Shown: positions 1 to 64,000 of the stretch, piece after piece | How positions within the stretch are numbered: the first letter of the stretch is position 1 | How the letters are laid out: each line of letters opens with the position of its first letter | Assembly (NCBI GenBank): GCA_903900155.1 | Contig: CAIUMD010000076.1 | Coordinates: 1 to 64,000, forward strand | DNA: 64,000 nt | Reading direction: 5' to 3' | Source of the DNA: an uncultured Caulobacterales bacterium | Lineage (GTDB): Bacteria > Pseudomonadota > Alphaproteobacteria > Caulobacterales > Caulobacteraceae | Position numbers and translations under genes: made by a program | Notes under the pieces: generated by a model | Database searches by the model: none | The model's input: the letters and a program-made list of their open reading frames with translations, nothing else | Told to the model about the DNA's origin: nothing

Positions 1-291
1 GTAGCCGGCGTATTTCAGGCTGTCGCCGAGATCCGTGTACGGCTTGACGTCGACCGGGGTCGGTTCGCCGCCGCCCAGCACCTCGATATAGAAGTGGTCG
101 TCCGTAGCCGGGGCCAGATAGGCCAGCTTCTCGTCGGCATAGTCCCATTCGGCGACGACGCGGAAGTCCAGCTTGCCGACATAAAAGGCCTTGGCCTCGT
201 CCAGGCTGGGCGTGCGGATGGCCACGTGGTGACCGCGCATGTCGGCGAATGGCGAGCCGGTGTTCTGGGCCGGCGGAATGAAGTCAGACAT
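1..291 (-). CDS. VOC (glyoxalase/dioxygenase-fold) family protein, partial
   Basis: The frame is open from an ATG at 291 to the left edge, 97 codons, so the C-terminus is missing. The start MSDFIPPAQN leads into a segment with GHHVAIRT, then DEAKAFYVGKLDFRV and DHFYIEVLGGG. This is the beta-alpha-beta-beta layout that opens a vicinal-oxygen-chelate domain: a metal-ligand His in the first strand, a helix ending in FY, and a later strand carrying IEV. Such proteins are small cytosolic metalloenzymes (glyoxalases, extradiol dioxygenases, resistance proteins), and the substrate cannot be read here. It is divergent from the LysR gene at 417, whose candidate operator lies between them, so it is a likely target of that regulator (inference). 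Confidence 0.75.
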   Translation of the reverse strand, partial: MSDFIPPAQNTGSPFADMRGHHVAIRTPSLDEAKAFYVGKLDFRVVAEWDYADEKLAYLAPATDDHFYIEVLGGGEPTPVDVKPYTDLGDSLKYAGY

Positions 292-377
292 TTGTTTTCT
301 CTCCGATTTTTCGCCGACCGCTTCAGTGCGTCCCGGCTTCGAGAGAGAGAATTGCCCAGACCCGTTCCGAGCATTAG

Positions 378-398
378 ATTGAAAATATTCCGATCAAT
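378..398. promoter_or_regulatory. candidate LysR-type operator between the VOC and LysR genes
   Basis: ATTGA-N11-TCAAT is a perfect 5-bp inverted repeat containing the T-N11-A core typical of LysR-family boxes. It ends 18 bp before the LysR start codon in the 125-bp divergent spacer, in a locally AT-rich patch. The geometry suggests autoregulation and control of the VOC gene. No binding data can be read from sequence. Confidence 0.45.
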
Positions 399-416
399 GC
401 TGAGTCATGTTCAAGA

Positions 417-1301
417 ATGCGAACGACCGACCTCTCCGAGCTGGCGGCCTTCGACGCGGTGGCCCGGCACAAGAGTTTCCGCCGCGCGGGCGAGGAGCGC
501 GGGGTCACGGCTTCGGCGATCAGCCATGCGGTAACGAACCTGGAGGCGCGGGTCGGCATCCGTCTGTTGAACCGCACGACCCGCAGCGTGTCGCTGACCG
601 ACGCCGGGGCCATGCTGCTGTCGCGCCTGTCGCCGGCCTTCGGCGACATCGGCTCGGCGATGGACGGGCTCAACCAGTTCCGCGACACGCCCTTCGGCAA
701 GGTGCGGATAAACGCCCCTAGCTCGATCGCCGCCGCCGTGCTGGGCGACGCCGTCGGCCGGCTGGCCGAAGCCCATCCGAACCTGCAGCTGGAAATCATC
801 ACCACCGACCGCCTGGTCGACATCGTCGAGGAAGGATTCGACGCCGGGGTGCGACTGGGCGAAAGCCTGCGCGAGGGCATGACGGCGGTGAAGATCCTGC
901 CGCGCCTGCGCTTCTCGCTGGTCGGCTCCCCGGCCTATTTCGAGCGCCGGCCGGCCCCCAGGACGCCCGCCGACCTGAAGGACCACGTCTGCTTCCAGAA
1001 CTGCTACCCCACCGGGGTCCGTTACGCCTGGGAGTTCATCAAGGACGGCCGCGCCATCGAGTTCCAGCCCGACGGCGCGCTGACCTCGGACGACCACGAC
1101 CTGCTGGTCGCCGCCGCCCTGTCGGGGGCCGGCCTCGCCTATGTCTGGGAGGACCGCGCCGCCCAGCATGTGCGCGACGGCCGGCTGGTGCGCTGCCTGG
1201 AGCCCTGGTGTCAGCCCGAGGACTGGCTCTATCTCTACTACCCCACCCGCAAGTACCTGTCGGCCGGCTTGCGGGCGGTGATCGAGACGTTGCGGGCCTA
1301 A
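417..1301 (+). CDS. LysR-family transcriptional regulator
   Basis: A 294-residue protein of normal LysR length. Residues about 1-62 form the winged HTH (LAAFDAVARHKSFRRAGEE, then SAISHAVTNLE and RLLNRTTRSVSLTDAG). Residues about 90-290 form the periplasmic-binding-like effector domain (VRINAPSS, GVRLGE, GLAYVWED). It has the sequence style of the CrgA-like LysR subgroup. It is transcribed away from the VOC gene, and the LTTR-type repeat at 378-398 is its probable operator. Its stop overlaps the adenosine deaminase stop by 4 bp tail to tail. The effector is unknown. Confidence 0.9.
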   Translation: MRTTDLSELAAFDAVARHKSFRRAGEERGVTASAISHAVTNLEARVGIRLLNRTTRSVSLTDAGAMLLSRLSPAFGDIGSAMDGLNQFRDTPFGKVRINAPSSIAAAVLGDAVGRLAEAHPNLQLEIITTDRLVDIVEEGFDAGVRLGESLREGMTAVKILPRLRFSLVGSPAYFERRPAPRTPADLKDHVCFQNCYPTGVRYAWEFIKDGRAIEFQPDGALTSDDHDLLVAAALSGAGLAYVWEDRAAQHVRDGRLVRCLEPWCQPEDWLYLYYPTRKYLSAGLRAVIETLRA

Positions 1302-2890
1302 GGCGCGAGCTTCGGAACGATGGTCCTCATGCTGGCCTCGAAGGCGTCGAGAGCCCCCTCCAGACGCCACTGATCCCGCGCCTTGGGACTGGCCTTCAGC
1401 ACGGCCGCGCAGGCCGCCGACGGCGTGGGACCGCTTGCGGCCACGCACGGGCCGTCCCACAAGCTGACGCCCTGCAGGAACGAATAGGTCAGGCTGTCGC
1501 GAGACATCTGCTTCAACTGGCCATAGCTCACGCCATGCTCCAGCACCGCGCGCATGTACTCCTGGGTCAGGTCGCTGCGCGCGACGCCCATGTCGTCGGT
1601 CGATAAGGTCACCGGCACGCCGGCGGCCATGTACAGCGCCAGCGGATGGTCCTTGCCCTTCACGCCCAGGATGACGTCGTTGCTGGTCAGGTTGATCTCG
1701 ACCGCGACCTTGTCACGGGCCATGCGCGCCAGCACCGTTTCGGCGTCGTCCTCATAGGCGATATCGACCCCGTGGCCGATACGGCGCGCCCCGGCGATCT
1801 TAACCGCCTCGGCGATGTGGAACCGCAGGTCACGCGGCGGCGTCAGGCCCATGGCCAGTTCGCCGGCGTGCAGGGTCAGGGGCACATCGGGATACAGCGC
1901 CTTGAAGAAGGCGAAGAGGCGCATGTGCAGGCGGTAGTCCCGCAGCGACACCGGGCCATCCTCGGGCTCCAGGATATTGATCCCGACATAGCGCGGATCG
2001 GCCCTCACCAGGGCGAAGGCGGCCGCCATCTGGCCGAACACCACCTCGGGCGGGCGCTGGCGCGAGATCGACAGCAGATAGCGCAGCGTGACGTCGCAGG
2101 CCGGCTCGGGCTTGGCGGTCCCACAGCGATTAAGCGCGGCGATGGCCTTGTCGTTGGCGTCCGCCACGACGCTCGCCGCCGGCAAGGCCTTGGCGATCAC
2201 CGGCTTCAACTGGTCGAGGCGGGCTTGCAGGATCTTGGCGTCCAGCTGCTGCGGCGGCGCGCCATCGGCCGTCCGGATCCAGGGATCGGTCCACGGGATG
2301 GCGACCGAGGCCTCGACCACCGCACGCGAGGCGCTCGAGCCGGCCATCAGCTCCAGATACAGGGTGTTGTCGAGCGCGGCCTGGCGCAGGGCCTCGGCCT
2401 GGATGTTCACCCCGCGATCCGCCCCGCCGCCCCGCCCGAAACGGCCGAAGGTGCGGAAGAACCGCCGGTGGCCCGAGACCTCGGGCTCGCCCACGCCCTG
2501 CTCGAAACGGCGGGTGGAAAGCGCATCGACAATGTCGCTGTAGAGGTCGGGATCGCGCTCGGGCAGCCCCTTCAACGCGACGAGATCGGCGCTGGGTTCG
2601 CCGCACGGCGCCGGGACCAGGGACTGGCTGGACTTGGAAAAGCAGCCGTCGGCCGCCGCCGCCCAGGTGATGAAGTCCTCGGCATAGGCGCCGCCGCCCG
2701 CGTGGTTATGCAGATCCGCGCCCTTGGGCATCTTGGTCAGCAGGATGCGCAGCAGCGGCGGCGATGTCGCCGCCTTGGCGAAGATGGCGTCCAGTTCGGC
2801 GTCCGCAGGCGCCCCGGCCACCGCCGGACCCGCCGACGCCAGGCAGCTGGCGGCCAGCAGGGCTGCAAGACCCCTCATGCATGCGGACAT
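1298..2890 (-). CDS. secreted adenosine deaminase family protein
   Basis: A 530-residue protein with a signal peptide (residues about 5-26, ending AVAGA). Adenosine deaminase motifs appear in order: HNH at 61-63 after KGAD (first zinc ligands), LHAGE in the middle (zinc His and catalytic Glu), RIGHGVDI, and STDDMGV near the C-terminus (zinc and catalytic Asp). It is longer than the roughly 340-residue cytosolic enzyme, with inserts as in secreted ADA-like proteins. The predicted reaction is adenosine to inosine plus ammonia in the periplasm or outside. Start: ATG at 2890 has GGGGGAG upstream; ATG 2878 is the alternative. It is last in the minus-strand run after the NUP protein and TBDR, directly behind a terminator-like hairpin. 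Exact nucleoside specificity is unproven. Confidence 0.85.
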   Translation of the reverse strand: MSACMRGLAALLAASCLASAGPAVAGAPADAELDAIFAKAATSPPLLRILLTKMPKGADLHNHAGGGAYAEDFITWAAAADGCFSKSSQSLVPAPCGEPSADLVALKGLPERDPDLYSDIVDALSTRRFEQGVGEPEVSGHRRFFRTFGRFGRGGGADRGVNIQAEALRQAALDNTLYLELMAGSSASRAVVEASVAIPWTDPWIRTADGAPPQQLDAKILQARLDQLKPVIAKALPAASVVADANDKAIAALNRCGTAKPEPACDVTLRYLLSISRQRPPEVVFGQMAAAFALVRADPRYVGINILEPEDGPVSLRDYRLHMRLFAFFKALYPDVPLTLHAGELAMGLTPPRDLRFHIAEAVKIAGARRIGHGVDIAYEDDAETVLARMARDKVAVEINLTSNDVILGVKGKDHPLALYMAAGVPVTLSTDDMGVARSDLTQEYMRAVLEHGVSYGQLKQMSRDSLTYSFLQGVSLWDGPCVAASGPTPSAACAAVLKASPKARDQWRLEGALDAFEASMRTIVPKLAP

Positions 2891-2906
2891 CGAACGCTCC
2901 CCCTCA

Positions 2907-2940
2907 TATAAAAACGGCCTCGGCGCGAACGCCGAGGTCG
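2907..2940 (-). terminator. intrinsic terminator/attenuator between the TBDR and the adenosine deaminase
   Basis: On the minus strand an 8-bp stem CCTCGGCG/CGCCGAGG (plus positions 2918-2937) closes a TTCG tetraloop and is followed by GTTTTTATAT. This is a textbook rho-independent terminator. It lies 22 bp after the TBDR stop, and its T-run ends only about 16 bp before the deaminase ATG, just ahead of the Shine-Dalgarno. Transcription of the deaminase from upstream must therefore read through it. Confidence 0.8.
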
Positions 2941-2958
2941 CTACTTAAGCTGTAAAGG

Positions 2959-5900
2959 CTAGAACTCGAAACGGGCGCCCAGGCGCACCCGCCAGACGCC
3001 CAGCTGGGCGTTGGCCTGCAGGGTCGGCGCCGTGAAGGCCGTGTAGGAATACTGGTTGCAGCTGGAGCCCGCCTGCTGGGCGCAGGCGACGTTCACCACC
3101 GAGGTCAGCGGGTTGTAGGTCCGGTACGACCCCCAGTCGCTGTTGAGCAGGTTCAGCAGGTTCTCGACATCGCCGAACAGCTTGAAGCGCGCCGACGACA
3201 GCAGCGGCACGGGCAGCTCCTGTTCCACGTGCAGGTCGACCTTGAAGTAGTCGGGGGACTTCTCGGTGTTCTTGCCGATGATGCCCTGTCTCAGGCCGTT
3301 GGCCCGCACGAAGTCGCGGAACGCCTCATAGACCGCGGTCGAGGCGTAGCTGACCTTGGAGTCGGCGGTCATGCTCGACACGTCCGGCACGTACAGCAGG
3401 TAGCGGTTGGCGCCGCCGGTCGTGCCGAACAGGGTCGAGCGGCTGTTGGACGAGGTGGTGTTCATCGTCAGGCTGTAGGGCGAGCCCGAGCGCAGTTCGC
3501 CGAACAGGTTGAAGCGCGTCTTGTAGTCGCCGAAGAAGGCGTGCTCGTAGTCGACGTTGAACTTCCAGTTATCCCGCACCTCATAGCTGGATGTGCCATA
3601 GGCCGGCTGGTTCGGATCGGCCATCGGCTGGCCGCCGTAGGTGCCGCTGGCGGTCGAGCCGCCCGAGGCGTAGCTGCCCATGTCCGACAGCGATTTGACG
3701 TCCGAGTAGGTGTAGCTGATCCCGGTATCCAGGCCGAAGTCGAACGACTTGCTGGCGCGGGCGACGGCGATGATCGACTTGCCCTTTTCGGTGCTCAGCA
3801 TGGCCAGGTCGCTGTTGGCCGTGTTGGTGTAGGTGTCGGCATAGATCGGACGGCCGTCGGGCGCCGTCCCCACCCGGGTCAGGCGCAGGTCGGTATAGTA
3901 GGCTGCGGAGTCGGCGCGCCCGTAGAACAGGTCGCCGCCGAAGCGCCAGCCGTCGCCCAGGCGCTCGCCCAGATCGGCCACGTAGTCGACCGACAGGTTG
4001 GTCTTCCACTGCGCCGGCAACTTGAAGCTGGGCAGGAAGAACGACGTCGGCGACGCCCCCAGGGCGGCGGTGTTGGTCTGCAGATAGCCCAGCACCAGCG
4101 GATCGATCTTGTTGCCCTGCACATTGTTCAGGGCCGCCGCGCAGATCGCCGCGGCGTTGGTCACCGTCGCCGGGATGGTGCAGCCGCTGGCGCCCACGGC
4201 GCGCCCGATCGTCACCGTGTTGGTGAACACGCCCGCGTTCGAGAAGCTGTTGCCGACGAAGACGTCCGGCGAGCCGCCGTTGAACAGGCCAAAGCCGCCA
4301 CGCAGAGTCAGACGGTCGGTCGCACGCCAGGTCACGCCCACACGCGGCTGGACGACGATGTTGCCGTCGATATTGGCGTTGTTGGCAAAGCCGTAGCGCG
4401 TGACGAACGACGTCTTCAGCGGCGCCCGGTCCTTCATCTCGTAGCCGTCGAAGCGGACGCCGGCGGTGACGTTCAGCTCCGGCGTGATGTCCCAGCTGTC
4501 CTGGGCGCCGAAGGTCAGCTGGTCATAGTCGAAGCTGGCGCTGACGTCGGCCAGCGAGCCGGTGATCGAGTATTGGTACAGAAGCTGGCCGGCCTGGCGG
4601 GCCTGGAAGTCGGCCAGGGAGTCGAAATAGTAGGCGCCCAGCGAGTTGGCGACGAAGGTGTTGGTGATCTTCAGCCGGCTGTAGGCGGCATGCACCTTGA
4701 AGGCGTGGTCGCCGAGATTGTAGCGGGCGATGAATTCGGCGCCGTACTGCTTTTGCCCGACGATGTCGGCCTGGCTGAAGGCTTCGGTGCCGAAGACCAG
4801 GCGCGGCGTGCCGGTCTGGGTGCACTGGTTCAGCGAACCGACTGCGACGGGGTCGAGACAGACGGTGATGTCGCTATAGCCCGGCGAGCCGAACGAGATC
4901 GGAGCCTTCATCGAATCCCGATAGTTGGCCCGCAGCTCGGTGCTGAAGGCGTTGCTCCAGGTCGAGTTCAGCTGCAAGACGTGGGTCTCGACCCGCTCCG
5001 GTTCATGGGTGGCGTAGGAGCCCAGGCCCAGGCCCGGCGAGGTGGCCGACGAGCTGCCGCCGCTCAGCGCGATCGTCTCCCCCCTGTTCTGGATGGTCGA
5101 ATACGACAGGCGTTGGTTGTCGGTGATGTTCCAGTCGAGTTTCAGCGTCCACTTCTTGTCCTTCTCGGGACGGCTGGTCAGCACGCCCAGCGTGTCGTAG
5201 CCGTAGACCGACTTGGCGATCGAGGAGACCTGATCGATCTGGGCCTGGGTCAGGTTCGGCACGGCGTTGCCGGATCCGGGGGGACCGAAGACCGACGGGA
5301 CGGTCTCGTTCAGCTTCTCGTAGGCGAATGCGAAGAACAGCTTGTCCTTGATGATCGGGCCCGAGATGAAGCCGTTGTAGGTCTTGGAGGTCATCTCCTG
5401 CGAGAAGGACGCTCCCTTGGACTTCGCGCCCATCAGGTTGTCGTTGGAATAGGTATAGCCGGCCGCGCCGGTGAAGCGATTGCCGCCCGAGCGCAGGACC
5501 ACGTTGATCGAACCGCCCTGGAAGTCGCCTTCGGAAACGTCGTAGGGCGCAATCTTGACCGACAGCTGCTCGACGGCGTCCAGGGGGATGGGCCCCCGCG
5601 CGCTGGGCAGGCCGCCCTGGTTCAGGCCGAAATTGTCCGAGAAACGCACGCCGTCGACCGAGAAACGGTTGGTCCGGCCGTTCTGGCCCGCGATCGAGAC
5701 GCCGCGGGTGCTGGGGTTGAACGAGGCGAACGGATCGCGACGGGCGATGTCGCGAATGTCGCGCGAGACCGACGCCACGGCGGCGATGCTGTCGCGGTCG
5801 AACACCGTGACCAAGGGCCCGCTCTTTTCGGCGCGCGAGGCGGTGACCACCAGTTCCTCGACCTGGGTGTCGCCGACCGCGACCGGCAGGAGGTAGGGCT

Positions 5901-6201
5901 GGCCCACGCTCAGGAAGAGGTTCTGCGACGTCACCGGCGCGAAGCCCGGCACGGTCACCGTCACGGTGTAGGGGCCGCCCGGGCGCAGGCCGGTCAGGTT
6001 GAAGGCGCCCGCGCTGTTGGTGGTGGCGCTGGCGGTCGTGCCCGAGGGCTCGTGCACGGCGGTGACGCTGGCCTTCACGGCGGCCGCGCCGCCGGCGGTC
6101 ACCGAGCCGCGGATCGCCGAGGTGGTTTCCTGCGCGTAGACCGCTGTCGCGGAGGCCGACAAGGCGAGCGCGATGGCGCTCGCGGCGTAGAGATGTCGCA
6201 T
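2959..6201 (-). CDS. TonB-dependent receptor, Oar-like, with N-terminal carboxypeptidase-regulatory domain
   Basis: A 1080-residue outer-membrane receptor. The signal peptide ends at AVYAQ (about 24). Residues about 28-115 form a carboxypeptidase-regulatory-like Ig domain (IRGSVTAGG, NLTGLRPGGPYTVTV). Then comes a VEELVVTASR TonB-box-like segment, a plug (about 130-240), and a 22-strand-type barrel ending in the aromatic LGARFEF. This is the Oar/CarboxypepD_reg subclass. It lies between the NUP-family gene and the adenosine deaminase on the same strand, which suggests a nucleoside or nucleic-acid-derived ligand (inference). Start: ATG 6201 has AGAGGGG about 8 bp upstream. A structured spacer precedes it and an intrinsic terminator follows it. 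Confidence 0.92.
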   Translation of the reverse strand: MRHLYAASAIALALSASATAVYAQETTSAIRGSVTAGGAAAVKASVTAVHEPSGTTASATTNSAGAFNLTGLRPGGPYTVTVTVPGFAPVTSQNLFLSVGQPYLLPVAVGDTQVEELVVTASRAEKSGPLVTVFDRDSIAAVASVSRDIRDIARRDPFASFNPSTRGVSIAGQNGRTNRFSVDGVRFSDNFGLNQGGLPSARGPIPLDAVEQLSVKIAPYDVSEGDFQGGSINVVLRSGGNRFTGAAGYTYSNDNLMGAKSKGASFSQEMTSKTYNGFISGPIIKDKLFFAFAYEKLNETVPSVFGPPGSGNAVPNLTQAQIDQVSSIAKSVYGYDTLGVLTSRPEKDKKWTLKLDWNITDNQRLSYSTIQNRGETIALSGGSSSATSPGLGLGSYATHEPERVETHVLQLNSTWSNAFSTELRANYRDSMKAPISFGSPGYSDITVCLDPVAVGSLNQCTQTGTPRLVFGTEAFSQADIVGQKQYGAEFIARYNLGDHAFKVHAAYSRLKITNTFVANSLGAYYFDSLADFQARQAGQLLYQYSITGSLADVSASFDYDQLTFGAQDSWDITPELNVTAGVRFDGYEMKDRAPLKTSFVTRYGFANNANIDGNIVVQPRVGVTWRATDRLTLRGGFGLFNGGSPDVFVGNSFSNAGVFTNTVTIGRAVGASGCTIPATVTNAAAICAAALNNVQGNKIDPLVLGYLQTNTAALGASPTSFFLPSFKLPAQWKTNLSVDYVADLGERLGDGWRFGGDLFYGRADSAAYYTDLRLTRVGTAPDGRPIYADTYTNTANSDLAMLSTEKGKSIIAVARASKSFDFGLDTGISYTYSDVKSLSDMGSYASGGSTASGTYGGQPMADPNQPAYGTSSYEVRDNWKFNVDYEHAFFGDYKTRFNLFGELRSGSPYSLTMNTTSSNSRSTLFGTTGGANRYLLYVPDVSSMTADSKVSYASTAVYEAFRDFVRANGLRQGIIGKNTEKSPDYFKVDLHVEQELPVPLLSSARFKLFGDVENLLNLLNSDWGSYRTYNPLTSVVNVACAQQAGSSCNQYSYTAFTAPTLQANAQLGVWRVRLGARFEF

Positions 6202-6352
6202 GTGTGTCCCCTCTGAAGGTGGTGCGCCCCGGTCCCCCCGTGCGACACCGGACTGAAGCCGTTACGCCCACTGCGCCCGCCTCCCCGCCCATGCGCGACG
6301 AGGCGCGCGGCGGATCACGAGGTCAGGGTCCCTGGCGGCTTCCCCACGGCTG

Positions 6353-6401
6353 GGACGCTTGGCGCGTCCTCGCGGCTGGACCGACCGCAAGGGATCGGTC
6401 C
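6353..6401 (-). repeat. tandem hairpins in the NUP-TBDR spacer
   Basis: Two adjacent inverted repeats lie in the 214-bp spacer after the NUP stop: GGACCGA/TCGGTCC (6378-6384, 6395-6401, loop 10) and GGACGC/GCGTCC (6353-6358, 6364-6369, loop 5). No T-run follows on either strand. They may stabilise or process the mRNA and set different expression for the two genes. The rest of the spacer shows nothing recognisable. Confidence 0.45.
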
Positions 6402-6415
6402 GCCGTTTCAGATCT

Positions 6416-7468
6416 TCACTTCGCAACGCCCGGTATCTTGTCGCGATAGGTCGCCCAGTTGCCCGCGAGCTCGTCGACGACCTTCCCGGCCACGACGTGT
6501 GCGGCATAGGCGGCGGCGTCGCCGACGCCGGCATAGGGACGGTTCATGCTGTCGACGGGGCTCTCGCCCGGCGCCTGCTGCGAATAGTTGCTGGCCGTGC
6601 GCAGGACGATCAGGCGGCTGTAGTCGGCCTTGCCCACGGTGGTCAGGCGCCGCAGCGCATTGGCGACGCCGGTGTCTTCCATGGCGGTCATCACGAACCG
6701 GCTTTTGCCGCCGCTGTAGTCGGTCGCCAGCTTGGCGTAGCGTTTCGTCAGCATCTCGCCATGCCAGTAGGCTTGGCCGGAGATCTCGTCACCGGTCAGC
6801 ACGACCGGCGGCTTGGACCCGTTCGGATAGCTCGAGAACCGCGCCCGCGCCGCCTTCAGGGCCTCGGTGTCTGGAAGCGGTACGCCCTTGGTCAGCTCAT
6901 AAGCCCAGTCGCGCAGGCCGATATTGAGCGGATAGTAGACGCTGTTGGGGCGGTCGGCGCGTGGCGGCTGGAACGGCGGATAGCCGCCCGCCCACTCGGG
7001 CGGCGCTTCGCGCGGGTCGACCCACTTGCCGAAGTCGACGTCGATGACATTGCCGATCCACGCGGCCGACCCCGGCGAAGCCTCGTCCGGATTGACCCCG
7101 GCGATCGCGGCGATCACCCAGTAGGCCTTCGAGAGGTCGAAGCGCGGATCGGTCGCCAGGGCGAAGGTGGTGATGGCCGCGTGGTTGGTGCCCACGCCGG
7201 TGCGCAGGATCAGGACGCCCTTGGCCGGGTCGTAGCCCAGCGGCGCGACACCGTTGGGGAAGTCCAGCGTCTGAGGCGCCTGCGCCATCCAGGCCTTGTC
7301 CTCCAGCGCGTAGGCCGTCACGACCACGACGCGGATCGGGATCGGCGCGGCGGCTGTCGCCGGGCTGGGCGGCGAAGCGGGCGCCTGGGCCAGGGCCGAG
7401 GTCGCCGTCACGCCCGCGAAGGCCGCCGCCAGCAAAGACCGTCGTGTACGGACGGATAGGTTCAACAT
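6416..7468 (-). CDS. purine nucleoside permease (NUP) family protein, exported
   Basis: A 350-residue protein. The start at ATG 7468 gives MLNLSVRTRRSLLAAAF and a clean signal peptide ending ALAQA. Features of the NUP family (PF06516) are IRVVVVTAYALED near the mature N-terminus, LRTGVGTNHAA, IAAIAGVNPDEAS, GNVIDVDF, VVLTGDEISGQ, MTAMEDTGVANAL and VLRTASNYS. The family belongs to the nucleoside-phosphorylase fold superfamily. There is no transmembrane helix after the signal peptide, so a periplasmic nucleoside-binding or cleaving role fits better than a permease. It appears to be the first gene of a minus-strand unit with the Oar-like TBDR and the adenosine deaminase, making purine-nucleoside salvage likely (inference). 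Confidence 0.85.
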   Translation of the reverse strand: MLNLSVRTRRSLLAAAFAGVTATSALAQAPASPPSPATAAAPIPIRVVVVTAYALEDKAWMAQAPQTLDFPNGVAPLGYDPAKGVLILRTGVGTNHAAITTFALATDPRFDLSKAYWVIAAIAGVNPDEASPGSAAWIGNVIDVDFGKWVDPREAPPEWAGGYPPFQPPRADRPNSVYYPLNIGLRDWAYELTKGVPLPDTEALKAARARFSSYPNGSKPPVVLTGDEISGQAYWHGEMLTKRYAKLATDYSGGKSRFVMTAMEDTGVANALRRLTTVGKADYSRLIVLRTASNYSQQAPGESPVDSMNRPYAGVGDAAAYAAHVVAGKVVDELAGNWATYRDKIPGVAK

Positions 7469-7899
7469 GATCGCCAATTCCCCAACTGGGCGCTGTAACG
7501 CTGCGCAGAGGTTCCGACGTCGCGGCGGGAGCAGGAGCGCTGAAACCTCTGTTTCAATCCGATGCAACGGCGTCGCGCGAACACCGGTCAAGCAAGCCTC
7601 AGGCGGGAAATAAAATCTTACTTCAGGGTGACGCCGGACCGGGCGCCTGCTGCGCGCCCTGCCAATTCAGGCAGCGCCACGCGCGACGAAGACGCACGGG
7701 GTTTGATGCCCCCTCCTCCCGACGCCTGGCCATCGCGGGCCTGGCGCGACAAGCTGCGAATCTGTCCGGAGGCTGAGCGATGCAAGGTCGAGGTATTCCG
7801 AGAGCGCTTGTTCCGGCGCCCAAAAGACAGCATCGCTTGTGTGCGCATCGCCGATACAGGACCTAAGGTCACCGTGCTCATGAAAGCGAAGGGAAAGTC
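7469..7899. other. 431-bp divergent intergenic region
   Basis: This separates the NUP gene (minus) from the M28 peptidase gene (plus). It holds the 16-bp palindrome at 7541-7556 and an overlapping longer dyad CAGAGGTT/AACCTCTG (7506-7513, 7544-7551), which could form a hairpin in the NUP leader. Short open frames inside have no recognisable product. The GTG start of the peptidase with GAAGGGAAA just upstream marks the right end. Confidence 0.5.
7541..7556. promoter_or_regulatory. palindromic operator candidate upstream of the NUP gene
   Basis: TGAAAC-CTCT-GTTTCA is a perfect 6-bp dyad with a 4-bp spacer, 73 bp upstream of the NUP start codon. The size and symmetry fit a dimeric repressor site. 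No cognate regulator is adjacent. Confidence 0.35.
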
Positions 7900-9201
7900 G
7901 TGCGTTTCTCGTCATTGGTCCTCGCAGCGTTGTTGCTGCCCACAGCCGTCTCCGCCCAGACGACGCCCGACGCGGCCCGGCTCAAGGCCGACGTCAGCAA
8001 GCTGGTGAGTTTCGGGACCCGGCACACGCTGTCCGATCCCAGTCATCCGACGCGCGGAATCGGCGCTGCGCGGCGCTGGTATGCCGACGAGATGAAGCGG
8101 ATCGGGGCGCGCTGCGGCGACTGCCTGCAGGTCTCGACCATCGAGCGCGTGTTCACCAATGACCGCGCGCCCAAGGGCGTGAACATCGTGGACGTCCTGG
8201 CTATCCAGCGCGGCCGCGACCCCAACCGCGTGGTGATCGTCCAGGGTCACATCGACAGCCGCGTGACGGACGTCATGAACTTCACCAGCGACGCGCCGGG
8301 CGCCAACGACGACGCCTCGGGCGTAGCGCTGGTGCTGGAAGCCGCGCGCCTGCTGTCGGGCAAGGCGTTCGACGCCACGATCGTCTATGCGGCGCTCTCG
8401 GGCGAGGAACAGGGCCTATTGGGCGGGACCCTGCTGGCCGAAACGGCCAAGGAGCGGGGCTGGAAGGTCACCGCCGTGCTCAACAACGACATCGTCGGCA
8501 ACACGGTCGGCCAGAACGGTACGCGGGTCGCCGACCGGGTGCGGGTGTTCTCCGAAGGCATCCGGGCGATCGAGGGCGTCCCCGAACAGCTCGTTCGCCG
8601 CGGCAATGGCGGCGAGGACGACGGCCCCAGCCGCGCGCTCGCCAAGGCCATCGACCATGTCGCGCAGGGCATCCCGGGCGGCCTGGACGCCTTCGTGGAT
8701 CGTCGTCCCGACCGCTTCGGCCGCGGCGGCGACCATGAGCCGTTCCTGCGGTTGGGCTATCCCGCGGTGCGTTTCTCGGTGGGCGTCGAGAACTACAACC
8801 AGCAGCACCAGGACCTGCGCACCGCCGATGGCGTCGAATATGGCGACACGGTCGACAAGATGGACTTCCCGTACCTGGCCAAGGTGACGGCGATCAATGT
8901 GGGGACCATCGCCCGCCTGGCGACCGCGCCGGCCGCGCCCGACGAAGTGCTGCTGCGCGGCGCCCTGGGCAGCGACACGACCCTATCCTGGACCGCCGTG
9001 CCTGGCGCCGCGGGCTATCGCGTCCACTGGCGTCGCAATGACAAGCAGGACTGGACCGACCATCGCGACATTCCGGCCGGCGCGACCGAGACTACGCTCA
9101 AGGACGTGATCGTCGACGACGTCTTCATCGGCGTGTCGGCGCTGTCGTCCAGCGGCGATGACAGCATCGTCACTTTCGGCGGACGCGCCCCGCGCCGCTA
9201 G
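7900..9201 (+). CDS. secreted M28-family metallopeptidase with C-terminal Ig/FN3-like domain
   Basis: A 433-residue protein with GTG start and GAAGGGAAA about 3-8 bp upstream; the signal peptide ends AVSAQ (about 20). The M28 catalytic residues are all present: GHIDS (H117, D119), GANDDASG (bridging Asp at 137/138), SGEEQG (E169/E170), NNDIVGN (D197) and a distal His in the NQQH region. Residues about 350-430 look like a fibronectin-III-type domain (LSWTAVPGAAGYRVHW). It is predicted to be a zinc aminopeptidase acting outside the cytoplasm on peptides. It is monocistronic, facing away from the nucleoside genes, and no functional link to them is evident. Confidence 0.88.
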   Translation: MRFSSLVLAALLLPTAVSAQTTPDAARLKADVSKLVSFGTRHTLSDPSHPTRGIGAARRWYADEMKRIGARCGDCLQVSTIERVFTNDRAPKGVNIVDVLAIQRGRDPNRVVIVQGHIDSRVTDVMNFTSDAPGANDDASGVALVLEAARLLSGKAFDATIVYAALSGEEQGLLGGTLLAETAKERGWKVTAVLNNDIVGNTVGQNGTRVADRVRVFSEGIRAIEGVPEQLVRRGNGGEDDGPSRALAKAIDHVAQGIPGGLDAFVDRRPDRFGRGGDHEPFLRLGYPAVRFSVGVENYNQQHQDLRTADGVEYGDTVDKMDFPYLAKVTAINVGTIARLATAPAAPDEVLLRGALGSDTTLSWTAVPGAAGYRVHWRRNDKQDWTDHRDIPAGATETTLKDVIVDDVFIGVSALSSSGDDSIVTFGGRAPRR

Positions 9202-9391
9202 CCCGTCGCGGGACCTGGATAAGATTGGCTGATCTGCGCGGGTTCTCGGCCAGTTCGACGCACCAGACCGGATCCACCTTGTTGAACGCCTCAAGAATGC
9301 CGGCGCGGCTGGTTTCGAACTCGCTGGTGATCTTGCCCTCGGCCGCATCAAAGCGCGCGCCCGATAATTCGCATCTACTCAATGACATCAT
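9170..9391 (-). pseudogene. unrecognised gene remnant (73 codons)
   Basis: A minus-strand frame of 73 codons, whose middle part (GARFDAAEGKI through VWCVELAENP) uses the GC3-rich codons of real genes. Its end runs 32 bp into the M28 gene, and no ribosome-binding site precedes its ATG. I recognise no family. The likely reading is the degraded tail of a lost gene between the convergent peptidase and flavin reductase genes. A genuine small protein is not excluded. Confidence 0.3.
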
Positions 9392-9427
9392 TCGGGATTG
9401 CCGTATTGCGCCCCGATCCTTTCCTCT

Positions 9428-9904
9428 TTACTCTCCGAAGTACCGCCCACCATGGTAGAGTAGCGGCGACGCCTTTCGCGCCTCCAGCGCCTGAACTCGA
9501 CCGATCATCAGCCGATGATCCCCCGCCGGGTGCAGGTCGACGACACGCGCGACGATCCACGCCAGACATCCCGCCAGCAACGGCGCGGCCTGATCGTTGC
9601 GAAAGGCGGCCGGACAGACCGCCCCGCCCCGGCCGCCGAAATAGTCGCTGACCTCAGCCTGGTCGTGGGCCAGGATATTGATGCCGAAGACGTCGCCCAT
9701 CGCTACGTGGCCGAGTACGCGAGCGCGCTTGCGCACCGACACCAGCACCAGCGGCGGGTCCAGCGACACCGACAGGAAGGCGTTGGCTGTCATGCCTTTG
9801 GGACCGCCCAGGGTGTGGTAGGTCACGACGCCCACCCCGGTCGCGAACTGCCCCATGACCCGGCGGAAATGCTCCGGCGCAATCGTTTGGCCGCCTTGCT
9901 CCAT
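9428..9904 (-). CDS. flavin reductase domain protein (two-component oxygenase reductase type)
   Basis: A 158-residue protein of the flavin reductase-like FMN-binding fold. Its residues 10-50 (FRRVMGQFATGVGVVTY, GMTANAFLSVSLDPPLVLVSV) are the signature of HpaC/RutF-type NAD(P)H:flavin reductases, followed by FGINILA and a C-terminal PLLYHGGRYFGE. Family members supply reduced FMN or FAD to a partner monooxygenase, and none lies in the window. It is divergent from the amidohydrolase at 10080 across a 175-bp AT-richer spacer, so both may serve one aromatic or terpenoid catabolic route (inference). Confidence 0.85.
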   Translation of the reverse strand: MEQGGQTIAPEHFRRVMGQFATGVGVVTYHTLGGPKGMTANAFLSVSLDPPLVLVSVRKRARVLGHVAMGDVFGINILAHDQAEVSDYFGGRGGAVCPAAFRNDQAAPLLAGCLAWIVARVVDLHPAGDHRLMIGRVQALEARKASPLLYHGGRYFGE

Positions 9905-10079
9905 GTCCTTGCCTTTCGAAATTTCCCACGCACCACTTCTGCATGCTCGACCTCATCAATGAGGCATATCGCCGCCAAATAGCGCCATAAATAAATTGAC
10001 TCGCGCACCATAAGAAGTGAGCGTAGTTGCGAAATGAGAGACCGCTCCACGGACGGCCAGACCAAGCAGGGAGAAAACG

Positions 10080-11258
10080 ATGACCTATTCGAAGGGGCGC
10101 GTGATCCACGACGCCGACAGCCACACCATGGAGACGGCCGAGTGGCTGGAGCCCTATCTGGAGGGCGCGCATCGCGAGAAACTGGGCTCGCTGTATTCCG
10201 AACGCGAGACCGGCCGCCGGATTGTCAAGCTGATCGACCAGGCCAAGGCCCGCAAGGGCGATCCGGACGCCGAGGCCGCCGCCGCCGAGAACCCGATCGC
10301 CGGCGCCAAGGGCTGGCTGGGCTACGGCGCCTTCGACACCGACGAGCGCATCAAGGCCCTGGACTGGCTGGGCTTCGGCAGCCAGCTGGTGTTCCCGACC
10401 TTCGGCCTGGGCGCGGTGACCAAGGCCGAGGATGAAGAGACCATGTACGTCGCGGCCCAGGCGCTGAACCGCGCACAATGCGCCTTCTGCGCGGTCGACC
10501 CCCGCCTGGTGGCCGTCGCCTTCGTGCCGCTGGACAACCCGCTGCGCGCCATCGCCGAACTGGACGCAGCCCTGGAGATGGGCGCGGGCGCGGTGATGTT
10601 CTCGGCAGCCCCTGCCGGCGACCGCTCGCCGGGCCACCCCGACCTCGACCCGTTCTGGCGCCGCCTGGAAGCGGCCAACGCGCCGTTCATGCTGCACATC
10701 GGCCCCGGCACCCGCACCCAGCCCAAACCCTTCCACAACAATGGCCGCGAACGCGCGCCCGACCTGCACGGCGGCGGCGAGAACCTGCGCTTCGCCGATT
10801 ACATGTGCCTGTGGTACGCGCCGCAGGAGTTCCTGACGGCGATGATCTACGACGGCGTCTTCAACCGCTTCCCGGCGCTGCGCGGCGGCGTCATCGAGTC
10901 GGGCGCCGGCTGGGTGCCGGACTTCCTGCGCCAGCTCGACTATTCCTACGCCTCGTTCAAGAAGACCGACCCCTACTTGCAGGAACTGGACCTGAAACCG
11001 TCGGAATATCTGCGCCGGGCGGTGAAGTTCACGCCCTTCCCCAGCGAGGATGTCGGCCGGATGATCCGCGACGCCGGCGCCGACCTCTTCCTGTTCTCCA
11101 GCGACTATCCGCATCCGGAGGGCACGCCCGACCCGATCGGCCGCTTCGAGCGCTCGCTGGGCGGGCTGGAGGAGGCCGAACTCGACGCCTTCTACCGCCG
11201 GAACTACGAACAGATGATGGGCATGCAGGATAGCACGGCCAGCATCGCCGCCGAGTAG
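10080..11258 (+). CDS. amidohydrolase family protein (amidohydrolase_2, decarboxylase-like)
   Basis: A 392-residue cytosolic protein. The N-terminal HDADSH (D13, H15) replaces the usual HxH metal site of the PF04909 group; other landmarks are FMLHIGPG, the VIESGAGWVPDF region and FSSDYPHPEGTPDP near the C-terminus, the Asp-His metal site typical of this family. Family enzymes are metal-dependent decarboxylases or ring hydrolases, and the substrate here is unknown. The ribosome-binding site GGGAGA lies about 6 bp before the ATG. Flavin reductase and TetR neighbours point to catabolism of an aromatic or related compound. A hairpin follows the stop. Confidence 0.85.
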   Translation: MTYSKGRVIHDADSHTMETAEWLEPYLEGAHREKLGSLYSERETGRRIVKLIDQAKARKGDPDAEAAAAENPIAGAKGWLGYGAFDTDERIKALDWLGFGSQLVFPTFGLGAVTKAEDEETMYVAAQALNRAQCAFCAVDPRLVAVAFVPLDNPLRAIAELDAALEMGAGAVMFSAAPAGDRSPGHPDLDPFWRRLEAANAPFMLHIGPGTRTQPKPFHNNGRERAPDLHGGGENLRFADYMCLWYAPQEFLTAMIYDGVFNRFPALRGGVIESGAGWVPDFLRQLDYSYASFKKTDPYLQELDLKPSEYLRRAVKFTPFPSEDVGRMIRDAGADLFLFSSDYPHPEGTPDPIGRFERSLGGLEEAELDAFYRRNYEQMMGMQDSTASIAAE

Positions 11259-11267
11259 CGTACCGGC

Positions 11268-11298
11268 GCCGCGGGATTGCAATTGGCGGCCCCGCGGC
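11268..11298. terminator. GC-rich hairpin after the amidohydrolase
   Basis: GCCGCGGG/CCCGCGGC (8-bp perfect arms, 15-nt loop) lies in the 53-bp spacer between the amidohydrolase stop and the next ATG. It has no T-run, so it is at best a weak terminator or a stabilising or processing structure. Confidence 0.4.
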
Positions 11299-11311
11299 CC
11301 AACCTTGGCCC

Positions 11312-12187
11312 ATGCGCGAAAAGACCTCGGCCAAGTATTCCCGCCAGGAGCTCTACGACCTCGTCTGGTCCAAGCCGCTGGCCGGCGCGGCCACCGAGGT
11401 CGGCCTCAGCGCCAACGGCCTGGCCAAGCTGTGCGATCGCCTGCTGATCCCCCGCCCCGCCCGCACCCATTGGACACGGCAAGGCGCGGCCGCCGCGGCC
11501 GCGCGACCACTGCTGCCGCCCGCGCCCTCGACCACCGCCCCGGAGATCATCGTCGGCGCCGAGCAGTTCACCGCCCGCCGCGCCCGCACACGCCTGTCGC
11601 CCGAAGACCGGCGCGACCAGCTGATGGACACCGCCGTCGGCATCATCCTGGCCGAGGGCCTTGCCGAAGTGACCCTGAAGCGCGTGGCCCGCGACGCCGG
11701 CATCAGCGAGGCCCAGGCCCACAACTGCTTTGCCGGCCGCGCCGATCTCCTCACCTCGCTGGCCCGGCGCGAGCTGGCGGCCCTGGAGCAACGGCGCCAA
11801 CTGCAGATCGCCCGGGGCGAGGACAACCTGACCCGGATCATCCTGTCGACCCTGGGCTATTTCCATGAGGCGATCGCGCGCGGGCCCACCTTGCAGCTCC
11901 TGATGCGCGACGCCGAGGTGCGCGACAGCCTGCAGGACGAACGCCAAAAGGCTGCCGAGGTCGCCGTTGGGCCGATCCTGGAATCGCTGGGCGCGCGCTA
12001 TGGCATGAGCCGGCCGGTGGCCTATGGATCGACCGCCGTACTGACCGCCGTCACCCGCCGCGCTGGGGGCCTGCTAGCCTCAGGCCGCACGACCTTCGAG
12101 GTCGCCGAGCGCCTGTGCCTGCCGATGATCATCGCCGGCGCCAACAGCAACGCCGCGGCGACGCGCCAGGAGAAGGAAGCGCCCTAG
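11312..12187 (+). CDS. TetR-family regulator with extra N-terminal HTH-like domain
   Basis: A 291-residue protein, about 90 longer than a usual TetR. Residues 9-54 (YSRQELYDLVWSKPLAGAA, GLSANGLAKLCDRLLIPRP, ending THW) form a helical segment with HTH character. A Pro/Ala-rich linker (about 60-90) follows, then a TetR HTH (about 97-145: DTAVGIILAEG, VTLKRVARDAGISEAQ) and a C-terminal ligand domain. The N-terminal block resembles a short DNA-binding-like segment found at the front of other bacterial proteins (from memory). It may regulate the adjacent amidohydrolase or the TetR/TBDR pair. Its stop overlaps the next TetR gene tail to tail by 4 bp. Confidence 0.8.
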   Translation: MREKTSAKYSRQELYDLVWSKPLAGAATEVGLSANGLAKLCDRLLIPRPARTHWTRQGAAAAAARPLLPPAPSTTAPEIIVGAEQFTARRARTRLSPEDRRDQLMDTAVGIILAEGLAEVTLKRVARDAGISEAQAHNCFAGRADLLTSLARRELAALEQRRQLQIARGEDNLTRIILSTLGYFHEAIARGPTLQLLMRDAEVRDSLQDERQKAAEVAVGPILESLGARYGMSRPVAYGSTAVLTAVTRRAGGLLASGRTTFEVAERLCLPMIIAGANSNAAATRQEKEAP

Positions 12188-12840
12188 GCGCTCTTGGCTG
12201 CGCGCGGGCGGACCGAATCGATCGCACTGGTCAGCAGGCGTGCACACAGCGCCTGGGCTTCCGCCAGTTCCAGCGCGCCCTCGAACACCAACCGCCCGGC
12301 CTCTTCGGGGATCGCGACCAGCAGCTCGATCAGCACCAGAGCCTCGTGCGCCGACAGCCGCAGGTCCCGCCGCGCCGCGCGGGCCAGACGGGCGATCGCA
12401 GAGACATGGGCGCGCGCCTTGCCGCCTCGCACCCGCGCCCGCGGCAGGTCGCGGACGGCCACGTGGACCACCGGGCCATGACGCGCGACGTGGTCGAGAT
12501 AGATGCCCGCGCCGGCCGCCGCGCGCGCGCCGAACTCGCCCGCGTCCAGCGCCGCGCCGAGGCCCGCCGCGGCCAGCCACTGCATGCGACGCTCCAGCAC
12601 GGCCTCGGCCAGCTGATCGGCGTCCGGGAAATAGGCATAGACCAGCGCCCGGCTGGCGCCCATGGCGTCACCAACCCGCTTCATCGAGATCGGCAGGCCG
12701 CTGGTCTCGATCACCAGCCCGTCGGCGATGTCGAGAATCTGCGCGATGCGCGCGGGCGCGCTCTTACGGCCGCGAAGGTCTTCCTGGACGTCCATGGGCC
12801 CGATGTTGGCCACCGCCGCGCGATTGTCAAACCCGTTCAC
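12184..12840 (-). CDS. TetR-family transcriptional regulator
   Basis: A 218-residue protein. The HTH lies at about residues 30-78 (RIAQILDIADGLV, ISMKRVGDAMGASRALVYAYF), followed by an all-helical ligand domain. The GTG start at 12840 has AGGG close upstream; ATG at 12795 is an alternative giving a more usual N-terminus. It is divergent from the TBDR at 12986, with a palindrome beside a promoter-like element in between, so it probably represses that receptor and itself. Confidence 0.85.
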   Translation of the reverse strand: MNGFDNRAAVANIGPMDVQEDLRGRKSAPARIAQILDIADGLVIETSGLPISMKRVGDAMGASRALVYAYFPDADQLAEAVLERRMQWLAAAGLGAALDAGEFGARAAAGAGIYLDHVARHGPVVHVAVRDLPRARVRGGKARAHVSAIARLARAARRDLRLSAHEALVLIELLVAIPEEAGRLVFEGALELAEAQALCARLLTSAIDSVRPRAAKSA

Positions 12841-12888
12841 GCACCCTGTCGAACCCTGATACCGCCCTTACGAAACACAACACTATTG

Positions 12889-12935
12889 GTTTGCATGTAA
12901 ACTCTCTTGACGGGCACACCTCCCGTACCTTCTAT
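12889..12935 (+). promoter_or_regulatory. promoter with TetR-type operator in front of the TBDR at 12986
   Basis: A near-perfect 14-bp palindrome GTTTGCATGTAAAC (12889-12902) is followed 4 bp later by TTGACG (12907-12912), a strong -35, a 17-bp gap, and TTCTAT as a weak -10. The operator placement just upstream of the -35 suits control by the divergent TetR protein. Confidence 0.45.
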
Positions 12936-12985
12936 TCGAAAACAAGGCCGCGCATATCGCGCAAGAAGGCCACGGGGAGGATCAC

Positions 12986-15598
<2,613 letters not shown>

Positions 15599-15622
15599 AG
15601 GCCCCTACCTCGGGGACCACTC

Positions 15623-15659
15623 GGGCCTCGGCGCTTGCGTCGGGGCCCTTTTCGTTTTT
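15623..15659 (+). terminator. intrinsic terminator of the TBDR gene at 12986
   Basis: A stem of about 11 bp with two G-U pairs (GGGCCTCGGCG against CGTCGGGGCCC, loop of 4) is followed by TTTTCGTTTTT, 24 bp after the TBDR stop. It terminates plus-strand transcription only. Confidence 0.85.
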
Positions 15660-15661
15660 GC

Positions 15662-15751
15662 TCAGGCGGCCGAACCGAGGTCCGGCAGCTCCAGCGCGTG
15701 GCCGTCCAGATCGGCGACGAAGATCTTCAGGACGCTTTGGGCCGCGCTCAT
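15662..15751 (-). CDS. 29-residue ORF translationally coupled to the MFS gene; VOC-tail-like
   Basis: ATG at 15751 overlaps the MFS stop as ATGA, so translation would be coupled. The 29-codon product contains KIFVADLDGHALELPDL, which resembles the last strand of VOC (glyoxalase-fold) proteins, where DPDGHxxEL is typical. It may be the end of a deleted VOC gene captured downstream of the transporter, or a real tiny protein. The GC3-rich codons look coding. Confidence 0.4.
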   Translation of the reverse strand: MSAAQSVLKIFVADLDGHALELPDLGSAA

Positions 15752-17244
15752 GCCTTCACCGCCGAGAGGACGGCCGCAACGGCGGGCTTGGCTTCAGGGG
15801 CCTGGGCGGCGCCGGCCTCGCGCTCGGCCAGCAGGCGCACGTTCTCGGCATGGCGCTCACGCGTGATGCGATAGCCCAGCAGGCAGGCCATGCCGACGCC
15901 GTACAGCACCACCAGGGTCGGGGCGTAGACCAGAACCAGCCGCGTCACGACCTGAGGATCCACCGTCGCGGGGCTGGCGCCCCTCGGAAAGGCCACGACG
16001 CTGAGCAGCAACCCGGACACGAAGACGCCGAGGCCCGAGACGCACTTCTGCACGATGCTGTTGGCGGCGAAGAACAGCCCCTCGGCGCGGCGGCCCGTCC
16101 GGACCGCGCTATCGTCGATGACGTCCGACAGCATGGCGGTGATCATGATCACCGACACCACCCCGCAAGTCCAATAAAGCGTCTGGATCGCCAGCAGCGC
16201 CGGCACGAGCAACCTGGAGCCCTCGGCGGGGAACCAGCCAGCCATGCGCAGGGCGAAGGGCAGCAGGCCCAGCACGACGGTCACGGCCAGCAGGACGATC
16301 GCCACCCTCTTCTTGCCCAGCAGGCGCGACAGGCGCGGCGCCAGCGGCAGGGCCAGCAGCGAGCCGATCAGAGCGTCCAGGGCCAGCAGAGCGATCTGGC
16401 CGGAGCTCAGCTTCCACCAATAGGTGGCGAAATAGAGCGCCAGGGCGCTGACCACGCCAGTGCCGGTGAACTTGATGACGCCATAGGCCATCAGGGCCAG
16501 GAACGAGCCGTGCCCCAGGCTCTGACGCATCTCGCCCAGCACCGTCGGCAGCGAGCGGCGCGGCCGCGCGGGCGGCTGGCGGAAGGTGGCGATCCGCCCG
16601 TGGGTGCCCGCGGCCGAGACCAGGATCGACAGCGCCATGATGACGGCCGCGGTGATGGCATAGCGCCACCAGCCATCCGGATTGAGCAGGCCGACCGGAT
16701 GACCGGCGTCAGGCCGCAGGAAGACCTTCAGGGTGACGATGTACAGCAGCGCGCCGCCGACGATGGCGAACATGTAGCGGTAGGCCATGATCGCCGTGCG
16801 CTCGTCATAGTCGGCGCTGAGCTCCGGACCGAGGGCCGAACTCGGGATTTCATAGAGCGCGACGAAGCTGCGCACCAGGATCGAGGTCACGACGATATAG
16901 CCGAACAGCGCCCCTTGCGACCAGTCGGCAGGCGGCATGAACAGCAGCAGGAAGCTCCCCGCTGTCGGCAGGGCCGAAGCGTACATGAACGGATGGCGCC
17001 GCCCCCAGCGCGAGCGCAGGCCGTCCGACATCTGGCCGATCAGCGGATCCAGCAAGGAGTCGGCGACCAGGGCCAGCAGGATGGCGCTGGCCACCAGTCC
17101 GGCCGGAAGACCCACCACCTGATTGTAGTAGATCAGCAGGAACGACTTGAACGCGCCGTCCTTGACCCCGTAGGCGATCGACCCGAAGCCGTAGAACAGC
17201 TTCGTACCGATCGGCAGGCGCGCAGCCTGCGCTTGATTTTCCAT
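15748..17244 (-). CDS. MFS transporter of the GPH (glycoside-pentoside-hexuronide:cation) type
   Basis: A 498-residue inner-membrane protein with about 12 hydrophobic segments. GPH hallmarks are KLFYGFGSIAYGVKDGAF at the N-terminus, DPLIGQMSDGLRSRWGRRHPF between helices 2 and 3, and EIPSSALGPELSADYDERT after helix 4. The start is ATG 17244 because GGAGG sits 6 bp upstream; an ATG 48 bp further upstream lacks such a site. It is downstream of the pectinesterase on the same strand, so uptake of galacturonate or oligogalacturonides is a reasonable guess. The spacer at 17245-17386 with a dyad suggests it may also have its own promoter. Its stop overlaps the 29-codon ORF. Confidence 0.88.
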   Translation of the reverse strand: MENQAQAARLPIGTKLFYGFGSIAYGVKDGAFKSFLLIYYNQVVGLPAGLVASAILLALVADSLLDPLIGQMSDGLRSRWGRRHPFMYASALPTAGSFLLLFMPPADWSQGALFGYIVVTSILVRSFVALYEIPSSALGPELSADYDERTAIMAYRYMFAIVGGALLYIVTLKVFLRPDAGHPVGLLNPDGWWRYAITAAVIMALSILVSAAGTHGRIATFRQPPARPRRSLPTVLGEMRQSLGHGSFLALMAYGVIKFTGTGVVSALALYFATYWWKLSSGQIALLALDALIGSLLALPLAPRLSRLLGKKRVAIVLLAVTVVLGLLPFALRMAGWFPAEGSRLLVPALLAIQTLYWTCGVVSVIMITAMLSDVIDDSAVRTGRRAEGLFFAANSIVQKCVSGLGVFVSGLLLSVVAFPRGASPATVDPQVVTRLVLVYAPTLVVLYGVGMACLLGYRITRERHAENVRLLAEREAGAAQAPEAKPAVAAVLSAVKA

Positions 17245-17360
17245 CGTTTCCTCCGTCGCCCGTTCGCCGGACGTTGAAGGAAACGATGACATTTATGGTG
17301 CGCGAGTCAAATTACTTATCCCAGCATTTCCTGGATAACCGAGAGAAAACCCCTTCAGAA

Positions 17361-17375
17361 TCCATTGATAATGGA
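17361..17375. promoter_or_regulatory. dyad in the MFS promoter region
   Basis: TCCATT-GAT-AATGGA is a perfect 6-bp inverted repeat with a 3-bp spacer in the AT-rich 142-bp gap upstream of the MFS gene. It is an operator candidate; it lacks a T-run and so is not a terminator. Confidence 0.35.
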
Positions 17376-17386
17376 GATCGAGAAAA

Positions 17387-18874
17387 TCAACGCACCACCG
17401 GCTTCCAGCCACCCAGCACAAACTCCGGCCGCCGGTATTCGGCAACCGTTTGAGCATCCGTGGGCAGGGTCAACGCACGCATGGCCGGATGCCGCTTCGA
17501 CAGGTCGATGGGCTTGCCGGCCAGGTCCCGCGTGTTGAATTCAAAGAGCCGCAGGTTCGACCAGTCGAACGTGGCGCGGTCCTCGACCGCGCCCCAGCCC
17601 TCGGGCGGAACGCCGTCGGTCTTGCTGTCGATGAGCACGAACTCCGCATAGGGGAAATTGGCCATCGGTGAGCTGGCGGGACCGTTGCGCGGCAGGCGCC
17701 CGAACGTGCCCTCGGTCTTGCGCCCTTCGGGATTGGCGGCCGTGATCGACCAGGGCAGCGGCTTGTCGACATAGATCAGCTTGGAGTCGACGAAGACGTT
17801 GCCATGACGGCCTTTGGGCGTCCGGGTCCAGGTGAAGGGCCCCACCGACTTGATTGTGCAGCGCAGGCAATAGAGCGCCGCATAGCCCAGGATCGTGTCG
17901 CCGTCGCCCGTCAGCGTGCTGTCGACCATGTAGATCGAGCCATAGGTCGTGAAGGCGTCCCCCGAGCCGTTCAAGGTCATGCGGTCGACGATGTTGCGCT
18001 CGCCACGCAGCAACAGCGCCTCGGCCTGGCCGATGAAGTCGTTGCGGATCGTGAAGGTCGACAGCTGAATGTCGTTGGCCTCGGTCACCGTGAAGGCCGG
18101 ACGGATGCGGTTGAAGGCGCTGTTGTTGGGATAGTGAACCACCACGCCCTCGCGGCTTTCGCCGCGCAGGGTCAGGTTCGACTTTCCTTTCAGATAGACG
18201 ATCTCCTGGTAGTCGCCGTTCCTGATGAAGATCGTCAGCGGCTTCGCCGAGACCTGGGGCGCGAAGTCGATCGCCCCCTGCACGGTGCTAAAGTCGCCCT
18301 TGCCGTCGGCCGAGACGACCACCCGATCGACACCAGCCTTCGGCGGCGCGGCCTTGGTGGTGAAGGTCCAGCTCTTAGTCGCCTCCAGCGGCTGGCCATC
18401 CGCCGTGGTCAGGACCTGGGGATCCAGCCTTACGATATAGGTCCTGCCGTACTTCAGCGCGCCGTTGTGCGGATGGATCGTCGCGGCGTTTCCCTTGGCC
18501 GTGACCGGGAAGAAGTGGAACCACGCCCCGCCGACCTGGACAGCCTGGAAATCCGGATTGTCGGGACCGGCCGGCTTGGGCGGCGCGGGCGACTTGGTCT
18601 CTCCCGTGGCGCTCTTGGGCCGGCCATCCGGGACCGGCGAGGCCGGGATGGACAGGTCCAGGATGTCGACCACGCTGTTGTCGGCGGCGTCGAGAATCTG
18701 GACCCTGCCCGAGGTCCCGACCTTGGGCGGCGCCGCGAAGGTCAGCACCAGCTGGGTGTCCGGATTGACGTTCCTGGCGCCCGCAGCCGGGAAGAGCTTC
18801 GGGGCCGCCACGCAGGGCATGGCGAGGAAGCAGGCCGCCGAAGCGATGAGGGTGGTGCGCATGGGCTTTCCCAT
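17387..18874 (-). CDS. secreted pectinesterase with N-terminal Ig-like domain
   Basis: A 495-residue protein. ATG 18874 overlaps the receptor stop as TGATG, giving coupled translation; MRTTL at 18862 is an alternative. The signal peptide ends CVAAP. Residues about 28-155 are Ig-like (NVNPDTQLVLTF, ending SWTFTT), then a right-handed beta-helix pectinesterase domain: SADGKGDFSTVQGAIDF, NGDYQEIVYL, GQAEALLL (the QAVAL Gln), GDAFTTYG in place of QDTLY, and GDTILGYAALYC in place of DFIFG. Both catalytic Asp positions and the Gln remain, although the flanking residues differ. It would de-methylesterify pectin for the neighbouring pectate lyase. Confidence 0.87.
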   Translation of the reverse strand: MGKPMRTTLIASAACFLAMPCVAAPKLFPAAGARNVNPDTQLVLTFAAPPKVGTSGRVQILDAADNSVVDILDLSIPASPVPDGRPKSATGETKSPAPPKPAGPDNPDFQAVQVGGAWFHFFPVTAKGNAATIHPHNGALKYGRTYIVRLDPQVLTTADGQPLEATKSWTFTTKAAPPKAGVDRVVVSADGKGDFSTVQGAIDFAPQVSAKPLTIFIRNGDYQEIVYLKGKSNLTLRGESREGVVVHYPNNSAFNRIRPAFTVTEANDIQLSTFTIRNDFIGQAEALLLRGERNIVDRMTLNGSGDAFTTYGSIYMVDSTLTGDGDTILGYAALYCLRCTIKSVGPFTWTRTPKGRHGNVFVDSKLIYVDKPLPWSITAANPEGRKTEGTFGRLPRNGPASSPMANFPYAEFVLIDSKTDGVPPEGWGAVEDRATFDWSNLRLFEFNTRDLAGKPIDLSKRHPAMRALTLPTDAQTVAEYRRPEFVLGGWKPVVR

Positions 18875-21800
18875 CAGAAGGTCATCCGGACGCCGAAATT
18901 GAACTGCCGCCCGGTCGAGGCGTACTGGGTCACGACCGGATTGCCGTCGAAGGCGAAGCGGTTGGAGGTCTGGTTGGTCAGGTTCAGGGCCTCGATCACC
19001 AGCGACGCGCCCTTGAACAGTTCGTAGCTGAACGAACCATCGATGTTGGTCGTCGACCGGCTGCCGGCGAAGTCGTTGATCAGCGGCGTCAAGCACATGC
19101 CCGGCTGGCAGCTGCCGCTCTGCAGCGGATAGGTCGAATAGTATTTCGAGCGATAGGCGGCCGAGACGCGGGCCGTCCACTTCGGGGTCTCATAGTAGAG
19201 CGTAGCGTTGACCGAGTCCGGCGAGGCGCCCAGGAACGGCGCCTTGCCGATCTGCTGTGGACGCACCGGCGCGGCCACCGAACCGGTGTCGATGATGTAC
19301 TTCAGCTCGCTCTCGATATGGGTGTAGTTCACCTGCGCGCCGAAGTTCTTCAGGAAGCCGGGCAGGAAGGTGAAGTTCTGCTGGTAGTTGATCTCGACGC
19401 CGCGGATGTAGCCGCCCGGCGCGTCCAGCGGCAGGCTGAAGGCGAAGTCGTTGTTGCCGTCGATATAGGCGCGCTGAGCGTCGCCGGCCGCCGTCGAGGC
19501 CGTGACGCCGGCGCGTAGCTGGGCGACGATGCCAGGATCCAGATAGTCGCCCAGCTTGCCCTGGGCCAGGACGGTCTGCGGGAAGGACTTCACGTCCTTG
19601 TTGAACACCGCCACCGAGATCAGGGCGCTGCGCGCGAAGTACCACTCGTAGCTGAGGTCGAGATTGTTGGCCCGGAACGGCGAGAGCTTGGTGTTGCCGC
19701 TGGTCACCGCGCCGCCGGTGATCGCGCCCGCGGTCGTGGGCACGGTGAAGGTGGTGATGCCCGGCGCCAGCTGGGCCAGCGACGGACGCGACATCACCTT
19801 GGCCGCGCCGAAGCGGACCAGCATGTTGGGCGTCAGCTCGAAGACCGCGTTCAGCGACGGCAGCCAGTCGTTGTATTCGTTGGTGTTGGTGATGTTGGCC
19901 AGGGTCGGGGTCAGGCCGTTGGCCGTCACCTTCGTGTTGGCGTAGCGCACGCCGACATTGCCGCGCACGTCGATGCCCAGCAGCGAACGGCTGTAGTCGT
20001 ACTGGACGTAACCACCGGTGTCCTTCTCCGTGATCTGATAGTTCAGGCCCGGGCTGCCGCCGTATGACAGGCGGAAATCGCCGTACTTGTTGACGCAGTC
20101 GCAGTCGAAGCCGAACACGGCGGCCATCTTCTTGTTGTCCGGCGCCCAGAAACGGGTGGTCGTGCCGGCCGGAACCTTCAACCCCTGTCCCCATTCGATG
20201 ACCCGGCCGGTGGCCGCCACGGTGCTGCCGGCCTCCAGCAGGGTCGGCGAGACCGCTTCGTTGGAGGCCCTGCGCAGCTCGGAGGTGTCGAAGCCGAACT
20301 CGCGGAACGAGGCGCCCCACTTGATGTGGTCCTCGCCAAAGGCGCGCCAGTTGAAGTCGGCGCGAAGGTTCTTGAAGGTGTTCTTGGTTTCGCGCGCCTG
20401 GACGCGCAGGACCGACAGGCCCTTGATCGTGTCCCAATTGTTGGGATTGGCCGCATCGAACCCGAAGTTCAGGATCGGCATGGATCCGCCGCCACGGGCG
20501 TCATAGACGAAATAGTCGTTGCCGGGCGTGCCCTGGCCGCTGTCGAGGCGGCTGAGGTCCGACAGCAGGCCCAGGCTGCTATTGGCCGACTCCGAATAGC
20601 CGCCAACCACGCTTAGCTTCAGGTCGTCGGTCAGGTCCTGGTCCAGGGTGACCGACAGTTGCTTGAAGGTCGTGGCGTACCGATTGGCGTCGTTGGCCGA
20701 CCGATAGTCGATATTGCCCAGCTTCATGTAGTCGGCGACGGGCGTCTTGGGGTTCGAGGTGTCGACGTGGGCGTCCATGATCCGCGTCGTCGGCTTGCCG
20801 ATCAGGGCGTCGAACAGCGCAAGCCCGTTGGTCGTGGGGATGTACCCCTTGGACTGGGGGTTGTTGTAGTAGTCATAGGCGTTGAGGTTGTAGGGGTTGG
20901 TGCTGTTGGCGAAGCCCGGCAGCACCGCGCCGTTGCCGCTGGTCCCCTCGCAGGCGATGGGTCGCACCAGGCCGGTCGTCGAACATGACGAATAGAGCGC
21001 CGCCGAGCCGGTCGTGGCGGTGTTGTAGCCCGTCACCGTATTACCGAAGCGGTTCAGGCCGATCGTCGAGATCTGGTAGTAGTTCGACGACTGCTTCAGT
21101 CGTGAATAGACCCCATCGACACTGATCAGGGTGCGATTGGTCGGCTTCCACTGCGCCGAGGCGGTAAAGCCCGTCCGTTCGGTCTCGATCTCCTGGTGGT
21201 TCAGGGTCGGCAGGGTCGGGACGATCACGGTCGACCCGGCCGTGGTCTGGGTCGCGACGCCATTGACCAGTTGGCGGATCGCTCCGCCATTGGGATAGAT
21301 CAGAGCATAGGCGCCCGGATCGGAGCCCCGCTGGGCGTTGCAGGCGTCCAGGCGCGTGATGTTGACGCCCGGAATGACGCCATTGAGGTTGGGCGCCGTG
21401 GCCGTGCCGCCATCGCAGACGACCGTCGAGGGCGCGGCGAAGCCTTCGCGTTCTGGGATGCCGGCGGCCGGCGAGCCCGCGGTCAGGGTCGGCGTCGCGA
21501 AGGGCCGTGAATAGGCATAGTCGTAGGAAGCGGGACCCCGGCTGTATCCATCGCTGGAGCGTCGGGCCTTGTTATAGACGCCCGATACGGCAAGCCCGAA
21601 GCGTCCGATGCCGGTGTCCCATTGGTCGGCGATCAGGCCGGCCAGGCGCGGGTTATGGCGCTTGCCGTTCTCATAGTAGCCGTCCTGCACGGACAGGCTC
21701 AACTTGCGCCCCTTGTAGTCCAGCGGCCGCCCGGTGGAGAGATCGACGGTCGCGCCCAACGAACCCTCGTCAACCTCGGCCGAGGCGGTCTTGCGCACCG

Positions 21801-22269
21801 TCAACTGACTGAAGAGTTCGGAGGCGAAGGCGTTGAAGTCGAAGCCGCGCGAGCGATTGGGCGTGCTGCCGCTGTCATTGCCGCCCGAGGTCGACAGCGC
21901 CTCCAGCCCGTTCAGGCGGACGCGCGAGAAGTCGGGACCCAGGCCGCGGATCGAGATCCGCCGGCCCTCGCCGTTGTCGCGGTCGATCGAAACGCCTGGC
22001 AGGCGCTGCAGGGACTCCGCCAGGTTGGCGTCGGGAAACTTGCCGATGTCTTCGGCCTTGATCGTGTCCTGCATGTCGTTGGCGCGGCGCTTGGTTTCCA
22101 GCGCGCTGGCCACCGAGGCGCGATAGCCGGTGACCACCACCTCAGTGACCGTTTCGGCCTGGTCGGCGGCCGGCGGTGTGGTCTGCGCCAGCACCGGCGT
22201 AGCGATCGCCAGGCCGCCGGCGGCGATCAGGGCCGCGCACGAGACGCGCGTCATCAATTGGTCGAGCAT
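18874..22269 (-). CDS. TonB-dependent receptor, Xanthomonas/Caulobacter type, pectin locus
   Basis: A 1131-residue receptor. The signal peptide ends PVLAQ. The TonB-box region VTEVVVTGYRAS is followed by the diagnostic KRRANDMQDTIKAEDIGKFP and NLAESLQRLPGVSI plug of the TIGR01782-like subfamily, then the motif VRKTASAEVDEGSLGATVDL, and a barrel ending FNFGVRMTF. Members of this subfamily import plant oligosaccharides. It lies between the CE15-PL10 fusion enzyme and the pectinesterase, so pectic oligosaccharide import is the best hypothesis. The ribosome-binding site AAGGGGAG is close to ATG 22269; a stable hairpin lies upstream. Confidence 0.94.
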   Translation of the reverse strand: MLDQLMTRVSCAALIAAGGLAIATPVLAQTTPPAADQAETVTEVVVTGYRASVASALETKRRANDMQDTIKAEDIGKFPDANLAESLQRLPGVSIDRDNGEGRRISIRGLGPDFSRVRLNGLEALSTSGGNDSGSTPNRSRGFDFNAFASELFSQLTVRKTASAEVDEGSLGATVDLSTGRPLDYKGRKLSLSVQDGYYENGKRHNPRLAGLIADQWDTGIGRFGLAVSGVYNKARRSSDGYSRGPASYDYAYSRPFATPTLTAGSPAAGIPEREGFAAPSTVVCDGGTATAPNLNGVIPGVNITRLDACNAQRGSDPGAYALIYPNGGAIRQLVNGVATQTTAGSTVIVPTLPTLNHQEIETERTGFTASAQWKPTNRTLISVDGVYSRLKQSSNYYQISTIGLNRFGNTVTGYNTATTGSAALYSSCSTTGLVRPIACEGTSGNGAVLPGFANSTNPYNLNAYDYYNNPQSKGYIPTTNGLALFDALIGKPTTRIMDAHVDTSNPKTPVADYMKLGNIDYRSANDANRYATTFKQLSVTLDQDLTDDLKLSVVGGYSESANSSLGLLSDLSRLDSGQGTPGNDYFVYDARGGGSMPILNFGFDAANPNNWDTIKGLSVLRVQARETKNTFKNLRADFNWRAFGEDHIKWGASFREFGFDTSELRRASNEAVSPTLLEAGSTVAATGRVIEWGQGLKVPAGTTTRFWAPDNKKMAAVFGFDCDCVNKYGDFRLSYGGSPGLNYQITEKDTGGYVQYDYSRSLLGIDVRGNVGVRYANTKVTANGLTPTLANITNTNEYNDWLPSLNAVFELTPNMLVRFGAAKVMSRPSLAQLAPGITTFTVPTTAGAITGGAVTSGNTKLSPFRANNLDLSYEWYFARSALISVAVFNKDVKSFPQTVLAQGKLGDYLDPGIVAQLRAGVTASTAAGDAQRAYIDGNNDFAFSLPLDAPGGYIRGVEINYQQNFTFLPGFLKNFGAQVNYTHIESELKYIIDTGSVAAPVRPQQIGKAPFLGASPDSVNATLYYETPKWTARVSAAYRSKYYSTYPLQSGSCQPGMCLTPLINDFAGSRSTTNIDGSFSYELFKGASLVIEALNLTNQTSNRFAFDGNPVVTQYASTGRQFNFGVRMTF

Positions 22270-22302
22270 GAGCTCCCCTTCCCTTCGTGTGTCGTTTCCT
22301 CG

Positions 22303-22322
22303 CCGGCCCTTGGGCGGGCCGG
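22303..22322 (-). repeat. intercistronic hairpin between the CE15-PL10 and TBDR genes
   Basis: CCGGCCC/GGGCCGG (22303-22309, 22316-22322, loop 6) lies in the 78-bp spacer. It has no T-run, so it is probably an mRNA processing or stability element within one operon. Confidence 0.4.
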
Positions 22323-22347
22323 TCGTCGTGGTGTGTGATGTTCGTGG

Positions 22348-24813
22348 TCAGTCGCCGTGGGTCCGGGCCCACTCGGCATAGCGGGCCAGCACCGCCGCGC
22401 CCCAGTCGCCGTACCAGCCGTAGCCGCCGCGGCGCTCCTTCTCGACCTCGGCGAGGCGATAGCGGATCACCCCGTCGCGGCCGGCGAAGATCGGACGGTT
22501 GGTTCCGATCTCGTAGAAGCGGGCCCACAGCGGCGGGGCGGCCGGATCCTCACGCACCAGGCGGTCGCCGTCGGCATAGACGACGCGGATCCCGTTGAGC
22601 TGGACGCTGCGATACCAGGCCGCTCCGGCGCGGATGGCCGCCTTCACGGCAGGGCTGGGCTTGTCCAGGCTCATCAGCAGCATCAGCACGCTGGCGCTCT
22701 CGCTGCCGCTGACGGCCACGGGCTCGAAGGCGCGCGCGGGGCGCGGGGCCAGGCTGACCTCGTCATATTGCTGCGCCCAGGCGGTCGGGCGGCCATCCAC
22801 GACGATCTGGGCCTTGAGAATGAAGTCCAGGGCGCGGTCGAACGCGGCCTGGGCGGCGGCGCGACGCTCGGGGGCCAGCCCCTGGAAGTCCGGCGCCGCA
22901 GCGACCTCGCGCAGCAAGCTCATCAGGTCGACCATCTCGTCGTCGTTGAGCGTCGCCTGGTGATCATAGGCATTGACGAACACCGGCCAGGAGTGCGGCC
23001 AGCCACCGGCGGGATATTGCGCCGCCAGGATGAAGCCGAGCCCCCGGTCGATAGCCTGGACATAGGCCGGATCCGGACGGACCTTCTGGACCCGCGCCAG
23101 GAAGCGCATCTCGTTGACCGTGGCCTTGATCAGCGCCGCGCGGGTCCCCCAGGGACCGACGGCCGCCGGGTCGCCGATGTTGGGCTCCCCGACCGTGTTC
23201 ATCAGGGGCCAGCCGCCGCTGGCCGGGTCCTGCCAGGACAGCAGGTTGTCGGCCATGCGGCGGGCTTCGGGCCCGGCGAACCAGGCGTCGGGCCTGGCCT
23301 TGGCGGCCGCCCACCAGCCGGTCGGCATGTTTCTGTTGGCCTTGCGCGCGGCGTTGGCGGCGGCGACCGGATCACTCGCCGCCGGTCGGGCGTCGGCGAA
23401 CTGGCGGGCCATGAAGTCGGCCATGACCACGAGGTCGCCGGGCAGCAAAGCGTGGCCGCCCTTGTGCATATAAAAGGCCAGGTCCCCGGCCGGCGGGGTC
23501 TCGGCTATCGGCTGTTCGCCCTCAACCCCGGTCTTGCCGTAGAGCCTGTAGACAGGCGTCGCGGCCTTGGCGGCCAGGAATTCGCCGCGCGGATCGGACC
23601 AGGTGTCGGTGTCGCCGGTCACCAGCAGCATCGGCCGCGGCGCGATCAGCGACAGCAGCATGTGACTGTCGACCGGCAGGTCCTTCACGCGGTCGGCATA
23701 GGTGCGATAGCGCGGCGCGAACCAATAGCCGTACCGGGTCGGGTCGGTGATGGCCGCAATGGTCTCGCCATAGTCGCGCCGGCTGAGGGCCGCTCCGCCC
23801 TCGCCCGAGATGACCGGCATGACCAGGGCGATGCGCGGCTCCTGGGCGGCGGCCCACAGCGTGGTCTTGCCCAGGCGCGAGGCCCCGGACAAGGCGATCT
23901 TGCGCGGATCGATGGCCGGGTCGCCCGACAGGTAATCGACGACGCGGGAGAGGCCCCAACTCCAGGCGCCGATCGCACCCCATGCGTCGGGCTGGCGCGG
24001 ACCGTCCTGCGATCCGAACAGCGTCCGCACGCCGAAGGCCGCGCCGCCGTCGAAATCTGGCTCGATATCACCGTAGTAGACGTGAGCCACAGCTAGGCCA
24101 CGCTCCAGGAAAGGCTTGGGATCGAAGCCCGCCAGCAAGGTTGCCTGGCGGCCGGGCACACGCTTCTTCTCGCGCACGTTCCAGCCGAGGCCCTCCTCGA
24201 TGCCCGGGTCGTCGAACACCAGGACATTGGGCGAGAAGCCGATGTGCAGCAGCACCGGAACCGGCCCCTTGGCGGCGGCCGGCGCATAAAGGACCACGCG
24301 GATCGTCGGGCTATCGGCATGGCCCGGGAAAATCAGCCGCGCCTGGGTCCGCGCAGCCAGCCTACCGAAACTGGCGACGCCGGTCTCCCAGGTGTCGGCG
24401 TTCAGGGGAACATAGGTCGTCGGCGTACGGCCGAACTGGTGGACGCGGAACAGCTCCAGCACCTCGCCGCGTCGCGTCTTGGCCCAGGTCGCCGCATCGC
24501 CGACCGGCGCACCGCTTTCAAGCTTCAGCGCCTCGGGCAGGACATAGGCCCCGACCCTGCTCTCGTCGGTATTGACCTTGGCCGCGACGGCCTGGGCGCA
24601 GACGGGCGAGACGCCCGGGCACAACGCCAGGGCCAGACCTCCGAACACCAAACCTCTTAAAGAGCCGGGACCGCCCGGAAGGCGACCGGTCCCCAGTCGA
24701 AGGAGGAAATTCGAAAGGGAGAAGGCTGACGCCCGGGTCCGGCCCAATACAGTCGAAACTGACGCCAGAAGCAGGATCGCTGGCGCGCGCGCCGTCCTGG
24801 TCGTGATCCACAT
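22348..24813 (-). CDS. bifunctional CE15-like esterase / PL10-family pectate lyase
   Basis: An 821-residue exported protein. Residues about 85-475 form an alpha/beta-hydrolase of the CE15 (glucuronoyl esterase) type: LSGASRLGKT carries nucleophile S312 with the R/GK pattern of that family, SGEGGA follows, and KGGH supplies H454. Residues about 490-821 form a PL10 pectate lyase: ADNLLSWQDPASGGWPLMN, YDHQATLNDDEMV, AWAQQYDEVSL, SGSESA, then ARFYEIGTNRPIFAGRDG and YGWYGDW. One chain could thus both remove an ester from uronic acid and cleave polygalacturonate. The ATG has GGGGAGG 5 bp upstream. There are two N-terminal hydrophobic stretches (about 11-24 and 55-74), and the second ends in a good cleavage site, CAQA. 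Confidence 0.85.
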   Translation of the reverse strand: MWITTRTARAPAILLLASVSTVLGRTRASAFSLSNFLLRLGTGRLPGGPGSLRGLVFGGLALALCPGVSPVCAQAVAAKVNTDESRVGAYVLPEALKLESGAPVGDAATWAKTRRGEVLELFRVHQFGRTPTTYVPLNADTWETGVASFGRLAARTQARLIFPGHADSPTIRVVLYAPAAAKGPVPVLLHIGFSPNVLVFDDPGIEEGLGWNVREKKRVPGRQATLLAGFDPKPFLERGLAVAHVYYGDIEPDFDGGAAFGVRTLFGSQDGPRQPDAWGAIGAWSWGLSRVVDYLSGDPAIDPRKIALSGASRLGKTTLWAAAQEPRIALVMPVISGEGGAALSRRDYGETIAAITDPTRYGYWFAPRYRTYADRVKDLPVDSHMLLSLIAPRPMLLVTGDTDTWSDPRGEFLAAKAATPVYRLYGKTGVEGEQPIAETPPAGDLAFYMHKGGHALLPGDLVVMADFMARQFADARPAASDPVAAANAARKANRNMPTGWWAAAKARPDAWFAGPEARRMADNLLSWQDPASGGWPLMNTVGEPNIGDPAAVGPWGTRAALIKATVNEMRFLARVQKVRPDPAYVQAIDRGLGFILAAQYPAGGWPHSWPVFVNAYDHQATLNDDEMVDLMSLLREVAAAPDFQGLAPERRAAAQAAFDRALDFILKAQIVVDGRPTAWAQQYDEVSLAPRPARAFEPVAVSGSESASVLMLLMSLDKPSPAVKAAIRAGAAWYRSVQLNGIRVVYADGDRLVREDPAAPPLWARFYEIGTNRPIFAGRDGVIRYRLAEVEKERRGGYGWYGDWGAAVLARYAEWARTHGD

Positions 24814-24920
24814 GCCCGCCTCCCCTTTTCGTCTTCGCCTGACCCGAGAGACGCGCGTCCGGCGTTTTTGGCCGCCAGATCAAGGCGACACCGGTGTCAG
24901 GTCCAACGCGAAAGACGAAC

Positions 24921-24934
24921 CAAACGACCGTTTG
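24921..24934. promoter_or_regulatory. operator candidate in the PL10/TetR divergent region
   Basis: CAAACG-AC-CGTTTG is a perfect dyad in the 229-bp spacer between the pectin operon (minus) and the TetR gene (plus). A related CGTTTG occurs again about 20 bp to the right. It is probably bound by the adjacent TetR protein. Confidence 0.45.
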
Positions 24935-25028
24935 AGACAGACAATCACGAACGCCGTTTGCCGTCAACTATGACTGTCAATTGTGTGATTTTACCAATGA
25001 AGCTGGACAGGGATCGGGATTTGCCCTC

Positions 25029-25054
25029 ATTTGCCGTTCAAGATGACGGCAAAT
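25029..25054. promoter_or_regulatory. 26-bp inverted repeat over the TetR start codon
   Basis: ATTTGCCGT-N8-ACGGCAAAT is a perfect 9-bp dyad whose spacer contains the ATG at 25043. A further ATTTGCC lies 10 bp to the left. It could be an autoregulatory TetR operator or an RNA hairpin hiding the start codon. Confidence 0.5.
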
Positions 25055-25729
25055 ATAGATTCAACCTCCGATCGCAACGGCAAGGTGCGAGGCCCGCACG
25101 CCGAGCGCCGCGCAGCCATGCGCCAACGCCTGGTCGACGCCGCCATCGCCTGCCTTCACCGGGTCGGCTACGCCGCCACCACGACCCAGTTGGTCATGGA
25201 GGAGGCCGGGGTCAGCCGCGGCGCCATGCTCCACCACTTCCCGACCAAGGTGGACCTGATCATCGCCGTGGCCGAAGCCGCCGCGACTCACCAGAACCGT
25301 TATGTCCGCCGCCGCCTGGGCGCCATCCCGCCCGGCATGGATCGCTATCTGGCCATCACCGAGGCGACCTGGGAGGTCATGCGTGAACCGCCGGCCATCG
25401 CGCTGATCGAGATCGTCATCGCCTCCCGCAGCGACCCTGCCTTGGGCGAGCGCTTCCCGGCCATCGCCGCCGAGTTCGAGGCCAGCCAACGCGAAGGCGT
25501 CTGGGAGATGGCGCGCGAACTGGGGGTCCGAGACCAGGACGCCATCGAACGCATGGTCCGCCTGCATCGCGCGGCCATGCGCGGCCTTGCCATCGAGATG
25601 CTGTTCACGGGCGACCGAGCAGCGGCGGAAGGCGGCATGGAACTGCTGGAGTGGTACAAGCAGCACCTGACCGGAAACTTGCTGACCCGCGGGGACGCCC
25701 CGCTATTTGGAACGGCGAAGACGACATAG
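25043..25729 (+). CDS. TetR-family regulator of the pectin locus
   Basis: A 228-residue protein. The HTH lies at about residues 27-75 (RQRLVDAAIACLHRVGYA, TTQLVMEEAGVSRGAMLHHFPTK), followed by a helical ligand-binding domain with EVMREPPAIALIEIV. It is divergent from the CE15-PL10 gene, with two dyads in between, so it most likely represses the pectin operon and itself. Start: ATG 25043; a TTG at 25031 is in frame but both starts lie inside the dyad and lack a clear ribosome-binding site. Confidence 0.85.
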   Translation: MTANIDSTSDRNGKVRGPHAERRAAMRQRLVDAAIACLHRVGYAATTTQLVMEEAGVSRGAMLHHFPTKVDLIIAVAEAAATHQNRYVRRRLGAIPPGMDRYLAITEATWEVMREPPAIALIEIVIASRSDPALGERFPAIAAEFEASQREGVWEMARELGVRDQDAIERMVRLHRAAMRGLAIEMLFTGDRAAAEGGMELLEWYKQHLTGNLLTRGDAPLFGTAKTT

Positions 25730-25853
25730 CTGCGGCTTGACGCTGCGCGCCGACGCCAAGCCGGCGCCTGCGACCGCGCGACAGGCCGTCGTTGCGTGGC
25801 AAGCAATCGCCGTTGCAATCATTGCGTTCGACGATCCAAGCCCCTCGATCGAT

Positions 25854-25884
25854 AAGCCCCCGCCGACAGCAAAACGGGGGTTTT
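25854..25884 (+). terminator. terminator-like hairpin 7 bp before a TBDR start codon
   Basis: AAGCCCCCG/CGGGGGTTT with a 12-nt loop forms a 9-bp stem running into TTTT, then CGAGTT and the ATG at 25891. It could end the TetR transcript (stop 125 bp upstream). Because its 3' arm carries the only G-rich stretch before the receptor ATG, it could also gate transcription or translation of the receptor. Confidence 0.6.
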
Positions 25885-25890
25885 CGAGTT

Positions 25891-28170
25891 ATGCGACGAC
25901 AGTGGCTTATGGGCGCCGCGGCGGCCCTGGCGGCAGGACCCGCCTGGGCGCAATCCGCGTCGACGGAGACGAGCGGACAGGTTTCTGAACTGGTGGTGAT
26001 CGGCAGCCGCGGGGCGCCGAGATTGACGACCGACACGGCCGTCCCGGTCGATGTGCTGAGCGCCGAGTCCCTGGCCGCCCGCGGCCAGAACGACCTGACC
26101 AAGACGCTGGAATTCATGTCGCCGTCGTTCAACTATCCGCGCACCTCGTCGGGCCCGTCCTCGGCCGGCGCGCGCTCGTTCACCCTGCGCGGCCTGATTC
26201 CCGACCAGACCCTGGTGCTGGTCAACGGCCAGCGCCGCCACGCCTCCTCGATCATCACCTTCAACAATGGCGCATTCCGCGGCTCCGTGCCCGTCGACCT
26301 GAACATGATCCCGCTGACGGCGATCAAGCGGGTCGAGATTCTCCGCGATGGCGCCGCCGCCCAATATGGTTCGGACGCCATCGCCGGCGTCATCAACCTG
26401 GTGCTGCGCGATGAGCCCGGCGGCGCGCACGGATCGGTGCAGTACGGCCAGACCCAGCGCGGCACGGGCAAGACCTTCATCGCCACGGCGCGCCAGGGCT
26501 TCGCCCTGGGCGACGGCGGCTTTGTCACGCTGTCGACCGAGGTCCGCGACCGGGGCGACACCAACGCCGCCGAAATCGATCCGCGTTTTGGCCGCGTCAC
26601 CTCGACCCTGGGCGATCCCCAGAGCACCGACATCCAGGCCGCAGCCAACGCCGAGCTGCCGCTGAAAGGCGGCGCGACCATGTTCGGCTACCTGACCCTG
26701 GGTCGGCGCGAGTCGGAGATGAGCCCGCTCTTCCGGGCGCCGACCGTATTCCCGGCCTTCTACCCCAACGGCTTCCTGCCGATCGTCAATCTCGACCTCA
26801 AGGACCTGGGCGCCAATATCGGCGTGCGCGGAACCTTGGCCGGCTGGAACTGGGAGCTGACCGACACCTTCGGCTATTCCAAGGGCGACTACGGCGTCTC
26901 CAACACCGTCAACACCTCGTTGGGGACCAACAGCCCCAAGGCGTTCTACGGCGGCGGCGCGCGCTACCGGCAGAACCTGGTCAACCTGACGGTTCGCCGG
27001 GCGCTGGACGTGATGGCGGGGGCCAACCTGGCGGCCGGCGTCGAGCATCGGTTCGAGGCCTATGAACTGGTCTCGGGCGAGCCTGGCTCCTACACGCTCT
27101 CAGGCGCCCAGGGCTTTCCTGGCTTCCATCCGCCCTCCCCGGTCGATGTGGACCGCACCGGCCGCAGCGCCTTCATCGACGCCGAGCTCAGCCCGATCCA
27201 GGGCCTGAACCTGGGCGCCGCCGCCCGCTTCGAGGACTATAGCGACTTCGGCGATGCGACGACCGGCAAGCTGACCGCCTTCTGGCGGCCTGCGCCGCTG
27301 ATCGCCCTGCGCGCGGCCGTCAGCACCGGCATCCGGGCGCCGTCGCTGCAGCAGCAATACTTCTCGACGGTCACCAGCCAGCTCAACAACGGCGTGTTGC
27401 AGAACGTCGGCAACTTCGCGGTCACCGATCCGGTGTCGGTGGCCCTGGGCGCCAGCCCGCTGCGGCCGGAAAAGTCGAAGAACTATTCGGCCGGCATTGT
27501 CCTGACGCCCGGCCACGGCCTGACCTTCAGTCTCGACGCGTTCCGCATCGACATCAACGACCGCATCGCGATGACCGAGAATCTGCAAGGCCCGCAAGTG
27601 GCGGCGATCCTGGCCACGAACGGCGTGACCAACGCGGCGGTGGCGCGTTTCTTCACCAACGCCTCCGACACCCGCACCCAGGGCTGGGAAGCCACCCTGC
27701 GGTGGGATGCGCGCCTGGCGCAGGACACGCGTCTGGCCCTGACGATGGGTTACGGCGCCTTCGACACCGATCCGCTGCGCATCCGGACCAATCCGGTGTT
27801 GCCGTCCATCCCCCTGCTGGGCCCGACCTCGATCGACGCCGTGGCTGACGCCCAGCCGCGCCTGAAGGCCCTGGTCAATGCTGAGCTGTCCTGGCGCGCC
27901 TGGCGGTTCACCGCCGACGTCACCGACTTTGGTTCGACCTCGATCCCGTTCGGGACCGGCTCGATGCGGATGCAGGGCAAGACCTCGGTGGACCTTTCGG
28001 CCGCCTGGAGCGTGACCAAGGCCCTGACCGTGACGGCCGGGGTGATCAACGCCGGCGACACCTATCCCAACCGCGTTCCCGGCGAGGCCACCGGTCGGCC
28101 CTACAGCGAGTTCGACCCGATGGGCTTCAACGGCCGTGAATATTTCCTGCGCCTGACTGCGGAGTTCTGA
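25891..28170 (+). CDS. TonB-dependent receptor paired with S1/P1 nuclease
   Basis: A 759-residue receptor. The start at ATG 25891 gives a signal peptide MRRQWLMGAAAALAAGPAWA; codon usage before it is non-coding. TonB-box region SELVVIGSRGAP; plug with TLVLVNGQRRHASS, then AIKRVEILRDGAAAQYGSDAIAG. The barrel ends YFLRLTAEF. The plug is of the BtuB/CirA-like group. The nuclease gene begins 2 bp after the stop, so the two are co-expressed; nucleotides, oligonucleotides or a nucleic-acid-bound ligand are candidate cargos (inference). A terminator-like hairpin abuts the start. Confidence 0.92.
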   Translation: MRRQWLMGAAAALAAGPAWAQSASTETSGQVSELVVIGSRGAPRLTTDTAVPVDVLSAESLAARGQNDLTKTLEFMSPSFNYPRTSSGPSSAGARSFTLRGLIPDQTLVLVNGQRRHASSIITFNNGAFRGSVPVDLNMIPLTAIKRVEILRDGAAAQYGSDAIAGVINLVLRDEPGGAHGSVQYGQTQRGTGKTFIATARQGFALGDGGFVTLSTEVRDRGDTNAAEIDPRFGRVTSTLGDPQSTDIQAAANAELPLKGGATMFGYLTLGRRESEMSPLFRAPTVFPAFYPNGFLPIVNLDLKDLGANIGVRGTLAGWNWELTDTFGYSKGDYGVSNTVNTSLGTNSPKAFYGGGARYRQNLVNLTVRRALDVMAGANLAAGVEHRFEAYELVSGEPGSYTLSGAQGFPGFHPPSPVDVDRTGRSAFIDAELSPIQGLNLGAAARFEDYSDFGDATTGKLTAFWRPAPLIALRAAVSTGIRAPSLQQQYFSTVTSQLNNGVLQNVGNFAVTDPVSVALGASPLRPEKSKNYSAGIVLTPGHGLTFSLDAFRIDINDRIAMTENLQGPQVAAILATNGVTNAAVARFFTNASDTRTQGWEATLRWDARLAQDTRLALTMGYGAFDTDPLRIRTNPVLPSIPLLGPTSIDAVADAQPRLKALVNAELSWRAWRFTADVTDFGSTSIPFGTGSMRMQGKTSVDLSAAWSVTKALTVTAGVINAGDTYPNRVPGEATGRPYSEFDPMGFNGREYFLRLTAEF

Positions 28171-28172
28171 CC

Positions 28173-29141
28173 ATGAAACTGTTGCGCAAAGCCGCCTGCT
28201 CGCTCGTCGCCCTCGCCCTTGCCGCCGGTCCCGCCGGCGCCTGGACGCGGCCGGGCCACATGGTCACCGCCGCCATCGCCTATGACGAGATCGAAAAGCG
28301 TCGACCCGACCTGATCGACACCATCGGCGCGATCCTGGACGCTCACCCCGACCGGGGCGCGTTCCAGGTGGCGGTCGACCGCACCACGGGCCGCGAACGC
28401 CAGCGGCGGATGTTCCTGGAATGCGCCCGCTGGCCCGACGATGCGCGGCAGACGGCCTACGACCATCCCAGCTGGCACATCACCCTGTGGGGCGTGGCCG
28501 AGCCCGACGCCCCGCCCGCCGCCCAGGCCAGGCTCAAGGCGCGAGCGGGCCGCCAGACGGGCGAGGCGCTGGAAGGCCTGGCGCTGAACTATCGCGTTCT
28601 CGGCGATCCGTCGGCTTCGGCGGCGGAGAAGGCCACGGCGCTGTGCTGGCTGCTGCATGCGACCGGCGACATCCACCAGCCGTTCCATACGACCGAGCTG
28701 TTCTCGGCCGCCTATCCGGACGGCGACGCCGGTGCGGGACGACAGTTCCTGATCGACCCGCTGCCGCCCCACCAGCCGATCGCCCTGCACTGGCTATGGG
28801 ACGACAGCATCAGCCGCTCGGGCCTGCCGGCCGACGCCGATGCGCGGGCTCGGGAGATCAAAGCCCTGCATCCGCGCGCGGCTCTGGAGGAACTGAAGGC
28901 TCCGACCGTCCCGGCCAATGCCGAGCCCGACTTCAAAGCCTGGGCCCGCGACGAGAGCCACGCCCTGGCCCGGTCGTTCGCCCTGCCGGCGCGCTCGCCC
29001 ACCAGCCCGACGACGGCTGGCGCCACGCCAGCCTCGGACGGCTACTGGACCAAGGTGCGCACCGTCGCCGAACGACGGGTGGCGATCGCGGGTTATCGGA
29101 TGGCCGATCTGGTCATCGCCGCCATGGATGCGCCGAAGTAG
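28173..29141 (+). CDS. exported S1/P1-type nuclease
   Basis: A 322-residue protein. The signal peptide ends AGPAGA, so the mature chain begins at W24, as required in P1-type nucleases where the N-terminal Trp ligates zinc. Other zinc ligands are seen in WTRPGHMVTA, ARWPDD, the DHPSWH segment and LLHATGDIHQPFHTT, the family's signature block. The predicted activity is cleavage of single-stranded DNA/RNA and 3'-nucleotides outside the cytoplasm. ATG is 2 bp after the TBDR stop with GGAG in the receptor's last codons. Its stop is 6 bp from the convergent LysR stop. Confidence 0.9.
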   Translation: MKLLRKAACSLVALALAAGPAGAWTRPGHMVTAAIAYDEIEKRRPDLIDTIGAILDAHPDRGAFQVAVDRTTGRERQRRMFLECARWPDDARQTAYDHPSWHITLWGVAEPDAPPAAQARLKARAGRQTGEALEGLALNYRVLGDPSASAAEKATALCWLLHATGDIHQPFHTTELFSAAYPDGDAGAGRQFLIDPLPPHQPIALHWLWDDSISRSGLPADADARAREIKALHPRAALEELKAPTVPANAEPDFKAWARDESHALARSFALPARSPTSPTTAGATPASDGYWTKVRTVAERRVAIAGYRMADLVIAAMDAPK

Positions 29142-29147
29142 GCGCGC

Positions 29148-30065
29148 TCAGGCCACGGCCCGGACCGGCGCTTGCGGGCGCCGGTCACGGGCGGCCTCGT
29201 CCTTCAGCCAGGCCCACAGCGGCGCGACCTGATTGCTCCGCAGGCGGCTGGGCTTGGCGACAAGCCGGTAGGCGCCGGGATAACGCACCGCCGGCAGGCC
29301 CAGCTCGACCAGCCGGCCCGAGCTCAGGTGACCGGCCATGATCACGTCGATGCCCGGCGCGATGCCAAGCCCGGCCGCAGCGGCCTCGTACAGCGCTTGG
29401 GCCATGTCGAACGTGCTGGCTTCGCGCGGCAGGCCGCAGTCGACCCCGGCCTCGTGCGACCACCACGCCCACATATCCTGGTGCTGGGCAAAGGTCAGCA
29501 GGCGCTCGTCGGCCAACCGGCGGGTCCCTTCGCGCAGGCGGCGAGCCACCGCGGGCGAGGCGACGGGCGTGATGCAGCCCTGCAGAAGGGTCTCGGCATG
29601 CAGGTCCGCCACGTCGACATCGCCGGCGCAAAGGCCAAGATCCGCCACGCCGGCGCGGATCGCCTCCGCGGTGCGGGTGGTGACGATCGCGACTTCGATG
29701 TGGGGATGAAGGGCGTAGAAGCGCTCGATACGCGGGATCAGCCACCCGACCGCCAGTGAATGCGACAACGAGATGCTGATCTTCTGCGCAGCCGGCTTGG
29801 CCTCGAGATCGCGGGCCGCGCCGAGGATGGCGCGATAGGTCGGCTCCAGGGTGTCCAGGCATGCGCGCCCGGCGTCGGTCAGGCGCATGCCGCCCGGATG
29901 GCGCACGAAGACCTCGTGACCGACAAAGGCGGTAAAGGCCTGGATGCGCCGGGAAAACGCGGCGGGGCTCAAGGCGCAACGGTCCGCGGCGATGCGGAAA
30001 CTGGGCGCGCGGGCCGCCTCGACAAAGGCCTCGATCACCTCGAGCCTTGGAATGCGCCGGGACAT
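29148..30065 (-). CDS. LysR-family regulator (GcvA/AmpR-like)
   Basis: A 305-residue protein. The HTH spans residues 7-66 (LEVIEAFVEAARAPSF, LSPAAFSRRIQAFTAFVG, GGMRLTDAG), and the effector domain shows ISLSHSLAVGWLIPRIERF and VADLGLCAGD. AGGGG lies upstream of ATG 30065. It sits downstream of the PhoD gene on the same strand and convergent with the nuclease gene, and its target is not evident from position. It has no divergent partner, which is unusual for a LysR gene. Confidence 0.88.
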   Translation of the reverse strand: MSRRIPRLEVIEAFVEAARAPSFRIAADRCALSPAAFSRRIQAFTAFVGHEVFVRHPGGMRLTDAGRACLDTLEPTYRAILGAARDLEAKPAAQKISISLSHSLAVGWLIPRIERFYALHPHIEVAIVTTRTAEAIRAGVADLGLCAGDVDVADLHAETLLQGCITPVASPAVARRLREGTRRLADERLLTFAQHQDMWAWWSHEAGVDCGLPREASTFDMAQALYEAAAAGLGIAPGIDVIMAGHLSSGRLVELGLPAVRYPGAYRLVAKPSRLRSNQVAPLWAWLKDEAARDRRPQAPVRAVA

Positions 30066-30160
30066 GCAAGGCCCCTTCGGTGAATGTCGCCGGAGGACTA
30101 GGTCGGGGCGGTAACCGATTTACGACAGCTTCGACAACGGATCACGATTGAAGCGTTCGG

Positions 30161-31684
30161 CTATCGGCTGGCGGCGATCTGGGCGCCGGGCCGTTGATCC
30201 TCGATCAAGACCCGCGCCAGGCTTGCGGCGGCGCCTCCTGGATCGGCCTGATCGGCGACAATGCGCAGGTCGACCTCCAGTCGCTGAGGCGTGGCTTCGA
30301 TCAGGGTGTAGCCCGAGCGCTCGATGTCGGCGAAGCGGATGTCGGCGTTGCGGGCGCGGACATCGCCATAACGAGCCTTCGGCGCATGGCTGGCGGCCAG
30401 GCAGGTGGTCACCAGCTCGGTCGCCACGGGCGGCGTATCGGGCCCGCCCTTGCGCAGGTCGTTGACTATGTAGGCGTGGATGTCGCCGCTGAGGACCACC
30501 GCGTTGCGCACCGACGGGCGCGCCAGGCTTCGCATCAGGCGCTCGCGGGCGGCGGCATAGCCGTCCCACTGGTCGGACATCACGCCTTCCGGCGTCTCGA
30601 TCGGCGCGACCACCGTCTGCTGGGCCAGCAGGGTCCAGCGCCCGTGCTCGGCCCTCAAGGTCTCGTCCAGCCAGGCTTCCTGGGCCGCGCCCAGCATGGT
30701 GCGGTCGGCTGCCGCCAGGTCGGGACAATCGCGGCGCGGGCGGTTGCCGCTCTGGCCCGGCGGATTGCAGGCCTGGACCGAGCGGTATTGCCGTCCATCC
30801 AGCACCGGCATGCTGACCAGATCACCCCAGGCCAGACGGCGATAGAGCCTTGGCCCGTCGGGCCGGGTCCACAGACTGGGCCGCACCGGCAGGTGCTCGA
30901 AATAGGCCTGGTAGGCCGCCGCCCGGCGGCGGGCGAAAACGACGGGGTCCAGCGCCTTCAGATTGGCCAGGTCGGCATAGTCGTTCTCGACTTCGTGGTC
31001 GTCCCAGGTCACGACCCAGGGCGCCAGCCGATGAGCCTCGCGCAGGTCGGGGTCGGATTTGTAGATCGCGTGCCGGCGGCGATAGCCGTCCAAGTCGGTG
31101 GGTTCGGGCGTATCGAACGTGCGAACCTTGGGAAACTGGGCGTAGCTGTTCTCGTAGATGTAGTCGCCCAACTGCACGACGAGATCGGGCTGGGCGGCGA
31201 CCATGTCGCGATAGGCGGCGAACCATCCCAGTTCGAAATGCTGGCAGGAACTGACCGCGATCCGCGCGCGCCCGGCGCGCTCGGGCGTGGTGGCGGTGCG
31301 GCCAACCGGGCTGACCGAGCCCAAGGCGTGGAAACGATACCAATAGGTTCGACCGGGACGCAGGCCCTCGATCTCGACGTGCACGGCATGGCCCAGGGTC
31401 GGGCTCGCCGCGCGCCGGCCGCGCCGCACGATGCGCCGGAAGGCCTCATCCTCGGCGACCTCGTAGGCGACCGGCGCGGCCGGGGCGTCCAGTGGCGCGC
31501 CGCCGGCGCTGAGACGGGTCCACAGGACAAAGCCATCGGTCGACGGATCGCCGCTGGCCACGCCCATCGCGAAAGGTTCGGCGGGCGCGGCGCGACGACT
31601 CTCCAGCCCGTCCGCCGCCGTCGCGCGCGCCAGGAAGAGACCGCTCGAGGCGGCCATCACGGCGCGGCGAGTCAGCAGGGACAT
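30161..31684 (-). CDS. phoD: alkaline phosphatase D family protein (PhoD), Tat-exported
   Basis: A 507-residue protein from ATG 31684. The leader MSLLTRRAVMAASSG is a twin-arginine signal (RR at 6-7). An N-terminal PhoD Ig domain (PFAMGVASGDPSTDGFVLW) is followed by the metallophosphoesterase core: VVQLGDYIYENSY, VTWDDHEVENDYAD, LDGRQYRS and VVLSGDIHAYI, which hold the Fe/Ca ligands of PhoD. Predicted activity is on phosphodiesters and monoesters such as wall or lipid-derived phosphates. A longer start at 31750, 2 bp behind the TBDR stop, keeps the RR motif and cannot be excluded. It is the last gene of the sigma/FecR/TBDR unit. Confidence 0.9.
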   Translation of the reverse strand: MSLLTRRAVMAASSGLFLARATAADGLESRRAAPAEPFAMGVASGDPSTDGFVLWTRLSAGGAPLDAPAAPVAYEVAEDEAFRRIVRRGRRAASPTLGHAVHVEIEGLRPGRTYWYRFHALGSVSPVGRTATTPERAGRARIAVSSCQHFELGWFAAYRDMVAAQPDLVVQLGDYIYENSYAQFPKVRTFDTPEPTDLDGYRRRHAIYKSDPDLREAHRLAPWVVTWDDHEVENDYADLANLKALDPVVFARRRAAAYQAYFEHLPVRPSLWTRPDGPRLYRRLAWGDLVSMPVLDGRQYRSVQACNPPGQSGNRPRRDCPDLAAADRTMLGAAQEAWLDETLRAEHGRWTLLAQQTVVAPIETPEGVMSDQWDGYAAARERLMRSLARPSVRNAVVLSGDIHAYIVNDLRKGGPDTPPVATELVTTCLAASHAPKARYGDVRARNADIRFADIERSGYTLIEATPQRLEVDLRIVADQADPGGAAASLARVLIEDQRPGAQIAASR

Positions 31685-31752
31685 CGGTGAGATCCGCTCG
31701 TGAGAAGGAGACGGAGGCGATCCGGCCGCGACGACCGGACCGCCCCGCATGG

Positions 31753-34251
31753 TCAGAAGTCGAACCGGGCGCCGATCCCGTAGGTGGCCGGCGCGCCGAC
31801 GAGGCGAGCCGCGCCGTTCAGCTCGGGGAAATAGACCTTGTCGGTGATGTTGCGCCCATAGGCGTAGAGCGTCCAGTTCGAGGGCGTCGCCAGGTCCACC
31901 CGGGCGTTGACCAGGGTGTAGGCCTTGGCGGTGTTGCCCGGCGCGGCGTTGAGGCGGTTGGACTCCTCGCCATGGTGCGTGACGCCCAGGCGGCTGCGCA
32001 GAGACCAGCCGTCCTTCAGGGTGACGCTGTGGTTCAGCGACGCCGTGGCCGAGACGTCCGGCGCCCCCGGCAGCGGGTCGCCAACCGTCTGCAGCACGTC
32101 GGCTACGCGGTTGGACGAGAATGACAGGATCTCGGTGTTGAGCCAGGCGGCGTTGACGTCGAAGGTCAGGCCCTGGCGCTGGGTGCGCAACAGCTGGGCG
32201 CTGAGCGCGACCTCGATACCCTTGCTGCTGGCCTTGCCGACATTGGCGCGGCCGTTGGTGTCGTTGGCCAAGCGGGTCGTGGCCTGCAGCTCGCTGAAGC
32301 GATAGTCGAAGGCGTCCAGCGACAGGCGCAGGCGCGGCGTGGTCCAGCGCAGACCCGCCTCGTAGGCGCGCACGGTCTCCGACGCGAACGGCTTGGTCTC
32401 GGCCACGGTGAAGATCGAGGTGCCATCGAAGCCGCCGCCGCGATAGCCGGTGCCGCCCGAGACGAAGACGTTCAGGTTGGAAGTGACGTCATACTTCACG
32501 GTCAGGCGGCCCGAGACGTTGTCGTCCTCGAACTTCTCGTCCCACGAAAACGGGTTGGTGGTGGCGAAGGTGGTCGTGAAGGTGCTGATGCCCCACGGAT
32601 TGCGGTCGACATTGCGGCCGACATAGTTGGCGTTGTCCCGGGTGTAGCGCAGGCCGGCCGACACCTGAAGCCGGTCGATCAGGCGGTAGTCGACCTGGCC
32701 GAACAGGGCGAAGCTTTTGCGCTTCTGGCGGTGCAGGTTGTCGTAGTTGGTCAGGGCCGAATAGCTGATCCAGTTGGTGTCGAACTTGACGTCGTCGGTC
32801 ACGTAGAAGGCGCCGGCGATCCAGTCCAGCTTGCCGCCGGTGTCGTCGGCCAGCCGCAGCTCCAGCGACGACTGGCTGAGCTTTTCGTTGGCGTCGAAGT
32901 ACGAGGCCGGATACGGCGAGCCGTCGCCATTGCCCTGCACCGAGCGCTTGCTGCCCTGCCAGCCGCCGACGGCGGTGAAGTTCAGGTTCTCGCGGACCTT
33001 GTGGCTGAGGGTCGCCGAGCCGCCATAGATGTCGATGCGCTGGGTCGGATAGCCCACCGAATAGAACTCGTAGGGGTCATCGTTCTCGCCGGCGTTGGCG
33101 ACCGTGGCGTCCTGAGCGCGCGAGATCCGATCATACTGGCGGGTGTCGCCCCGGTCGCGGCTGCCGAACAGCTTCACGACCAGGTCGCTCTCGGGCGCCA
33201 TCTTGAAATCGAAGGTGGCGCGACCGGCGAACAGGTCCTTGTCGCCGAAGCCCTCGCGACGGCCCGGATCGACCAGCGCCGGCACCTGGGTCTGAACCAC
33301 GCCGCGCACCGACGGACGGAAGCCGGCCAGCAGACCCGCGCCGGCGCCGGTCATGAAGCCGCCGCCGTTCTGGGCCAGTACGGACAGGCGCACGCCCAGG
33401 TTCTCGCTAACCGGACCGCCGACCGAGGCTTCCATCTCGGTATAGTCGTAGCTGCCGTATTCGACGCGGCCGGAGCCCTCCAGCACCTCGCCGGGACCAC
33501 GCGTGATGGCGTTGATGACGCCGGCGGTGGTGTTGCGGCCGTAGAGCGTGCCTTGCGGACCTTTCAACACTTCGATGCGGTCGAGGTCGAACAGCGGCAT
33601 GCCCAGATAGGCGTTCGAGGTCTGGTAGACGCCGTCGACATGCATCGCGACGGAGGGGTTGCCGTTGGGCTTGTAGTCGTCGGCGCCGCCGATGCCGCGG
33701 ATGCTGATCAGGCCATAGTTGGTGCCGCCGAACGCATAGTTGACCGACACGCCCGCGACCTGGTCGACCAGGTCAACGACGTTGGTAATGCCGCGTCGTT
33801 GGGCGTCGCCGCCCTCGACCACGGTCACGGCGATGGGAACGTTTTCGATCCGCGCCGAGCGCTTCTGGGCGGTGACGACGACTTCTTCCAGTTCGGCGAC
33901 GACCGGATTTTCCTCCACCGAGATCAAGAAGGTGCGCGGACCCGTCAAGGTCGCCTTCAGGCCCGAGCCGGCCAGCAGGTCGCGCAGCGCCTCGGCCGGG
34001 GCGCGGGTCCCGACCACGGCGTTGGCGCGCTTGCCCTTCACCAGGTTCGATGCATACAGCACCTGCACGTCGGCTTGCTTGGCGAAGGCCGGCAGGGCCA
34101 GTTCCAGCGGCTGGGTCGGCAGGGTGAAGGCCACGGCCGGCGTGCTCGCCTGCCGGGCCAGGGCCGGCGCGGCGGCGCCCAGGACGGCGATGGCGCAGCA
34201 GGCCATCAGGCCGCGGCGAAGACCGGCGGCGTGGGAAACTCGGTTCGTCAT
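31753..34251 (-). CDS. TonB-dependent transducer with STN domain, paired with PhoD
   Basis: An 832-residue protein. The signal peptide ends PALARQ. Residues about 40-115 are a secretin/TonB N-terminal (STN) domain (FTLPTQPLELALPAFAKQAD, LRDLLAGSGLKATL), as in FecA-type transducers that signal to FecR. Then EEVVVTAQKRS, the plug (ISIRGIGGADDYK, RIEVLKGPQGTLYGRNTTAG), and a barrel ending YGIGARFDF. It is encoded directly after FecI/FecR homologues, so its expression is presumably ligand-induced through surface signalling. PhoD downstream suggests the ligand is an organophosphate or a released product rather than only an iron chelate (inference). Confidence 0.93.
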   Translation of the reverse strand: MTNRVSHAAGLRRGLMACCAIAVLGAAAPALARQASTPAVAFTLPTQPLELALPAFAKQADVQVLYASNLVKGKRANAVVGTRAPAEALRDLLAGSGLKATLTGPRTFLISVEENPVVAELEEVVVTAQKRSARIENVPIAVTVVEGGDAQRRGITNVVDLVDQVAGVSVNYAFGGTNYGLISIRGIGGADDYKPNGNPSVAMHVDGVYQTSNAYLGMPLFDLDRIEVLKGPQGTLYGRNTTAGVINAITRGPGEVLEGSGRVEYGSYDYTEMEASVGGPVSENLGVRLSVLAQNGGGFMTGAGAGLLAGFRPSVRGVVQTQVPALVDPGRREGFGDKDLFAGRATFDFKMAPESDLVVKLFGSRDRGDTRQYDRISRAQDATVANAGENDDPYEFYSVGYPTQRIDIYGGSATLSHKVRENLNFTAVGGWQGSKRSVQGNGDGSPYPASYFDANEKLSQSSLELRLADDTGGKLDWIAGAFYVTDDVKFDTNWISYSALTNYDNLHRQKRKSFALFGQVDYRLIDRLQVSAGLRYTRDNANYVGRNVDRNPWGISTFTTTFATTNPFSWDEKFEDDNVSGRLTVKYDVTSNLNVFVSGGTGYRGGGFDGTSIFTVAETKPFASETVRAYEAGLRWTTPRLRLSLDAFDYRFSELQATTRLANDTNGRANVGKASSKGIEVALSAQLLRTQRQGLTFDVNAAWLNTEILSFSSNRVADVLQTVGDPLPGAPDVSATASLNHSVTLKDGWSLRSRLGVTHHGEESNRLNAAPGNTAKAYTLVNARVDLATPSNWTLYAYGRNITDKVYFPELNGAARLVGAPATYGIGARFDF

Positions 34252-34333
34252 CGTACTTTCCTAGGCAATCGCCGGCCCCCGTCGACCGATCACCCCCAGG
34301 AACTGCGGCGGCGCCGAAAGCCTCACCTTGTCG

Positions 34334-34344
34334 TGAAAATTTCA
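34334..34344 (-). promoter_or_regulatory. AT-rich palindrome in the FecR-TBDR spacer
   Basis: TGAAA-A-TTTCA lies in the 117-bp gap before the transducer gene, in otherwise GC-rich DNA. It could be part of a FecI-type promoter or an operator. The gap is the expected place for a sigma-dependent receptor promoter. Confidence 0.25.
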
Positions 34345-34368
34345 TCGACCGCCAACGGCCTGCGACGC

Positions 34369-35316
34369 CTACTCGGCGATCTCCCAGGTGGTCTCGTCGA
34401 CCTGGCGGACTCGCAGGCCAAAGCCCGCCCTTAGGGCGTTGGCGAACTCCCGCGTGCCGTCGTAGCGGAACGAGCCCGAGATCCGGACGCCGTCCAGCTC
34501 GGCGCCCGACGCCAAGGCCAGCCGGTCGCTGGAGTAGCGGTTGAACGCCGCGGCGACCTGGGGCAGCGAGGCGTCGCTGAACAACAGTCTGCCCTCGCGC
34601 CACGCCGTGAGTTCGTCGAGATCAGCGCTCGTCACCCGCTGGGCGCCAGCCGGCCCGGACATCATCTGGCCGGTCGTCAGCCGCCGGCTGCCCCCCTGCC
34701 CTTTTTCAACGACGTCGAGCGCGCCGTCCTCGATCAGGATCTGCGCGGCCTTGTCCTGCAAGGTCACCTGGAACCGGCCGCCGCTGCCTTGAGCGCTCTG
34801 GTCGCCGACGATCACCTGGAAGGGACGATCGGGCGCGGTGCGCGCATCGAAATAGGCCTGCCCCTCGACCAGCTTCACCCGACGAAGGGCCTTATTGTAC
34901 TGGATACGAACCAACGACAGCGGAGCCAGGGTCACGCTGGATCCGTCCGGCAAGGGTGCGGTCAGGCGCTCGCCGGCGCTGGTGCGGATGGTCGCGCCGG
35001 CCGCGCTGGCCATCACCAGCGCCACGCCCCCCGTCCCCGCCGTGGCGACCGCGCCGGCCAAACCGAAGATCGCTCGCCGGCGATTGACGCCCGAGGCGTC
35101 GCGCAACGCGGCCGCGCGCATCGCCATCAGTCCAGGCGCACCCTTCGCCGCGCCCAAAGTCGACCAGGCGTCGGCCGTTGCCTGATAGGCGTCGGCATTG
35201 CCGGGCGTCTTGAGCCACTCGAGGAAGGCGCGGCGGTCCTCGGCGCTCAGCGGCCCGCGATCGGCCTTGGCGAACCAGACGGCGGCGGCGTCCTCGCGGG
35301 CGGTGTGTCCGGCCAT
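34369..35316 (-). CDS. FecR-family anti-sigma/transmembrane sensor
   Basis: A 315-residue protein. Residues 1-50 contain the cytoplasmic anti-sigma segment (AAVWFAKADRGPLSAEDRRAF, FLEWLKTPGNADAY); one hydrophobic span lies at about 85-105. A periplasmic FecR domain follows (TSAGERLTAPLPDGSSVTL, YFDARTAPDRPFQVIVGD) and an STN-like C-terminus (GVRISGSFRYDG). It should hold the adjacent sigma factor and receive the signal from the STN-bearing TBDR downstream. Its ATG overlaps the sigma-factor stop as TGATG, indicating coupled synthesis. Confidence 0.92.
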   Translation of the reverse strand: MAGHTAREDAAAVWFAKADRGPLSAEDRRAFLEWLKTPGNADAYQATADAWSTLGAAKGAPGLMAMRAAALRDASGVNRRRAIFGLAGAVATAGTGGVALVMASAAGATIRTSAGERLTAPLPDGSSVTLAPLSLVRIQYNKALRRVKLVEGQAYFDARTAPDRPFQVIVGDQSAQGSGGRFQVTLQDKAAQILIEDGALDVVEKGQGGSRRLTTGQMMSGPAGAQRVTSADLDELTAWREGRLLFSDASLPQVAAAFNRYSSDRLALASGAELDGVRISGSFRYDGTREFANALRAGFGLRVRQVDETTWEIAE

Positions 35317-35870
35317 CAGCCCGCCTCCCGCAACGCATCGCGCAGCACGGCCATCGACCGCACCAGGTTCTTCTCGACGGCGCTGACGGAGATATTCAGC
35401 CGAGCGGCGATCTGGGCGTGGCTCATGTCCTCGAAGCGACGAAGGATGACGATGGTGCGCGCCCGGGGGGACAAGGCCTTGAGGGCCGCCTGGATACGCT
35501 CGAGATTCTGCCGCCCGCCAACGACGTCCTCCGCCCCCGGAAGATCGTCGGCCAGATCGATTCGGTCCAGGTCCACGGCGTTCAGCATGGGCCGCTTGCG
35601 CTCTCGTTTGACCTTGTCGCGAAGTAGGTTGGCCGCCGCCTCGAACACGTAGCCATCGACGCTTTCCAGCGTCATCAGGCCGGGGCGTCGCAGCAGCCGC
35701 ACGAACAGGTCCTGCACCAACTCTTCGCTGTCAGGCTGCGAGCCGGTGCGCTGCGTGAAGTAACGCAGCAGTGGAAGTCGCAGGCGGCGGGTCAACGCCT
35801 CGAAGCGTTCGGGACCGGTCGAGCCGGACGCCTCGCGCGCCGCGCCACGATCGGAGGCTGACATGGACAT
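35316..35870 (-). CDS. ECF sigma factor, FecI-like
   Basis: A 184-residue protein. Region 2 appears at about residues 40-95 (TGSQPDSEELVQDLFVRLLR, SVDGYVFEAAANLLRDKVKR) and region 4 at about 115-180 (ALSPRARTIVILRRFEDMSH, IAARLNISVSAVEKNLVRSM). The start is chosen at ATG 35870 (MSMSASDRG); ATG 35903 lies in the loop of the upstream hairpin, and none has a strong ribosome-binding site. It should direct transcription of the downstream transducer/PhoD genes and be controlled by FecR. Confidence 0.9.
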   Translation of the reverse strand: MSMSASDRGAAREASGSTGPERFEALTRRLRLPLLRYFTQRTGSQPDSEELVQDLFVRLLRRPGLMTLESVDGYVFEAAANLLRDKVKRERKRPMLNAVDLDRIDLADDLPGAEDVVGGRQNLERIQAALKALSPRARTIVILRRFEDMSHAQIAARLNISVSAVEKNLVRSMAVLRDALREAG

Positions 35871-35888
35871 GCAGCGCCCATGCCAGCC

Positions 35889-35918
35889 CCTCGCGACAAT
35901 CATGTGAATGTCGCGAGG
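35889..35918. terminator. strong hairpin between the PI-PLC-like and sigma-factor genes
   Basis: CCTCGCGACA/TGTCGCGAGG is a perfect 10-bp inverted repeat with a 10-nt loop, starting 7 bp after the phospholipase-like stop codon. It has no T-run. It probably separates the two transcription units or serves as an operator for the sigma-factor promoter. Confidence 0.5.
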
Positions 35919-35924
35919 CGGCGA

Positions 35925-37109
35925 TCAGCAGTTTCCGCCGCTGACCGGGTTGCACCGCGCCCCGCCCTTGAAGGGCGCGACGTGGTAGTCGTTCCCGAAC
36001 AGGTTCGGGGCCTGGTAGTAGTCGGTCGAGACCACCTGCGGGCCGGCGGCCAGGGTGGTGTCGCGGCGACCCGTGTCGTTGCGGCGGGCCTCCTCGGTGT
36101 CGATGTCCGAGCGCGAGCGGACGATGTAGCCCTTCTTGACCAGCCCGGTAACCATCTTGGTGTCGGCCAGGGCGTTGTCTTCCTGCATGAACGCCGCGTG
36201 GGCGTCGCCCGGCTTGGCGTCGATGAACGAGGTCCGGCCCTTCAGCGACGGATGGCCGACGAGGTAGGCCCCCAGATACTGCTGCTGGCCGGCCGGGCTC
36301 AGCACCAGGAAGATGAACTTGCCGCGCGCCTTGGCCACGGTGGGCCAGCCGCCGGCCAGCACGGCCTCTTCCAGGGTGGCATGGGCTCCACGCACGTCGT
36401 CGGGCGTGATCAGCTTGTCACGGCCGATGACCTCCAGGATCGAGCGGTCGTACTCGTCCCAGGCGGCGGCGTCGAACGGCAGCACCTTGACCGCGCCCGG
36501 CAGCGGCAGGGCTCCGGCCTTGGGCTCGATGATCATGAACACCGGCGTGTGGCCCGGATTGGCGTCCGACCACTGGCGCAGATCCTTCAGGCACAGGCGG
36601 AAGGTCGGGCACTGACTGCGCACGTCGATGTCCGACATGTGCAGGACCTTCAGGCCCGGCTTGTCCATACCTTCGGCGAAGAACGGCGCGAGATCCCTCT
36701 CGCCCTTCTCGCGCAGTACGCGATAGGCCATCGGGTCGGCGAAACGGCCGCCTTCCGGGTCGTGGTGCAGGTCGAGCTCCAGGCTGCGGACGCCCGCCGC
36801 CAGCTGGATCGACAGCGGCGGCTCGACATAGTCCAGGCTGCGGCGGATGTCGGGGGTCCCGCCGTTGGTGAACTCCGACTCGTAGGCCTTGCGCTGTTCC
36901 GGCGTCAGCCGGGCCAGCACGGCCTCGATGGCCGCCGTCACCTGCGGCGCGGCATAGGCCAGAACGCGCGGATCGGCCGGCAGGTGGTAGCTGTTGTGGG
37001 TGCCGACCACCTGGATCTGGTTCAGCTTCAGGGCGTCGATCTTGTCCTGAGCGGCGGCCGGGGCGGTCAGGGCCAGGGCCGCCAGCAGGGCGAGAGCTTG
37101 GGTCTTCAT
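35925..37109 (-). CDS. secreted phosphatidylinositol-specific phospholipase C-like protein
   Basis: A 394-residue protein. The signal peptide ends APAAAQD. Motifs of the Ca2+-dependent PI-PLC family (PF16670) are VVGTHNSYHLPADPR (catalytic His), LELDLHHDPEGG, LKVLHMSDIDVRSQCPTF, VFMIIEPKAG and, near the end, DYYQAPNLFGNDYHV. The predicted reaction is cleavage of a glycerophosphoinositol-type phosphodiester. The start is ATG 37109 because AGGAG lies 8 bp upstream. It starts 11 bp after the TBDR stop, so the pair is one operon. Confidence 0.86.
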   Translation of the reverse strand: MKTQALALLAALALTAPAAAQDKIDALKLNQIQVVGTHNSYHLPADPRVLAYAAPQVTAAIEAVLARLTPEQRKAYESEFTNGGTPDIRRSLDYVEPPLSIQLAAGVRSLELDLHHDPEGGRFADPMAYRVLREKGERDLAPFFAEGMDKPGLKVLHMSDIDVRSQCPTFRLCLKDLRQWSDANPGHTPVFMIIEPKAGALPLPGAVKVLPFDAAAWDEYDRSILEVIGRDKLITPDDVRGAHATLEEAVLAGGWPTVAKARGKFIFLVLSPAGQQQYLGAYLVGHPSLKGRTSFIDAKPGDAHAAFMQEDNALADTKMVTGLVKKGYIVRSRSDIDTEEARRNDTGRRDTTLAAGPQVVSTDYYQAPNLFGNDYHVAPFKGGARCNPVSGGNC

Positions 37110-37120
37110 GATCAAATCTC

Positions 37121-39427
37121 CTAGCGGCGGACGGTCAGGCGGACGCCGACGAAGCGCGGGTTGGCGCGGATGGCGGTAGGGACGCCGAAGCTCTTGCCGG
37201 AATTGCCCATGTCGCGGATCCAGTCCTGGTCGAGCAGGTTCGTGCCAAAGGCCTCGACCGCCCAGCGGCCGTCGGACGCCTCGACGCCAGCGCGCAGGTT
37301 CAGCAGGCCGAAGGCCTTCTGCTGCTCGCTGGACAGGTTGTCGCTGTTGAAGAAGTAGCTCGAGCGGTGCGCATAGGTGCCCCGGAGATAGGCCTCGAGC
37401 GTGGCGCTGACCGGCTGGGTCCAGTCGGCGCCGACCGAGAAGGTGGTCTTCGGCGCCAGGCGGAAGCGGTTGCCCGACAGGTCGTAGACCACGCCCCCGA
37501 CCTTGTCGCGGAAGTCCAGGTACTCGGTGTTCAGGAAATTGTAGCCGGCGAAGACCCGCAGGGTGTCGGTCAGGCGCTGGTCGTAGCTGGCTTCCACGCC
37601 CCAGGCCTTGGCGGCGCCGGCGTTGACCGTGCCCTGGGTGACATCGAGGCTGAGCGTCTGGAAGTTGGTGTAGTCGTAGTAGAAGGCCGAGATGTCGAAG
37701 CTGCCGCCGGCGATCGGCGCGCGGCCCTTGGCCCCCAGCTCATAGCTCCAGATGGTCTCGGCCTTCACCGGCGAGGGCGTGGCCAGGACGGTGGTTGCGG
37801 TCGGGTTGGTGATGTTGATCTGCGGATAGCCGCCGCGCACGCCCTTGGCGACCGAGCCGTAGAGGTTCACCGCCGGGGTCAGCTTGTAGACCACCGCCAG
37901 GCGTGGGGTGAAATACGAGAAGTCGTCCGAGGTGGTGAAGGTCTGGCCGCGCGAATTGCCCAGGAGGCCGTTGGGCACGGCGATCGGCGCGCGGCCGTCG
38001 CGTGAGGTCACCGAGGTGGACGCGGCCAGGTCGGCCTCGTCCCAGGCCTGGCGCGCGCCCAGCTCGACGGTCAGGCGCTCGGTCAGGTCGACGCTGAGGT
38101 TGCCGTAGAGGGCCACGCTGGTGCGCTTGCTAGCGATCGTCTTCAGCGAGTCGATGCGGGTCGACACCGGCAGGAAGACGCCGCCGCCGACCGGGATGGC
38201 CGGCACCGGGGTCAGCCTGGCCGGGAAGCCGCCGACCAGGTACTGCTCGTTGACGCCCAGGGTCAGGCCGTCATGCACCACGTCGCGGAACCAGCTGCCG
38301 CCGAACTGGGCGCGGACCTTGCCGCCGTTGTCATAGGCGAAGCGCATCTCCTGGCTGTTGCTCTCCTGGCGCTGGTCCTCGCGGCCGTAGAGGAAGTTGT
38401 AGCTGGTGCCGTCCGGGTCCCAGCCGTTGTCGAAGTCGATCTTGCGCCAGCCGGTGATGCTGTTGATCGTCCAGTCGCCGCGCTTCCACTCGCACAGCAG
38501 GGTGACGGTGGAGACCTCGCGGTCGAAGCGGTTCTCCATCGGGTTCTGGGCCGCGGTCGAGAAGGCGCTGGTGTCGCCGCCCGGCGAGGGCAGCGCGATG
38601 GCCTTGGCCACCGTGTCGCCGTCCTGGTCGCGCTGGTAGCCGGCCACCAGATCGAAGGTCAGGTCCTGCACCGGCCGCCAGCGCAGCGACAGGCGCGCGG
38701 CCCACAGGTCGTCGTCGTTCAGCTTGTGACCCGGATTGGCCAGGTTCTCCATGTAGCCCGCGCGCTCGCGACGGCGCACGGCCAGGCGCGCGGCCAGCTT
38801 GTCTTCGACGATCGGCGCGTTGACGATCGCCGTGGCGCTGTAGGCCTTGTAGTTACCGACCTCGCTCTGGAACTGGGCCGAGGCCTTGTCCAGATCCGCC
38901 TTGCGGGTGTGAATCGAGAAGGCCCCGACCGCCGCGCCGCGGCCGTAAAGCGTGCTCTGCGGGCCGCGCGCGATCTCGACGCGGTCGATGTCGTAGAGTT
39001 CGCTGAGCGAGCCCTTGGTGCGGCTGGAGTCGACGCCGTTGACGAAGATCGAGATGCCCGGCTCCGACGCCGCATCGGCGGTCGGGGCCTCGATGCCGCG
39101 GATCACATAGCTGGGCGAGCTGTCGTTCTGCTGCTGGATCAGCACGCCCGGCGTCAGGCTGGCCACGTCCTCCCACGAGCGCAGGTCGAAGCGATCCAGG
39201 GTCTCGCCCGAAAAGGCCTTCAGCGACAACGGCACGTCCTTGGCCGCCTGCTCGCGGAACTGGGCGGTGACGACGATCTCCTCGATCTCGCCTGTCTTGA
39301 GGTCTGGGGCCTGGGGATCCGACGCCGGCTTCGTCTGAGCATGGGCCGCGCAGGCCAGGCCCAGGGCCGCCAGCGAGACCGAGGCCGCGAATCGATTGCG
39401 TCCGCTGCGTGTCTTGATGATTTTCAT
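37121..39427 (-). CDS. TonB-dependent receptor paired with the PI-PLC-like enzyme
   Basis: A 768-residue receptor. The signal peptide ends AAHAQ. EEIVVTAQFREQ is followed by the plug (YVIRGIEAPTADA, ISIFVNGVDSSRTKGS, VEIARGPQSTLYGRGAAVG) and a barrel with YGSVAKGVRGGYPQ, ending FVGVRLTVRR. The last residue is Arg rather than the usual aromatic, which is atypical for barrel assembly. It is divergent from a TetR gene, with a spaced direct repeat between them. Its ligand is perhaps inositol phosphate or a lysolipid product of the next gene (inference). Confidence 0.92.
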   Translation of the reverse strand: MKIIKTRSGRNRFAASVSLAALGLACAAHAQTKPASDPQAPDLKTGEIEEIVVTAQFREQAAKDVPLSLKAFSGETLDRFDLRSWEDVASLTPGVLIQQQNDSSPSYVIRGIEAPTADAASEPGISIFVNGVDSSRTKGSLSELYDIDRVEIARGPQSTLYGRGAAVGAFSIHTRKADLDKASAQFQSEVGNYKAYSATAIVNAPIVEDKLAARLAVRRRERAGYMENLANPGHKLNDDDLWAARLSLRWRPVQDLTFDLVAGYQRDQDGDTVAKAIALPSPGGDTSAFSTAAQNPMENRFDREVSTVTLLCEWKRGDWTINSITGWRKIDFDNGWDPDGTSYNFLYGREDQRQESNSQEMRFAYDNGGKVRAQFGGSWFRDVVHDGLTLGVNEQYLVGGFPARLTPVPAIPVGGGVFLPVSTRIDSLKTIASKRTSVALYGNLSVDLTERLTVELGARQAWDEADLAASTSVTSRDGRAPIAVPNGLLGNSRGQTFTTSDDFSYFTPRLAVVYKLTPAVNLYGSVAKGVRGGYPQINITNPTATTVLATPSPVKAETIWSYELGAKGRAPIAGGSFDISAFYYDYTNFQTLSLDVTQGTVNAGAAKAWGVEASYDQRLTDTLRVFAGYNFLNTEYLDFRDKVGGVVYDLSGNRFRLAPKTTFSVGADWTQPVSATLEAYLRGTYAHRSSYFFNSDNLSSEQQKAFGLLNLRAGVEASDGRWAVEAFGTNLLDQDWIRDMGNSGKSFGVPTAIRANPRFVGVRLTVRR

Positions 39428-39454
39428 AGCCTACCGTCCACCTTGGCGCTAAAT

Positions 39455-39473
39455 ACGTAACGGTGACGTAACG
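39455..39473. promoter_or_regulatory. direct-repeat operator candidate between TBDR and TetR genes
   Basis: ACGTAACG occurs twice, at 39455-39462 and 39466-39473, exactly 11 bp apart, i.e. on one face of the helix. It lies in the 75-bp divergent spacer beside an AT-rich stretch. It is the likely site of the TetR protein at 39503. Confidence 0.45.
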
Positions 39474-39502
39474 ATAATAATCTTCAATCCGGTGAAGCGC
39501 TG

Positions 39503-40117
39503 ATGGCGGTTTCAAGACAAGACGAGACGACGGTTTCTGACGCCCCCCGAGGCCGCGGGCGGCCTCGGGACCCCCAGGTTGAGCGCGCCGTTCGCTTCGC
39601 CGTCTGGGAGGCCCTGGGCGAGGTCGGCTACGACCGGCTGACCATGGACGAGGTCGCGCGCCGCGCCGGCTGCTCCAAGCCCGCCCTCTATCGCCGCTGG
39701 CCCGGCAAGCAGCCGATGGTGCTGGAAGCCCTGGAGGGCTTCATCGAGGACACGGTCCGCGCCCGCCCCGTGCGTATCGGCGAACCTCTGGACAGTCTGG
39801 TCGACTGGGTGGCCGGCCTGGTCATCTTCCTGTCCGGTCCGGGCCGCCGGGCGCTGCTGGCCCTCTCCCAGGCCCGCGCCACCGAGCCCGAACTGGCCGA
39901 GGCCCTGGACCGGATCGTCGACGAGGACCGCCCCAAGTTCGCCGTCGCCCTGCGCACGGCCTGGGGCCAGGACACGCCCGACGACGCCGTCCACCGGGCG
40001 ATCGACGCGCTGCTCGGCGCGGTGTTCTGGCGGGTGGCGCTGATGGGCCGGACGATGTCCGAGGCCGAGGTCAAGGCCCTTTGTGAAGACGTGCTGCGCA
40101 TGCGCACGCCAGCCTAG
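39503..40117 (+). CDS. TetR/AcrR-family regulator
   Basis: A 204-residue protein. The N-terminal basic RGRGRPRDPQVE leads into a TetR HTH at about residues 25-75 (VWEALGEVGYDRLTMDEVAR, RAGCSKPALYRRWPGK), and a helical C-terminal domain of the TetR_C type follows. It is divergent from the receptor at 39427 and presumably controls the receptor/PI-PLC operon. Its stop lies 3 bp from the end of the PhoX-like remnant on the other strand. Confidence 0.87.
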   Translation: MAVSRQDETTVSDAPRGRGRPRDPQVERAVRFAVWEALGEVGYDRLTMDEVARRAGCSKPALYRRWPGKQPMVLEALEGFIEDTVRARPVRIGEPLDSLVDWVAGLVIFLSGPGRRALLALSQARATEPELAEALDRIVDEDRPKFAVALRTAWGQDTPDDAVHRAIDALLGAVFWRVALMGRTMSEAEVKALCEDVLRMRTPA

Positions 40118-40120
40118 GCG

Positions 40121-40420
40121 TCACCAGCCCTTGTCGGCGGTCCGCTGGATGACGATCACCAAAGGCCGGGGCGGATGTCCTTCGACGAAGTCCGGCCAGC
40201 GGGTCGTCGCCTGTTCGAGAACATGACCACCGCCGTTCTTGGCCCGAGGTTTGGCCGGGTTGGGCGCCGCCGTGCGATCGTCGACGCCGGTCAGGGCGAT
40301 ATAGACGCGGCCAGTCTTGGGACCGGGCCCCTAACCCTCGGGCGAGGCCATCGGCATAGCGCCCGCGAGGTCGGCGACGCGGCGGGCCTCGGCGACGCTG
40401 ATGCCCAGGACCGCCATGCA
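40121..40420 (-). pseudogene. remnant of a PhoX-like (DUF839) alkaline phosphatase
   Basis: On the minus strand, GPKTGRVYIALTG, then PNPAKPRAKNGGGHVLE, matches the central PhoX block (GxVYxALT...NPRxxNxxGHI). It joins directly to TRWPDFVEGHPPRPLVIVI, which resembles the PhoX C-terminus. The roughly 150+ residues normally between these blocks are absent, and a TAG at 40331-40333 interrupts the frame after ADLAGAMPMASPEG. No start codon or ribosome-binding site fits. It continues in the same frame downstream of the tyrosine-phosphatase-like gene. Identification is from recalled family patterns. Confidence 0.55.
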
Positions 40421-40504
40421 GACCTTGATCTGCTCGTCGGTCGCGGCCCCGGCATCCCAGCACCGCCCCGTCCGAACAGCCTTCTTGGAAACGACAGCTA
40501 AGCC

Positions 40505-41581
40505 TTAGATCAGATAACTCTGGCGCAGGCTGGCGATCTTCTGGTCGGTGAGACCAAAGCGCGCCTTGGTCAGGGCCACCGGACCGCCGAACTTCGCATC
40601 GATGGTCGCCAGGGCCCGGCGCATGACCTCGGGATCCGAGCCCATGATCACCTGCAGCACTTCCGGCGGCAGCTTGGACAGGGCCTGGGCCTGCTGGGCC
40701 GAGACGCCGCTGTTGGCCGCGCCGCTCTGGGCCATCTTCGCGTAGTAGGACGGCGGCGTGTAGACCTGGGTCAGGGCGTAGTCCTCCAGCACCGTGGCGC
40801 GCGGCACGCCCAGCACCGACAGGATCAGGGCCGAGGCCATGCCCGTGCGGTCCTTGCCGGCGCTGCAATTGAACGCCAGCGGACCCTCGTTCGCCACCAG
40901 GCGCGCGAACATGTCGGTGTAGTGCGGGGTCAGCATGTCCAGGAACGCCACATAGGCGTCGGCGAAGCCCTGGATGGCCTCCTCGCGGTTGGTCATCTTC
41001 ATGAACGAGGCCATCGAGGCGCTCATGTCATAGTCGGTGGCGATCACCTTGGGCGCGCCCGGCTTGCCCAGGAAGGGGCTCGGCTCGGAGGTGCGCTCCT
41101 GCGGGCTGCGCAGGTCGCAGATGGCAGTGACGTCCAGCTTCGACAGATAGGCGAAGTCGGCCATGGTCAGGCCAACCATCACGCCCGAGCGGTAGATGTG
41201 GCCCCACTTGACCTGACGGCCGTCGGCGGTGCGCCAGCCGCCGACGTCGCGGAAGTTGCGACCGCCTTCCAGCGGCAGCAGGCGCTCGGCCACGCGGGTC
41301 TGGCGGCCGTCGGCCGACGTCACAAGGAAGTACGGGCGCGGCGAGACCGGGGCGTCCACCGCCACGGCATTGCCCGTGGCGGTCTTCAGCGGCTTCATGG
41401 CGCGCTTCTGGGCGTCTGGGTCGGCCGAGACCAGGACCGAGACGGCCTGGGCGCCGGTCCAGTCCAGGCGCACCGCGCCCGGACCCGTACGTTCTGCCTT
41501 GGCGTCCAGGGCGGACGCCGCGGCCGCGGCGGGAGCCAGCGCCAGGGCGCTGGCGACGGTCAGGAACTGACGACGATCCAT
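40505..41581 (-). CDS. Tat-exported tyrosine-phosphatase-like protein (Y_phosphatase3 family)
   Basis: A 358-residue protein. MDRRQFLTVASALALAP is a twin-arginine signal. The family landmarks are GGRNFRDVGGWRTADG, GHIYRSG, AICDLRSPQER (candidate general acid D156) and the P-loop FNCSAGKDRTGMAS with C239 and R245. The residue before the nucleophilic Cys is Asn238, where His is nearly invariant. It may be a phosphatase on phosphotyrosine, phosphoinositide or other phosphate esters in the periplasm. GGGGAGA precedes ATG 41581, 14 bp after the TBDR stop, forming an operon with that receptor. Confidence 0.87.
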   Translation of the reverse strand: MDRRQFLTVASALALAPAAAAASALDAKAERTGPGAVRLDWTGAQAVSVLVSADPDAQKRAMKPLKTATGNAVAVDAPVSPRPYFLVTSADGRQTRVAERLLPLEGGRNFRDVGGWRTADGRQVKWGHIYRSGVMVGLTMADFAYLSKLDVTAICDLRSPQERTSEPSPFLGKPGAPKVIATDYDMSASMASFMKMTNREEAIQGFADAYVAFLDMLTPHYTDMFARLVANEGPLAFNCSAGKDRTGMASALILSVLGVPRATVLEDYALTQVYTPPSYYAKMAQSGAANSGVSAQQAQALSKLPPEVLQVIMGSDPEVMRRALATIDAKFGGPVALTKARFGLTDQKIASLRQSYLI

Positions 41582-41595
41582 GGTCTTCTCTCCCC

Positions 41596-43890
41596 TCAGA
41601 ACTTCACGTTGGCTTCGACGCCGAACGTGCGCGGCTCGTTGAAGATCGCGTACGTGCCGAGCGCGGCGTTGTAGTTGCGCAGGAAGGCGTAGGACTTGTT
41701 GGTCAGGTTGCGTGACCAGACCGACAGTTGCAGGGCCGGCGCGCCCTCGGCCAGCCGGATGTCGGCCAGGGCCAGGCGGCCGTTCATCGTGAACGACTTA
41801 TCGCTCAGCGTCGGGTCCGTCGTGCTGGTCATCTGGGCGTCGGCGAAATTGGCGTCCAGGTGGGCCTTGAACATCGCGCCGAAGGCCGGACGGACATAGT
41901 CGGCGGCCACGCTGCCGGCGTTCTTGGGGCTGTACAGCGGATAGATGGTCGACTGGGCGTTGGTGAAGGGGTTGAAGGCCTTCGACAGCTTGATGTCGGT
42001 ATAGGCGTAGCTGGCCGACAGGGTCAGGCCCTCGACCGGCATAATGGTCAGGTCAGCCTCGAAGCCCCTGGTCTTGCCCGTGGCGGCGTTGGTGGTTTCC
42101 AGCGTGCCGCGGTTGTTGTTGAGGATCAGGACGTTGAAGTCGACCTGGGCGTCCTTGATGTCGCCGGTGAAGGCCGCGACGTTCAGGCGACCGCGACGGT
42201 TCCAGAACTCGGTCTTGGCCCCGACCTCGAACATCTCGACCTTTTCCGGGTTATAGGCGCGGTAGGTCAGCGAGCGCGAGTTGGCGCCGCCCGCCTTATA
42301 GCCCGTGGCCCAGCGGCCATAGAGGTTGATGTCATTGGTGACGTCATAGGCCACGCTGACCATCGGGTCGACGTGACTCCAGCTCGCGTCCAGCGGCACG
42401 CGGCCGACGACGGTGTTCTTGTTGCTGTCGATGTAGCTGGGCAGGACGCCGTTGACGATGTCCAGCGAGCCCTTCTTGGCGTCCTTGGTGTAGCGGGCGC
42501 CGACCGTGACGTGCAGCTTGTCGTCCAGCACCGGCGGGGTCCAGGCGGCCTGGCCGAAGGCGCCGTAGCTGGTCGTTTCGACGTGGCTGGCGCGGTCCAG
42601 GATGATGGTGTTGAAGTCGATCGACAGCTGCGTATAGGCCGTGCCCGTGGCGTTCCACTGCAGCGAGTTCGGGGTCTGGGCGTTGTCGCTGACCTTTTCG
42701 CGGAAGTAGAAGACGCCGCCGACATATTCCAGACGATCGGTCTTGCCGACCAGCTGGAACTCCTGGCTCACCTGGTCCTGCCACACGCGGGCGACGCTGT
42801 AGCGGGCGAACGGCGCGTTCGGCTGGAACACCGACAGGGCCACCGCGCCATTGTCGAACTGGGTCTGGGTCAGCTTGCGGTACGAGCTGATCGACTTCAG
42901 GTCCAGATTGTCGGCCAGCTTCCAGGTCAGGTTCAGGCGGTGGCCGAAGGTGTCGCCCTCGCTCATCTGCAGCGGCACGCCGACGCTGGCGCGCTTGGCG
43001 CGATCGGGCTGGGCCGGGGTCAGCGGCGCCAGGGCCAGGGCGCCCTTCTTCTCCAGCTGCACATAGTAGGGCGTTGAGCCGTCGTACGAGAGGTCGTAGG
43101 CGTAGTCGGCGCTGAAATTGTCGGACGGACGCCAGGCGAACTCCAGGTTCACGCCGCGCTTGTCATAGCTGTTGAAGTCCGGCTGGCCCGAGGTGGTCGG
43201 GTTGATGGTCGTGCCGTCGCGCTTGGTCAGCAGGGCGTCGACCTTGACGCTGAAGCCCTTGTACTCGGGCAGATCGATGTGGGTTTCCAGCTTGTAGCCA
43301 TTGTAGTTGCCGTAGCCGAGCGTGGTGTTCATGCCGAACACGCCGGTCGGGGCCTTGGTGACGATGCTGACGGCGCCGCCTTCGGTGTTGCGGCCGAACA
43401 GGGTGCCTTGCGGCCCCTTGAGAACCTCGATGCGCTCGACGTCATAGAGCGCCGAGCCCAGGCCCTGGGCGCGGCCCAGATAGACGCCGTTGACATAGAC
43501 GCCGACGGCCTGGTCGCGGGCGGGCTGGTTGGCGTCGCCCAGGGCGCCGATGCCGCGCATGCCGATCGTCAGGGCCGACTTGCGCGCGAAGAACGGGGCC
43601 ACGCGCAGCGAGGGGATCGAGCCGTCGCCCAGGTCTTCCACCGACTGGATGTGACGGGCCTTCAGGGCCTCGCTGTCCATGGCCGAGATAGCGATGGGGG
43701 TGTCCTGCAGGTTGGTCTTGCGCTTCTGGGCGGTGACCACGACCTCTTCCAGGCTGATCGCGCTGTCGGCCCCGGCGGGTTCGGCCGCCGTGGCAGGTTC
43801 AGCAGCATGCGCCACGCCGCACAGCGCCAGGACGGCCACGCCCGTCAGCAGGCCGGCGCGCAGCGCCGACGTCTCGAAACCCCGTTTCAT
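41596..43890 (-). CDS. TonB-dependent receptor paired with the tyrosine-phosphatase-like protein
   Basis: A 764-residue receptor. The signal peptide ends GVAHAAE. LEEVVVTAQKRKTNLQD is followed by the plug (IGMRGIGALGDANQPARDQA, VGVYVNGVYLGRAQG, RIEVLKGPQGTLFGRNTEGG) and a barrel with YGRWATGYKAGGAN, ending FGVEANVKF. AAGGGGA precedes ATG 43890. It is divergent from the tandem TetR gene, the probable regulator. The phosphatase-like gene and PhoX remnant downstream suggest a phosphate-ester ligand (inference). Confidence 0.93.
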   Translation of the reverse strand: MKRGFETSALRAGLLTGVAVLALCGVAHAAEPATAAEPAGADSAISLEEVVVTAQKRKTNLQDTPIAISAMDSEALKARHIQSVEDLGDGSIPSLRVAPFFARKSALTIGMRGIGALGDANQPARDQAVGVYVNGVYLGRAQGLGSALYDVERIEVLKGPQGTLFGRNTEGGAVSIVTKAPTGVFGMNTTLGYGNYNGYKLETHIDLPEYKGFSVKVDALLTKRDGTTINPTTSGQPDFNSYDKRGVNLEFAWRPSDNFSADYAYDLSYDGSTPYYVQLEKKGALALAPLTPAQPDRAKRASVGVPLQMSEGDTFGHRLNLTWKLADNLDLKSISSYRKLTQTQFDNGAVALSVFQPNAPFARYSVARVWQDQVSQEFQLVGKTDRLEYVGGVFYFREKVSDNAQTPNSLQWNATGTAYTQLSIDFNTIILDRASHVETTSYGAFGQAAWTPPVLDDKLHVTVGARYTKDAKKGSLDIVNGVLPSYIDSNKNTVVGRVPLDASWSHVDPMVSVAYDVTNDINLYGRWATGYKAGGANSRSLTYRAYNPEKVEMFEVGAKTEFWNRRGRLNVAAFTGDIKDAQVDFNVLILNNNRGTLETTNAATGKTRGFEADLTIMPVEGLTLSASYAYTDIKLSKAFNPFTNAQSTIYPLYSPKNAGSVAADYVRPAFGAMFKAHLDANFADAQMTSTTDPTLSDKSFTMNGRLALADIRLAEGAPALQLSVWSRNLTNKSYAFLRNYNAALGTYAIFNEPRTFGVEANVKF

Positions 43891-44046
43891 CGTGTTGTCC
43901 CCTTTGTCCGACCGATCGTCGGCTTCGGGGCCGCCGTCTAAGCTTGGGCTGTGACTTTAGAACGAATGTTATGTTGCAGTTTCACGAAGGTCGACGCTAT
44001 CTGGCGCGCGGACTTGCGGTCTTCCTCCGGGCAGGGAATATGCGCC

Positions 44047-45345
44047 ATGCCCTCGCGCCCGCCCCATTCGTCACCCGCCGGATCATCCACTTCCGTGCGC
44101 GCCCTGGAGCCGCAGGACAACACCCGCACCCGCCTGATCGCCGCCGCCGCGGCCCTGGTCGCCGAGGGCGGAATCGCCGCCGCCTCAGCTCGCGCCATCG
44201 CCGCCCTGGCCGGCGCCTCAGCCAGCGCGATCAACTACAATTTCGGAAACATAGAACGCTTGTTACTGACCGTGTTCGAACAGGGCGTGGACGACACCCG
44301 GACCTGGCTGAAGACGGTCGCGCCGCAGATCGCGCCCCTGCCCCACACGCCCGACGGCGGGGCCTGGGCCCTGCGGCACATGCTCGCCGCCTGGACCTCG
44401 GATGGCCGACGCCTGGCGCTGACCTACCAGGAAGCCATCACCGCCGGCGCAGCGCCGGCCGCCGCCTGGACGCGCCTCTGGCGGGACTTCTGGATCGACA
44501 CGACCCAAGCCTTCGGCCTGACGGCCATGGACGGCAGGGTGCTGCACGCCTTCTTCGAGCACGAGGCGCTGTACAATCTCTCAGCCTGGTCTCCCGCCCT
44601 GGAAAGCGCGGCCCTGGCCGACATGGTGGATCATCTGGCGAACGTGTGGCTGAAAGCGCCGCACCGTCCGTCGCGCGACGCGATCGTGCTGGCCGAGCGC
44701 ACGGCCGGCACGCGCCCCTACGGATCGGTGCCGCCCGCCGCCATGCGCATCGCCAAGGCCGCCGCCGAGGTGGTCGAGGACAAAGGTCTGGCCGGCCTGA
44801 CCCACAGGGCCGTCGCCACCCGCGCGGGCGTCACGACGGGCTCGGTCACCCACCACTTCCGCTCGATCGAGGACCTCGTCGCCGGCGCCATCCGCGGCCA
44901 GGTCCAGGCCATGACCGAGGAGGCGATCGAGCGGAGCAATGGCCCGCCGCCGATCGACGACTTGCTGACGGCCGACATCCTGATCGCGGCGCTGCGCCAG
45001 CACGTCACCGCCGACACCCCCTCGCCCGCCGTCATCCGCCGCCGCCGGCTGTTCCTGGCCGCCGTGCGCCGCGAGGAGCTGGCCCTGGCCGGCGCGGTGA
45101 TCCGCTTCTCGTACGGCGGCACCCTGCGCGACAGCTTGGGCCGAATCTACGGTTTCTCAGGCGGCGCGCTGGTGCTGCAGGCCGGCGTCCTGGCCCGGCT
45201 GATGGCGTCGATCTGGTTCGCCTGCGCCGGCGACGAGGACCCCGCCGCCGCACGCCTGGCGCTCTTCACCGGGATCGAGGCTCGCTTCAGCGCCCAGGCC
45301 GGCGCCGCTTGCAATCTGGGGCACACTGACGTTTCCGACGGTTGA
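44047..45345 (+). CDS. tandem double-TetR regulator
   Basis: A 432-residue protein made of two TetR units in one chain. The first HTH is at about residues 27-70 (TRLIAAAAALVAEGG, ARAIAALAGASASAINYNFG), and the second at about 225-270 (MRIAKAAAEVVEDKGLAG, LTHRAVATRAGVTTGSVTHHF). Each is followed by a helical ligand-domain stretch. The start is ATG 44047 because codons between the upstream GTG (43951) and this point are AT-ended and non-coding in character. It is divergent from the TBDR at 43890. A covalent pseudo-dimer could bind an asymmetric operator. Confidence 0.85.
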   Translation: MPSRPPHSSPAGSSTSVRALEPQDNTRTRLIAAAAALVAEGGIAAASARAIAALAGASASAINYNFGNIERLLLTVFEQGVDDTRTWLKTVAPQIAPLPHTPDGGAWALRHMLAAWTSDGRRLALTYQEAITAGAAPAAAWTRLWRDFWIDTTQAFGLTAMDGRVLHAFFEHEALYNLSAWSPALESAALADMVDHLANVWLKAPHRPSRDAIVLAERTAGTRPYGSVPPAAMRIAKAAAEVVEDKGLAGLTHRAVATRAGVTTGSVTHHFRSIEDLVAGAIRGQVQAMTEEAIERSNGPPPIDDLLTADILIAALRQHVTADTPSPAVIRRRRLFLAAVRREELALAGAVIRFSYGGTLRDSLGRIYGFSGGALVLQAGVLARLMASIWFACAGDEDPAAARLALFTGIEARFSAQAGAACNLGHTDVSDG

Positions 45346-45395
45346 CCCGAGCCCAAGGAGCGCTCCTAGTAGGCGCATCGACCCAGGAGAGCCGC

Positions 45396-45641
45396 ATGTC
45401 CCCGACGTCGCTGACCTCAGACGAACATTCCCTTCTTCGTGAAATCCGCAACGCGGGCAGCGTGGTGCTGCACCCCGAGGCGCGCAGTTTCGCCGACGCC
45501 GAGAGCCTCACGCGCAAGGGCCTGGCCCGCGCCGTGACCATCCGCGGCGTCGCGAGCTCGACCTTCCTGCTGTCGGGAGACGGCTTCGCCTTGGCCGGCC
45601 GGCTCGGCCCGTTCCAAAGGTCTGAAGACCTTGGCGCCTAA
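45396..45641 (+). CDS. small hypothetical protein (81 aa)
   Basis: ATG 45396 has AGGAGA about 6 bp upstream. The product (MSPTSLTSDEHSLLREIRNA, GSVVLHPEARSF, LTRKGLARAVTIRG, FLLSGDGFALAGRL) looks like a compact alpha/beta or winged-helix-like fold with no signal peptide or membrane span. I do not recognise the family. It lies 50 bp behind the double-TetR gene and is convergent with tldD. Confidence 0.65.
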   Translation: MSPTSLTSDEHSLLREIRNAGSVVLHPEARSFADAESLTRKGLARAVTIRGVASSTFLLSGDGFALAGRLGPFQRSEDLGA

Positions 45642-45715
45642 GTAGCCGGCAGCCGAATGGGAAACGACGAGTTTTGCATCGACGCAGGATCCCGGATTTT
45701 TCCCTCAAGCGTGGG

Positions 45716-45734
45716 CGGCGGGACAAGCCCGCCG
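45716..45734. terminator. hairpin at the convergent end of tldD
   Basis: CGGCGGG/CCCGCCG (7-bp stem, 5-nt loop) begins 2 bp after the tldD stop on the minus strand. No T-run follows. It is a possible weak terminator in the 95-bp convergent gap. Confidence 0.35.
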
Positions 45735-45736
45735 AC

Positions 45737-47200
45737 TCAGCCCTGGGCGCCGCCGACCACCATCTGGTCGATGCGGATCGTCGGCTGGCCCACGCAGACA
45801 GGCACCATCTGCCCGTCCTTGCCGCAGACGGCGACACCGCCGTCGAGCGCCAGGTCATCTCCGATCATGGAGATGTGCTTCAGGGCCTGATAGCCCACCC
45901 CAATCAGGGTGGCGCCCTCCAGCGGCGCGGTGATCCGGCCATCCTCGATCAGATAGGCCTGCTCGGCGGAGAAGTTGAACTGGCCGGAAGTGATGTCCAC
46001 GGTGCCGCCGCTGAACTCCACAGCATAGATCCCGGTCTTGACCGAGCCGATGATCTCGCGCGGATCAAAAGCCCCGCCGTCCAGGAAAGTGTTGGTCATT
46101 CGGGTCATGGGCAGGTGGGCGTAGGACTGGCGCCGCCCGTTGCCCGTGAGGTTGTCCTTCATGATCCGGGCGCTGGTCTTGTCCTGCATGAGGCCAACCA
46201 GCCGTCCGTTCTCGATCAGCGTCGTTCGCTGGCCGGGCACGCCCTCGTCGTCGATGTTGAGCGAGCCGCGCGCGCCGGGAAGCGTGGCGTCATCGACGAC
46301 CGTCACGCCCAGGGCGGCGATCTGCTCTCCCATCAGGCCGTTGAAGGCCGAGGAGCGCTTGCGATGGGCGTCGCCTTCCAGGCCATGGCCGACGGCCTCG
46401 TGCAGCAACACGCCGGGAAAGCCCGGCCCCAGGACCACGGTCATCTCTCCGGCCGGGGCGGGCCTGGCGTCCAGATTGGTCAAGGCGATGGAGGTGGCCT
46501 TGCGCACCATGTCGGCCAGTCGTTCGGCGTCGAACTGGTCGAGCGTGAACCGGCCACCGCCGCCGCTTGATCCGGAGGAGCGCTTGGCGTTGCTCTCGGC
46601 CAGCACGTTGATATCCAGCCGCACCAGGGGCCGCAAATCGCCTGCCAACGCGCCGTCTGTTGCCGCTAGCAGGATGATGGTGTCCTCCACCGACAGGCGC
46701 GCGTTGACCTCGACGATCCGCGGATCGACGGCTCGGGCCATCTCGTCGAGCCGGCGCAGCAAGGCCACCTTCTGGATGGTGTCCAGCCCGCCTGATGCCT
46801 CGATCGTCGCATAGGCGCCCGCATCGTCAGGGACGGCCCTGACTTCGACGCCGCGGCCGCTTTGCGCAGCGTCGACGCCGTGGACCTGCATGCTGCGGGC
46901 CGCGGCGCTCACCGCTTCGATCGACTTAGGGCTGATGTCGCTGGCATAGGCAAAGGCGGTGTTGTCGCCAGTGACCGCCCTTGCGCCGACCCCTTGGGAG
47001 ACGTTGAAGACCGCGCGCGCGACCTTGCCGCGCTCCAGGGCCCATTCATCGCGGGTGGAGGTCTCGAAATAGAGGTCGCCATAGTCGGCGCCCCTTCCCC
47101 AGAGGCCGCCCAGGGCGTTCTGCACCTTGACCACATCCAGGTCGTTGGCAGCCAGAAGCTTGCTGTCGGCCTGGGCCAGCCGCGTGGCGGCAGTGAGCAT
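45737..47200 (-). CDS. tldD: TldD metalloprotease subunit
   Basis: A 487-residue protein from ATG 47200. That start is chosen because AAGGAGA lies about 9 bp upstream; the ATG at 47218 overlaps that site and has none of its own. The N-terminal RGADYGDLYFETSTRDEWAL and VGARAVTGDNTAFAYASDI match TldD, and the metal site HEAVGH (267-272, the HExxxH motif) is intact, followed by GLEGDAHRKRSSAF. TldD pairs with TldE/PmbA to form a cytosolic protease that degrades unfolded peptides, matures microcin B17 and acts on CcdA in E. coli. It is encoded 31 bp after the partner gene. Confidence 0.93.
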   Translation of the reverse strand: MLTAATRLAQADSKLLAANDLDVVKVQNALGGLWGRGADYGDLYFETSTRDEWALERGKVARAVFNVSQGVGARAVTGDNTAFAYASDISPKSIEAVSAAARSMQVHGVDAAQSGRGVEVRAVPDDAGAYATIEASGGLDTIQKVALLRRLDEMARAVDPRIVEVNARLSVEDTIILLAATDGALAGDLRPLVRLDINVLAESNAKRSSGSSGGGGRFTLDQFDAERLADMVRKATSIALTNLDARPAPAGEMTVVLGPGFPGVLLHEAVGHGLEGDAHRKRSSAFNGLMGEQIAALGVTVVDDATLPGARGSLNIDDEGVPGQRTTLIENGRLVGLMQDKTSARIMKDNLTGNGRRQSYAHLPMTRMTNTFLDGGAFDPREIIGSVKTGIYAVEFSGGTVDITSGQFNFSAEQAYLIEDGRITAPLEGATLIGVGYQALKHISMIGDDLALDGGVAVCGKDGQMVPVCVGQPTIRIDQMVVGGAQG

Positions 47201-47231
47201 GCGATTTTTCTCCTTCATCAATGGGAGGCGA

Positions 47232-48635
47232 TCAGCGGCCGGCGATCTGCAGGTCGGGCAGCAGAACCGAGCCCGTGCGCACCCCGCCCGAGCGGTGGAC
47301 GTCGGCGCCGACGGCGATGATCGCCTGCAGCATCGCTTGAAGATTGCCCGCGACCGTGAAGCCCTCGACGGGACCTACGACTTGGCCGTTCTCGACCCAG
47401 AACCCAGAGGCCGCGCGCGAATAGGCGCCGGTCGTCGGATTGACCCCGCCGCCCATGAACCGCGTCAGCCAAAGGCCGGTCCCGAGCTTTCGGAGCATGG
47501 AGTCGAGGTCGTCGCCCGGCCGAGTATCGCGGCTCGTCAGGGTCAGATTGCGCATGCCGCCGGCGTTGCCGGTGGACGAAAGTCCCAACTTCCGGGCCAT
47601 CCGGCTGCCCAGGAAAAGCCCTTTCACCAGCCCGTCCTCGACGACTTGGCGGCGCTTGCCGGCCACCCCTTCGTCGTCGAACGCGGCGCTGGCCAGGCCA
47701 AACGGCTCGAAGGGGTCTTCGGTCAACGAAAGATGGGGCGCGGCGATGGTTTGCCCCAGGGCGTCGGGCAGGAAAGTCATGCGCCGATACTGCGCCTGGC
47801 CGCCCAGCTGCGCGCAAAGATCGCGCACCAGGCTGGCGGCTACGGTCGCATCGATCAGGACCGGCGCGCGCCGGGTGCTCAAGGTCGTCGCGCCCAACCT
47901 GGTCAAGGCCCGTTGCGCGGCGCGGCGGCCAACGACGCTTTCGGGATCAAGCCCCTTGTACTGGCGATCGACCGACATCCAATGGTCCTGCACCATTGCC
48001 TTGTCGCGCTCGGCGATCACCTGGCACCAAAGCGACTGCATCGAGGCCCCGCCGGTGCGGCAAAATCCCTGGCTGGTGGCCAACGCCCATCGGCTATCCC
48101 GGCTGGCGGCGCCGGCTTGGGTAACCCTGACCTTGTCGCCCGTCGCTTCGCCAAGCGCGGCGGCTTCCAGCGCCAGCGCGGCCTGGATCAAGTCCGCTGC
48201 GCTACTGCCCGACGGCGCAAACAGGGGAACATCCGGCGTGGCCCAGGCCAAGGCGTCTCGATCGGCCAGGCCCGCGTCCTCATCCGGCTCCAGCTGCGTG
48301 GCCATGGCGAGTGCTTGCTCGACGGCCTTGTCGATCGCCTCGCGGCTCAAGGCCTGGGTTGTGGCGCTGCCGGTGCGTCCGTTCTGATGGACCGTCACCA
48401 CGAGCGATTGGTCGCCGTCGCGGGTAGCCGTCTCCACCGCATGGTTGGCGACCTGAATATTGATCCCGCCGGCCTCGCTGACGATCGCGCCGGCCTGCGC
48501 CGCGCCCAGGGCCGCGCTCTTGTCGATCGCGTAGGATGCCAGCTTGGCCAGGTCGGCCTCGGTCCGCAGCAGATAGCCATCACCGCCTTGGCGGGGTTCG
48601 GCCGCGGGAGCACGAGAAAGACTGCTGACGTTCAT
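47232..48635 (-). CDS. pmbA: TldE/PmbA family protein, TldD partner
   Basis: A 467-residue protein. ATG 48635 has AAGGG about 6 bp upstream. TldE features include DQSLVVTVHQNGRTGSATT, RRAPVLIDATVAASLV, AAFDDEGVAGKRRQVVEDG, STGNAGGMRNLTLT and the C-terminal GFWVENGQVVGPVEGFTVAGN. No HExxxH motif is present, as expected for the non-catalytic subunit. It lies upstream of tldD on the same strand, so the heterodimer is made from one transcript. It follows an S9 peptidase gene across a 483-bp gap that contains a gene remnant. Confidence 0.9.
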   Translation of the reverse strand: MNVSSLSRAPAAEPRQGGDGYLLRTEADLAKLASYAIDKSAALGAAQAGAIVSEAGGINIQVANHAVETATRDGDQSLVVTVHQNGRTGSATTQALSREAIDKAVEQALAMATQLEPDEDAGLADRDALAWATPDVPLFAPSGSSAADLIQAALALEAAALGEATGDKVRVTQAGAASRDSRWALATSQGFCRTGGASMQSLWCQVIAERDKAMVQDHWMSVDRQYKGLDPESVVGRRAAQRALTRLGATTLSTRRAPVLIDATVAASLVRDLCAQLGGQAQYRRMTFLPDALGQTIAAPHLSLTEDPFEPFGLASAAFDDEGVAGKRRQVVEDGLVKGLFLGSRMARKLGLSSTGNAGGMRNLTLTSRDTRPGDDLDSMLRKLGTGLWLTRFMGGGVNPTTGAYSRAASGFWVENGQVVGPVEGFTVAGNLQAMLQAIIAVGADVHRSGGVRTGSVLLPDLQIAGR

Positions 48636-48749
48636 GGGGAACCCTTGCGCAAAGCCGGCCGCGACAAGGATGAGGACGGCTCCAGAACCGGCCTGTCGGG
48701 CGGACTGCAATTTAGCGCTGGCGCATCGGCGCGATGTCTCTGGCGGACC

Positions 48750-49020
48750 CGACCTCTTGCCTGAGGCTGCAAAAGCAAGATCGGGCGCCATCCGGTCCCT
48801 TGGCCTGATCCCTGCGGCCTGCTGCCTGTCCTGTCCTCGGCCTCGGGCGTGCTGATGCCGGTGTCGATGGCGGCCCCGGGCTTTCAGACCAATCTGAAGA
48901 CGGCGGGCAAGACCAGCGGCCGCGCAGCCGCGGCGGTGGTCCTGCCGCTCGGCGGCCTGGTGAGCCTGATGCTGATCGAACTGCTGAAGGTGCGCCGAAC
49001 GCAATCGCGTGCTCTGCTTG
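48750..49020 (+). pseudogene. unrecognised membrane-protein remnant in the S9-pmbA gap
   Basis: In the 483-bp gap 48636-49118, plus-strand DNA shows GC3-rich coding bias over GVLMPVSMAAPGFQTNLK and then RAAAAVVLPLGGLVSLML, a single hydrophobic span followed by a basic stretch. It has no credible start, and just upstream the coding-like signal moves to another frame (GAIRSLGLIPAACCL), as after a frameshift. I read it as the relic of a lost membrane-protein gene. Nothing else is seen in the gap. Confidence 0.3.
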
Positions 49021-49118
49021 ATCGCCAACCCACCGGCCGTCGCCCCCGGGGTGCGCCCCCTCCCCCGGAAAAGCGAGCGCCGCCGTCGAGGCCATCGACG
49101 GCGGCAGTCCAATGGCGT

Positions 49119-51065
49119 CTAGGACAGAGAATCCTCGACGATTTGTGCGGTGTTGCCGTCGACCTCGCCGGGCGAGATCGGCTCGCTGCGGCCGCCCAGG
49201 TACTTTTCCAGGAACTGTTCGGTCAGCGCGTTAAAGAGGATGTTGTTGGCCGGGCGTTGGAAGCCATGCCCCTCGTCGGGATAGAGCACATAGGTCACCG
49301 GTACGGCGTTGGCCTTCATGGCCTCGACCATCTGATCGCTTTCGGTCTGCTTGACGCGCGGATCGTTGGCGCCTTGGCCGATCATCAGCGGCCGGCGGAT
49401 CTTGCCGGCCTGGTGAACCGGCGAGCGAGCCTTCATCAACGCGCGGCCTTCTTCGGTCTCGGCGTTGCCGATCATCCGATAGAGCTGGTTCTTGGCCGCC
49501 TCCCAATAGGGGGGGATCGAGGCGGCCAGCGTTTCCAGATTGGACGGCCCCACGATGTCGACGCCGCAGGCGAAGCTTTCGGGGTGGGCGCTCATCGCCC
49601 AGAGGGTGGCGTAGCCCCCGTAGCTGCCCCCCATGATGCAGATGCGGTCCTTATCGGCCACGCCCCGAGCGATCGCCCAATTCACCGCGTCGATCAGGTC
49701 ATCGTCCATCTTGCCGCCCCACTGACCGTCGCCGGCCCGCAGGAAGGCTTTGCCAAAGCCGGTGGAAGCTCGGAAATTGACACTGAGCACCGCATAGCCG
49801 CGATTGGCCAACCACTGGTGCTGGGCGTCGTAGCCCCAGGTGTCACGGGCCTGCGGGCCGCCATGCACCAGCAGCACCAGGGGCAAAGGCTCGACGCTCT
49901 CCAGCGCGCGGGTCTCATCATCGACGTGGACCGGCAAGGTCAGATAGCTGACGAGGTTGAGGCCATCGCGCGACCGGATGGTGGTGGCCTGCATGCGGGC
50001 CAGCGGCGCGCCGGCAAGGGCGGGGCGAACGTCGTAAAGCTTGGTCAGGGTCTTGGTGGCGCGGGTGTAGTGGTAGAACGTGGTCGGGCTGACGTCGGTG
50101 GAGGCGCCGATGACCCACACCGCGTCGTCGTTGGTGCGACTGGAAATGCCCCACTGGCCAAGGCCACGCAGGTCAAGATGCTCCACGTCCTGGCGGATCG
50201 CCTCGTCCAGGATGTGAATTTCCCGCTTTTCGTAGGTCGCCGTCCAGGCCAGCGGCGCGTGAGTATGAATATCGGTCCAGACGCCGGCTATGTCGGCCAG
50301 CGGATGCTCGGCGATCAGCACGCCGTGGTCGGGATCGCCCTCCAAGTCATAGCTGAGCAGGGCCGCGGTGTCGCGTCCGCGGCTGTCGGTCATGTAGAGG
50401 GTGCGACCATCGCGGTTGAGGGCCGTCGGCCAGGTGTTGGACGCGTCGCTTTCAGCGATCTTGCGCCAGGTCTTCCAGCCATCCCCGTCGGGAACCTTGA
50501 TGTCGATGCCGCCATCCGGCTGCGGCTCAAGGCCCAGTCGAACCTGATAGTCATCGCTGGCGATAAAGCCGAAGAAGCCGGGGTTTTCCCGAACCAGGGT
50601 CAAGGCCCCGGTTGATAGCTCCAGGCAGAAAAGATCGGCGAAGCGCGGATCACGCTTGTTGAGGCTGACCAGGATCTCGCCGGGCCGCTCCCGGCTTTGC
50701 GCCGCGATGCTGGCCCGCGCGCCTTCGAACGGCGTCAGGTCCCGGACCTCGCCGCCAGCGACGGGCACGGCGTAGAGATGTTCATCCTCGTCGCCGTCCT
50801 TGTCCTGCAGATAGAGCAGGTGCACCCCGTCATAGGCCCAGCTGAACGAGTAGACGCCGCGATGGGTGTCCTTGGTCAGCGGCCGCGCGGCGGCAAGGGC
50901 CTTGGCCGCGTCCGGTTCCCAGTCGCAGATCCACAGGTTCATCACCCCGTCGAGCGGCGCGGCGAAGGCCAGCCAGCGGCCGCAGGGGCTGATCTGGCAA
51001 CCGCCGCGCTCGGGATTGCCAAACAGGACGGCGCGGGAAATGAGGTCGGTGTTGTGCAGGGACAT
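49119..51065 (-). CDS. S9-family (prolyl oligopeptidase/acylaminoacyl-type) serine peptidase
   Basis: A 648-residue protein from ATG 51065 (MSLHNTDLISRAV). There is no signal peptide, so it is cytosolic. The N-terminal half (about 20-370) has the WD-like blade repeats of a beta-propeller (GRWLAFAAPLDGVMNLWI, FSWAYDGVHLLYL). The C-terminal alpha/beta-hydrolase has LVLLVHGGP, MGGSYGGYATLW (nucleophile Ser), GANDPRVKQTESDQM (Asp) and YPDEGHGF (His), which is the S9C layout. It would trim short peptides and so complements TldD/TldE immediately downstream. Confidence 0.92.
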   Translation of the reverse strand: MSLHNTDLISRAVLFGNPERGGCQISPCGRWLAFAAPLDGVMNLWICDWEPDAAKALAAARPLTKDTHRGVYSFSWAYDGVHLLYLQDKDGDEDEHLYAVPVAGGEVRDLTPFEGARASIAAQSRERPGEILVSLNKRDPRFADLFCLELSTGALTLVRENPGFFGFIASDDYQVRLGLEPQPDGGIDIKVPDGDGWKTWRKIAESDASNTWPTALNRDGRTLYMTDSRGRDTAALLSYDLEGDPDHGVLIAEHPLADIAGVWTDIHTHAPLAWTATYEKREIHILDEAIRQDVEHLDLRGLGQWGISSRTNDDAVWVIGASTDVSPTTFYHYTRATKTLTKLYDVRPALAGAPLARMQATTIRSRDGLNLVSYLTLPVHVDDETRALESVEPLPLVLLVHGGPQARDTWGYDAQHQWLANRGYAVLSVNFRASTGFGKAFLRAGDGQWGGKMDDDLIDAVNWAIARGVADKDRICIMGGSYGGYATLWAMSAHPESFACGVDIVGPSNLETLAASIPPYWEAAKNQLYRMIGNAETEEGRALMKARSPVHQAGKIRRPLMIGQGANDPRVKQTESDQMVEAMKANAVPVTYVLYPDEGHGFQRPANNILFNALTEQFLEKYLGGRSEPISPGEVDGNTAQIVEDSLS

Positions 51066-51160
51066 CGAAGCTGGATCTTCTCGAAAGGTCGCCCAAGGGC
51101 GGGGAGCGTTGGGGGATCCGGGCCGGCGATGCCGATGGCGCCGACCAGGATCCTGTTGGG

Positions 51161-51526
51161 TCAAGCCGGCAGGGCCGGGGCGTCGATGTCGCCGAAAGCT
51201 TCGGCGAACCGTTCGAAATTCGAGCCGCTGACGCCGGCGACGTTGATGCGGCCGAACAGGGCTGACTGCAGTCCCGGAAAGAACGCGTCCTGCCGCCTAG
51301 GCGCAAACACCGCATCGCCAACCGGGCCCAGATAGCCCTTTGAGGTCCGCCGCTCGACCAGCAGGCGCTCGGGGGCCTTGACGGCCGCCATGATCGGAAT
51401 GTCGCCGCCTTCGTCGCGATAGGCGCCCTCGCCCAGATCGATCTTGTCGGCGCGGGGATCGGCCTGCATCAGCGCGGCCAGCTCCATCAGGGAGTCGCTC
51501 TTGGCGAGGGGCAGACGCTCAAACAT
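51161..51526 (-). pseudogene. aromatic/aspartate aminotransferase with large internal deletion
   Basis: 121 codons. MFERLPLAKSDSLMELAALM, then KIDLGEGAYRDEGG and SKGYLGPVGD, is the start of a class-I TyrB/AspC-type aminotransferase. After APRRQD the frame passes straight to GRINVAGVSGSNFERFAEAF, which is its C-terminus. About 270 residues, including the PLP lysine and most of the fold, are missing, so it cannot be active. The frame and ribosome-binding region are kept, suggesting a clean in-frame or near-in-frame deletion. The adjacent Lrp gene probably regulated the intact enzyme. Confidence 0.75.
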
Positions 51527-51764
51527 TGGCGGGACCTTGCTCAAGAGCATGCGCGGCCTTGGTGCGATGGGTGACCATGCGGCGGTGAAGGTCGTTGACC
51601 ACGCCGCTGCCGGTCTTGACGCAGAGACCCGGCACCAGGGCGTGGACAAAACACGCGACCGCGCCAAACAGCATGGCCGCGCCGAACGAGGCGGCCACGC
51701 CCATGTGCTGCAGATAGGACTCGTTGACCGAGTCAGGATGATCGACGAACAGTCGCTTGAACAT
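51519..51764 (-). CDS. DUF6356 family small membrane protein
   Basis: 81 residues. MFKRLFVDHPDSVNESYLQH, then MGVAASFGAAMLFGAVACFV, HALVPGLCVKTGS and LHRRMVTHR, is the pattern of the alphaproteobacterial DUF6356 family: a conserved HP-SVxESY head, one membrane-embedded segment and a VKTGS tail. The function is unknown. It overlaps the aminotransferase remnant by 8 bp and sits downstream of the Lrp gene on the same strand. Confidence 0.75.
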   Translation of the reverse strand: MFKRLFVDHPDSVNESYLQHMGVAASFGAAMLFGAVACFVHALVPGLCVKTGSGVVNDLHRRMVTHRTKAAHALEQGPANV

Positions 51765-51882
51765 GGGCTTCTCCGCTAAGGCGCGCGGATCGTAGGTCAG
51801 GAGGGCGAGAGGCATTTTCTCAAACTCACTGCTCAAGGCGGATTTTGGAGAACAAAATCCCCAAAAGTCGCCAAATCGGAGA

Positions 51883-52347
51883 TCAGTTCGCACGGATCGG
51901 CAACGCGGTCGTGAATTTGATTTGCTCCATAGCGAAGCTGGACGACACGTCGCTCAGCGGCGCGAGCGCGATCAGGCGCTTGTAGAAGCGATCGAAGGCG
52001 GCGATGTCGCGCACCAGAACCTTGAGCAGATAGTCGACCTCGCCGCTCATCCGATAGAATTCGACGACCTCAGGAAGGGAAGCGGCCTTGCGGAAGGCCT
52101 CCAGCCAGCGGTCGTCATGCTGATTGGTCCTGATCGACACGAAGACGACCAGCGGCAGGTCCAGCGCCTCGCGATCGAGCAAGGCGACGCGGGCGGTGAT
52201 GACACCGGCTTCCTGTAGACGCTTGATGCGCTTCCAGCATGGCGTTTGGGACAGACCCACGCGCTCGGCCAGTTCGGCGACCGCGATGGTGGCGTCCAGT
52301 TGGAGAATCGCAAGGATGCGACGATCGATGGCGTCCAGGGTGAACAT
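51883..52347 (-). CDS. Lrp/AsnC-family transcriptional regulator
   Basis: 154 residues. The N-terminal HTH (DAIDRRILAILQLDATIAVA, ELAERVGLSQTPCWKRIKRL) is followed by the RAM domain (VVFVSIRTNQHDDRWLEAF, YRMSGEVDYLLKVLVRD). The length is normal. It is an amino-acid-responsive regulator, probably of the aminotransferase originally encoded downstream. It is divergent from the response-regulator gene at 52688. Confidence 0.92.
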   Translation of the reverse strand: MFTLDAIDRRILAILQLDATIAVAELAERVGLSQTPCWKRIKRLQEAGVITARVALLDREALDLPLVVFVSIRTNQHDDRWLEAFRKAASLPEVVEFYRMSGEVDYLLKVLVRDIAAFDRFYKRLIALAPLSDVSSSFAMEQIKFTTALPIRAN

Positions 52348-52687
52348 ATCTGCATAACGGAGTTCGAGGATGGCGGCGCAGAACCGTGCGCGGGAGCGAG
52401 ACGCGCCGGCGCTATCGAAGATCAGGAACTGCGTGCGATGGACGCGGGAGGGCGCATCCTCGTCTCTTTGACTAGGATCAGCCGCCGCCGCCGGTCAAGA
52501 AAAACCATGGATCGGCGACGAATCGTCGCGACGTCGAACGCCCGGCGGGTCCAGGCTTGCGGTCCTGGCCTCTAGACAACAGCCTGACACGGTCGCAATT
52601 AGACGGGTTTAAAATCAGGCGCAGCGGTGAAAACCAGATCGCGCCCAGTCGACCGTCAGGTCGATAGCACTAGGGAGATCCGTGGAG
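52348..52687. promoter_or_regulatory. 340-bp divergent regulatory region with two palindromes
   Basis: It lies between the Lrp (minus) and response-regulator (plus) genes. It contains GCGACGA-A-TCGTCGC (52515-52529) and TCGACC-GTCA-GGTCGA (52649-52664), the latter 23 bp before the response-regulator ATG. An AT-rich stretch near 52597-52620 is a candidate promoter. No coding sequence is recognisable. Confidence 0.4.
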
Positions 52688-53362
52688 ATGAGGGTTCTCC
52701 TGGTCGAAGACGAACCCGAAATGGTCTCGGCTCTGCGCGACGCCCTGCGTCGCCACCAGATTCTGCTGGACCATACCGCCAACCTCTACGAGGCCGAGGC
52801 CATGGCTTCGTCGTCGAGCTTCGATATCATCATTCTGGACCGCCAGCTTCCCGACGGCGACGGCCTTGGGCTGGTCCCCAAGCTGCGAGCCAAGAAGAAC
52901 CCCGTGCCGGTTCTGGTCCTGACCGCGCGCGGCGACATCGCCGATCGCGTCGAGGGTCTCGACTACGGGTCGGACGACTATCTGACCAAGCCGTTCGCGA
53001 TCGAGGAGCTTCTGGCGCGGCTGCGCGCTCTGGCCCGGCGTGGCGGCGATCTGCAAAGCGACATCGTCAAGGCCGGCCGGCTGAGCTTCGATTTTGGCAA
53101 GCGCGACGCGCGCGTCGATGGGGTGTCTTTGGACCTGACCCGGCGTGAAATCCTCGTCCTGGAGGCGCTGTTGCGGAACTTCGGCCGCATGGTCCCCAGA
53201 AACTCGTTGATGGAGTCGGTGTTTTCGATGGACGACGAGGTCCAGCCCAACGCCTTGGACCTGCAGGTCTCGCGGCTACGGCGCAAGCTGTCGGCGGCGA
53301 CCAGCGGCCTGGCGGTCAATGTGGTTCGTGGCGTGGGCTACCTGCTGCAGGAAGATCTGTGA
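52688..53362 (+). CDS. OmpR/PhoB-type response regulator
   Basis: 224 residues. The receiver domain has acidic E7/D8, phospho-acceptor D51 (IILDRQLPDGDG), the LTARGD switch residue and conserved Lys in YLTKPF. The C-terminal winged helix (about 130-224) has LTRREILVLEALLRNFGRMV, LDLQVSRLRRKL and VRGVGYLL. The start is ATG 52688 with AGGGAG about 10 bp upstream; a GTG at 52682 is possible. The last codon overlaps the kinase start as GTGA. Confidence 0.93.
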   Translation: MRVLLVEDEPEMVSALRDALRRHQILLDHTANLYEAEAMASSSSFDIIILDRQLPDGDGLGLVPKLRAKKNPVPVLVLTARGDIADRVEGLDYGSDDYLTKPFAIEELLARLRALARRGGDLQSDIVKAGRLSFDFGKRDARVDGVSLDLTRREILVLEALLRNFGRMVPRNSLMESVFSMDDEVQPNALDLQVSRLRRKLSAATSGLAVNVVRGVGYLLQEDL

Positions 53363-54729
53363 GCCTGCTGCGCCCGCGTTCGCTGAGAGGCTGGCTGATC
53401 AGCCGGCTGGCGATCGCGCAAGTCATCATCCTTCTGTTGCTCTATGTCGGCAACGCCGCGGCTGGCGCCTGGCTTTGGCTGAACGGCTCGATCGTCGACG
53501 TCGCCTACGAGCGCAGTTCCACAGACGCCCTGGCCAATTCGGTCAAGCGCAGCGCATCCGGAAAGCTCTATCTTGCTCCGACACGTGAGCTTCAGCGGTT
53601 GCGCGCAACAGCGAGCGGCTTCTGGTTCATCGTTCGCGACCGCCAGGGCCAACGCCTGACGGATGGCGCGCCGCCCCAGGAAGTTCAAAAGATCCTGCTC
53701 TCGCTCGATCTGATCGATGCCGCCCGGCTGGCGCCTTACACCGAAAAGCCCATCCCCGCCCTGGCGACGGTTCAATGGGTCAAAACCGACGCGGGCCCGG
53801 TGCAGCTGATCATCAGCGGTCGCGGCCGCGCGACGCTTGCCCAAGTCGCCAGCATCATGGGAAGCCCGGCGCTTCTGACAGCGTTGCTGGTGGGCGTGGC
53901 CATCGTCATCGTGCTGGCGATCATCACCCCCCTGACGGTCCGGCGAGCCCTTCGCGGGCTGGATCAAACCGCCGAGGAGGCCCGGCAGATCGATGTCGAT
54001 CGTAGCGGCGCGCGTCTTGGAGAGACCAACCTTCCCAGTGAGATCCTGCCATTCGTGCGCACGATCAACGACACGCTCTACAGGCTGGATAAGGGATATG
54101 AGGGCCAAAGACGGTTCCTGGCGGACGCGGCCCACGAGCTACGCACGCCGATCGCGATCCTGACGACTCGGATCTCGGCGCTGCCGCCGGGCGCGGCGCG
54201 AAGCCGGCTTCTGGAGGACGCCGCCCGGCTGACGGCCCTGGCCGATCAGCTGCTGGACCTGCAGCGGCTGGAGCAGCAACGGGTCGTCTATGCCGACATC
54301 GACCTTGTCGCCCTGACCGAACAGGTGGTGCTGGACACTGCTCCGATGGCGTTCAGCGCCGGCTATGAGGTCAATTTCGAGCCGGAGACACCAAGCCTGA
54401 TGGTTAGGGCCGACCCCATGGCCATCGGCCGCGCCCTGACCAATCTGGTGCTCAACGCCATCAATTATGGCGGTCGAAGCGGGTCAATCACGATCCGGGT
54501 GCGAAGCTTTGGCTGGATCGAGGTCGCCGACCAAGGTCCCGGCATTCCCGAAGCCGACCGGGACCAGGTCTTCGAGCCCTTTCACCGGCTCAAACAGGAC
54601 GGCCAGGGCGTGGGCCTGGGGCTTGATCTGGTTCGCCGGATCATGCGCCTGCACGGCGGTGAGGTGACCCTGGCTCAGACCAACGATCGCGGCGCGTGCT
54701 TTCGTCTGAGTTTTCCACTCTCCAACTGA
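53359..54729 (+). CDS. sensor histidine kinase
   Basis: 456 residues, GTG start overlapping the response-regulator stop. TM1 spans about 14-38 and TM2 about 170-191, with a periplasmic domain of about 130 residues between them. HAMP-like linker, then HisKA with H259 (FLADAAHELRTPIAIL), N-box NLVLNAINYGG, G1 DQGPGIPEADRDQVFEPF and G2 GVGLGLDLVRRI. The ligand is unknown. The STN-type siderophore receptor 450 bp downstream on the same strand is a plausible regulatory target. Confidence 0.93.
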   Translation: MSLLRPRSLRGWLISRLAIAQVIILLLLYVGNAAAGAWLWLNGSIVDVAYERSSTDALANSVKRSASGKLYLAPTRELQRLRATASGFWFIVRDRQGQRLTDGAPPQEVQKILLSLDLIDAARLAPYTEKPIPALATVQWVKTDAGPVQLIISGRGRATLAQVASIMGSPALLTALLVGVAIVIVLAIITPLTVRRALRGLDQTAEEARQIDVDRSGARLGETNLPSEILPFVRTINDTLYRLDKGYEGQRRFLADAAHELRTPIAILTTRISALPPGAARSRLLEDAARLTALADQLLDLQRLEQQRVVYADIDLVALTEQVVLDTAPMAFSAGYEVNFEPETPSLMVRADPMAIGRALTNLVLNAINYGGRSGSITIRVRSFGWIEVADQGPGIPEADRDQVFEPFHRLKQDGQGVGLGLDLVRRIMRLHGGEVTLAQTNDRGACFRLSFPLSN

Positions 54730-55181
54730 AGTGTTCTTGCGCCGAACATGGCGCCTGAGCACAACACCGAGCTCCAAGCCTTAGAAATACTACCCAAACG
54801 AGCCTTCAGCACGACAAGGGCCAAGACATTGTGCCCCTGGGCGCCGCATTTTACCGCATATGCGTAAACTTCGGGCGCCGCACCGCAAAAGGTGAAGGTC
54901 GTTAAAATATTTATTTATCTAATAATTTCATATACTTGCCTGACATTCACAACCGCAAGGCCATCGGGCGAACACCGGATTCCGGCAGGCCTCAGTTTGA
55001 CGACAGACTGATGACAGATCGTGCGGATTAGCTGCGCGCAGGTCAGAGCACAGCTCATCTCTTGAAGGAAACACAACGCGATCCGCGCCGCCCACACGGG
55101 CGGAGACCAGCCTGATCGTCGGCTCGGGCGGTCCAACAATTCAAAGCGCGGCAGGAGGGTGCTGCGACTTGGGGGTTATGA
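54730..55181. promoter_or_regulatory. 452-bp upstream region of the siderophore-type TBDR
   Basis: GGGCGCCGCA occurs twice as a direct repeat (54839-54848, 54873-54882), flanking a 10-bp palindrome CGCATATGCG (54855-54864) that is itself inside a near-palindrome reaching TTAC and GTAA. About 20 bp further on, an AT-only-like stretch (54903-54933) stands out in this GC-rich genome and is the likely promoter. No coding sequence is seen. Confidence 0.45.
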
Positions 55182-57530
55182 ATGAGAAAGACGTCTCTCT
55201 TGAACCGGTCCGGATTAACCACGGTCGCCGTGGCCGGCATGGCTCTGCTGGGCGCCACCGCGGCCCAGGCTCAACAACAACGCTTCGATATCGCCAGCGG
55301 CGAACTTGAAACGGCGATCCGGGCTTATGTAAAAGCCAGCGGCCAAAAGGTCGCCCTGGACGGCGTGGAGATCAGCGGCCTCAAGAGCCCTGGCGCCCGA
55401 GGTGATATGCTCCCTCAGCAGGCGCTGACCCAGATCCTGTCGGGCACGAACCTCAAGCCCTGCACCGTGAGCGGCGGCTACGTCCTGGTCGGGCAGTCGG
55501 CCAACTGCCCGACCAGCGACGCGACCTTGACCACAATCGCCCCGGTCGTGGTCACCGCCGTCTCCCACCTGGCCGACCGTAACCGTACCGGCACCCGCAT
55601 GGACGCAGATCCCATGACGCTGCCGATGTCGGTCAGCACAGTCGATCACGAGCTCCTGGAGCGCCAGCAAGCGCTGACGCTCGGCGACGCCGTCACCAAC
55701 GTGGCCGGCGTGGTCCCGGGGGTCGACGGATCGTTCCAGATCCGCGGCTTTTCGGCTGGGGCGATGCGTAACGGCACGCTGACGGCTGACGGTACGATGA
55801 ACGACGTGCCAATCGTGGCGGTCTCGCGCGTGGAGGTGGTCAAGGGCCCCGAAGCGATCATCGCGGGCGTGCTGTCGCGCTACGGCGGCGTGGTCAATCT
55901 GATCACCAAGACCCCCAGCGCCAATCCAACGGCCGAGTTCACCGCCACAGGCGGCAGCCACGGTTATTACAACGCCGGCGGCGACGTCGGCGGCGCACTG
56001 ACCAAGAACAAAAACCTCCTGGGCCGCTTGGTCTTCTCCACACAGGACAGCGACCACGACCCGATCGGCTATCGCGGCGCCTATTCGGACTACGTTTCCC
56101 CGTCGCTGACCTGGAAGGTCCCACGCTGGGGCACGGAGATCACGGCGCAGTACGAATATCAAAACCTTCGCAAGACGCCGTTGATGTACATCTACACCAA
56201 CGGCGACCGGTTGACGGACGATCTGTTCGTCAGGCGGTTGGGTCCTGTGAGCGACGGGACCGAAACCCGCAATCGCAACGCCACCTTGACGGTCGAGCAA
56301 CGCCTTACCGGCAATTGGAAACTGGCGGTCCGCTACGCCCACAACGAGCAGGAACGGGAGACCCGCACGGGCTTGAATGGAATCGGTACGACTTACGGCT
56401 TCCCGTGGCCCAATATCTTTTCCATCGGATACCGCGGCGACGCTCAGGCCCAGGTCGACTCCGTCAAGGTGGAGCTGAAGGGCAAGTTCGCCACCGGCCC
56501 AATCGCCCATAGTCTGCTGTTGGCCTATGACGACACCAGCTCCGACGTCAGACAGGGCGGTCAGTACACAGACGCTCGCACGATCAACCTGGCTACGGGC
56601 CAGATCACCGACCAGACGGCGGCGTTCGGGGCGCTCTTTGGCGGCTTGCCGACGCCGCGCTTCACCGGCGGCCTAGCGCCCAAGGAAAAGGGCTATCTGA
56701 TCCTGGACCAGATGACCTGGAAGAAGTGGGTGGTGCTGGGCGGTTACCGCAAGGTCGAGTACTCGCCCAACGTCAAGAACCAGCCTTCTTTGGGGACCTT
56801 CAACAAGTCCCTGCCCTCATTGGGCGTGGTCTATCGCGCCACCTCGACCCTGTCGCTCTACACCAGCGCCTCCAAGGGCTTTGAGCCCAATCTGGGCCTC
56901 TACGGCTTCGGCGGCTCGCCGGTCGCGCCCGAGAACGCCGACCAGATCGAAGGCGGCGTCAAGGCGCTGCTCTTCAACGAGCGGATCGCCGCAACGGCGT
57001 CGGTCTATGAGATCAGGCAGAAGAACGTCGCCATCGTCGACCCAGCCAATCCCGATCCGGTCTGCGCCGGCGGCTCGGTGTGCTACATCAGCGCCAAGGG
57101 CGTGACATCCAGGGGCTTTGAGGTGGAGGTGTCGGGCGAAGTGCTTCCTGGCCTGCAGGTCCGGGCCAACTACGCCTATCTCGAAAAGAAAGCCGACACG
57201 CCCAACCAGATCGGCATTACCTATGCGCCGCATACGGCCAGCCTCTGGGCCTCCTACAATTTCAGCCAGAACAAGCTGGGCTGGTGGGTCGGCGGCAACC
57301 TGAGGGTCCGCAGCGCCCGCAACGACGGCGGCCCGCTCTATATCGCCAACCCCGGCAACGTTAGGCTCGACCTTAACACCGGCTATGACGCACCGAAGTG
57401 GTCGATGGTCGCGGGCGTCAAGAATGTGGCTGACGAACGTCTCTATACGGTCGATTCCGGCTACTTCGGCGCCGCCACGATGGTCCAGCCGCGCGAATTC
57501 TACCTGACCTTCCGCTACCGGTTCCAATGA
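55182..57530 (+). CDS. TonB-dependent siderophore-type receptor with STN domain
   Basis: 782 residues. The signal peptide ends AAQAQ. An STN domain covers about 32-110 (FDIASGELETAIRAYVKASG, QALTQILSGTNLKPC). The plug shows MSVSTVDHELLERQQ, QIRGFSAGAMRNG, SRVEVVKGPEAIIAG and VVNLITKTPSANPT, the pattern of siderophore receptors. The barrel ends REFYLTFRYRFQ, with aromatic terminus. STN would normally signal to a FecR, but none is adjacent; the two-component system upstream and AraC gene downstream may act instead. Ligand perhaps a ferric siderophore. Confidence 0.93.
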   Translation: MRKTSLLNRSGLTTVAVAGMALLGATAAQAQQQRFDIASGELETAIRAYVKASGQKVALDGVEISGLKSPGARGDMLPQQALTQILSGTNLKPCTVSGGYVLVGQSANCPTSDATLTTIAPVVVTAVSHLADRNRTGTRMDADPMTLPMSVSTVDHELLERQQALTLGDAVTNVAGVVPGVDGSFQIRGFSAGAMRNGTLTADGTMNDVPIVAVSRVEVVKGPEAIIAGVLSRYGGVVNLITKTPSANPTAEFTATGGSHGYYNAGGDVGGALTKNKNLLGRLVFSTQDSDHDPIGYRGAYSDYVSPSLTWKVPRWGTEITAQYEYQNLRKTPLMYIYTNGDRLTDDLFVRRLGPVSDGTETRNRNATLTVEQRLTGNWKLAVRYAHNEQERETRTGLNGIGTTYGFPWPNIFSIGYRGDAQAQVDSVKVELKGKFATGPIAHSLLLAYDDTSSDVRQGGQYTDARTINLATGQITDQTAAFGALFGGLPTPRFTGGLAPKEKGYLILDQMTWKKWVVLGGYRKVEYSPNVKNQPSLGTFNKSLPSLGVVYRATSTLSLYTSASKGFEPNLGLYGFGGSPVAPENADQIEGGVKALLFNERIAATASVYEIRQKNVAIVDPANPDPVCAGGSVCYISAKGVTSRGFEVEVSGEVLPGLQVRANYAYLEKKADTPNQIGITYAPHTASLWASYNFSQNKLGWWVGGNLRVRSARNDGGPLYIANPGNVRLDLNTGYDAPKWSMVAGVKNVADERLYTVDSGYFGAATMVQPREFYLTFRYRFQ

Positions 57531-57537
57531 TAAAGCC

Positions 57538-57641
57538 CCTGGCCTTGGCGCTCCCCGCTCGGCCGCGGCGCCAAGGCCAGGCTCCTGCGCCCTTCCCGAC
57601 GGCAGCCCGGTCGGCCCTCCGTGCGAGGCGCCAGACCGGGC
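57538..57641. repeat. two large inverted repeats between the TBDR and ABC transporter genes
   Basis: CCTGGCCTTGGCGC/GCGCCAAGGCCAGG (57538-57551, 57568-57581) is a perfect 14-bp dyad with a 16-nt loop. A second dyad, GCCCGGTC/GACCGGGC (57605-57612, 57634-57641), follows. Neither has a T-run. They may act as rho-assisted terminator, mRNA 3'-end protector or transcript divider. Confidence 0.55.
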
Positions 57642-57716
57642 CTTCGTCGTCACCCAACCTTCTTGTCCTGCGGGGCTCGTTCCGTCCCTGTCGTCAACCC
57701 TAGGCGTGCGTCCGTT

Positions 57717-59507
57717 ATGAGCGACCCAACCCTTCTCATCGATCCAGCCGCCGCGGACGCCGTCAAGCACGAGCGACCGCCCGAAAGCAGCGCCAAGGCG
57801 CTTTGGCCCGACATCAAGCACGGCGGCGCGCTGCTCAAGCGCTACGTCAAAGCCGACCCTATCGTGGGGCCGCTGCTGTTCGCCGCCGAGCTTTGCTCCG
57901 GCGCGGTGACCAGCGTCCTGTTCATGCAGATGCAGGTCAATCTGGCCGCGGTCACCAACGCCCTGGCCGCCAAGGATGGCTCGGTGATCGGCGGTCTGTT
58001 GGGCAAGGTGGTCCTGGCCGGCGCGATCATGGCCGTCGTTGGCATGATCGTGGCCTGGACTCGCTACACCTTGCGCATCCGCTTCCGGCGCGTGCTGACC
58101 GAAAATCTCCTGGAGCGATGGATCAGGAACAACCGCTTCTACCATATGGAGCGTCGCGCCCAGCTCGACTATCCCGAACAGCGCATTCAGGAAGACATCT
58201 TCCAGTTCATCGAACGGCTGACGACGATCGCCCCGCTGATCCTCTTCGCGTTCTTCTCGATCTTTCTCTACACCTCGCAGCTTTGGCGCCTGTCGCCGCC
58301 CATCGTGATCGACTCCATCGGCCTGACCCACCCAGTCTCCGGCTTCCTGGTCTATATCGCCTTCGGCTTTGCGATCCTGTGGACCGTGGTCACCCACCTC
58401 GTGGGCCAAAGCCTGACGCGGGCGGAGGTGGTGCGCCAAAGGCTCGAAGCGCAGTTTCGTCAGGAGATGGCGGCCGTGCGCGAGAACGGCGAGTCCATCG
58501 CCTTCGCGCGCGGGGCTCCGATCGAAGCTGGCCGCCTTGCCAACACCTTCTATCTGATCCGCTCCAACTGGCGTTTCTACACGCTGGCCAATCTGAAGAT
58601 CACTTTCATCCGGGGCCTGCCCGAGACCTTCATGCTGATCGGGCCGACCCTGCTGTGCGCGCCGTTCGTGATCAGCGGCAAGATGCAGATCGGTGATATC
58701 GCTCTGGTCGGCGCCTCGTTCGGTCAGGTCTATGGCGGCGTCGGAGTCCTCATCGCGCAATATGCCGACCTGGCGATTCTGCGCTCGTCGGTGGCGCGTC
58801 TGCGGCTGCTGGACGAACTCCTGGCCATGGAGATTAAGAGCGACATCATCGTCCAGGAAAGCGCCGAGCCGCAGATATCGGTTCGCAACCTGTCGATCGC
58901 CTATCCGGACGGCCATATCATGAACGCCATCGGCGACCTGACGATCGCCCCGGGCGCGCGACTGCTGGTCAAGGGTCCTTCAGGCGCGGGCAAGAGCACC
59001 CTGCTGCGCAGCATCGCGGGCCTTTGGCCGTTTGGCGCCGGGTCCGTCGCCCTGCCCAAAGACGCGGCGATCGCCTTCCTGCCTCAGCGCGGCTACATGC
59101 CGAACGGCACGCTGGCGGGGCTGATGTCCTATCCGCGCACCTCCGACGCCCATGACGATGAGACCTATGCAGCCCTGCTCAAGCAGCTGGGGCTTGGGAA
59201 GTTCGTCTCACGCCTGCACGACTTCCAGCCTTGGAGCCGCATCCTGTCTCCAGGCGAGCAGCAGCGCATCGCCGCGGCCCGGGCCATTCTGGCCAAGCCC
59301 GACTATCTCTTCGCCGACGAGGCCACCAGCGCGCTGGACCCCCAGTCGGAGGCCCGCCTCTACGACCTGCTGGCCGAGCGCCTGCCTCACGCCGCCCTGG
59401 TCTCGGTCGCCCACCGCCCCGCCGTCGAGCGGTTCCACGACACCGTCCTCACCCTTGAAGACGGCAAGGCCCTGACAACCCGCGCCGCCTCCCCGACCGG
59501 CGCCTAA
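57717..59507 (+). CDS. SbmA/BacA- or ABCD-like ABC transporter (fused permease and ATPase)
   Basis: 596 residues. The membrane domain (about 45-375) has hydrophobic spans near 50-75, 95-115, 170-190, 208-230 and 305-345, the motif YPEQRIQEDIFQF and an EAA-like ENGESIAFARG, as in ABC_membrane_2 (YddA/SbmA/ALDP relatives). The ATPase has Walker A GPSGAGKST (420-428), signature LSPGEQQR and Walker B YLFADEATSALD. Relatives move peptides, cobalamin or fatty acyl-CoA. Located after a siderophore-type receptor, so possible peptide or siderophore traffic (inference). The ribosome-binding site is weak. Confidence 0.88.
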   Translation: MSDPTLLIDPAAADAVKHERPPESSAKALWPDIKHGGALLKRYVKADPIVGPLLFAAELCSGAVTSVLFMQMQVNLAAVTNALAAKDGSVIGGLLGKVVLAGAIMAVVGMIVAWTRYTLRIRFRRVLTENLLERWIRNNRFYHMERRAQLDYPEQRIQEDIFQFIERLTTIAPLILFAFFSIFLYTSQLWRLSPPIVIDSIGLTHPVSGFLVYIAFGFAILWTVVTHLVGQSLTRAEVVRQRLEAQFRQEMAAVRENGESIAFARGAPIEAGRLANTFYLIRSNWRFYTLANLKITFIRGLPETFMLIGPTLLCAPFVISGKMQIGDIALVGASFGQVYGGVGVLIAQYADLAILRSSVARLRLLDELLAMEIKSDIIVQESAEPQISVRNLSIAYPDGHIMNAIGDLTIAPGARLLVKGPSGAGKSTLLRSIAGLWPFGAGSVALPKDAAIAFLPQRGYMPNGTLAGLMSYPRTSDAHDDETYAALLKQLGLGKFVSRLHDFQPWSRILSPGEQQRIAAARAILAKPDYLFADEATSALDPQSEARLYDLLAERLPHAALVSVAHRPAVERFHDTVLTLEDGKALTTRAASPTGA

Positions 59508-59522
59508 CTCCAAGGATCCCCA

Positions 59523-59858
59523 ATGGCTGGTATTGAAGAGATCAAAACCGAGGACTTCGAGGCGCTCGTCCTGAAGTCCGATATCCCCGTGTTCGTCGAC
59601 TTCCACGCCACGTGGTGCGGCCCGTGCAAGGCGATGATGCCTGCGCTGGAGGACATGGCGCTGGAATATGCTGGCGAGGTGAAGATCGTGAAGGTCGACA
59701 TCGACGCCGAACCCAAGATCGCCGAGACCTACAACATCCTGGGGGTTCCGACCTTCATCATGATGCAGGGCGGCGAGGCCAAGGAGCGGCTGTCGGGCGG
59801 CATGACCCGCGGCAAGCTGGCGGCGGTGTTCGAGCGCTTCGTGGGAGGCGCTCAATGA
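59523..59858 (+). CDS. thioredoxin
   Basis: 111 residues with no signal peptide, so cytosolic. The active site is WCGPCK (C32, C35), with VKVDIDAEPKIAETYNILGV, the cis-Pro in GVPTF and the glycine-rich SGGMTRGKL. It is a normal-length thioredoxin reducing disulfides with the NADPH-dependent reductase (the end of a trxB gene lies at the right edge). It begins 15 bp after the ABC transporter stop with AAGGA upstream and overlaps the next gene, so it belongs to that operon. Confidence 0.95.
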   Translation: MAGIEEIKTEDFEALVLKSDIPVFVDFHATWCGPCKAMMPALEDMALEYAGEVKIVKVDIDAEPKIAETYNILGVPTFIMMQGGEAKERLSGGMTRGKLAAVFERFVGGAQ

Positions 59859-60733
59859 GTCAGGGCGCCTTCAAGGGCGAGATCGCCCGCAAGCAGGCCC
59901 TGGCCGCCGATATCGCCGCCAAGGGGCCGGCCTACACCGCCTGGCTGACCCCCGACGTGCTGGACGCTAATCCCGGCCAGATCGCCGCCGACCAAGGCCT
60001 GCACCCGGCGATCGGCTGCCTGTTGCCGGTGATGGGCCTCTATGCCCAGGAGCCTGGATCGCAAGCTTTCTACGAGGAGGCGATCGCGGCCATCCCGGTC
60101 GGCGCCGACGAGGCCGAGATCATTCGCTGCTGGTTCCTGTGGGCCTGGGATCACCCCGTCTACGGTTTCAAGACCCCGCTGATCGACACCCCGCTGCTGG
60201 CGCCGGCCGAGGCGATCATCGCGCTGATCGGCCAGAGCCGCACCGCCCCGATAGAGCCGCGCCTCTGGCGCCAGGCGCGCGCGGCCCTGTCGGCCAAGGT
60301 CGACGAGACCGGCGCGGACGCAGACATCGCCGACCCGATCCTGTCGATGGCCTGGGGCCTGGACCGCACGCCGGCGATCGCCGCCGACGTCCTCAATGCC
60401 TGGTCAGGCCCGGTCTATATGGCCGCCTACAGGTCCGGAGACTGGAGCGAGGAAGACGGCCAGACCTACGGAGCCCAGCACGGCGAGTTCTCGCGCCAGG
60501 CGATGGCCCAGTTGGGTGAAATCCGCCAGGGCGATCCTGAACAGTACGCCCAGTACAAGGCGATCATGAAGACCCTGTGGGAGAGCGCGCCGGAACTGGC
60601 CGATCTCTATCGCCGTCAACAGGAACACGACGTGATGGTCAAACAGGTCGTCGGCGCCTGGCGGACGGAAGTCCAGCGCGGGTTCATCGACTGCGCCAGG
60701 GCCGCCAAGCCCGCCTTGGCCGTCCCGGCCTAA
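59855..60733 (+). CDS. hypothetical protein, coupled to thioredoxin
   Basis: 292 residues, mostly helical by composition, with no signal peptide or clear membrane span. ATG overlaps the thioredoxin stop (ATGA) and has GGGAGG upstream, so expression is coupled. Cys residues occur in AIGCLLPV, IIRCWFLWAW and FIDCARAA. The Trp-rich WFLWAWDHPVYGF block is distinctive. I do not recognise the family. The context (ABC transporter, thioredoxin, AraC regulator) may point to a thiol-related or transporter-accessory role (inference). Confidence 0.8.
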   Translation: MSQGAFKGEIARKQALAADIAAKGPAYTAWLTPDVLDANPGQIAADQGLHPAIGCLLPVMGLYAQEPGSQAFYEEAIAAIPVGADEAEIIRCWFLWAWDHPVYGFKTPLIDTPLLAPAEAIIALIGQSRTAPIEPRLWRQARAALSAKVDETGADADIADPILSMAWGLDRTPAIAADVLNAWSGPVYMAAYRSGDWSEEDGQTYGAQHGEFSRQAMAQLGEIRQGDPEQYAQYKAIMKTLWESAPELADLYRRQQEHDVMVKQVVGAWRTEVQRGFIDCARAAKPALAVPA

Positions 60734-60764
60734 GGGCCGGCGTCCCAGCTCGACTTCAGGGAAG

Positions 60765-61661
60765 ATGACGACAACGGCGCAGCCCCCAATCGAGGCGATC
60801 TTCTCCGGCAGCGCGCGCGTTGCCGGAGAGGTCGTCGGCGAAGGCTGGCGGGTGCGCGCCGCGGAACAGGGCCTGTCCTACTGGCACGAGATCGCCAGCG
60901 GCCAGTTCGACGTGGCTCTGCGCGGCGGCGCGATCAGCCAAGACCGAAGCCTCAACGTTCAAGTGGTGTTTGTCAGCGCGGGCGAGGTTAACGTCCTGCA
61001 GTGGGGACGGGCCAGAACCCTTTCGGCGGGCGATGTCTTCGTCTGTTGCGGCTGGCTGCCGCTATCGCTGAAGGTCGAGCAATCGCTCGAGGCGCTGATC
61101 TGCGAGTTGCCCGCTTGGTGGGCGATCCGCCGGTTCCTGGACGGCACCCTGGTCAGTCCTGACCTCTATATCGGCCATGACTTCTTCGCCTCGCGGCTGA
61201 TCCAGATCCTGGCCCGCACGGTTTTCAAGCTGGAGAGCGCCACCCAGGCGACAACCGGGGTGGATATGTTGGCCGATCTCTTGAAGACCGGTCTGGCGGC
61301 CTGCGTCGACGTCAGCCAGCCTACGCCGCGGGTCGTGGGCCGGATGGGTCGCATCCTGCAGTTCATGATCCGCAACATCGACAAGCCTGGCCTGTCGGCG
61401 CTGGACGCGGCGGCGGAGCTGAAATGCTCGCCCCGGACCATCTACAAGACCTGTTCGGACGGCGGGGCGACGTTCAACGCTCTGCTGATGAACATTCGCA
61501 TGCTGACGGCCCAGCACCTGCTTTTGCGCACCGCCGATCCGGTCTCCCAGATCGCCTATGCGGTGGGTTTCGCCAGCCTTTCCCACTTCTCGCGCCAGTT
61601 CAAAGAACGCTTTGGCCTAACCGCTTCGGCCTATCGCCAGATCCGCGGCCAGTCTCACTGA
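60765..61661 (+). CDS. AraC-family transcriptional regulator
   Basis: 298 residues. A cupin-like or otherwise divergent N-terminal domain (about 1-190) is followed by two HTHs in the C-terminal 100 residues: LSALDAAAELKCSPRTIYKT, then VSQIAYAVGFASLSHFSRQF and KERFGLTASAYRQ, the AraC hallmark. AGGGAAG precedes the ATG. It is 31 bp after the hypothetical gene. It may control the receptor and transporter upstream, as AraC/PchR-type proteins do for siderophore genes. Confidence 0.9.
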   Translation: MTTTAQPPIEAIFSGSARVAGEVVGEGWRVRAAEQGLSYWHEIASGQFDVALRGGAISQDRSLNVQVVFVSAGEVNVLQWGRARTLSAGDVFVCCGWLPLSLKVEQSLEALICELPAWWAIRRFLDGTLVSPDLYIGHDFFASRLIQILARTVFKLESATQATTGVDMLADLLKTGLAACVDVSQPTPRVVGRMGRILQFMIRNIDKPGLSALDAAAELKCSPRTIYKTCSDGGATFNALLMNIRMLTAQHLLLRTADPVSQIAYAVGFASLSHFSRQFKERFGLTASAYRQIRGQSH

Positions 61662-61673
61662 AAGACTGGCCGC
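61645..61673. terminator. bidirectional hairpin at the AraC / M3 peptidase junction
   Basis: GCGGCCAGTC/GACTGGCCGC is a perfect 10-bp stem with a 9-nt loop that contains the AraC stop codon. It is placed in the convergent 31-bp gap, 20 bp from the M3 stop. No long T-run follows on either strand. Confidence 0.5.
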
Positions 61674-61692
61674 AGGCTTGGCGTGGCGCGCC

Positions 61693-63720
61693 TCAGGCGG
61701 CCATGCCCTTGCGCTCCAAGAGCGCCTGCGGATCGGCGTCACGGCCACGGAAGGCGCGGAAGCTGTCGGCGGCCGGACGGCTGGCCCCGCGAGCCAAGAC
61801 CTCGGCCCGGAAGCGATCACCGGTGGCGCGATCGATCAGCCCGGCTTCAGCAAAGGCCTTGAAGCCGTCGGCGGCCAGCACCTCGGCCCAGAGATAGCTG
61901 TAGTAGCCCGAGGCGTAGCTGCCGGCGAAGACGTGGGTGAAGGCGTGAGCGAACCGGTGCCAGGCTGGCGGCTGGAAGACGGCGACCTCGGCGCGCACCT
62001 GGGCCAGCACCGCGGCCGGATCATCGCCGATCTGGCCTTGGTGTAGCAAAAGGTCAAACAGCGAGATCTCGATCTGGCGCAACGTGCCCAGACCTTCCTG
62101 GAAGTAGCGGGCCGCCTGCAGGCTCTCAAAGAGTTCTCGGGGCAAGCTCTCCCCGGTTTCCACGTGCCGAGACATGCCGCGCAGCACCTCGAAGTCCCAG
62201 GCAAAATCCTCCATCAGCTGGCTGGGCAGCTCGATGGCGTCCCACTCCACGCCGCTGATCCCGGCGATGACCGGTCGATCGACCTGGGTGAAGAGCTGAT
62301 GCAGGCAGTGGCCGGTCTCATGCAGCAGGACCTTGATGTCGCCATGTGACAGCAATGAGGGCTTGTCATCCAGCTTGGGGGCGAAGTTGCATGTCAGATA
62401 GGCCGCCGGCTTGCCCACCAGACTGCCATCGGCCAGACGCGGACGCGCCGGCGCCATCCAGGCGCCGCCACGCTTGCCCGCCCGCGCGTGCAGGTCGACA
62501 TAGAGGCCCGACTGCACCACGCCGGCCTCATCGACGACATCGAAATAGGTCGCATGCGGCGACCACAGGTCGACATCCTCGCGCTCGTGCAGACGGATGC
62601 CATAGAGCCCTTCAAGCAAGGCCTTCCAGCCGGTGATCACCTGCTCGACCGGGAAATAGGCTCTGAGCTCGTGCTCCTCGAACGCATAGCGCTCAGCGCG
62701 CAGGCGGTTGGACGCGAAGGACAGGTCCCAGGGCTCCAGGGCGTCAAGGCCAAGCTCACGGGCGGCGAAGGCCGACAGCTCGGCCATTTCGCGCTCGGCA
62801 TAAGGTTTGGCGCGGCCGGCGAAGTCGCGCAGGAAGTCGAGCACTTCCTGCGCGTTGACGGCCATCTTGGTGGCCAGCGACCAGGCCACGGGCGTGTCAA
62901 AGCCCAGCAGGGCCGCGATCTCGCGGCGAAGCTCCAGCGTCCTGGCGATGCGGGCGGAATTGTCGAACCGTCCCGCATGAGGCCCCTGGTCGGAGGCGCG
63001 GGTTCCCATCGCCTCGTAGACGCGGGCGCGCAGATCACGGTTTTCCACGAAGGTCAGGATCGCCGAGACGCTGGGCTGCTGGAGGGTGACGAGCCAGCCC
63101 TCCAGCCCCTTGTCCTTGGCCGCGGCGGCAAAGCCGACCATGGCCGCCTCCGGCGCCCCGGCCAGCAGGCCGGGATCGGTGACATGTTCAGACCAGGCGT
63201 CGGTGGCGTCGAGCACGGCGTCGCCGAACGCTGTGGAGAGCGCGGTCAGCTCCGCCGAGACGGCCGCGTAACGCGCGCGCTGGGCCGGCGCCAGCGCCAC
63301 CCCGCTCAGTTCGAAGTCGCGGATCACATGCTCGACCGCGGCGCGATCTTCCGGCGACCGTTTGGCGAACTCGGGCTTGTCGCGCAGCGCCACCAGCAGG
63401 GCGTAGAGCTCGGGGCTCTGACGCACGCGGGTGGTGACCTCGACCAGACGGGCCTCGCCAGCGGCATGGGCGGCGCGCAGCTCGGGCTGGTTGACCATGG
63501 CGTTGAGGTGGGAGACGGCGCCCCAGAAGGTGTCGAACGCCGCCTCGATCCGCTCCAGCGGCAGCCAGAGGGTTTCGAAGGTGGCGGGCCGCTTGCTGAT
63601 CAGCATCTCGACCGTGGCCTCGTAGCGAACGATGGCTTCGTCCATACCCAGGGTCACCGCCTGGGGCGTCAGGGCGCTGAAAGGCGGCAAGGCGATAGGA
63701 TCAAGCAGGGAAAGGGTCAT
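61693..63720 (-). CDS. M3-family oligopeptidase (oligopeptidase A/Dcp-like)
   Basis: 675 residues, the usual length for oligopeptidase A or peptidyl-dipeptidase. No signal peptide is seen. The zinc site HETGH sits in LLHETGHCLHQLFTQ, followed by the downstream Glu in VEWDAIELPSQLMEDF. Conserved FAGSYASGYYSYLWAEVLAADG near the C-terminus is the M3 substrate-binding block. It would digest short peptides in the cytosol. AGGA lies upstream of ATG 63720. It lies 65 bp behind the thioredoxin-reductase gene. Confidence 0.92.
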   Translation of the reverse strand: MTLSLLDPIALPPFSALTPQAVTLGMDEAIVRYEATVEMLISKRPATFETLWLPLERIEAAFDTFWGAVSHLNAMVNQPELRAAHAAGEARLVEVTTRVRQSPELYALLVALRDKPEFAKRSPEDRAAVEHVIRDFELSGVALAPAQRARYAAVSAELTALSTAFGDAVLDATDAWSEHVTDPGLLAGAPEAAMVGFAAAAKDKGLEGWLVTLQQPSVSAILTFVENRDLRARVYEAMGTRASDQGPHAGRFDNSARIARTLELRREIAALLGFDTPVAWSLATKMAVNAQEVLDFLRDFAGRAKPYAEREMAELSAFAARELGLDALEPWDLSFASNRLRAERYAFEEHELRAYFPVEQVITGWKALLEGLYGIRLHEREDVDLWSPHATYFDVVDEAGVVQSGLYVDLHARAGKRGGAWMAPARPRLADGSLVGKPAAYLTCNFAPKLDDKPSLLSHGDIKVLLHETGHCLHQLFTQVDRPVIAGISGVEWDAIELPSQLMEDFAWDFEVLRGMSRHVETGESLPRELFESLQAARYFQEGLGTLRQIEISLFDLLLHQGQIGDDPAAVLAQVRAEVAVFQPPAWHRFAHAFTHVFAGSYASGYYSYLWAEVLAADGFKAFAEAGLIDRATGDRFRAEVLARGASRPAADSFRAFRGRDADPQALLERKGMAA

Positions 63721-63785
63721 GGGATGGGATCCTGAAACAGAGACATTCTAGAAAGGGCTTGCGCCTTGTCCGGCGCGCCCGGTGG

Positions 63786-64000
<215 letters not shown>

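What the first reader, a model, noticed from the sequence alone, without database searches (positions are those of the whole stretch)
25891..43890. Island of four TonB receptors each paired with a different exported phosphoesterase
Seen: four receptor genes, each immediately next to an exported enzyme that cleaves phosphate esters: S1/P1 nuclease (2 bp gap), PhoD, PI-PLC-like (11 bp gap) and a tyrosine-phosphatase-like protein (14 bp gap), plus a PhoX-like remnant. Known: the enzyme families attack nucleic acids, phosphodiesters, phosphoinositides and phosphate esters. Inference: the region is a modular scavenging island in which each receptor imports the substrate or product handled by its neighbour, rather than an iron chelate. 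Each pair has its own candidate regulator nearby (TetR, double TetR, FecI/FecR).
Basis: partly seen in the sequence, partly recalled or inferred. Interest (0 to 1): 0.75.

Follow-up and report, generated by a model that had tools for sequence, protein, structure and literature searches.

The report
TonB receptors paired with phosphoesterases
A bacterium carries side by side four outer-membrane uptake receptors, each next to a different exported enzyme that cuts phosphate esters; similar pairs recur in relatives, so they are probably small uptake loci for organic phosphates, two of which may belong to one family aimed at inositol phosphates.

Summary
In detail: four TonB-receptor genes, each directly followed on the same strand by an S1/P1 nuclease, PhoD, PI-PLC-C1 or Y_phosphatase3 gene. 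The "PhoX remnant" is not supported. Pairing is not chance: in this genome 9 of 11 full-length genes of these families follow a receptor, and four pairs within 18 kb came up in 13 of 20,000 label shuffles. Recurrence elsewhere is strong for the phosphatase pair (24 of 30 loci), the window's PLC subfamily (10 of 10) and PhoD orthologues (4 of 4), weak for S1 (3 of 17, window included). Local regulators recur too (tandem TetR; ECF/FecR; LysR once). The four together were not seen elsewhere.

Two revisions. None of the four pair promoters has a Pho box, though the same scan finds one at a pstC-like gene and at another PI-PLC operon of this genome, so the pairs look locally regulated. And PLC and phosphatase modules look like one family: one receptor clade is paired with PLC in five genomes and with the phosphatase in two; both use tandem-TetR regulators; a PLC-promoter element has its second-best genome match at a phosphatase module. 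The phosphatase folds like MptpB. Substrates remain inferred.

The parts
25031..25729 (+). TetR-family regulator upstream of the S1 pair
   Evidence: PF00440 E 1.2e-13; not among the genes seen beside this pair in relatives
25891..28170 (+). TonB-dependent receptor of the S1/P1 pair
   Evidence: PF00593 E 3.2e-39, PF07715; 56-59% identical receptors next to S1 homologues in G116 and G088
28173..29141 (+). S1/P1 nuclease, exported by eye
   Evidence: PF02265 E 6.8e-28; PDB match S1/P1 nuclease 8qjl E 4e-5
29148..30065 (-). LysR-family regulator, possible partner of the S1 pair
   Evidence: PF00126 and PF03466; a 46% identical LysR beside the S1 pair in G116, none found in G088
30161..31750 (-). 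PhoD-type phosphatase/phosphodiesterase
   Evidence: PF09423 E 1.4e-95; PhoD 2yeq E 5.4e-102; orthologues 75-86%
31753..34251 (-). TonB-dependent receptor of the PhoD pair, with STN domain
   Evidence: PF00593, PF07715, PF07660; 82-93% identical in 4 of 4 orthologous loci
34369..35316 (-). FecR-like regulator
   Evidence: PF04773; present in 4 of 4 orthologous PhoD loci
35316..35903 (-). ECF sigma factor
   Evidence: PF08281 and others; present in 4 of 4 orthologous PhoD loci
35925..37109 (-). PI-PLC-C1 (Ca-dependent PI-PLC family), longer subfamily, exported by eye
   Evidence: PF16670 E 2.8e-104; PDB 3h4w PI-PLC1 E 9.9e-16
37121..39427 (-). TonB-dependent receptor of the PI-PLC pair
   Evidence: PF00593 E 2.5e-40; 44-47% homologues next to PLC in G068, G075, G094, G098
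39457..39474 (+). promoter element RTNACGGTNACGTNACGA, candidate operator
   Evidence: only perfect match in the genome; the only one with 1 mismatch is in the C19 phosphatase-module promoter. Pattern was written from this site and the G068 PLC promoter
39503..40117 (+). TetR-family regulator divergent from the PI-PLC pair
   Evidence: PF00440, PF16859
40505..41581 (-). Y_phosphatase3 with MptpB-like fold and N-terminal FN3-like domain, exported by eye
41596..43890 (-). TonB-dependent receptor of the phosphatase pair
   Evidence: PF00593 E 5.1e-33; 69-89% identical in 6 of 6 fetched orthologous loci
43958..43974 (-). conserved promoter element ACATAACATTCGTTCTA, candidate operator
   Evidence: 0-1 changes in 7 of 7 aligned promoters; only perfect match in the genome; not found at the C19 and C105 phosphatase modules
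43951..45345 (+). tandem-TetR regulator (two TetR_N stretches), divergent; likely start near 44047-44095
   Evidence: PF00440, 2 stretches; 51-71% identical in 6 of 6 fetched orthologous loci

Best explanation
The region is a set of four self-contained uptake modules, each made of a TonB-dependent receptor, a phosphoesterase directly downstream and a local regulator, that have come together in this genome. Shown: gene content, order, operon-like spacing, recurrence of each module elsewhere (weakly for S1). Inferred: the receptor pulls a phosphate ester across the outer membrane with TonB energy; the enzyme hydrolyses it in the periplasm or at the surface; phosphate and the dephosphorylated remainder then enter by inner-membrane carriers; the local regulator switches the module on when its substrate is present. 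For PhoD, the STN domain on the receptor plus FecR and an ECF sigma factor suggest that binding at the receptor itself induces the operon. The PI-PLC and Y_phosphatase3 modules are probably one family, with inositol phosphates or phosphoinositide head groups as the most likely ligand class.
Against: No substrate, expression or transport data. No Pho box at the four pair promoters. S1 pairing in 3 of 17 loci only, window included. In the commoner PLC subfamily none of the 30 loci has a receptor directly upstream on the same strand; 16 have one divergent or downstream within 1.5 kb and 14 none. The phosphatase also occurs without a receptor, even in close kin (L232, 77-78% identical; L234, L235), in 34 of 80 named loci. 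PLC and phosphatase lie within 10 kb in only 2 genomes of the family sample (G000, G103; read by eye off), and in G103 the PLC is separated by an isochorismatase and a small ORF. The shared promoter element is absent at up to 2 mismatches from 6 of the 10 PLC loci and from the window and C105 phosphatase modules. The P-loop has N where the MptpB-type signature has H.
Confidence: 0.6

Rival explanations
1. Carbon or head-group scavenging: the modules serve to obtain inositol, glycerol or nucleosides, and phosphate release is incidental. The receptor takes up the ester or its dephosphorylated product and local regulators respond to the carbon compound.
For: No Pho box at the four pairs although a pstC-like gene and the C62 PLC operon have one; the same window holds receptor loci with pectin-active enzymes and purine-nucleoside genes; the neighbouring regulators are TetR, LysR and ECF/FecR.
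Against: The common denominator of the four adjacent enzymes is phosphate-ester cleavage, and none of the 14 genes called between 25118 and 45345 was annotated as an inositol or nucleoside catabolic gene.
Confidence: 0.25
2. Iron uptake: the receptors import ferric complexes of phosphate esters (phytate, nucleotides) or siderophores, and the enzymes strip the ligand.
For: ECF/FecR/STN signalling is the classic ferric-citrate design (recalled); PMC3400609 notes that phytic acid is used for chelating Fe (passage).
Against: No siderophore reductase or ABC importer among the genes of the island. Fur boxes were not tested.
Confidence: 0.08
3. The modules act on lipids, signals or toxins of other organisms or of the cell's own envelope rather than on nutrients.
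For: MptpB-type phosphatases are best known from host-directed roles (PMC3091653, passages); 34 of 80 named relatives stand without a receptor directly upstream.
Against: Tight operon-like pairing with a receptor in many Alpha- and Gammaproteobacteria.
Confidence: 0.06

Closest known systems
Phosphate utilisation systems (PUS) of Flavobacterium (PMC8115612, passages read)
   Same: TonB-dependent receptors co-localised with periplasmic phosphomono- and diesterases; the figure legend of the PUS clusters also names a 'phosphatidylinositol phospholipase-like' protein
   Different: PUS I/II use SusC/SusD pairs and are induced by phosphate depletion; here no SusD was annotated in the island and no Pho box was found at the pairs
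TBDT adjacent to phytase in Citromicrobium (PMC3400609, passages read)
   Same: receptor gene next to an inositol-phosphate-cleaving enzyme, used to infer the substrate
   Different: other enzyme families here, four pairs together, with recurring regulators
PhoB regulon of Caulobacter crescentus (PMC11208175, section 11 and passages read)
   Same: TonB receptors, phosphatases, phytase and phospholipase C under one starvation response
   Different: the four pairs lack a recognisable Pho box; the C62 PI-PLC operon of this genome has one
Organophosphate hydrolase-TonB complex of sphingomonads (PMC7142613, passages read)
   Same: an esterase working with TonB-dependent uptake of organophosphates as phosphate source
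   Different: described as co-purification with the TonB complex, not as a receptor-enzyme gene pair
MptpB/ALP-type phosphatases (PMC3091653) and Pho16B, a soil PTP with phytase activity (PMC6409689); abstracts and passages read
   Same: MptpB-like fold; Pho16B has a predicted signal peptide and cleaves InsP6
   Different: P-loop here reads NCSAGKDRTG, an FN3-like N-domain is present, and the gene is coupled to a receptor and a tandem-TetR regulator. Pho16B is promiscuous; its authors say InsP6 (about 30% of the best rate) is not its primary substrate under the conditions tested
Carbohydrate utilisation loci with TonB receptors, CUT (PMC1790865, passages read)
   Same: receptor plus degradative enzyme plus regulator
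   Different: phosphoesterases in place of carbohydrate enzymes

Membership tests
MptpB-type atypical lipid phosphatases (ALP) | strict P-loop HCXXGKDR[TA]G | tested here: not met
   window reads NCSAGKDRTG. C, A, G, D and R of the loop are invariant in 26 of 26 rows; in the 19-row alignment the first residue is N or H and K is Q in five relatives
MptpB-type atypical lipid phosphatases (ALP) | fold of MptpB | tested here: met
MptpB-type atypical lipid phosphatases (ALP) | phosphoinositide phosphatase activity | not testable with these tools
   needs an enzyme assay
Flavobacterium-type PUS | TonB receptor beside phosphoesterase | tested here: met
Flavobacterium-type PUS | SusD-like partner lipoprotein (PUS I/II) | tested here: not met
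   no SusD family among the genes of the island (gene list)
Flavobacterium-type PUS | induction by phosphate depletion | not testable with these tools
   no expression data
PhoB regulon | Pho box in the promoter | tested here: not met
   4 or more mismatches at the four pair promoters; positive control at a pstC-like gene found with 1. In 15 promoters of related pairs the best site had 3 mismatches in 4 and 4-5 in 11
FecIRA-type cell-surface signalling (PhoD pair) | ECF sigma + FecR + receptor with STN domain | tested here: met
PI-PLC-C1 | Pfam family over full profile | tested here: met
   1-329 of 329, E 2.8e-104
S1/P1 nuclease | Pfam family over full profile | tested here: met
   1-255 of 258, E 6.8e-28; metal-ligand residues seen by eye only, from recalled motifs
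PhoD | Pfam PhoD and PhoD_N | tested here: met
PhoX (remnant) | PF05787 similarity | tested here: not met

The most novel reading that the evidence does not exclude
PI-PLC-C1 and MptpB-like phosphatases of TonB-rich Proteobacteria form one family of receptor-coupled loci for inositol phosphates or phosphoinositides, controlled by tandem-TetR repressors and independent of PhoB, in which receptors and enzymes are exchanged between modules. This would give many environmental relatives of the 'virulence' phosphatase MptpB a nutritional role.
Probability: 0.35. Interest if true: 0.68.

Novelty: new variant of a known kind. Interest (0 to 1): 0.5.

Why it matters
This genome has over 100 TonB receptors, and in such genomes most substrates are unknown (general knowledge). 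Recurring receptor-enzyme-regulator modules tie specific receptor clades to phosphate esters and give testable ligands. The partner swap between PI-PLC and phosphatase suggests a shared ligand class, and points to organic-phosphorus uptake that is switched by substrate rather than by phosphate starvation. It would also offer a non-pathogenic role for environmental relatives of MptpB.

Tried and rejected
PhoX remnant: rejected for lack of any PhoX hit. Chance clustering: rejected. PhoB control of the four pairs: rejected at sequence level, though in 4 of 15 promoters of related pairs a site with 3 mismatches was found. Island as a conserved unit: not seen in the loci fetched; in G035 the phosphatase and PhoD modules lie on different large contigs, in G138 PhoD stands beside the other type of PLC operon; in G126 PLC and phosphatase lie on different contigs, both near contig ends, so nothing follows from that. 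L285: a 720-aa gene next to PLC that I first took for a receptor has GH92 domains and its neighbour DUF218, not TetR, so that PLC has no receptor of its own there. Genome-wide linkage of PLC and phosphatase as a test: only 2 genomes within 10 kb in the family sample, too few to argue from; class-level searches found few genomes with either (4 of 385 and 19 of 385). First genome-contig scan with PLC found nothing. Naming the organism: not achieved; the nearest named hits of the phosphatase are Caulobacter records. Fur boxes and inositol catabolism genes elsewhere in the genome were not tested. Literature: nine full-text searches; in the titles and abstract starts listed I saw none that couples Y_phosphatase3/MptpB-type phosphatases to TonB receptors; for PI-PLC-like proteins near TonB receptors the PUS legend of PMC8115612 is prior art. 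The held library lacks most subscription journals.

Mended on the second reading: PhoD loci with the receptor directly upstream are 13 of 30, not 15 (two of those I first counted are convergent); results against the reading on the commoner PLC subfamily, on the promoter element and on Pho16B were added; confidence of the best explanation lowered from 0.62 to 0.60 for this.

Full report
WHAT IS THERE. The window is part of contig C76 of a 4.94-Mb draft genome with 111 TonB-receptor barrel matches. Pfam confirms four receptor genes, each directly followed on the same strand by a gene for an S1/P1 nuclease, a PhoD phosphatase, a PI-PLC-C1 and a Y_phosphatase3. Gaps are 2, 2, 11 and 14 bp with the starts named in the parts list. 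Neighbouring regulators are TetR and LysR (S1 pair), ECF plus FecR (PhoD pair, whose receptor has an STN domain), TetR (PLC pair) and a protein with two TetR_N stretches (phosphatase pair). The claimed PhoX remnant at 40118-40504 has no support.

IS IT MORE THAN CHANCE. I fetched the surroundings of the receptors of this genome (about 1.0 Mb with the window; in part), called genes with a codon-usage script and found 112 receptor genes or fragments. Of full-length genes of the four families 9 of 11 follow a receptor: phosphatase 3 of 3, PLC 2 of 3, PhoD 3 of 4, S1 1 of 1 (two of the four own PhoD rows were not printed and are taken to be those on C35 and C65 seen). The binomial tail is 1.6e-13 to 1.1e-12. 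Of 67 genes that follow a receptor on the same strand within 250 bp, 66 were scanned: PhoD 4, Y_phosphatase3 3, PI-PLC-C1 2, plus the S1 gene, so 10 of 66. Four pairs within 18 kb was reached in 13 of 20,000 label shuffles (ten labelled receptors, one of them a fragment; the fourth PhoD was too divergent for my script and was not labelled).

CONSERVATION. Phosphatase: 101 of 149 sampled genomes of the family have a match at E<=1e-20; of the 30 best loci, window included, 24 have a receptor immediately upstream on the same strand (one of the six misses runs off its contig). In GTDB contigs 46 of the best 80 loci do, Alphaproteobacteria 34 of 45 and Gammaproteobacteria 10 of 19 (more loci exist than were kept). 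Misses include close kin (L232) and the Bacilli and Myxococcia listed. A tandem-TetR gene stands divergent in 6 of 6 fetched orthologous loci (51-71% identical) and in 13 of the 46. In this genome only four tandem-TetR genes were found in the fetched receptor neighbourhoods; three stand at the three phosphatase pairs. PLC: in the longer subfamily, picked by me by match length, 10 of 10 loci have the receptor directly upstream, and 9 of these have a tandem-TetR-like gene directly or about 1.4 kb upstream, by weak hits of 27-43 bits; three were checked by Pfam and all have TetR_N, two of them twice. In five fetched loci of the C62 subfamily, own copy included, the order receptor-ECF-FecR-receptor-PLC is kept; three others fetched have a receptor downstream. 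In the commoner subfamily, the 30 loci, none has a receptor directly upstream on the same strand; 16 have one divergent or downstream within 1.5 kb. PhoD: ECF-FecR-receptor-PhoD in 4 of 4 orthologues of 75-86%; 13 of the 30 best loci, window included, have the receptor upstream, two more are convergent and one has it downstream. S1: a receptor is adjacent in 3 of 17 loci, window included; the two nearest homologues both sit beside a 56-59% identical receptor, one with a 46% identical LysR, one in reversed order.

PHOSPHATE CONTROL. A Pho-box pattern with up to one mismatch gave 14 sites in the genome against 1 for the reversed control. One stands about 105 bp before a pstC-like gene and one 112 bp before the first receptor of the C62 PI-PLC operon. 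Sites with up to three mismatches precede that receptor in the 5 of 5 genomes fetched; this limit is lenient, so the 5 of 5 is suggestive only. At the four pair promoters of the window the best sites have 4 or more mismatches; in 15 promoters of related pairs 4 have a site with 3 and 11 have 4-5. The four pairs therefore look locally controlled.

PLC AND PHOSPHATASE MODULES AS ONE FAMILY. (i) In a receptor tree, five PLC-paired and two phosphatase-paired receptors (own C19 and Caulobacter sp. RHG1) form one clade with SH-aLRT 100. Trees that hold all phosphatase-paired, or all PLC-paired, receptors together are rejected (AU p 6e-76 and 2e-59; the groups were tested after a first tree had been seen, and the tree warns of long branches meeting at the base of this clade, not inside it). 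The C19 receptor is 49-61% identical to the five PLC-paired ones, while the C19 phosphatase is 68% identical to the window phosphatase and its receptor only 26% identical to the window one. (ii) Both kinds stand with tandem-TetR genes. (iii) The element RTNACGGTNACGTNACGA, written from the window PLC promoter and that of G068, has 11 matches in this genome at up to 2 mismatches (3 for the reversed control); the perfect one is the window PLC promoter and the only one with 1 mismatch is the C19 phosphatase promoter. It is in the PLC promoters of G094 and G075 with 1 and 2 mismatches, but absent at that limit from six other PLC loci and from the window and C105 phosphatase modules. (iv) Physical neighbours: the window; a Sphingobium MAG with tandem-TetR, receptor and phosphatase convergent with a PLC about 160 bp away (L285); in G005 a receptor 49% identical to the window phosphatase receptor, without a phosphatase after it, divergent from a tandem-TetR, receptor and PLC module. 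G103 has a PLC some 1.3 kb upstream of a receptor-phosphatase pair with an isochorismatase and a small ORF in between. Overall linkage is rare, so I rest the case on (i) and (ii), with (iii) as support.

MECHANISM AND STATUS. Shown: composition, spacing, recurrence, regulators, absence of Pho boxes at the pairs. Inferred: import of the ester by the receptor, hydrolysis by the partner, substrate-driven induction. Receptor-phosphoesterase adjacency as such is known (PMC8115612, PMC3400609), as is joint control of TonB receptors and phosphatases in Caulobacter (PMC11208175). Not seen in the nine searches named under Tried and rejected are the tandem-TetR modules with an MptpB-like phosphatase and the exchange of enzymes on one receptor clade.

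Noticed in passing
window 1298-7591: A receptor-like gene (OMP_b-brl_4/TonB barrel, 2959-6201) stands between an adenosine-deaminase-like gene and a purine nucleoside permease (NUP) gene: a likely nucleoside uptake locus.
   Followed up: no
window 15748-24813: Pectin-type locus: MFS_2 carrier, pectinesterase, receptor 18874-22269, and a gene with glucuronyl esterase and pectic lyase domains.
   Followed up: no
window 55000-55017 and 55182-59507: A Pho-box-like site with one mismatch lies before a receptor with a weak STN match that is followed by an SbmA/BacA-like ABC transporter.
   Followed up: partly
L330 (G000:C62), and L326-L329: A second PI-PLC operon (receptor-ECF-FecR-receptor-PLC) carries a Pho-box-like site (1-3 mismatches) before its first gene in the 5 of 5 genomes fetched.
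   Followed up: yes
L137 (G000:C105) 2396-9208: A phosphatase-receptor-tandem TetR module is followed by an MFS_2 carrier and fragments of a receptor and of PhoD, apparently a decayed PhoD pair.
   Followed up: partly
L127 (G138:C175) 2360-14084: A PI-PLC operon with ECF/FecR and the PhoD module meet tail to tail, another cluster of two phosphoesterase modules.
   Followed up: partly
L193 (G000:C54) 2777-5322: A fourth tandem-TetR-like gene near a receptor, beside a 371-aa gene without Pfam match.
   Followed up: no
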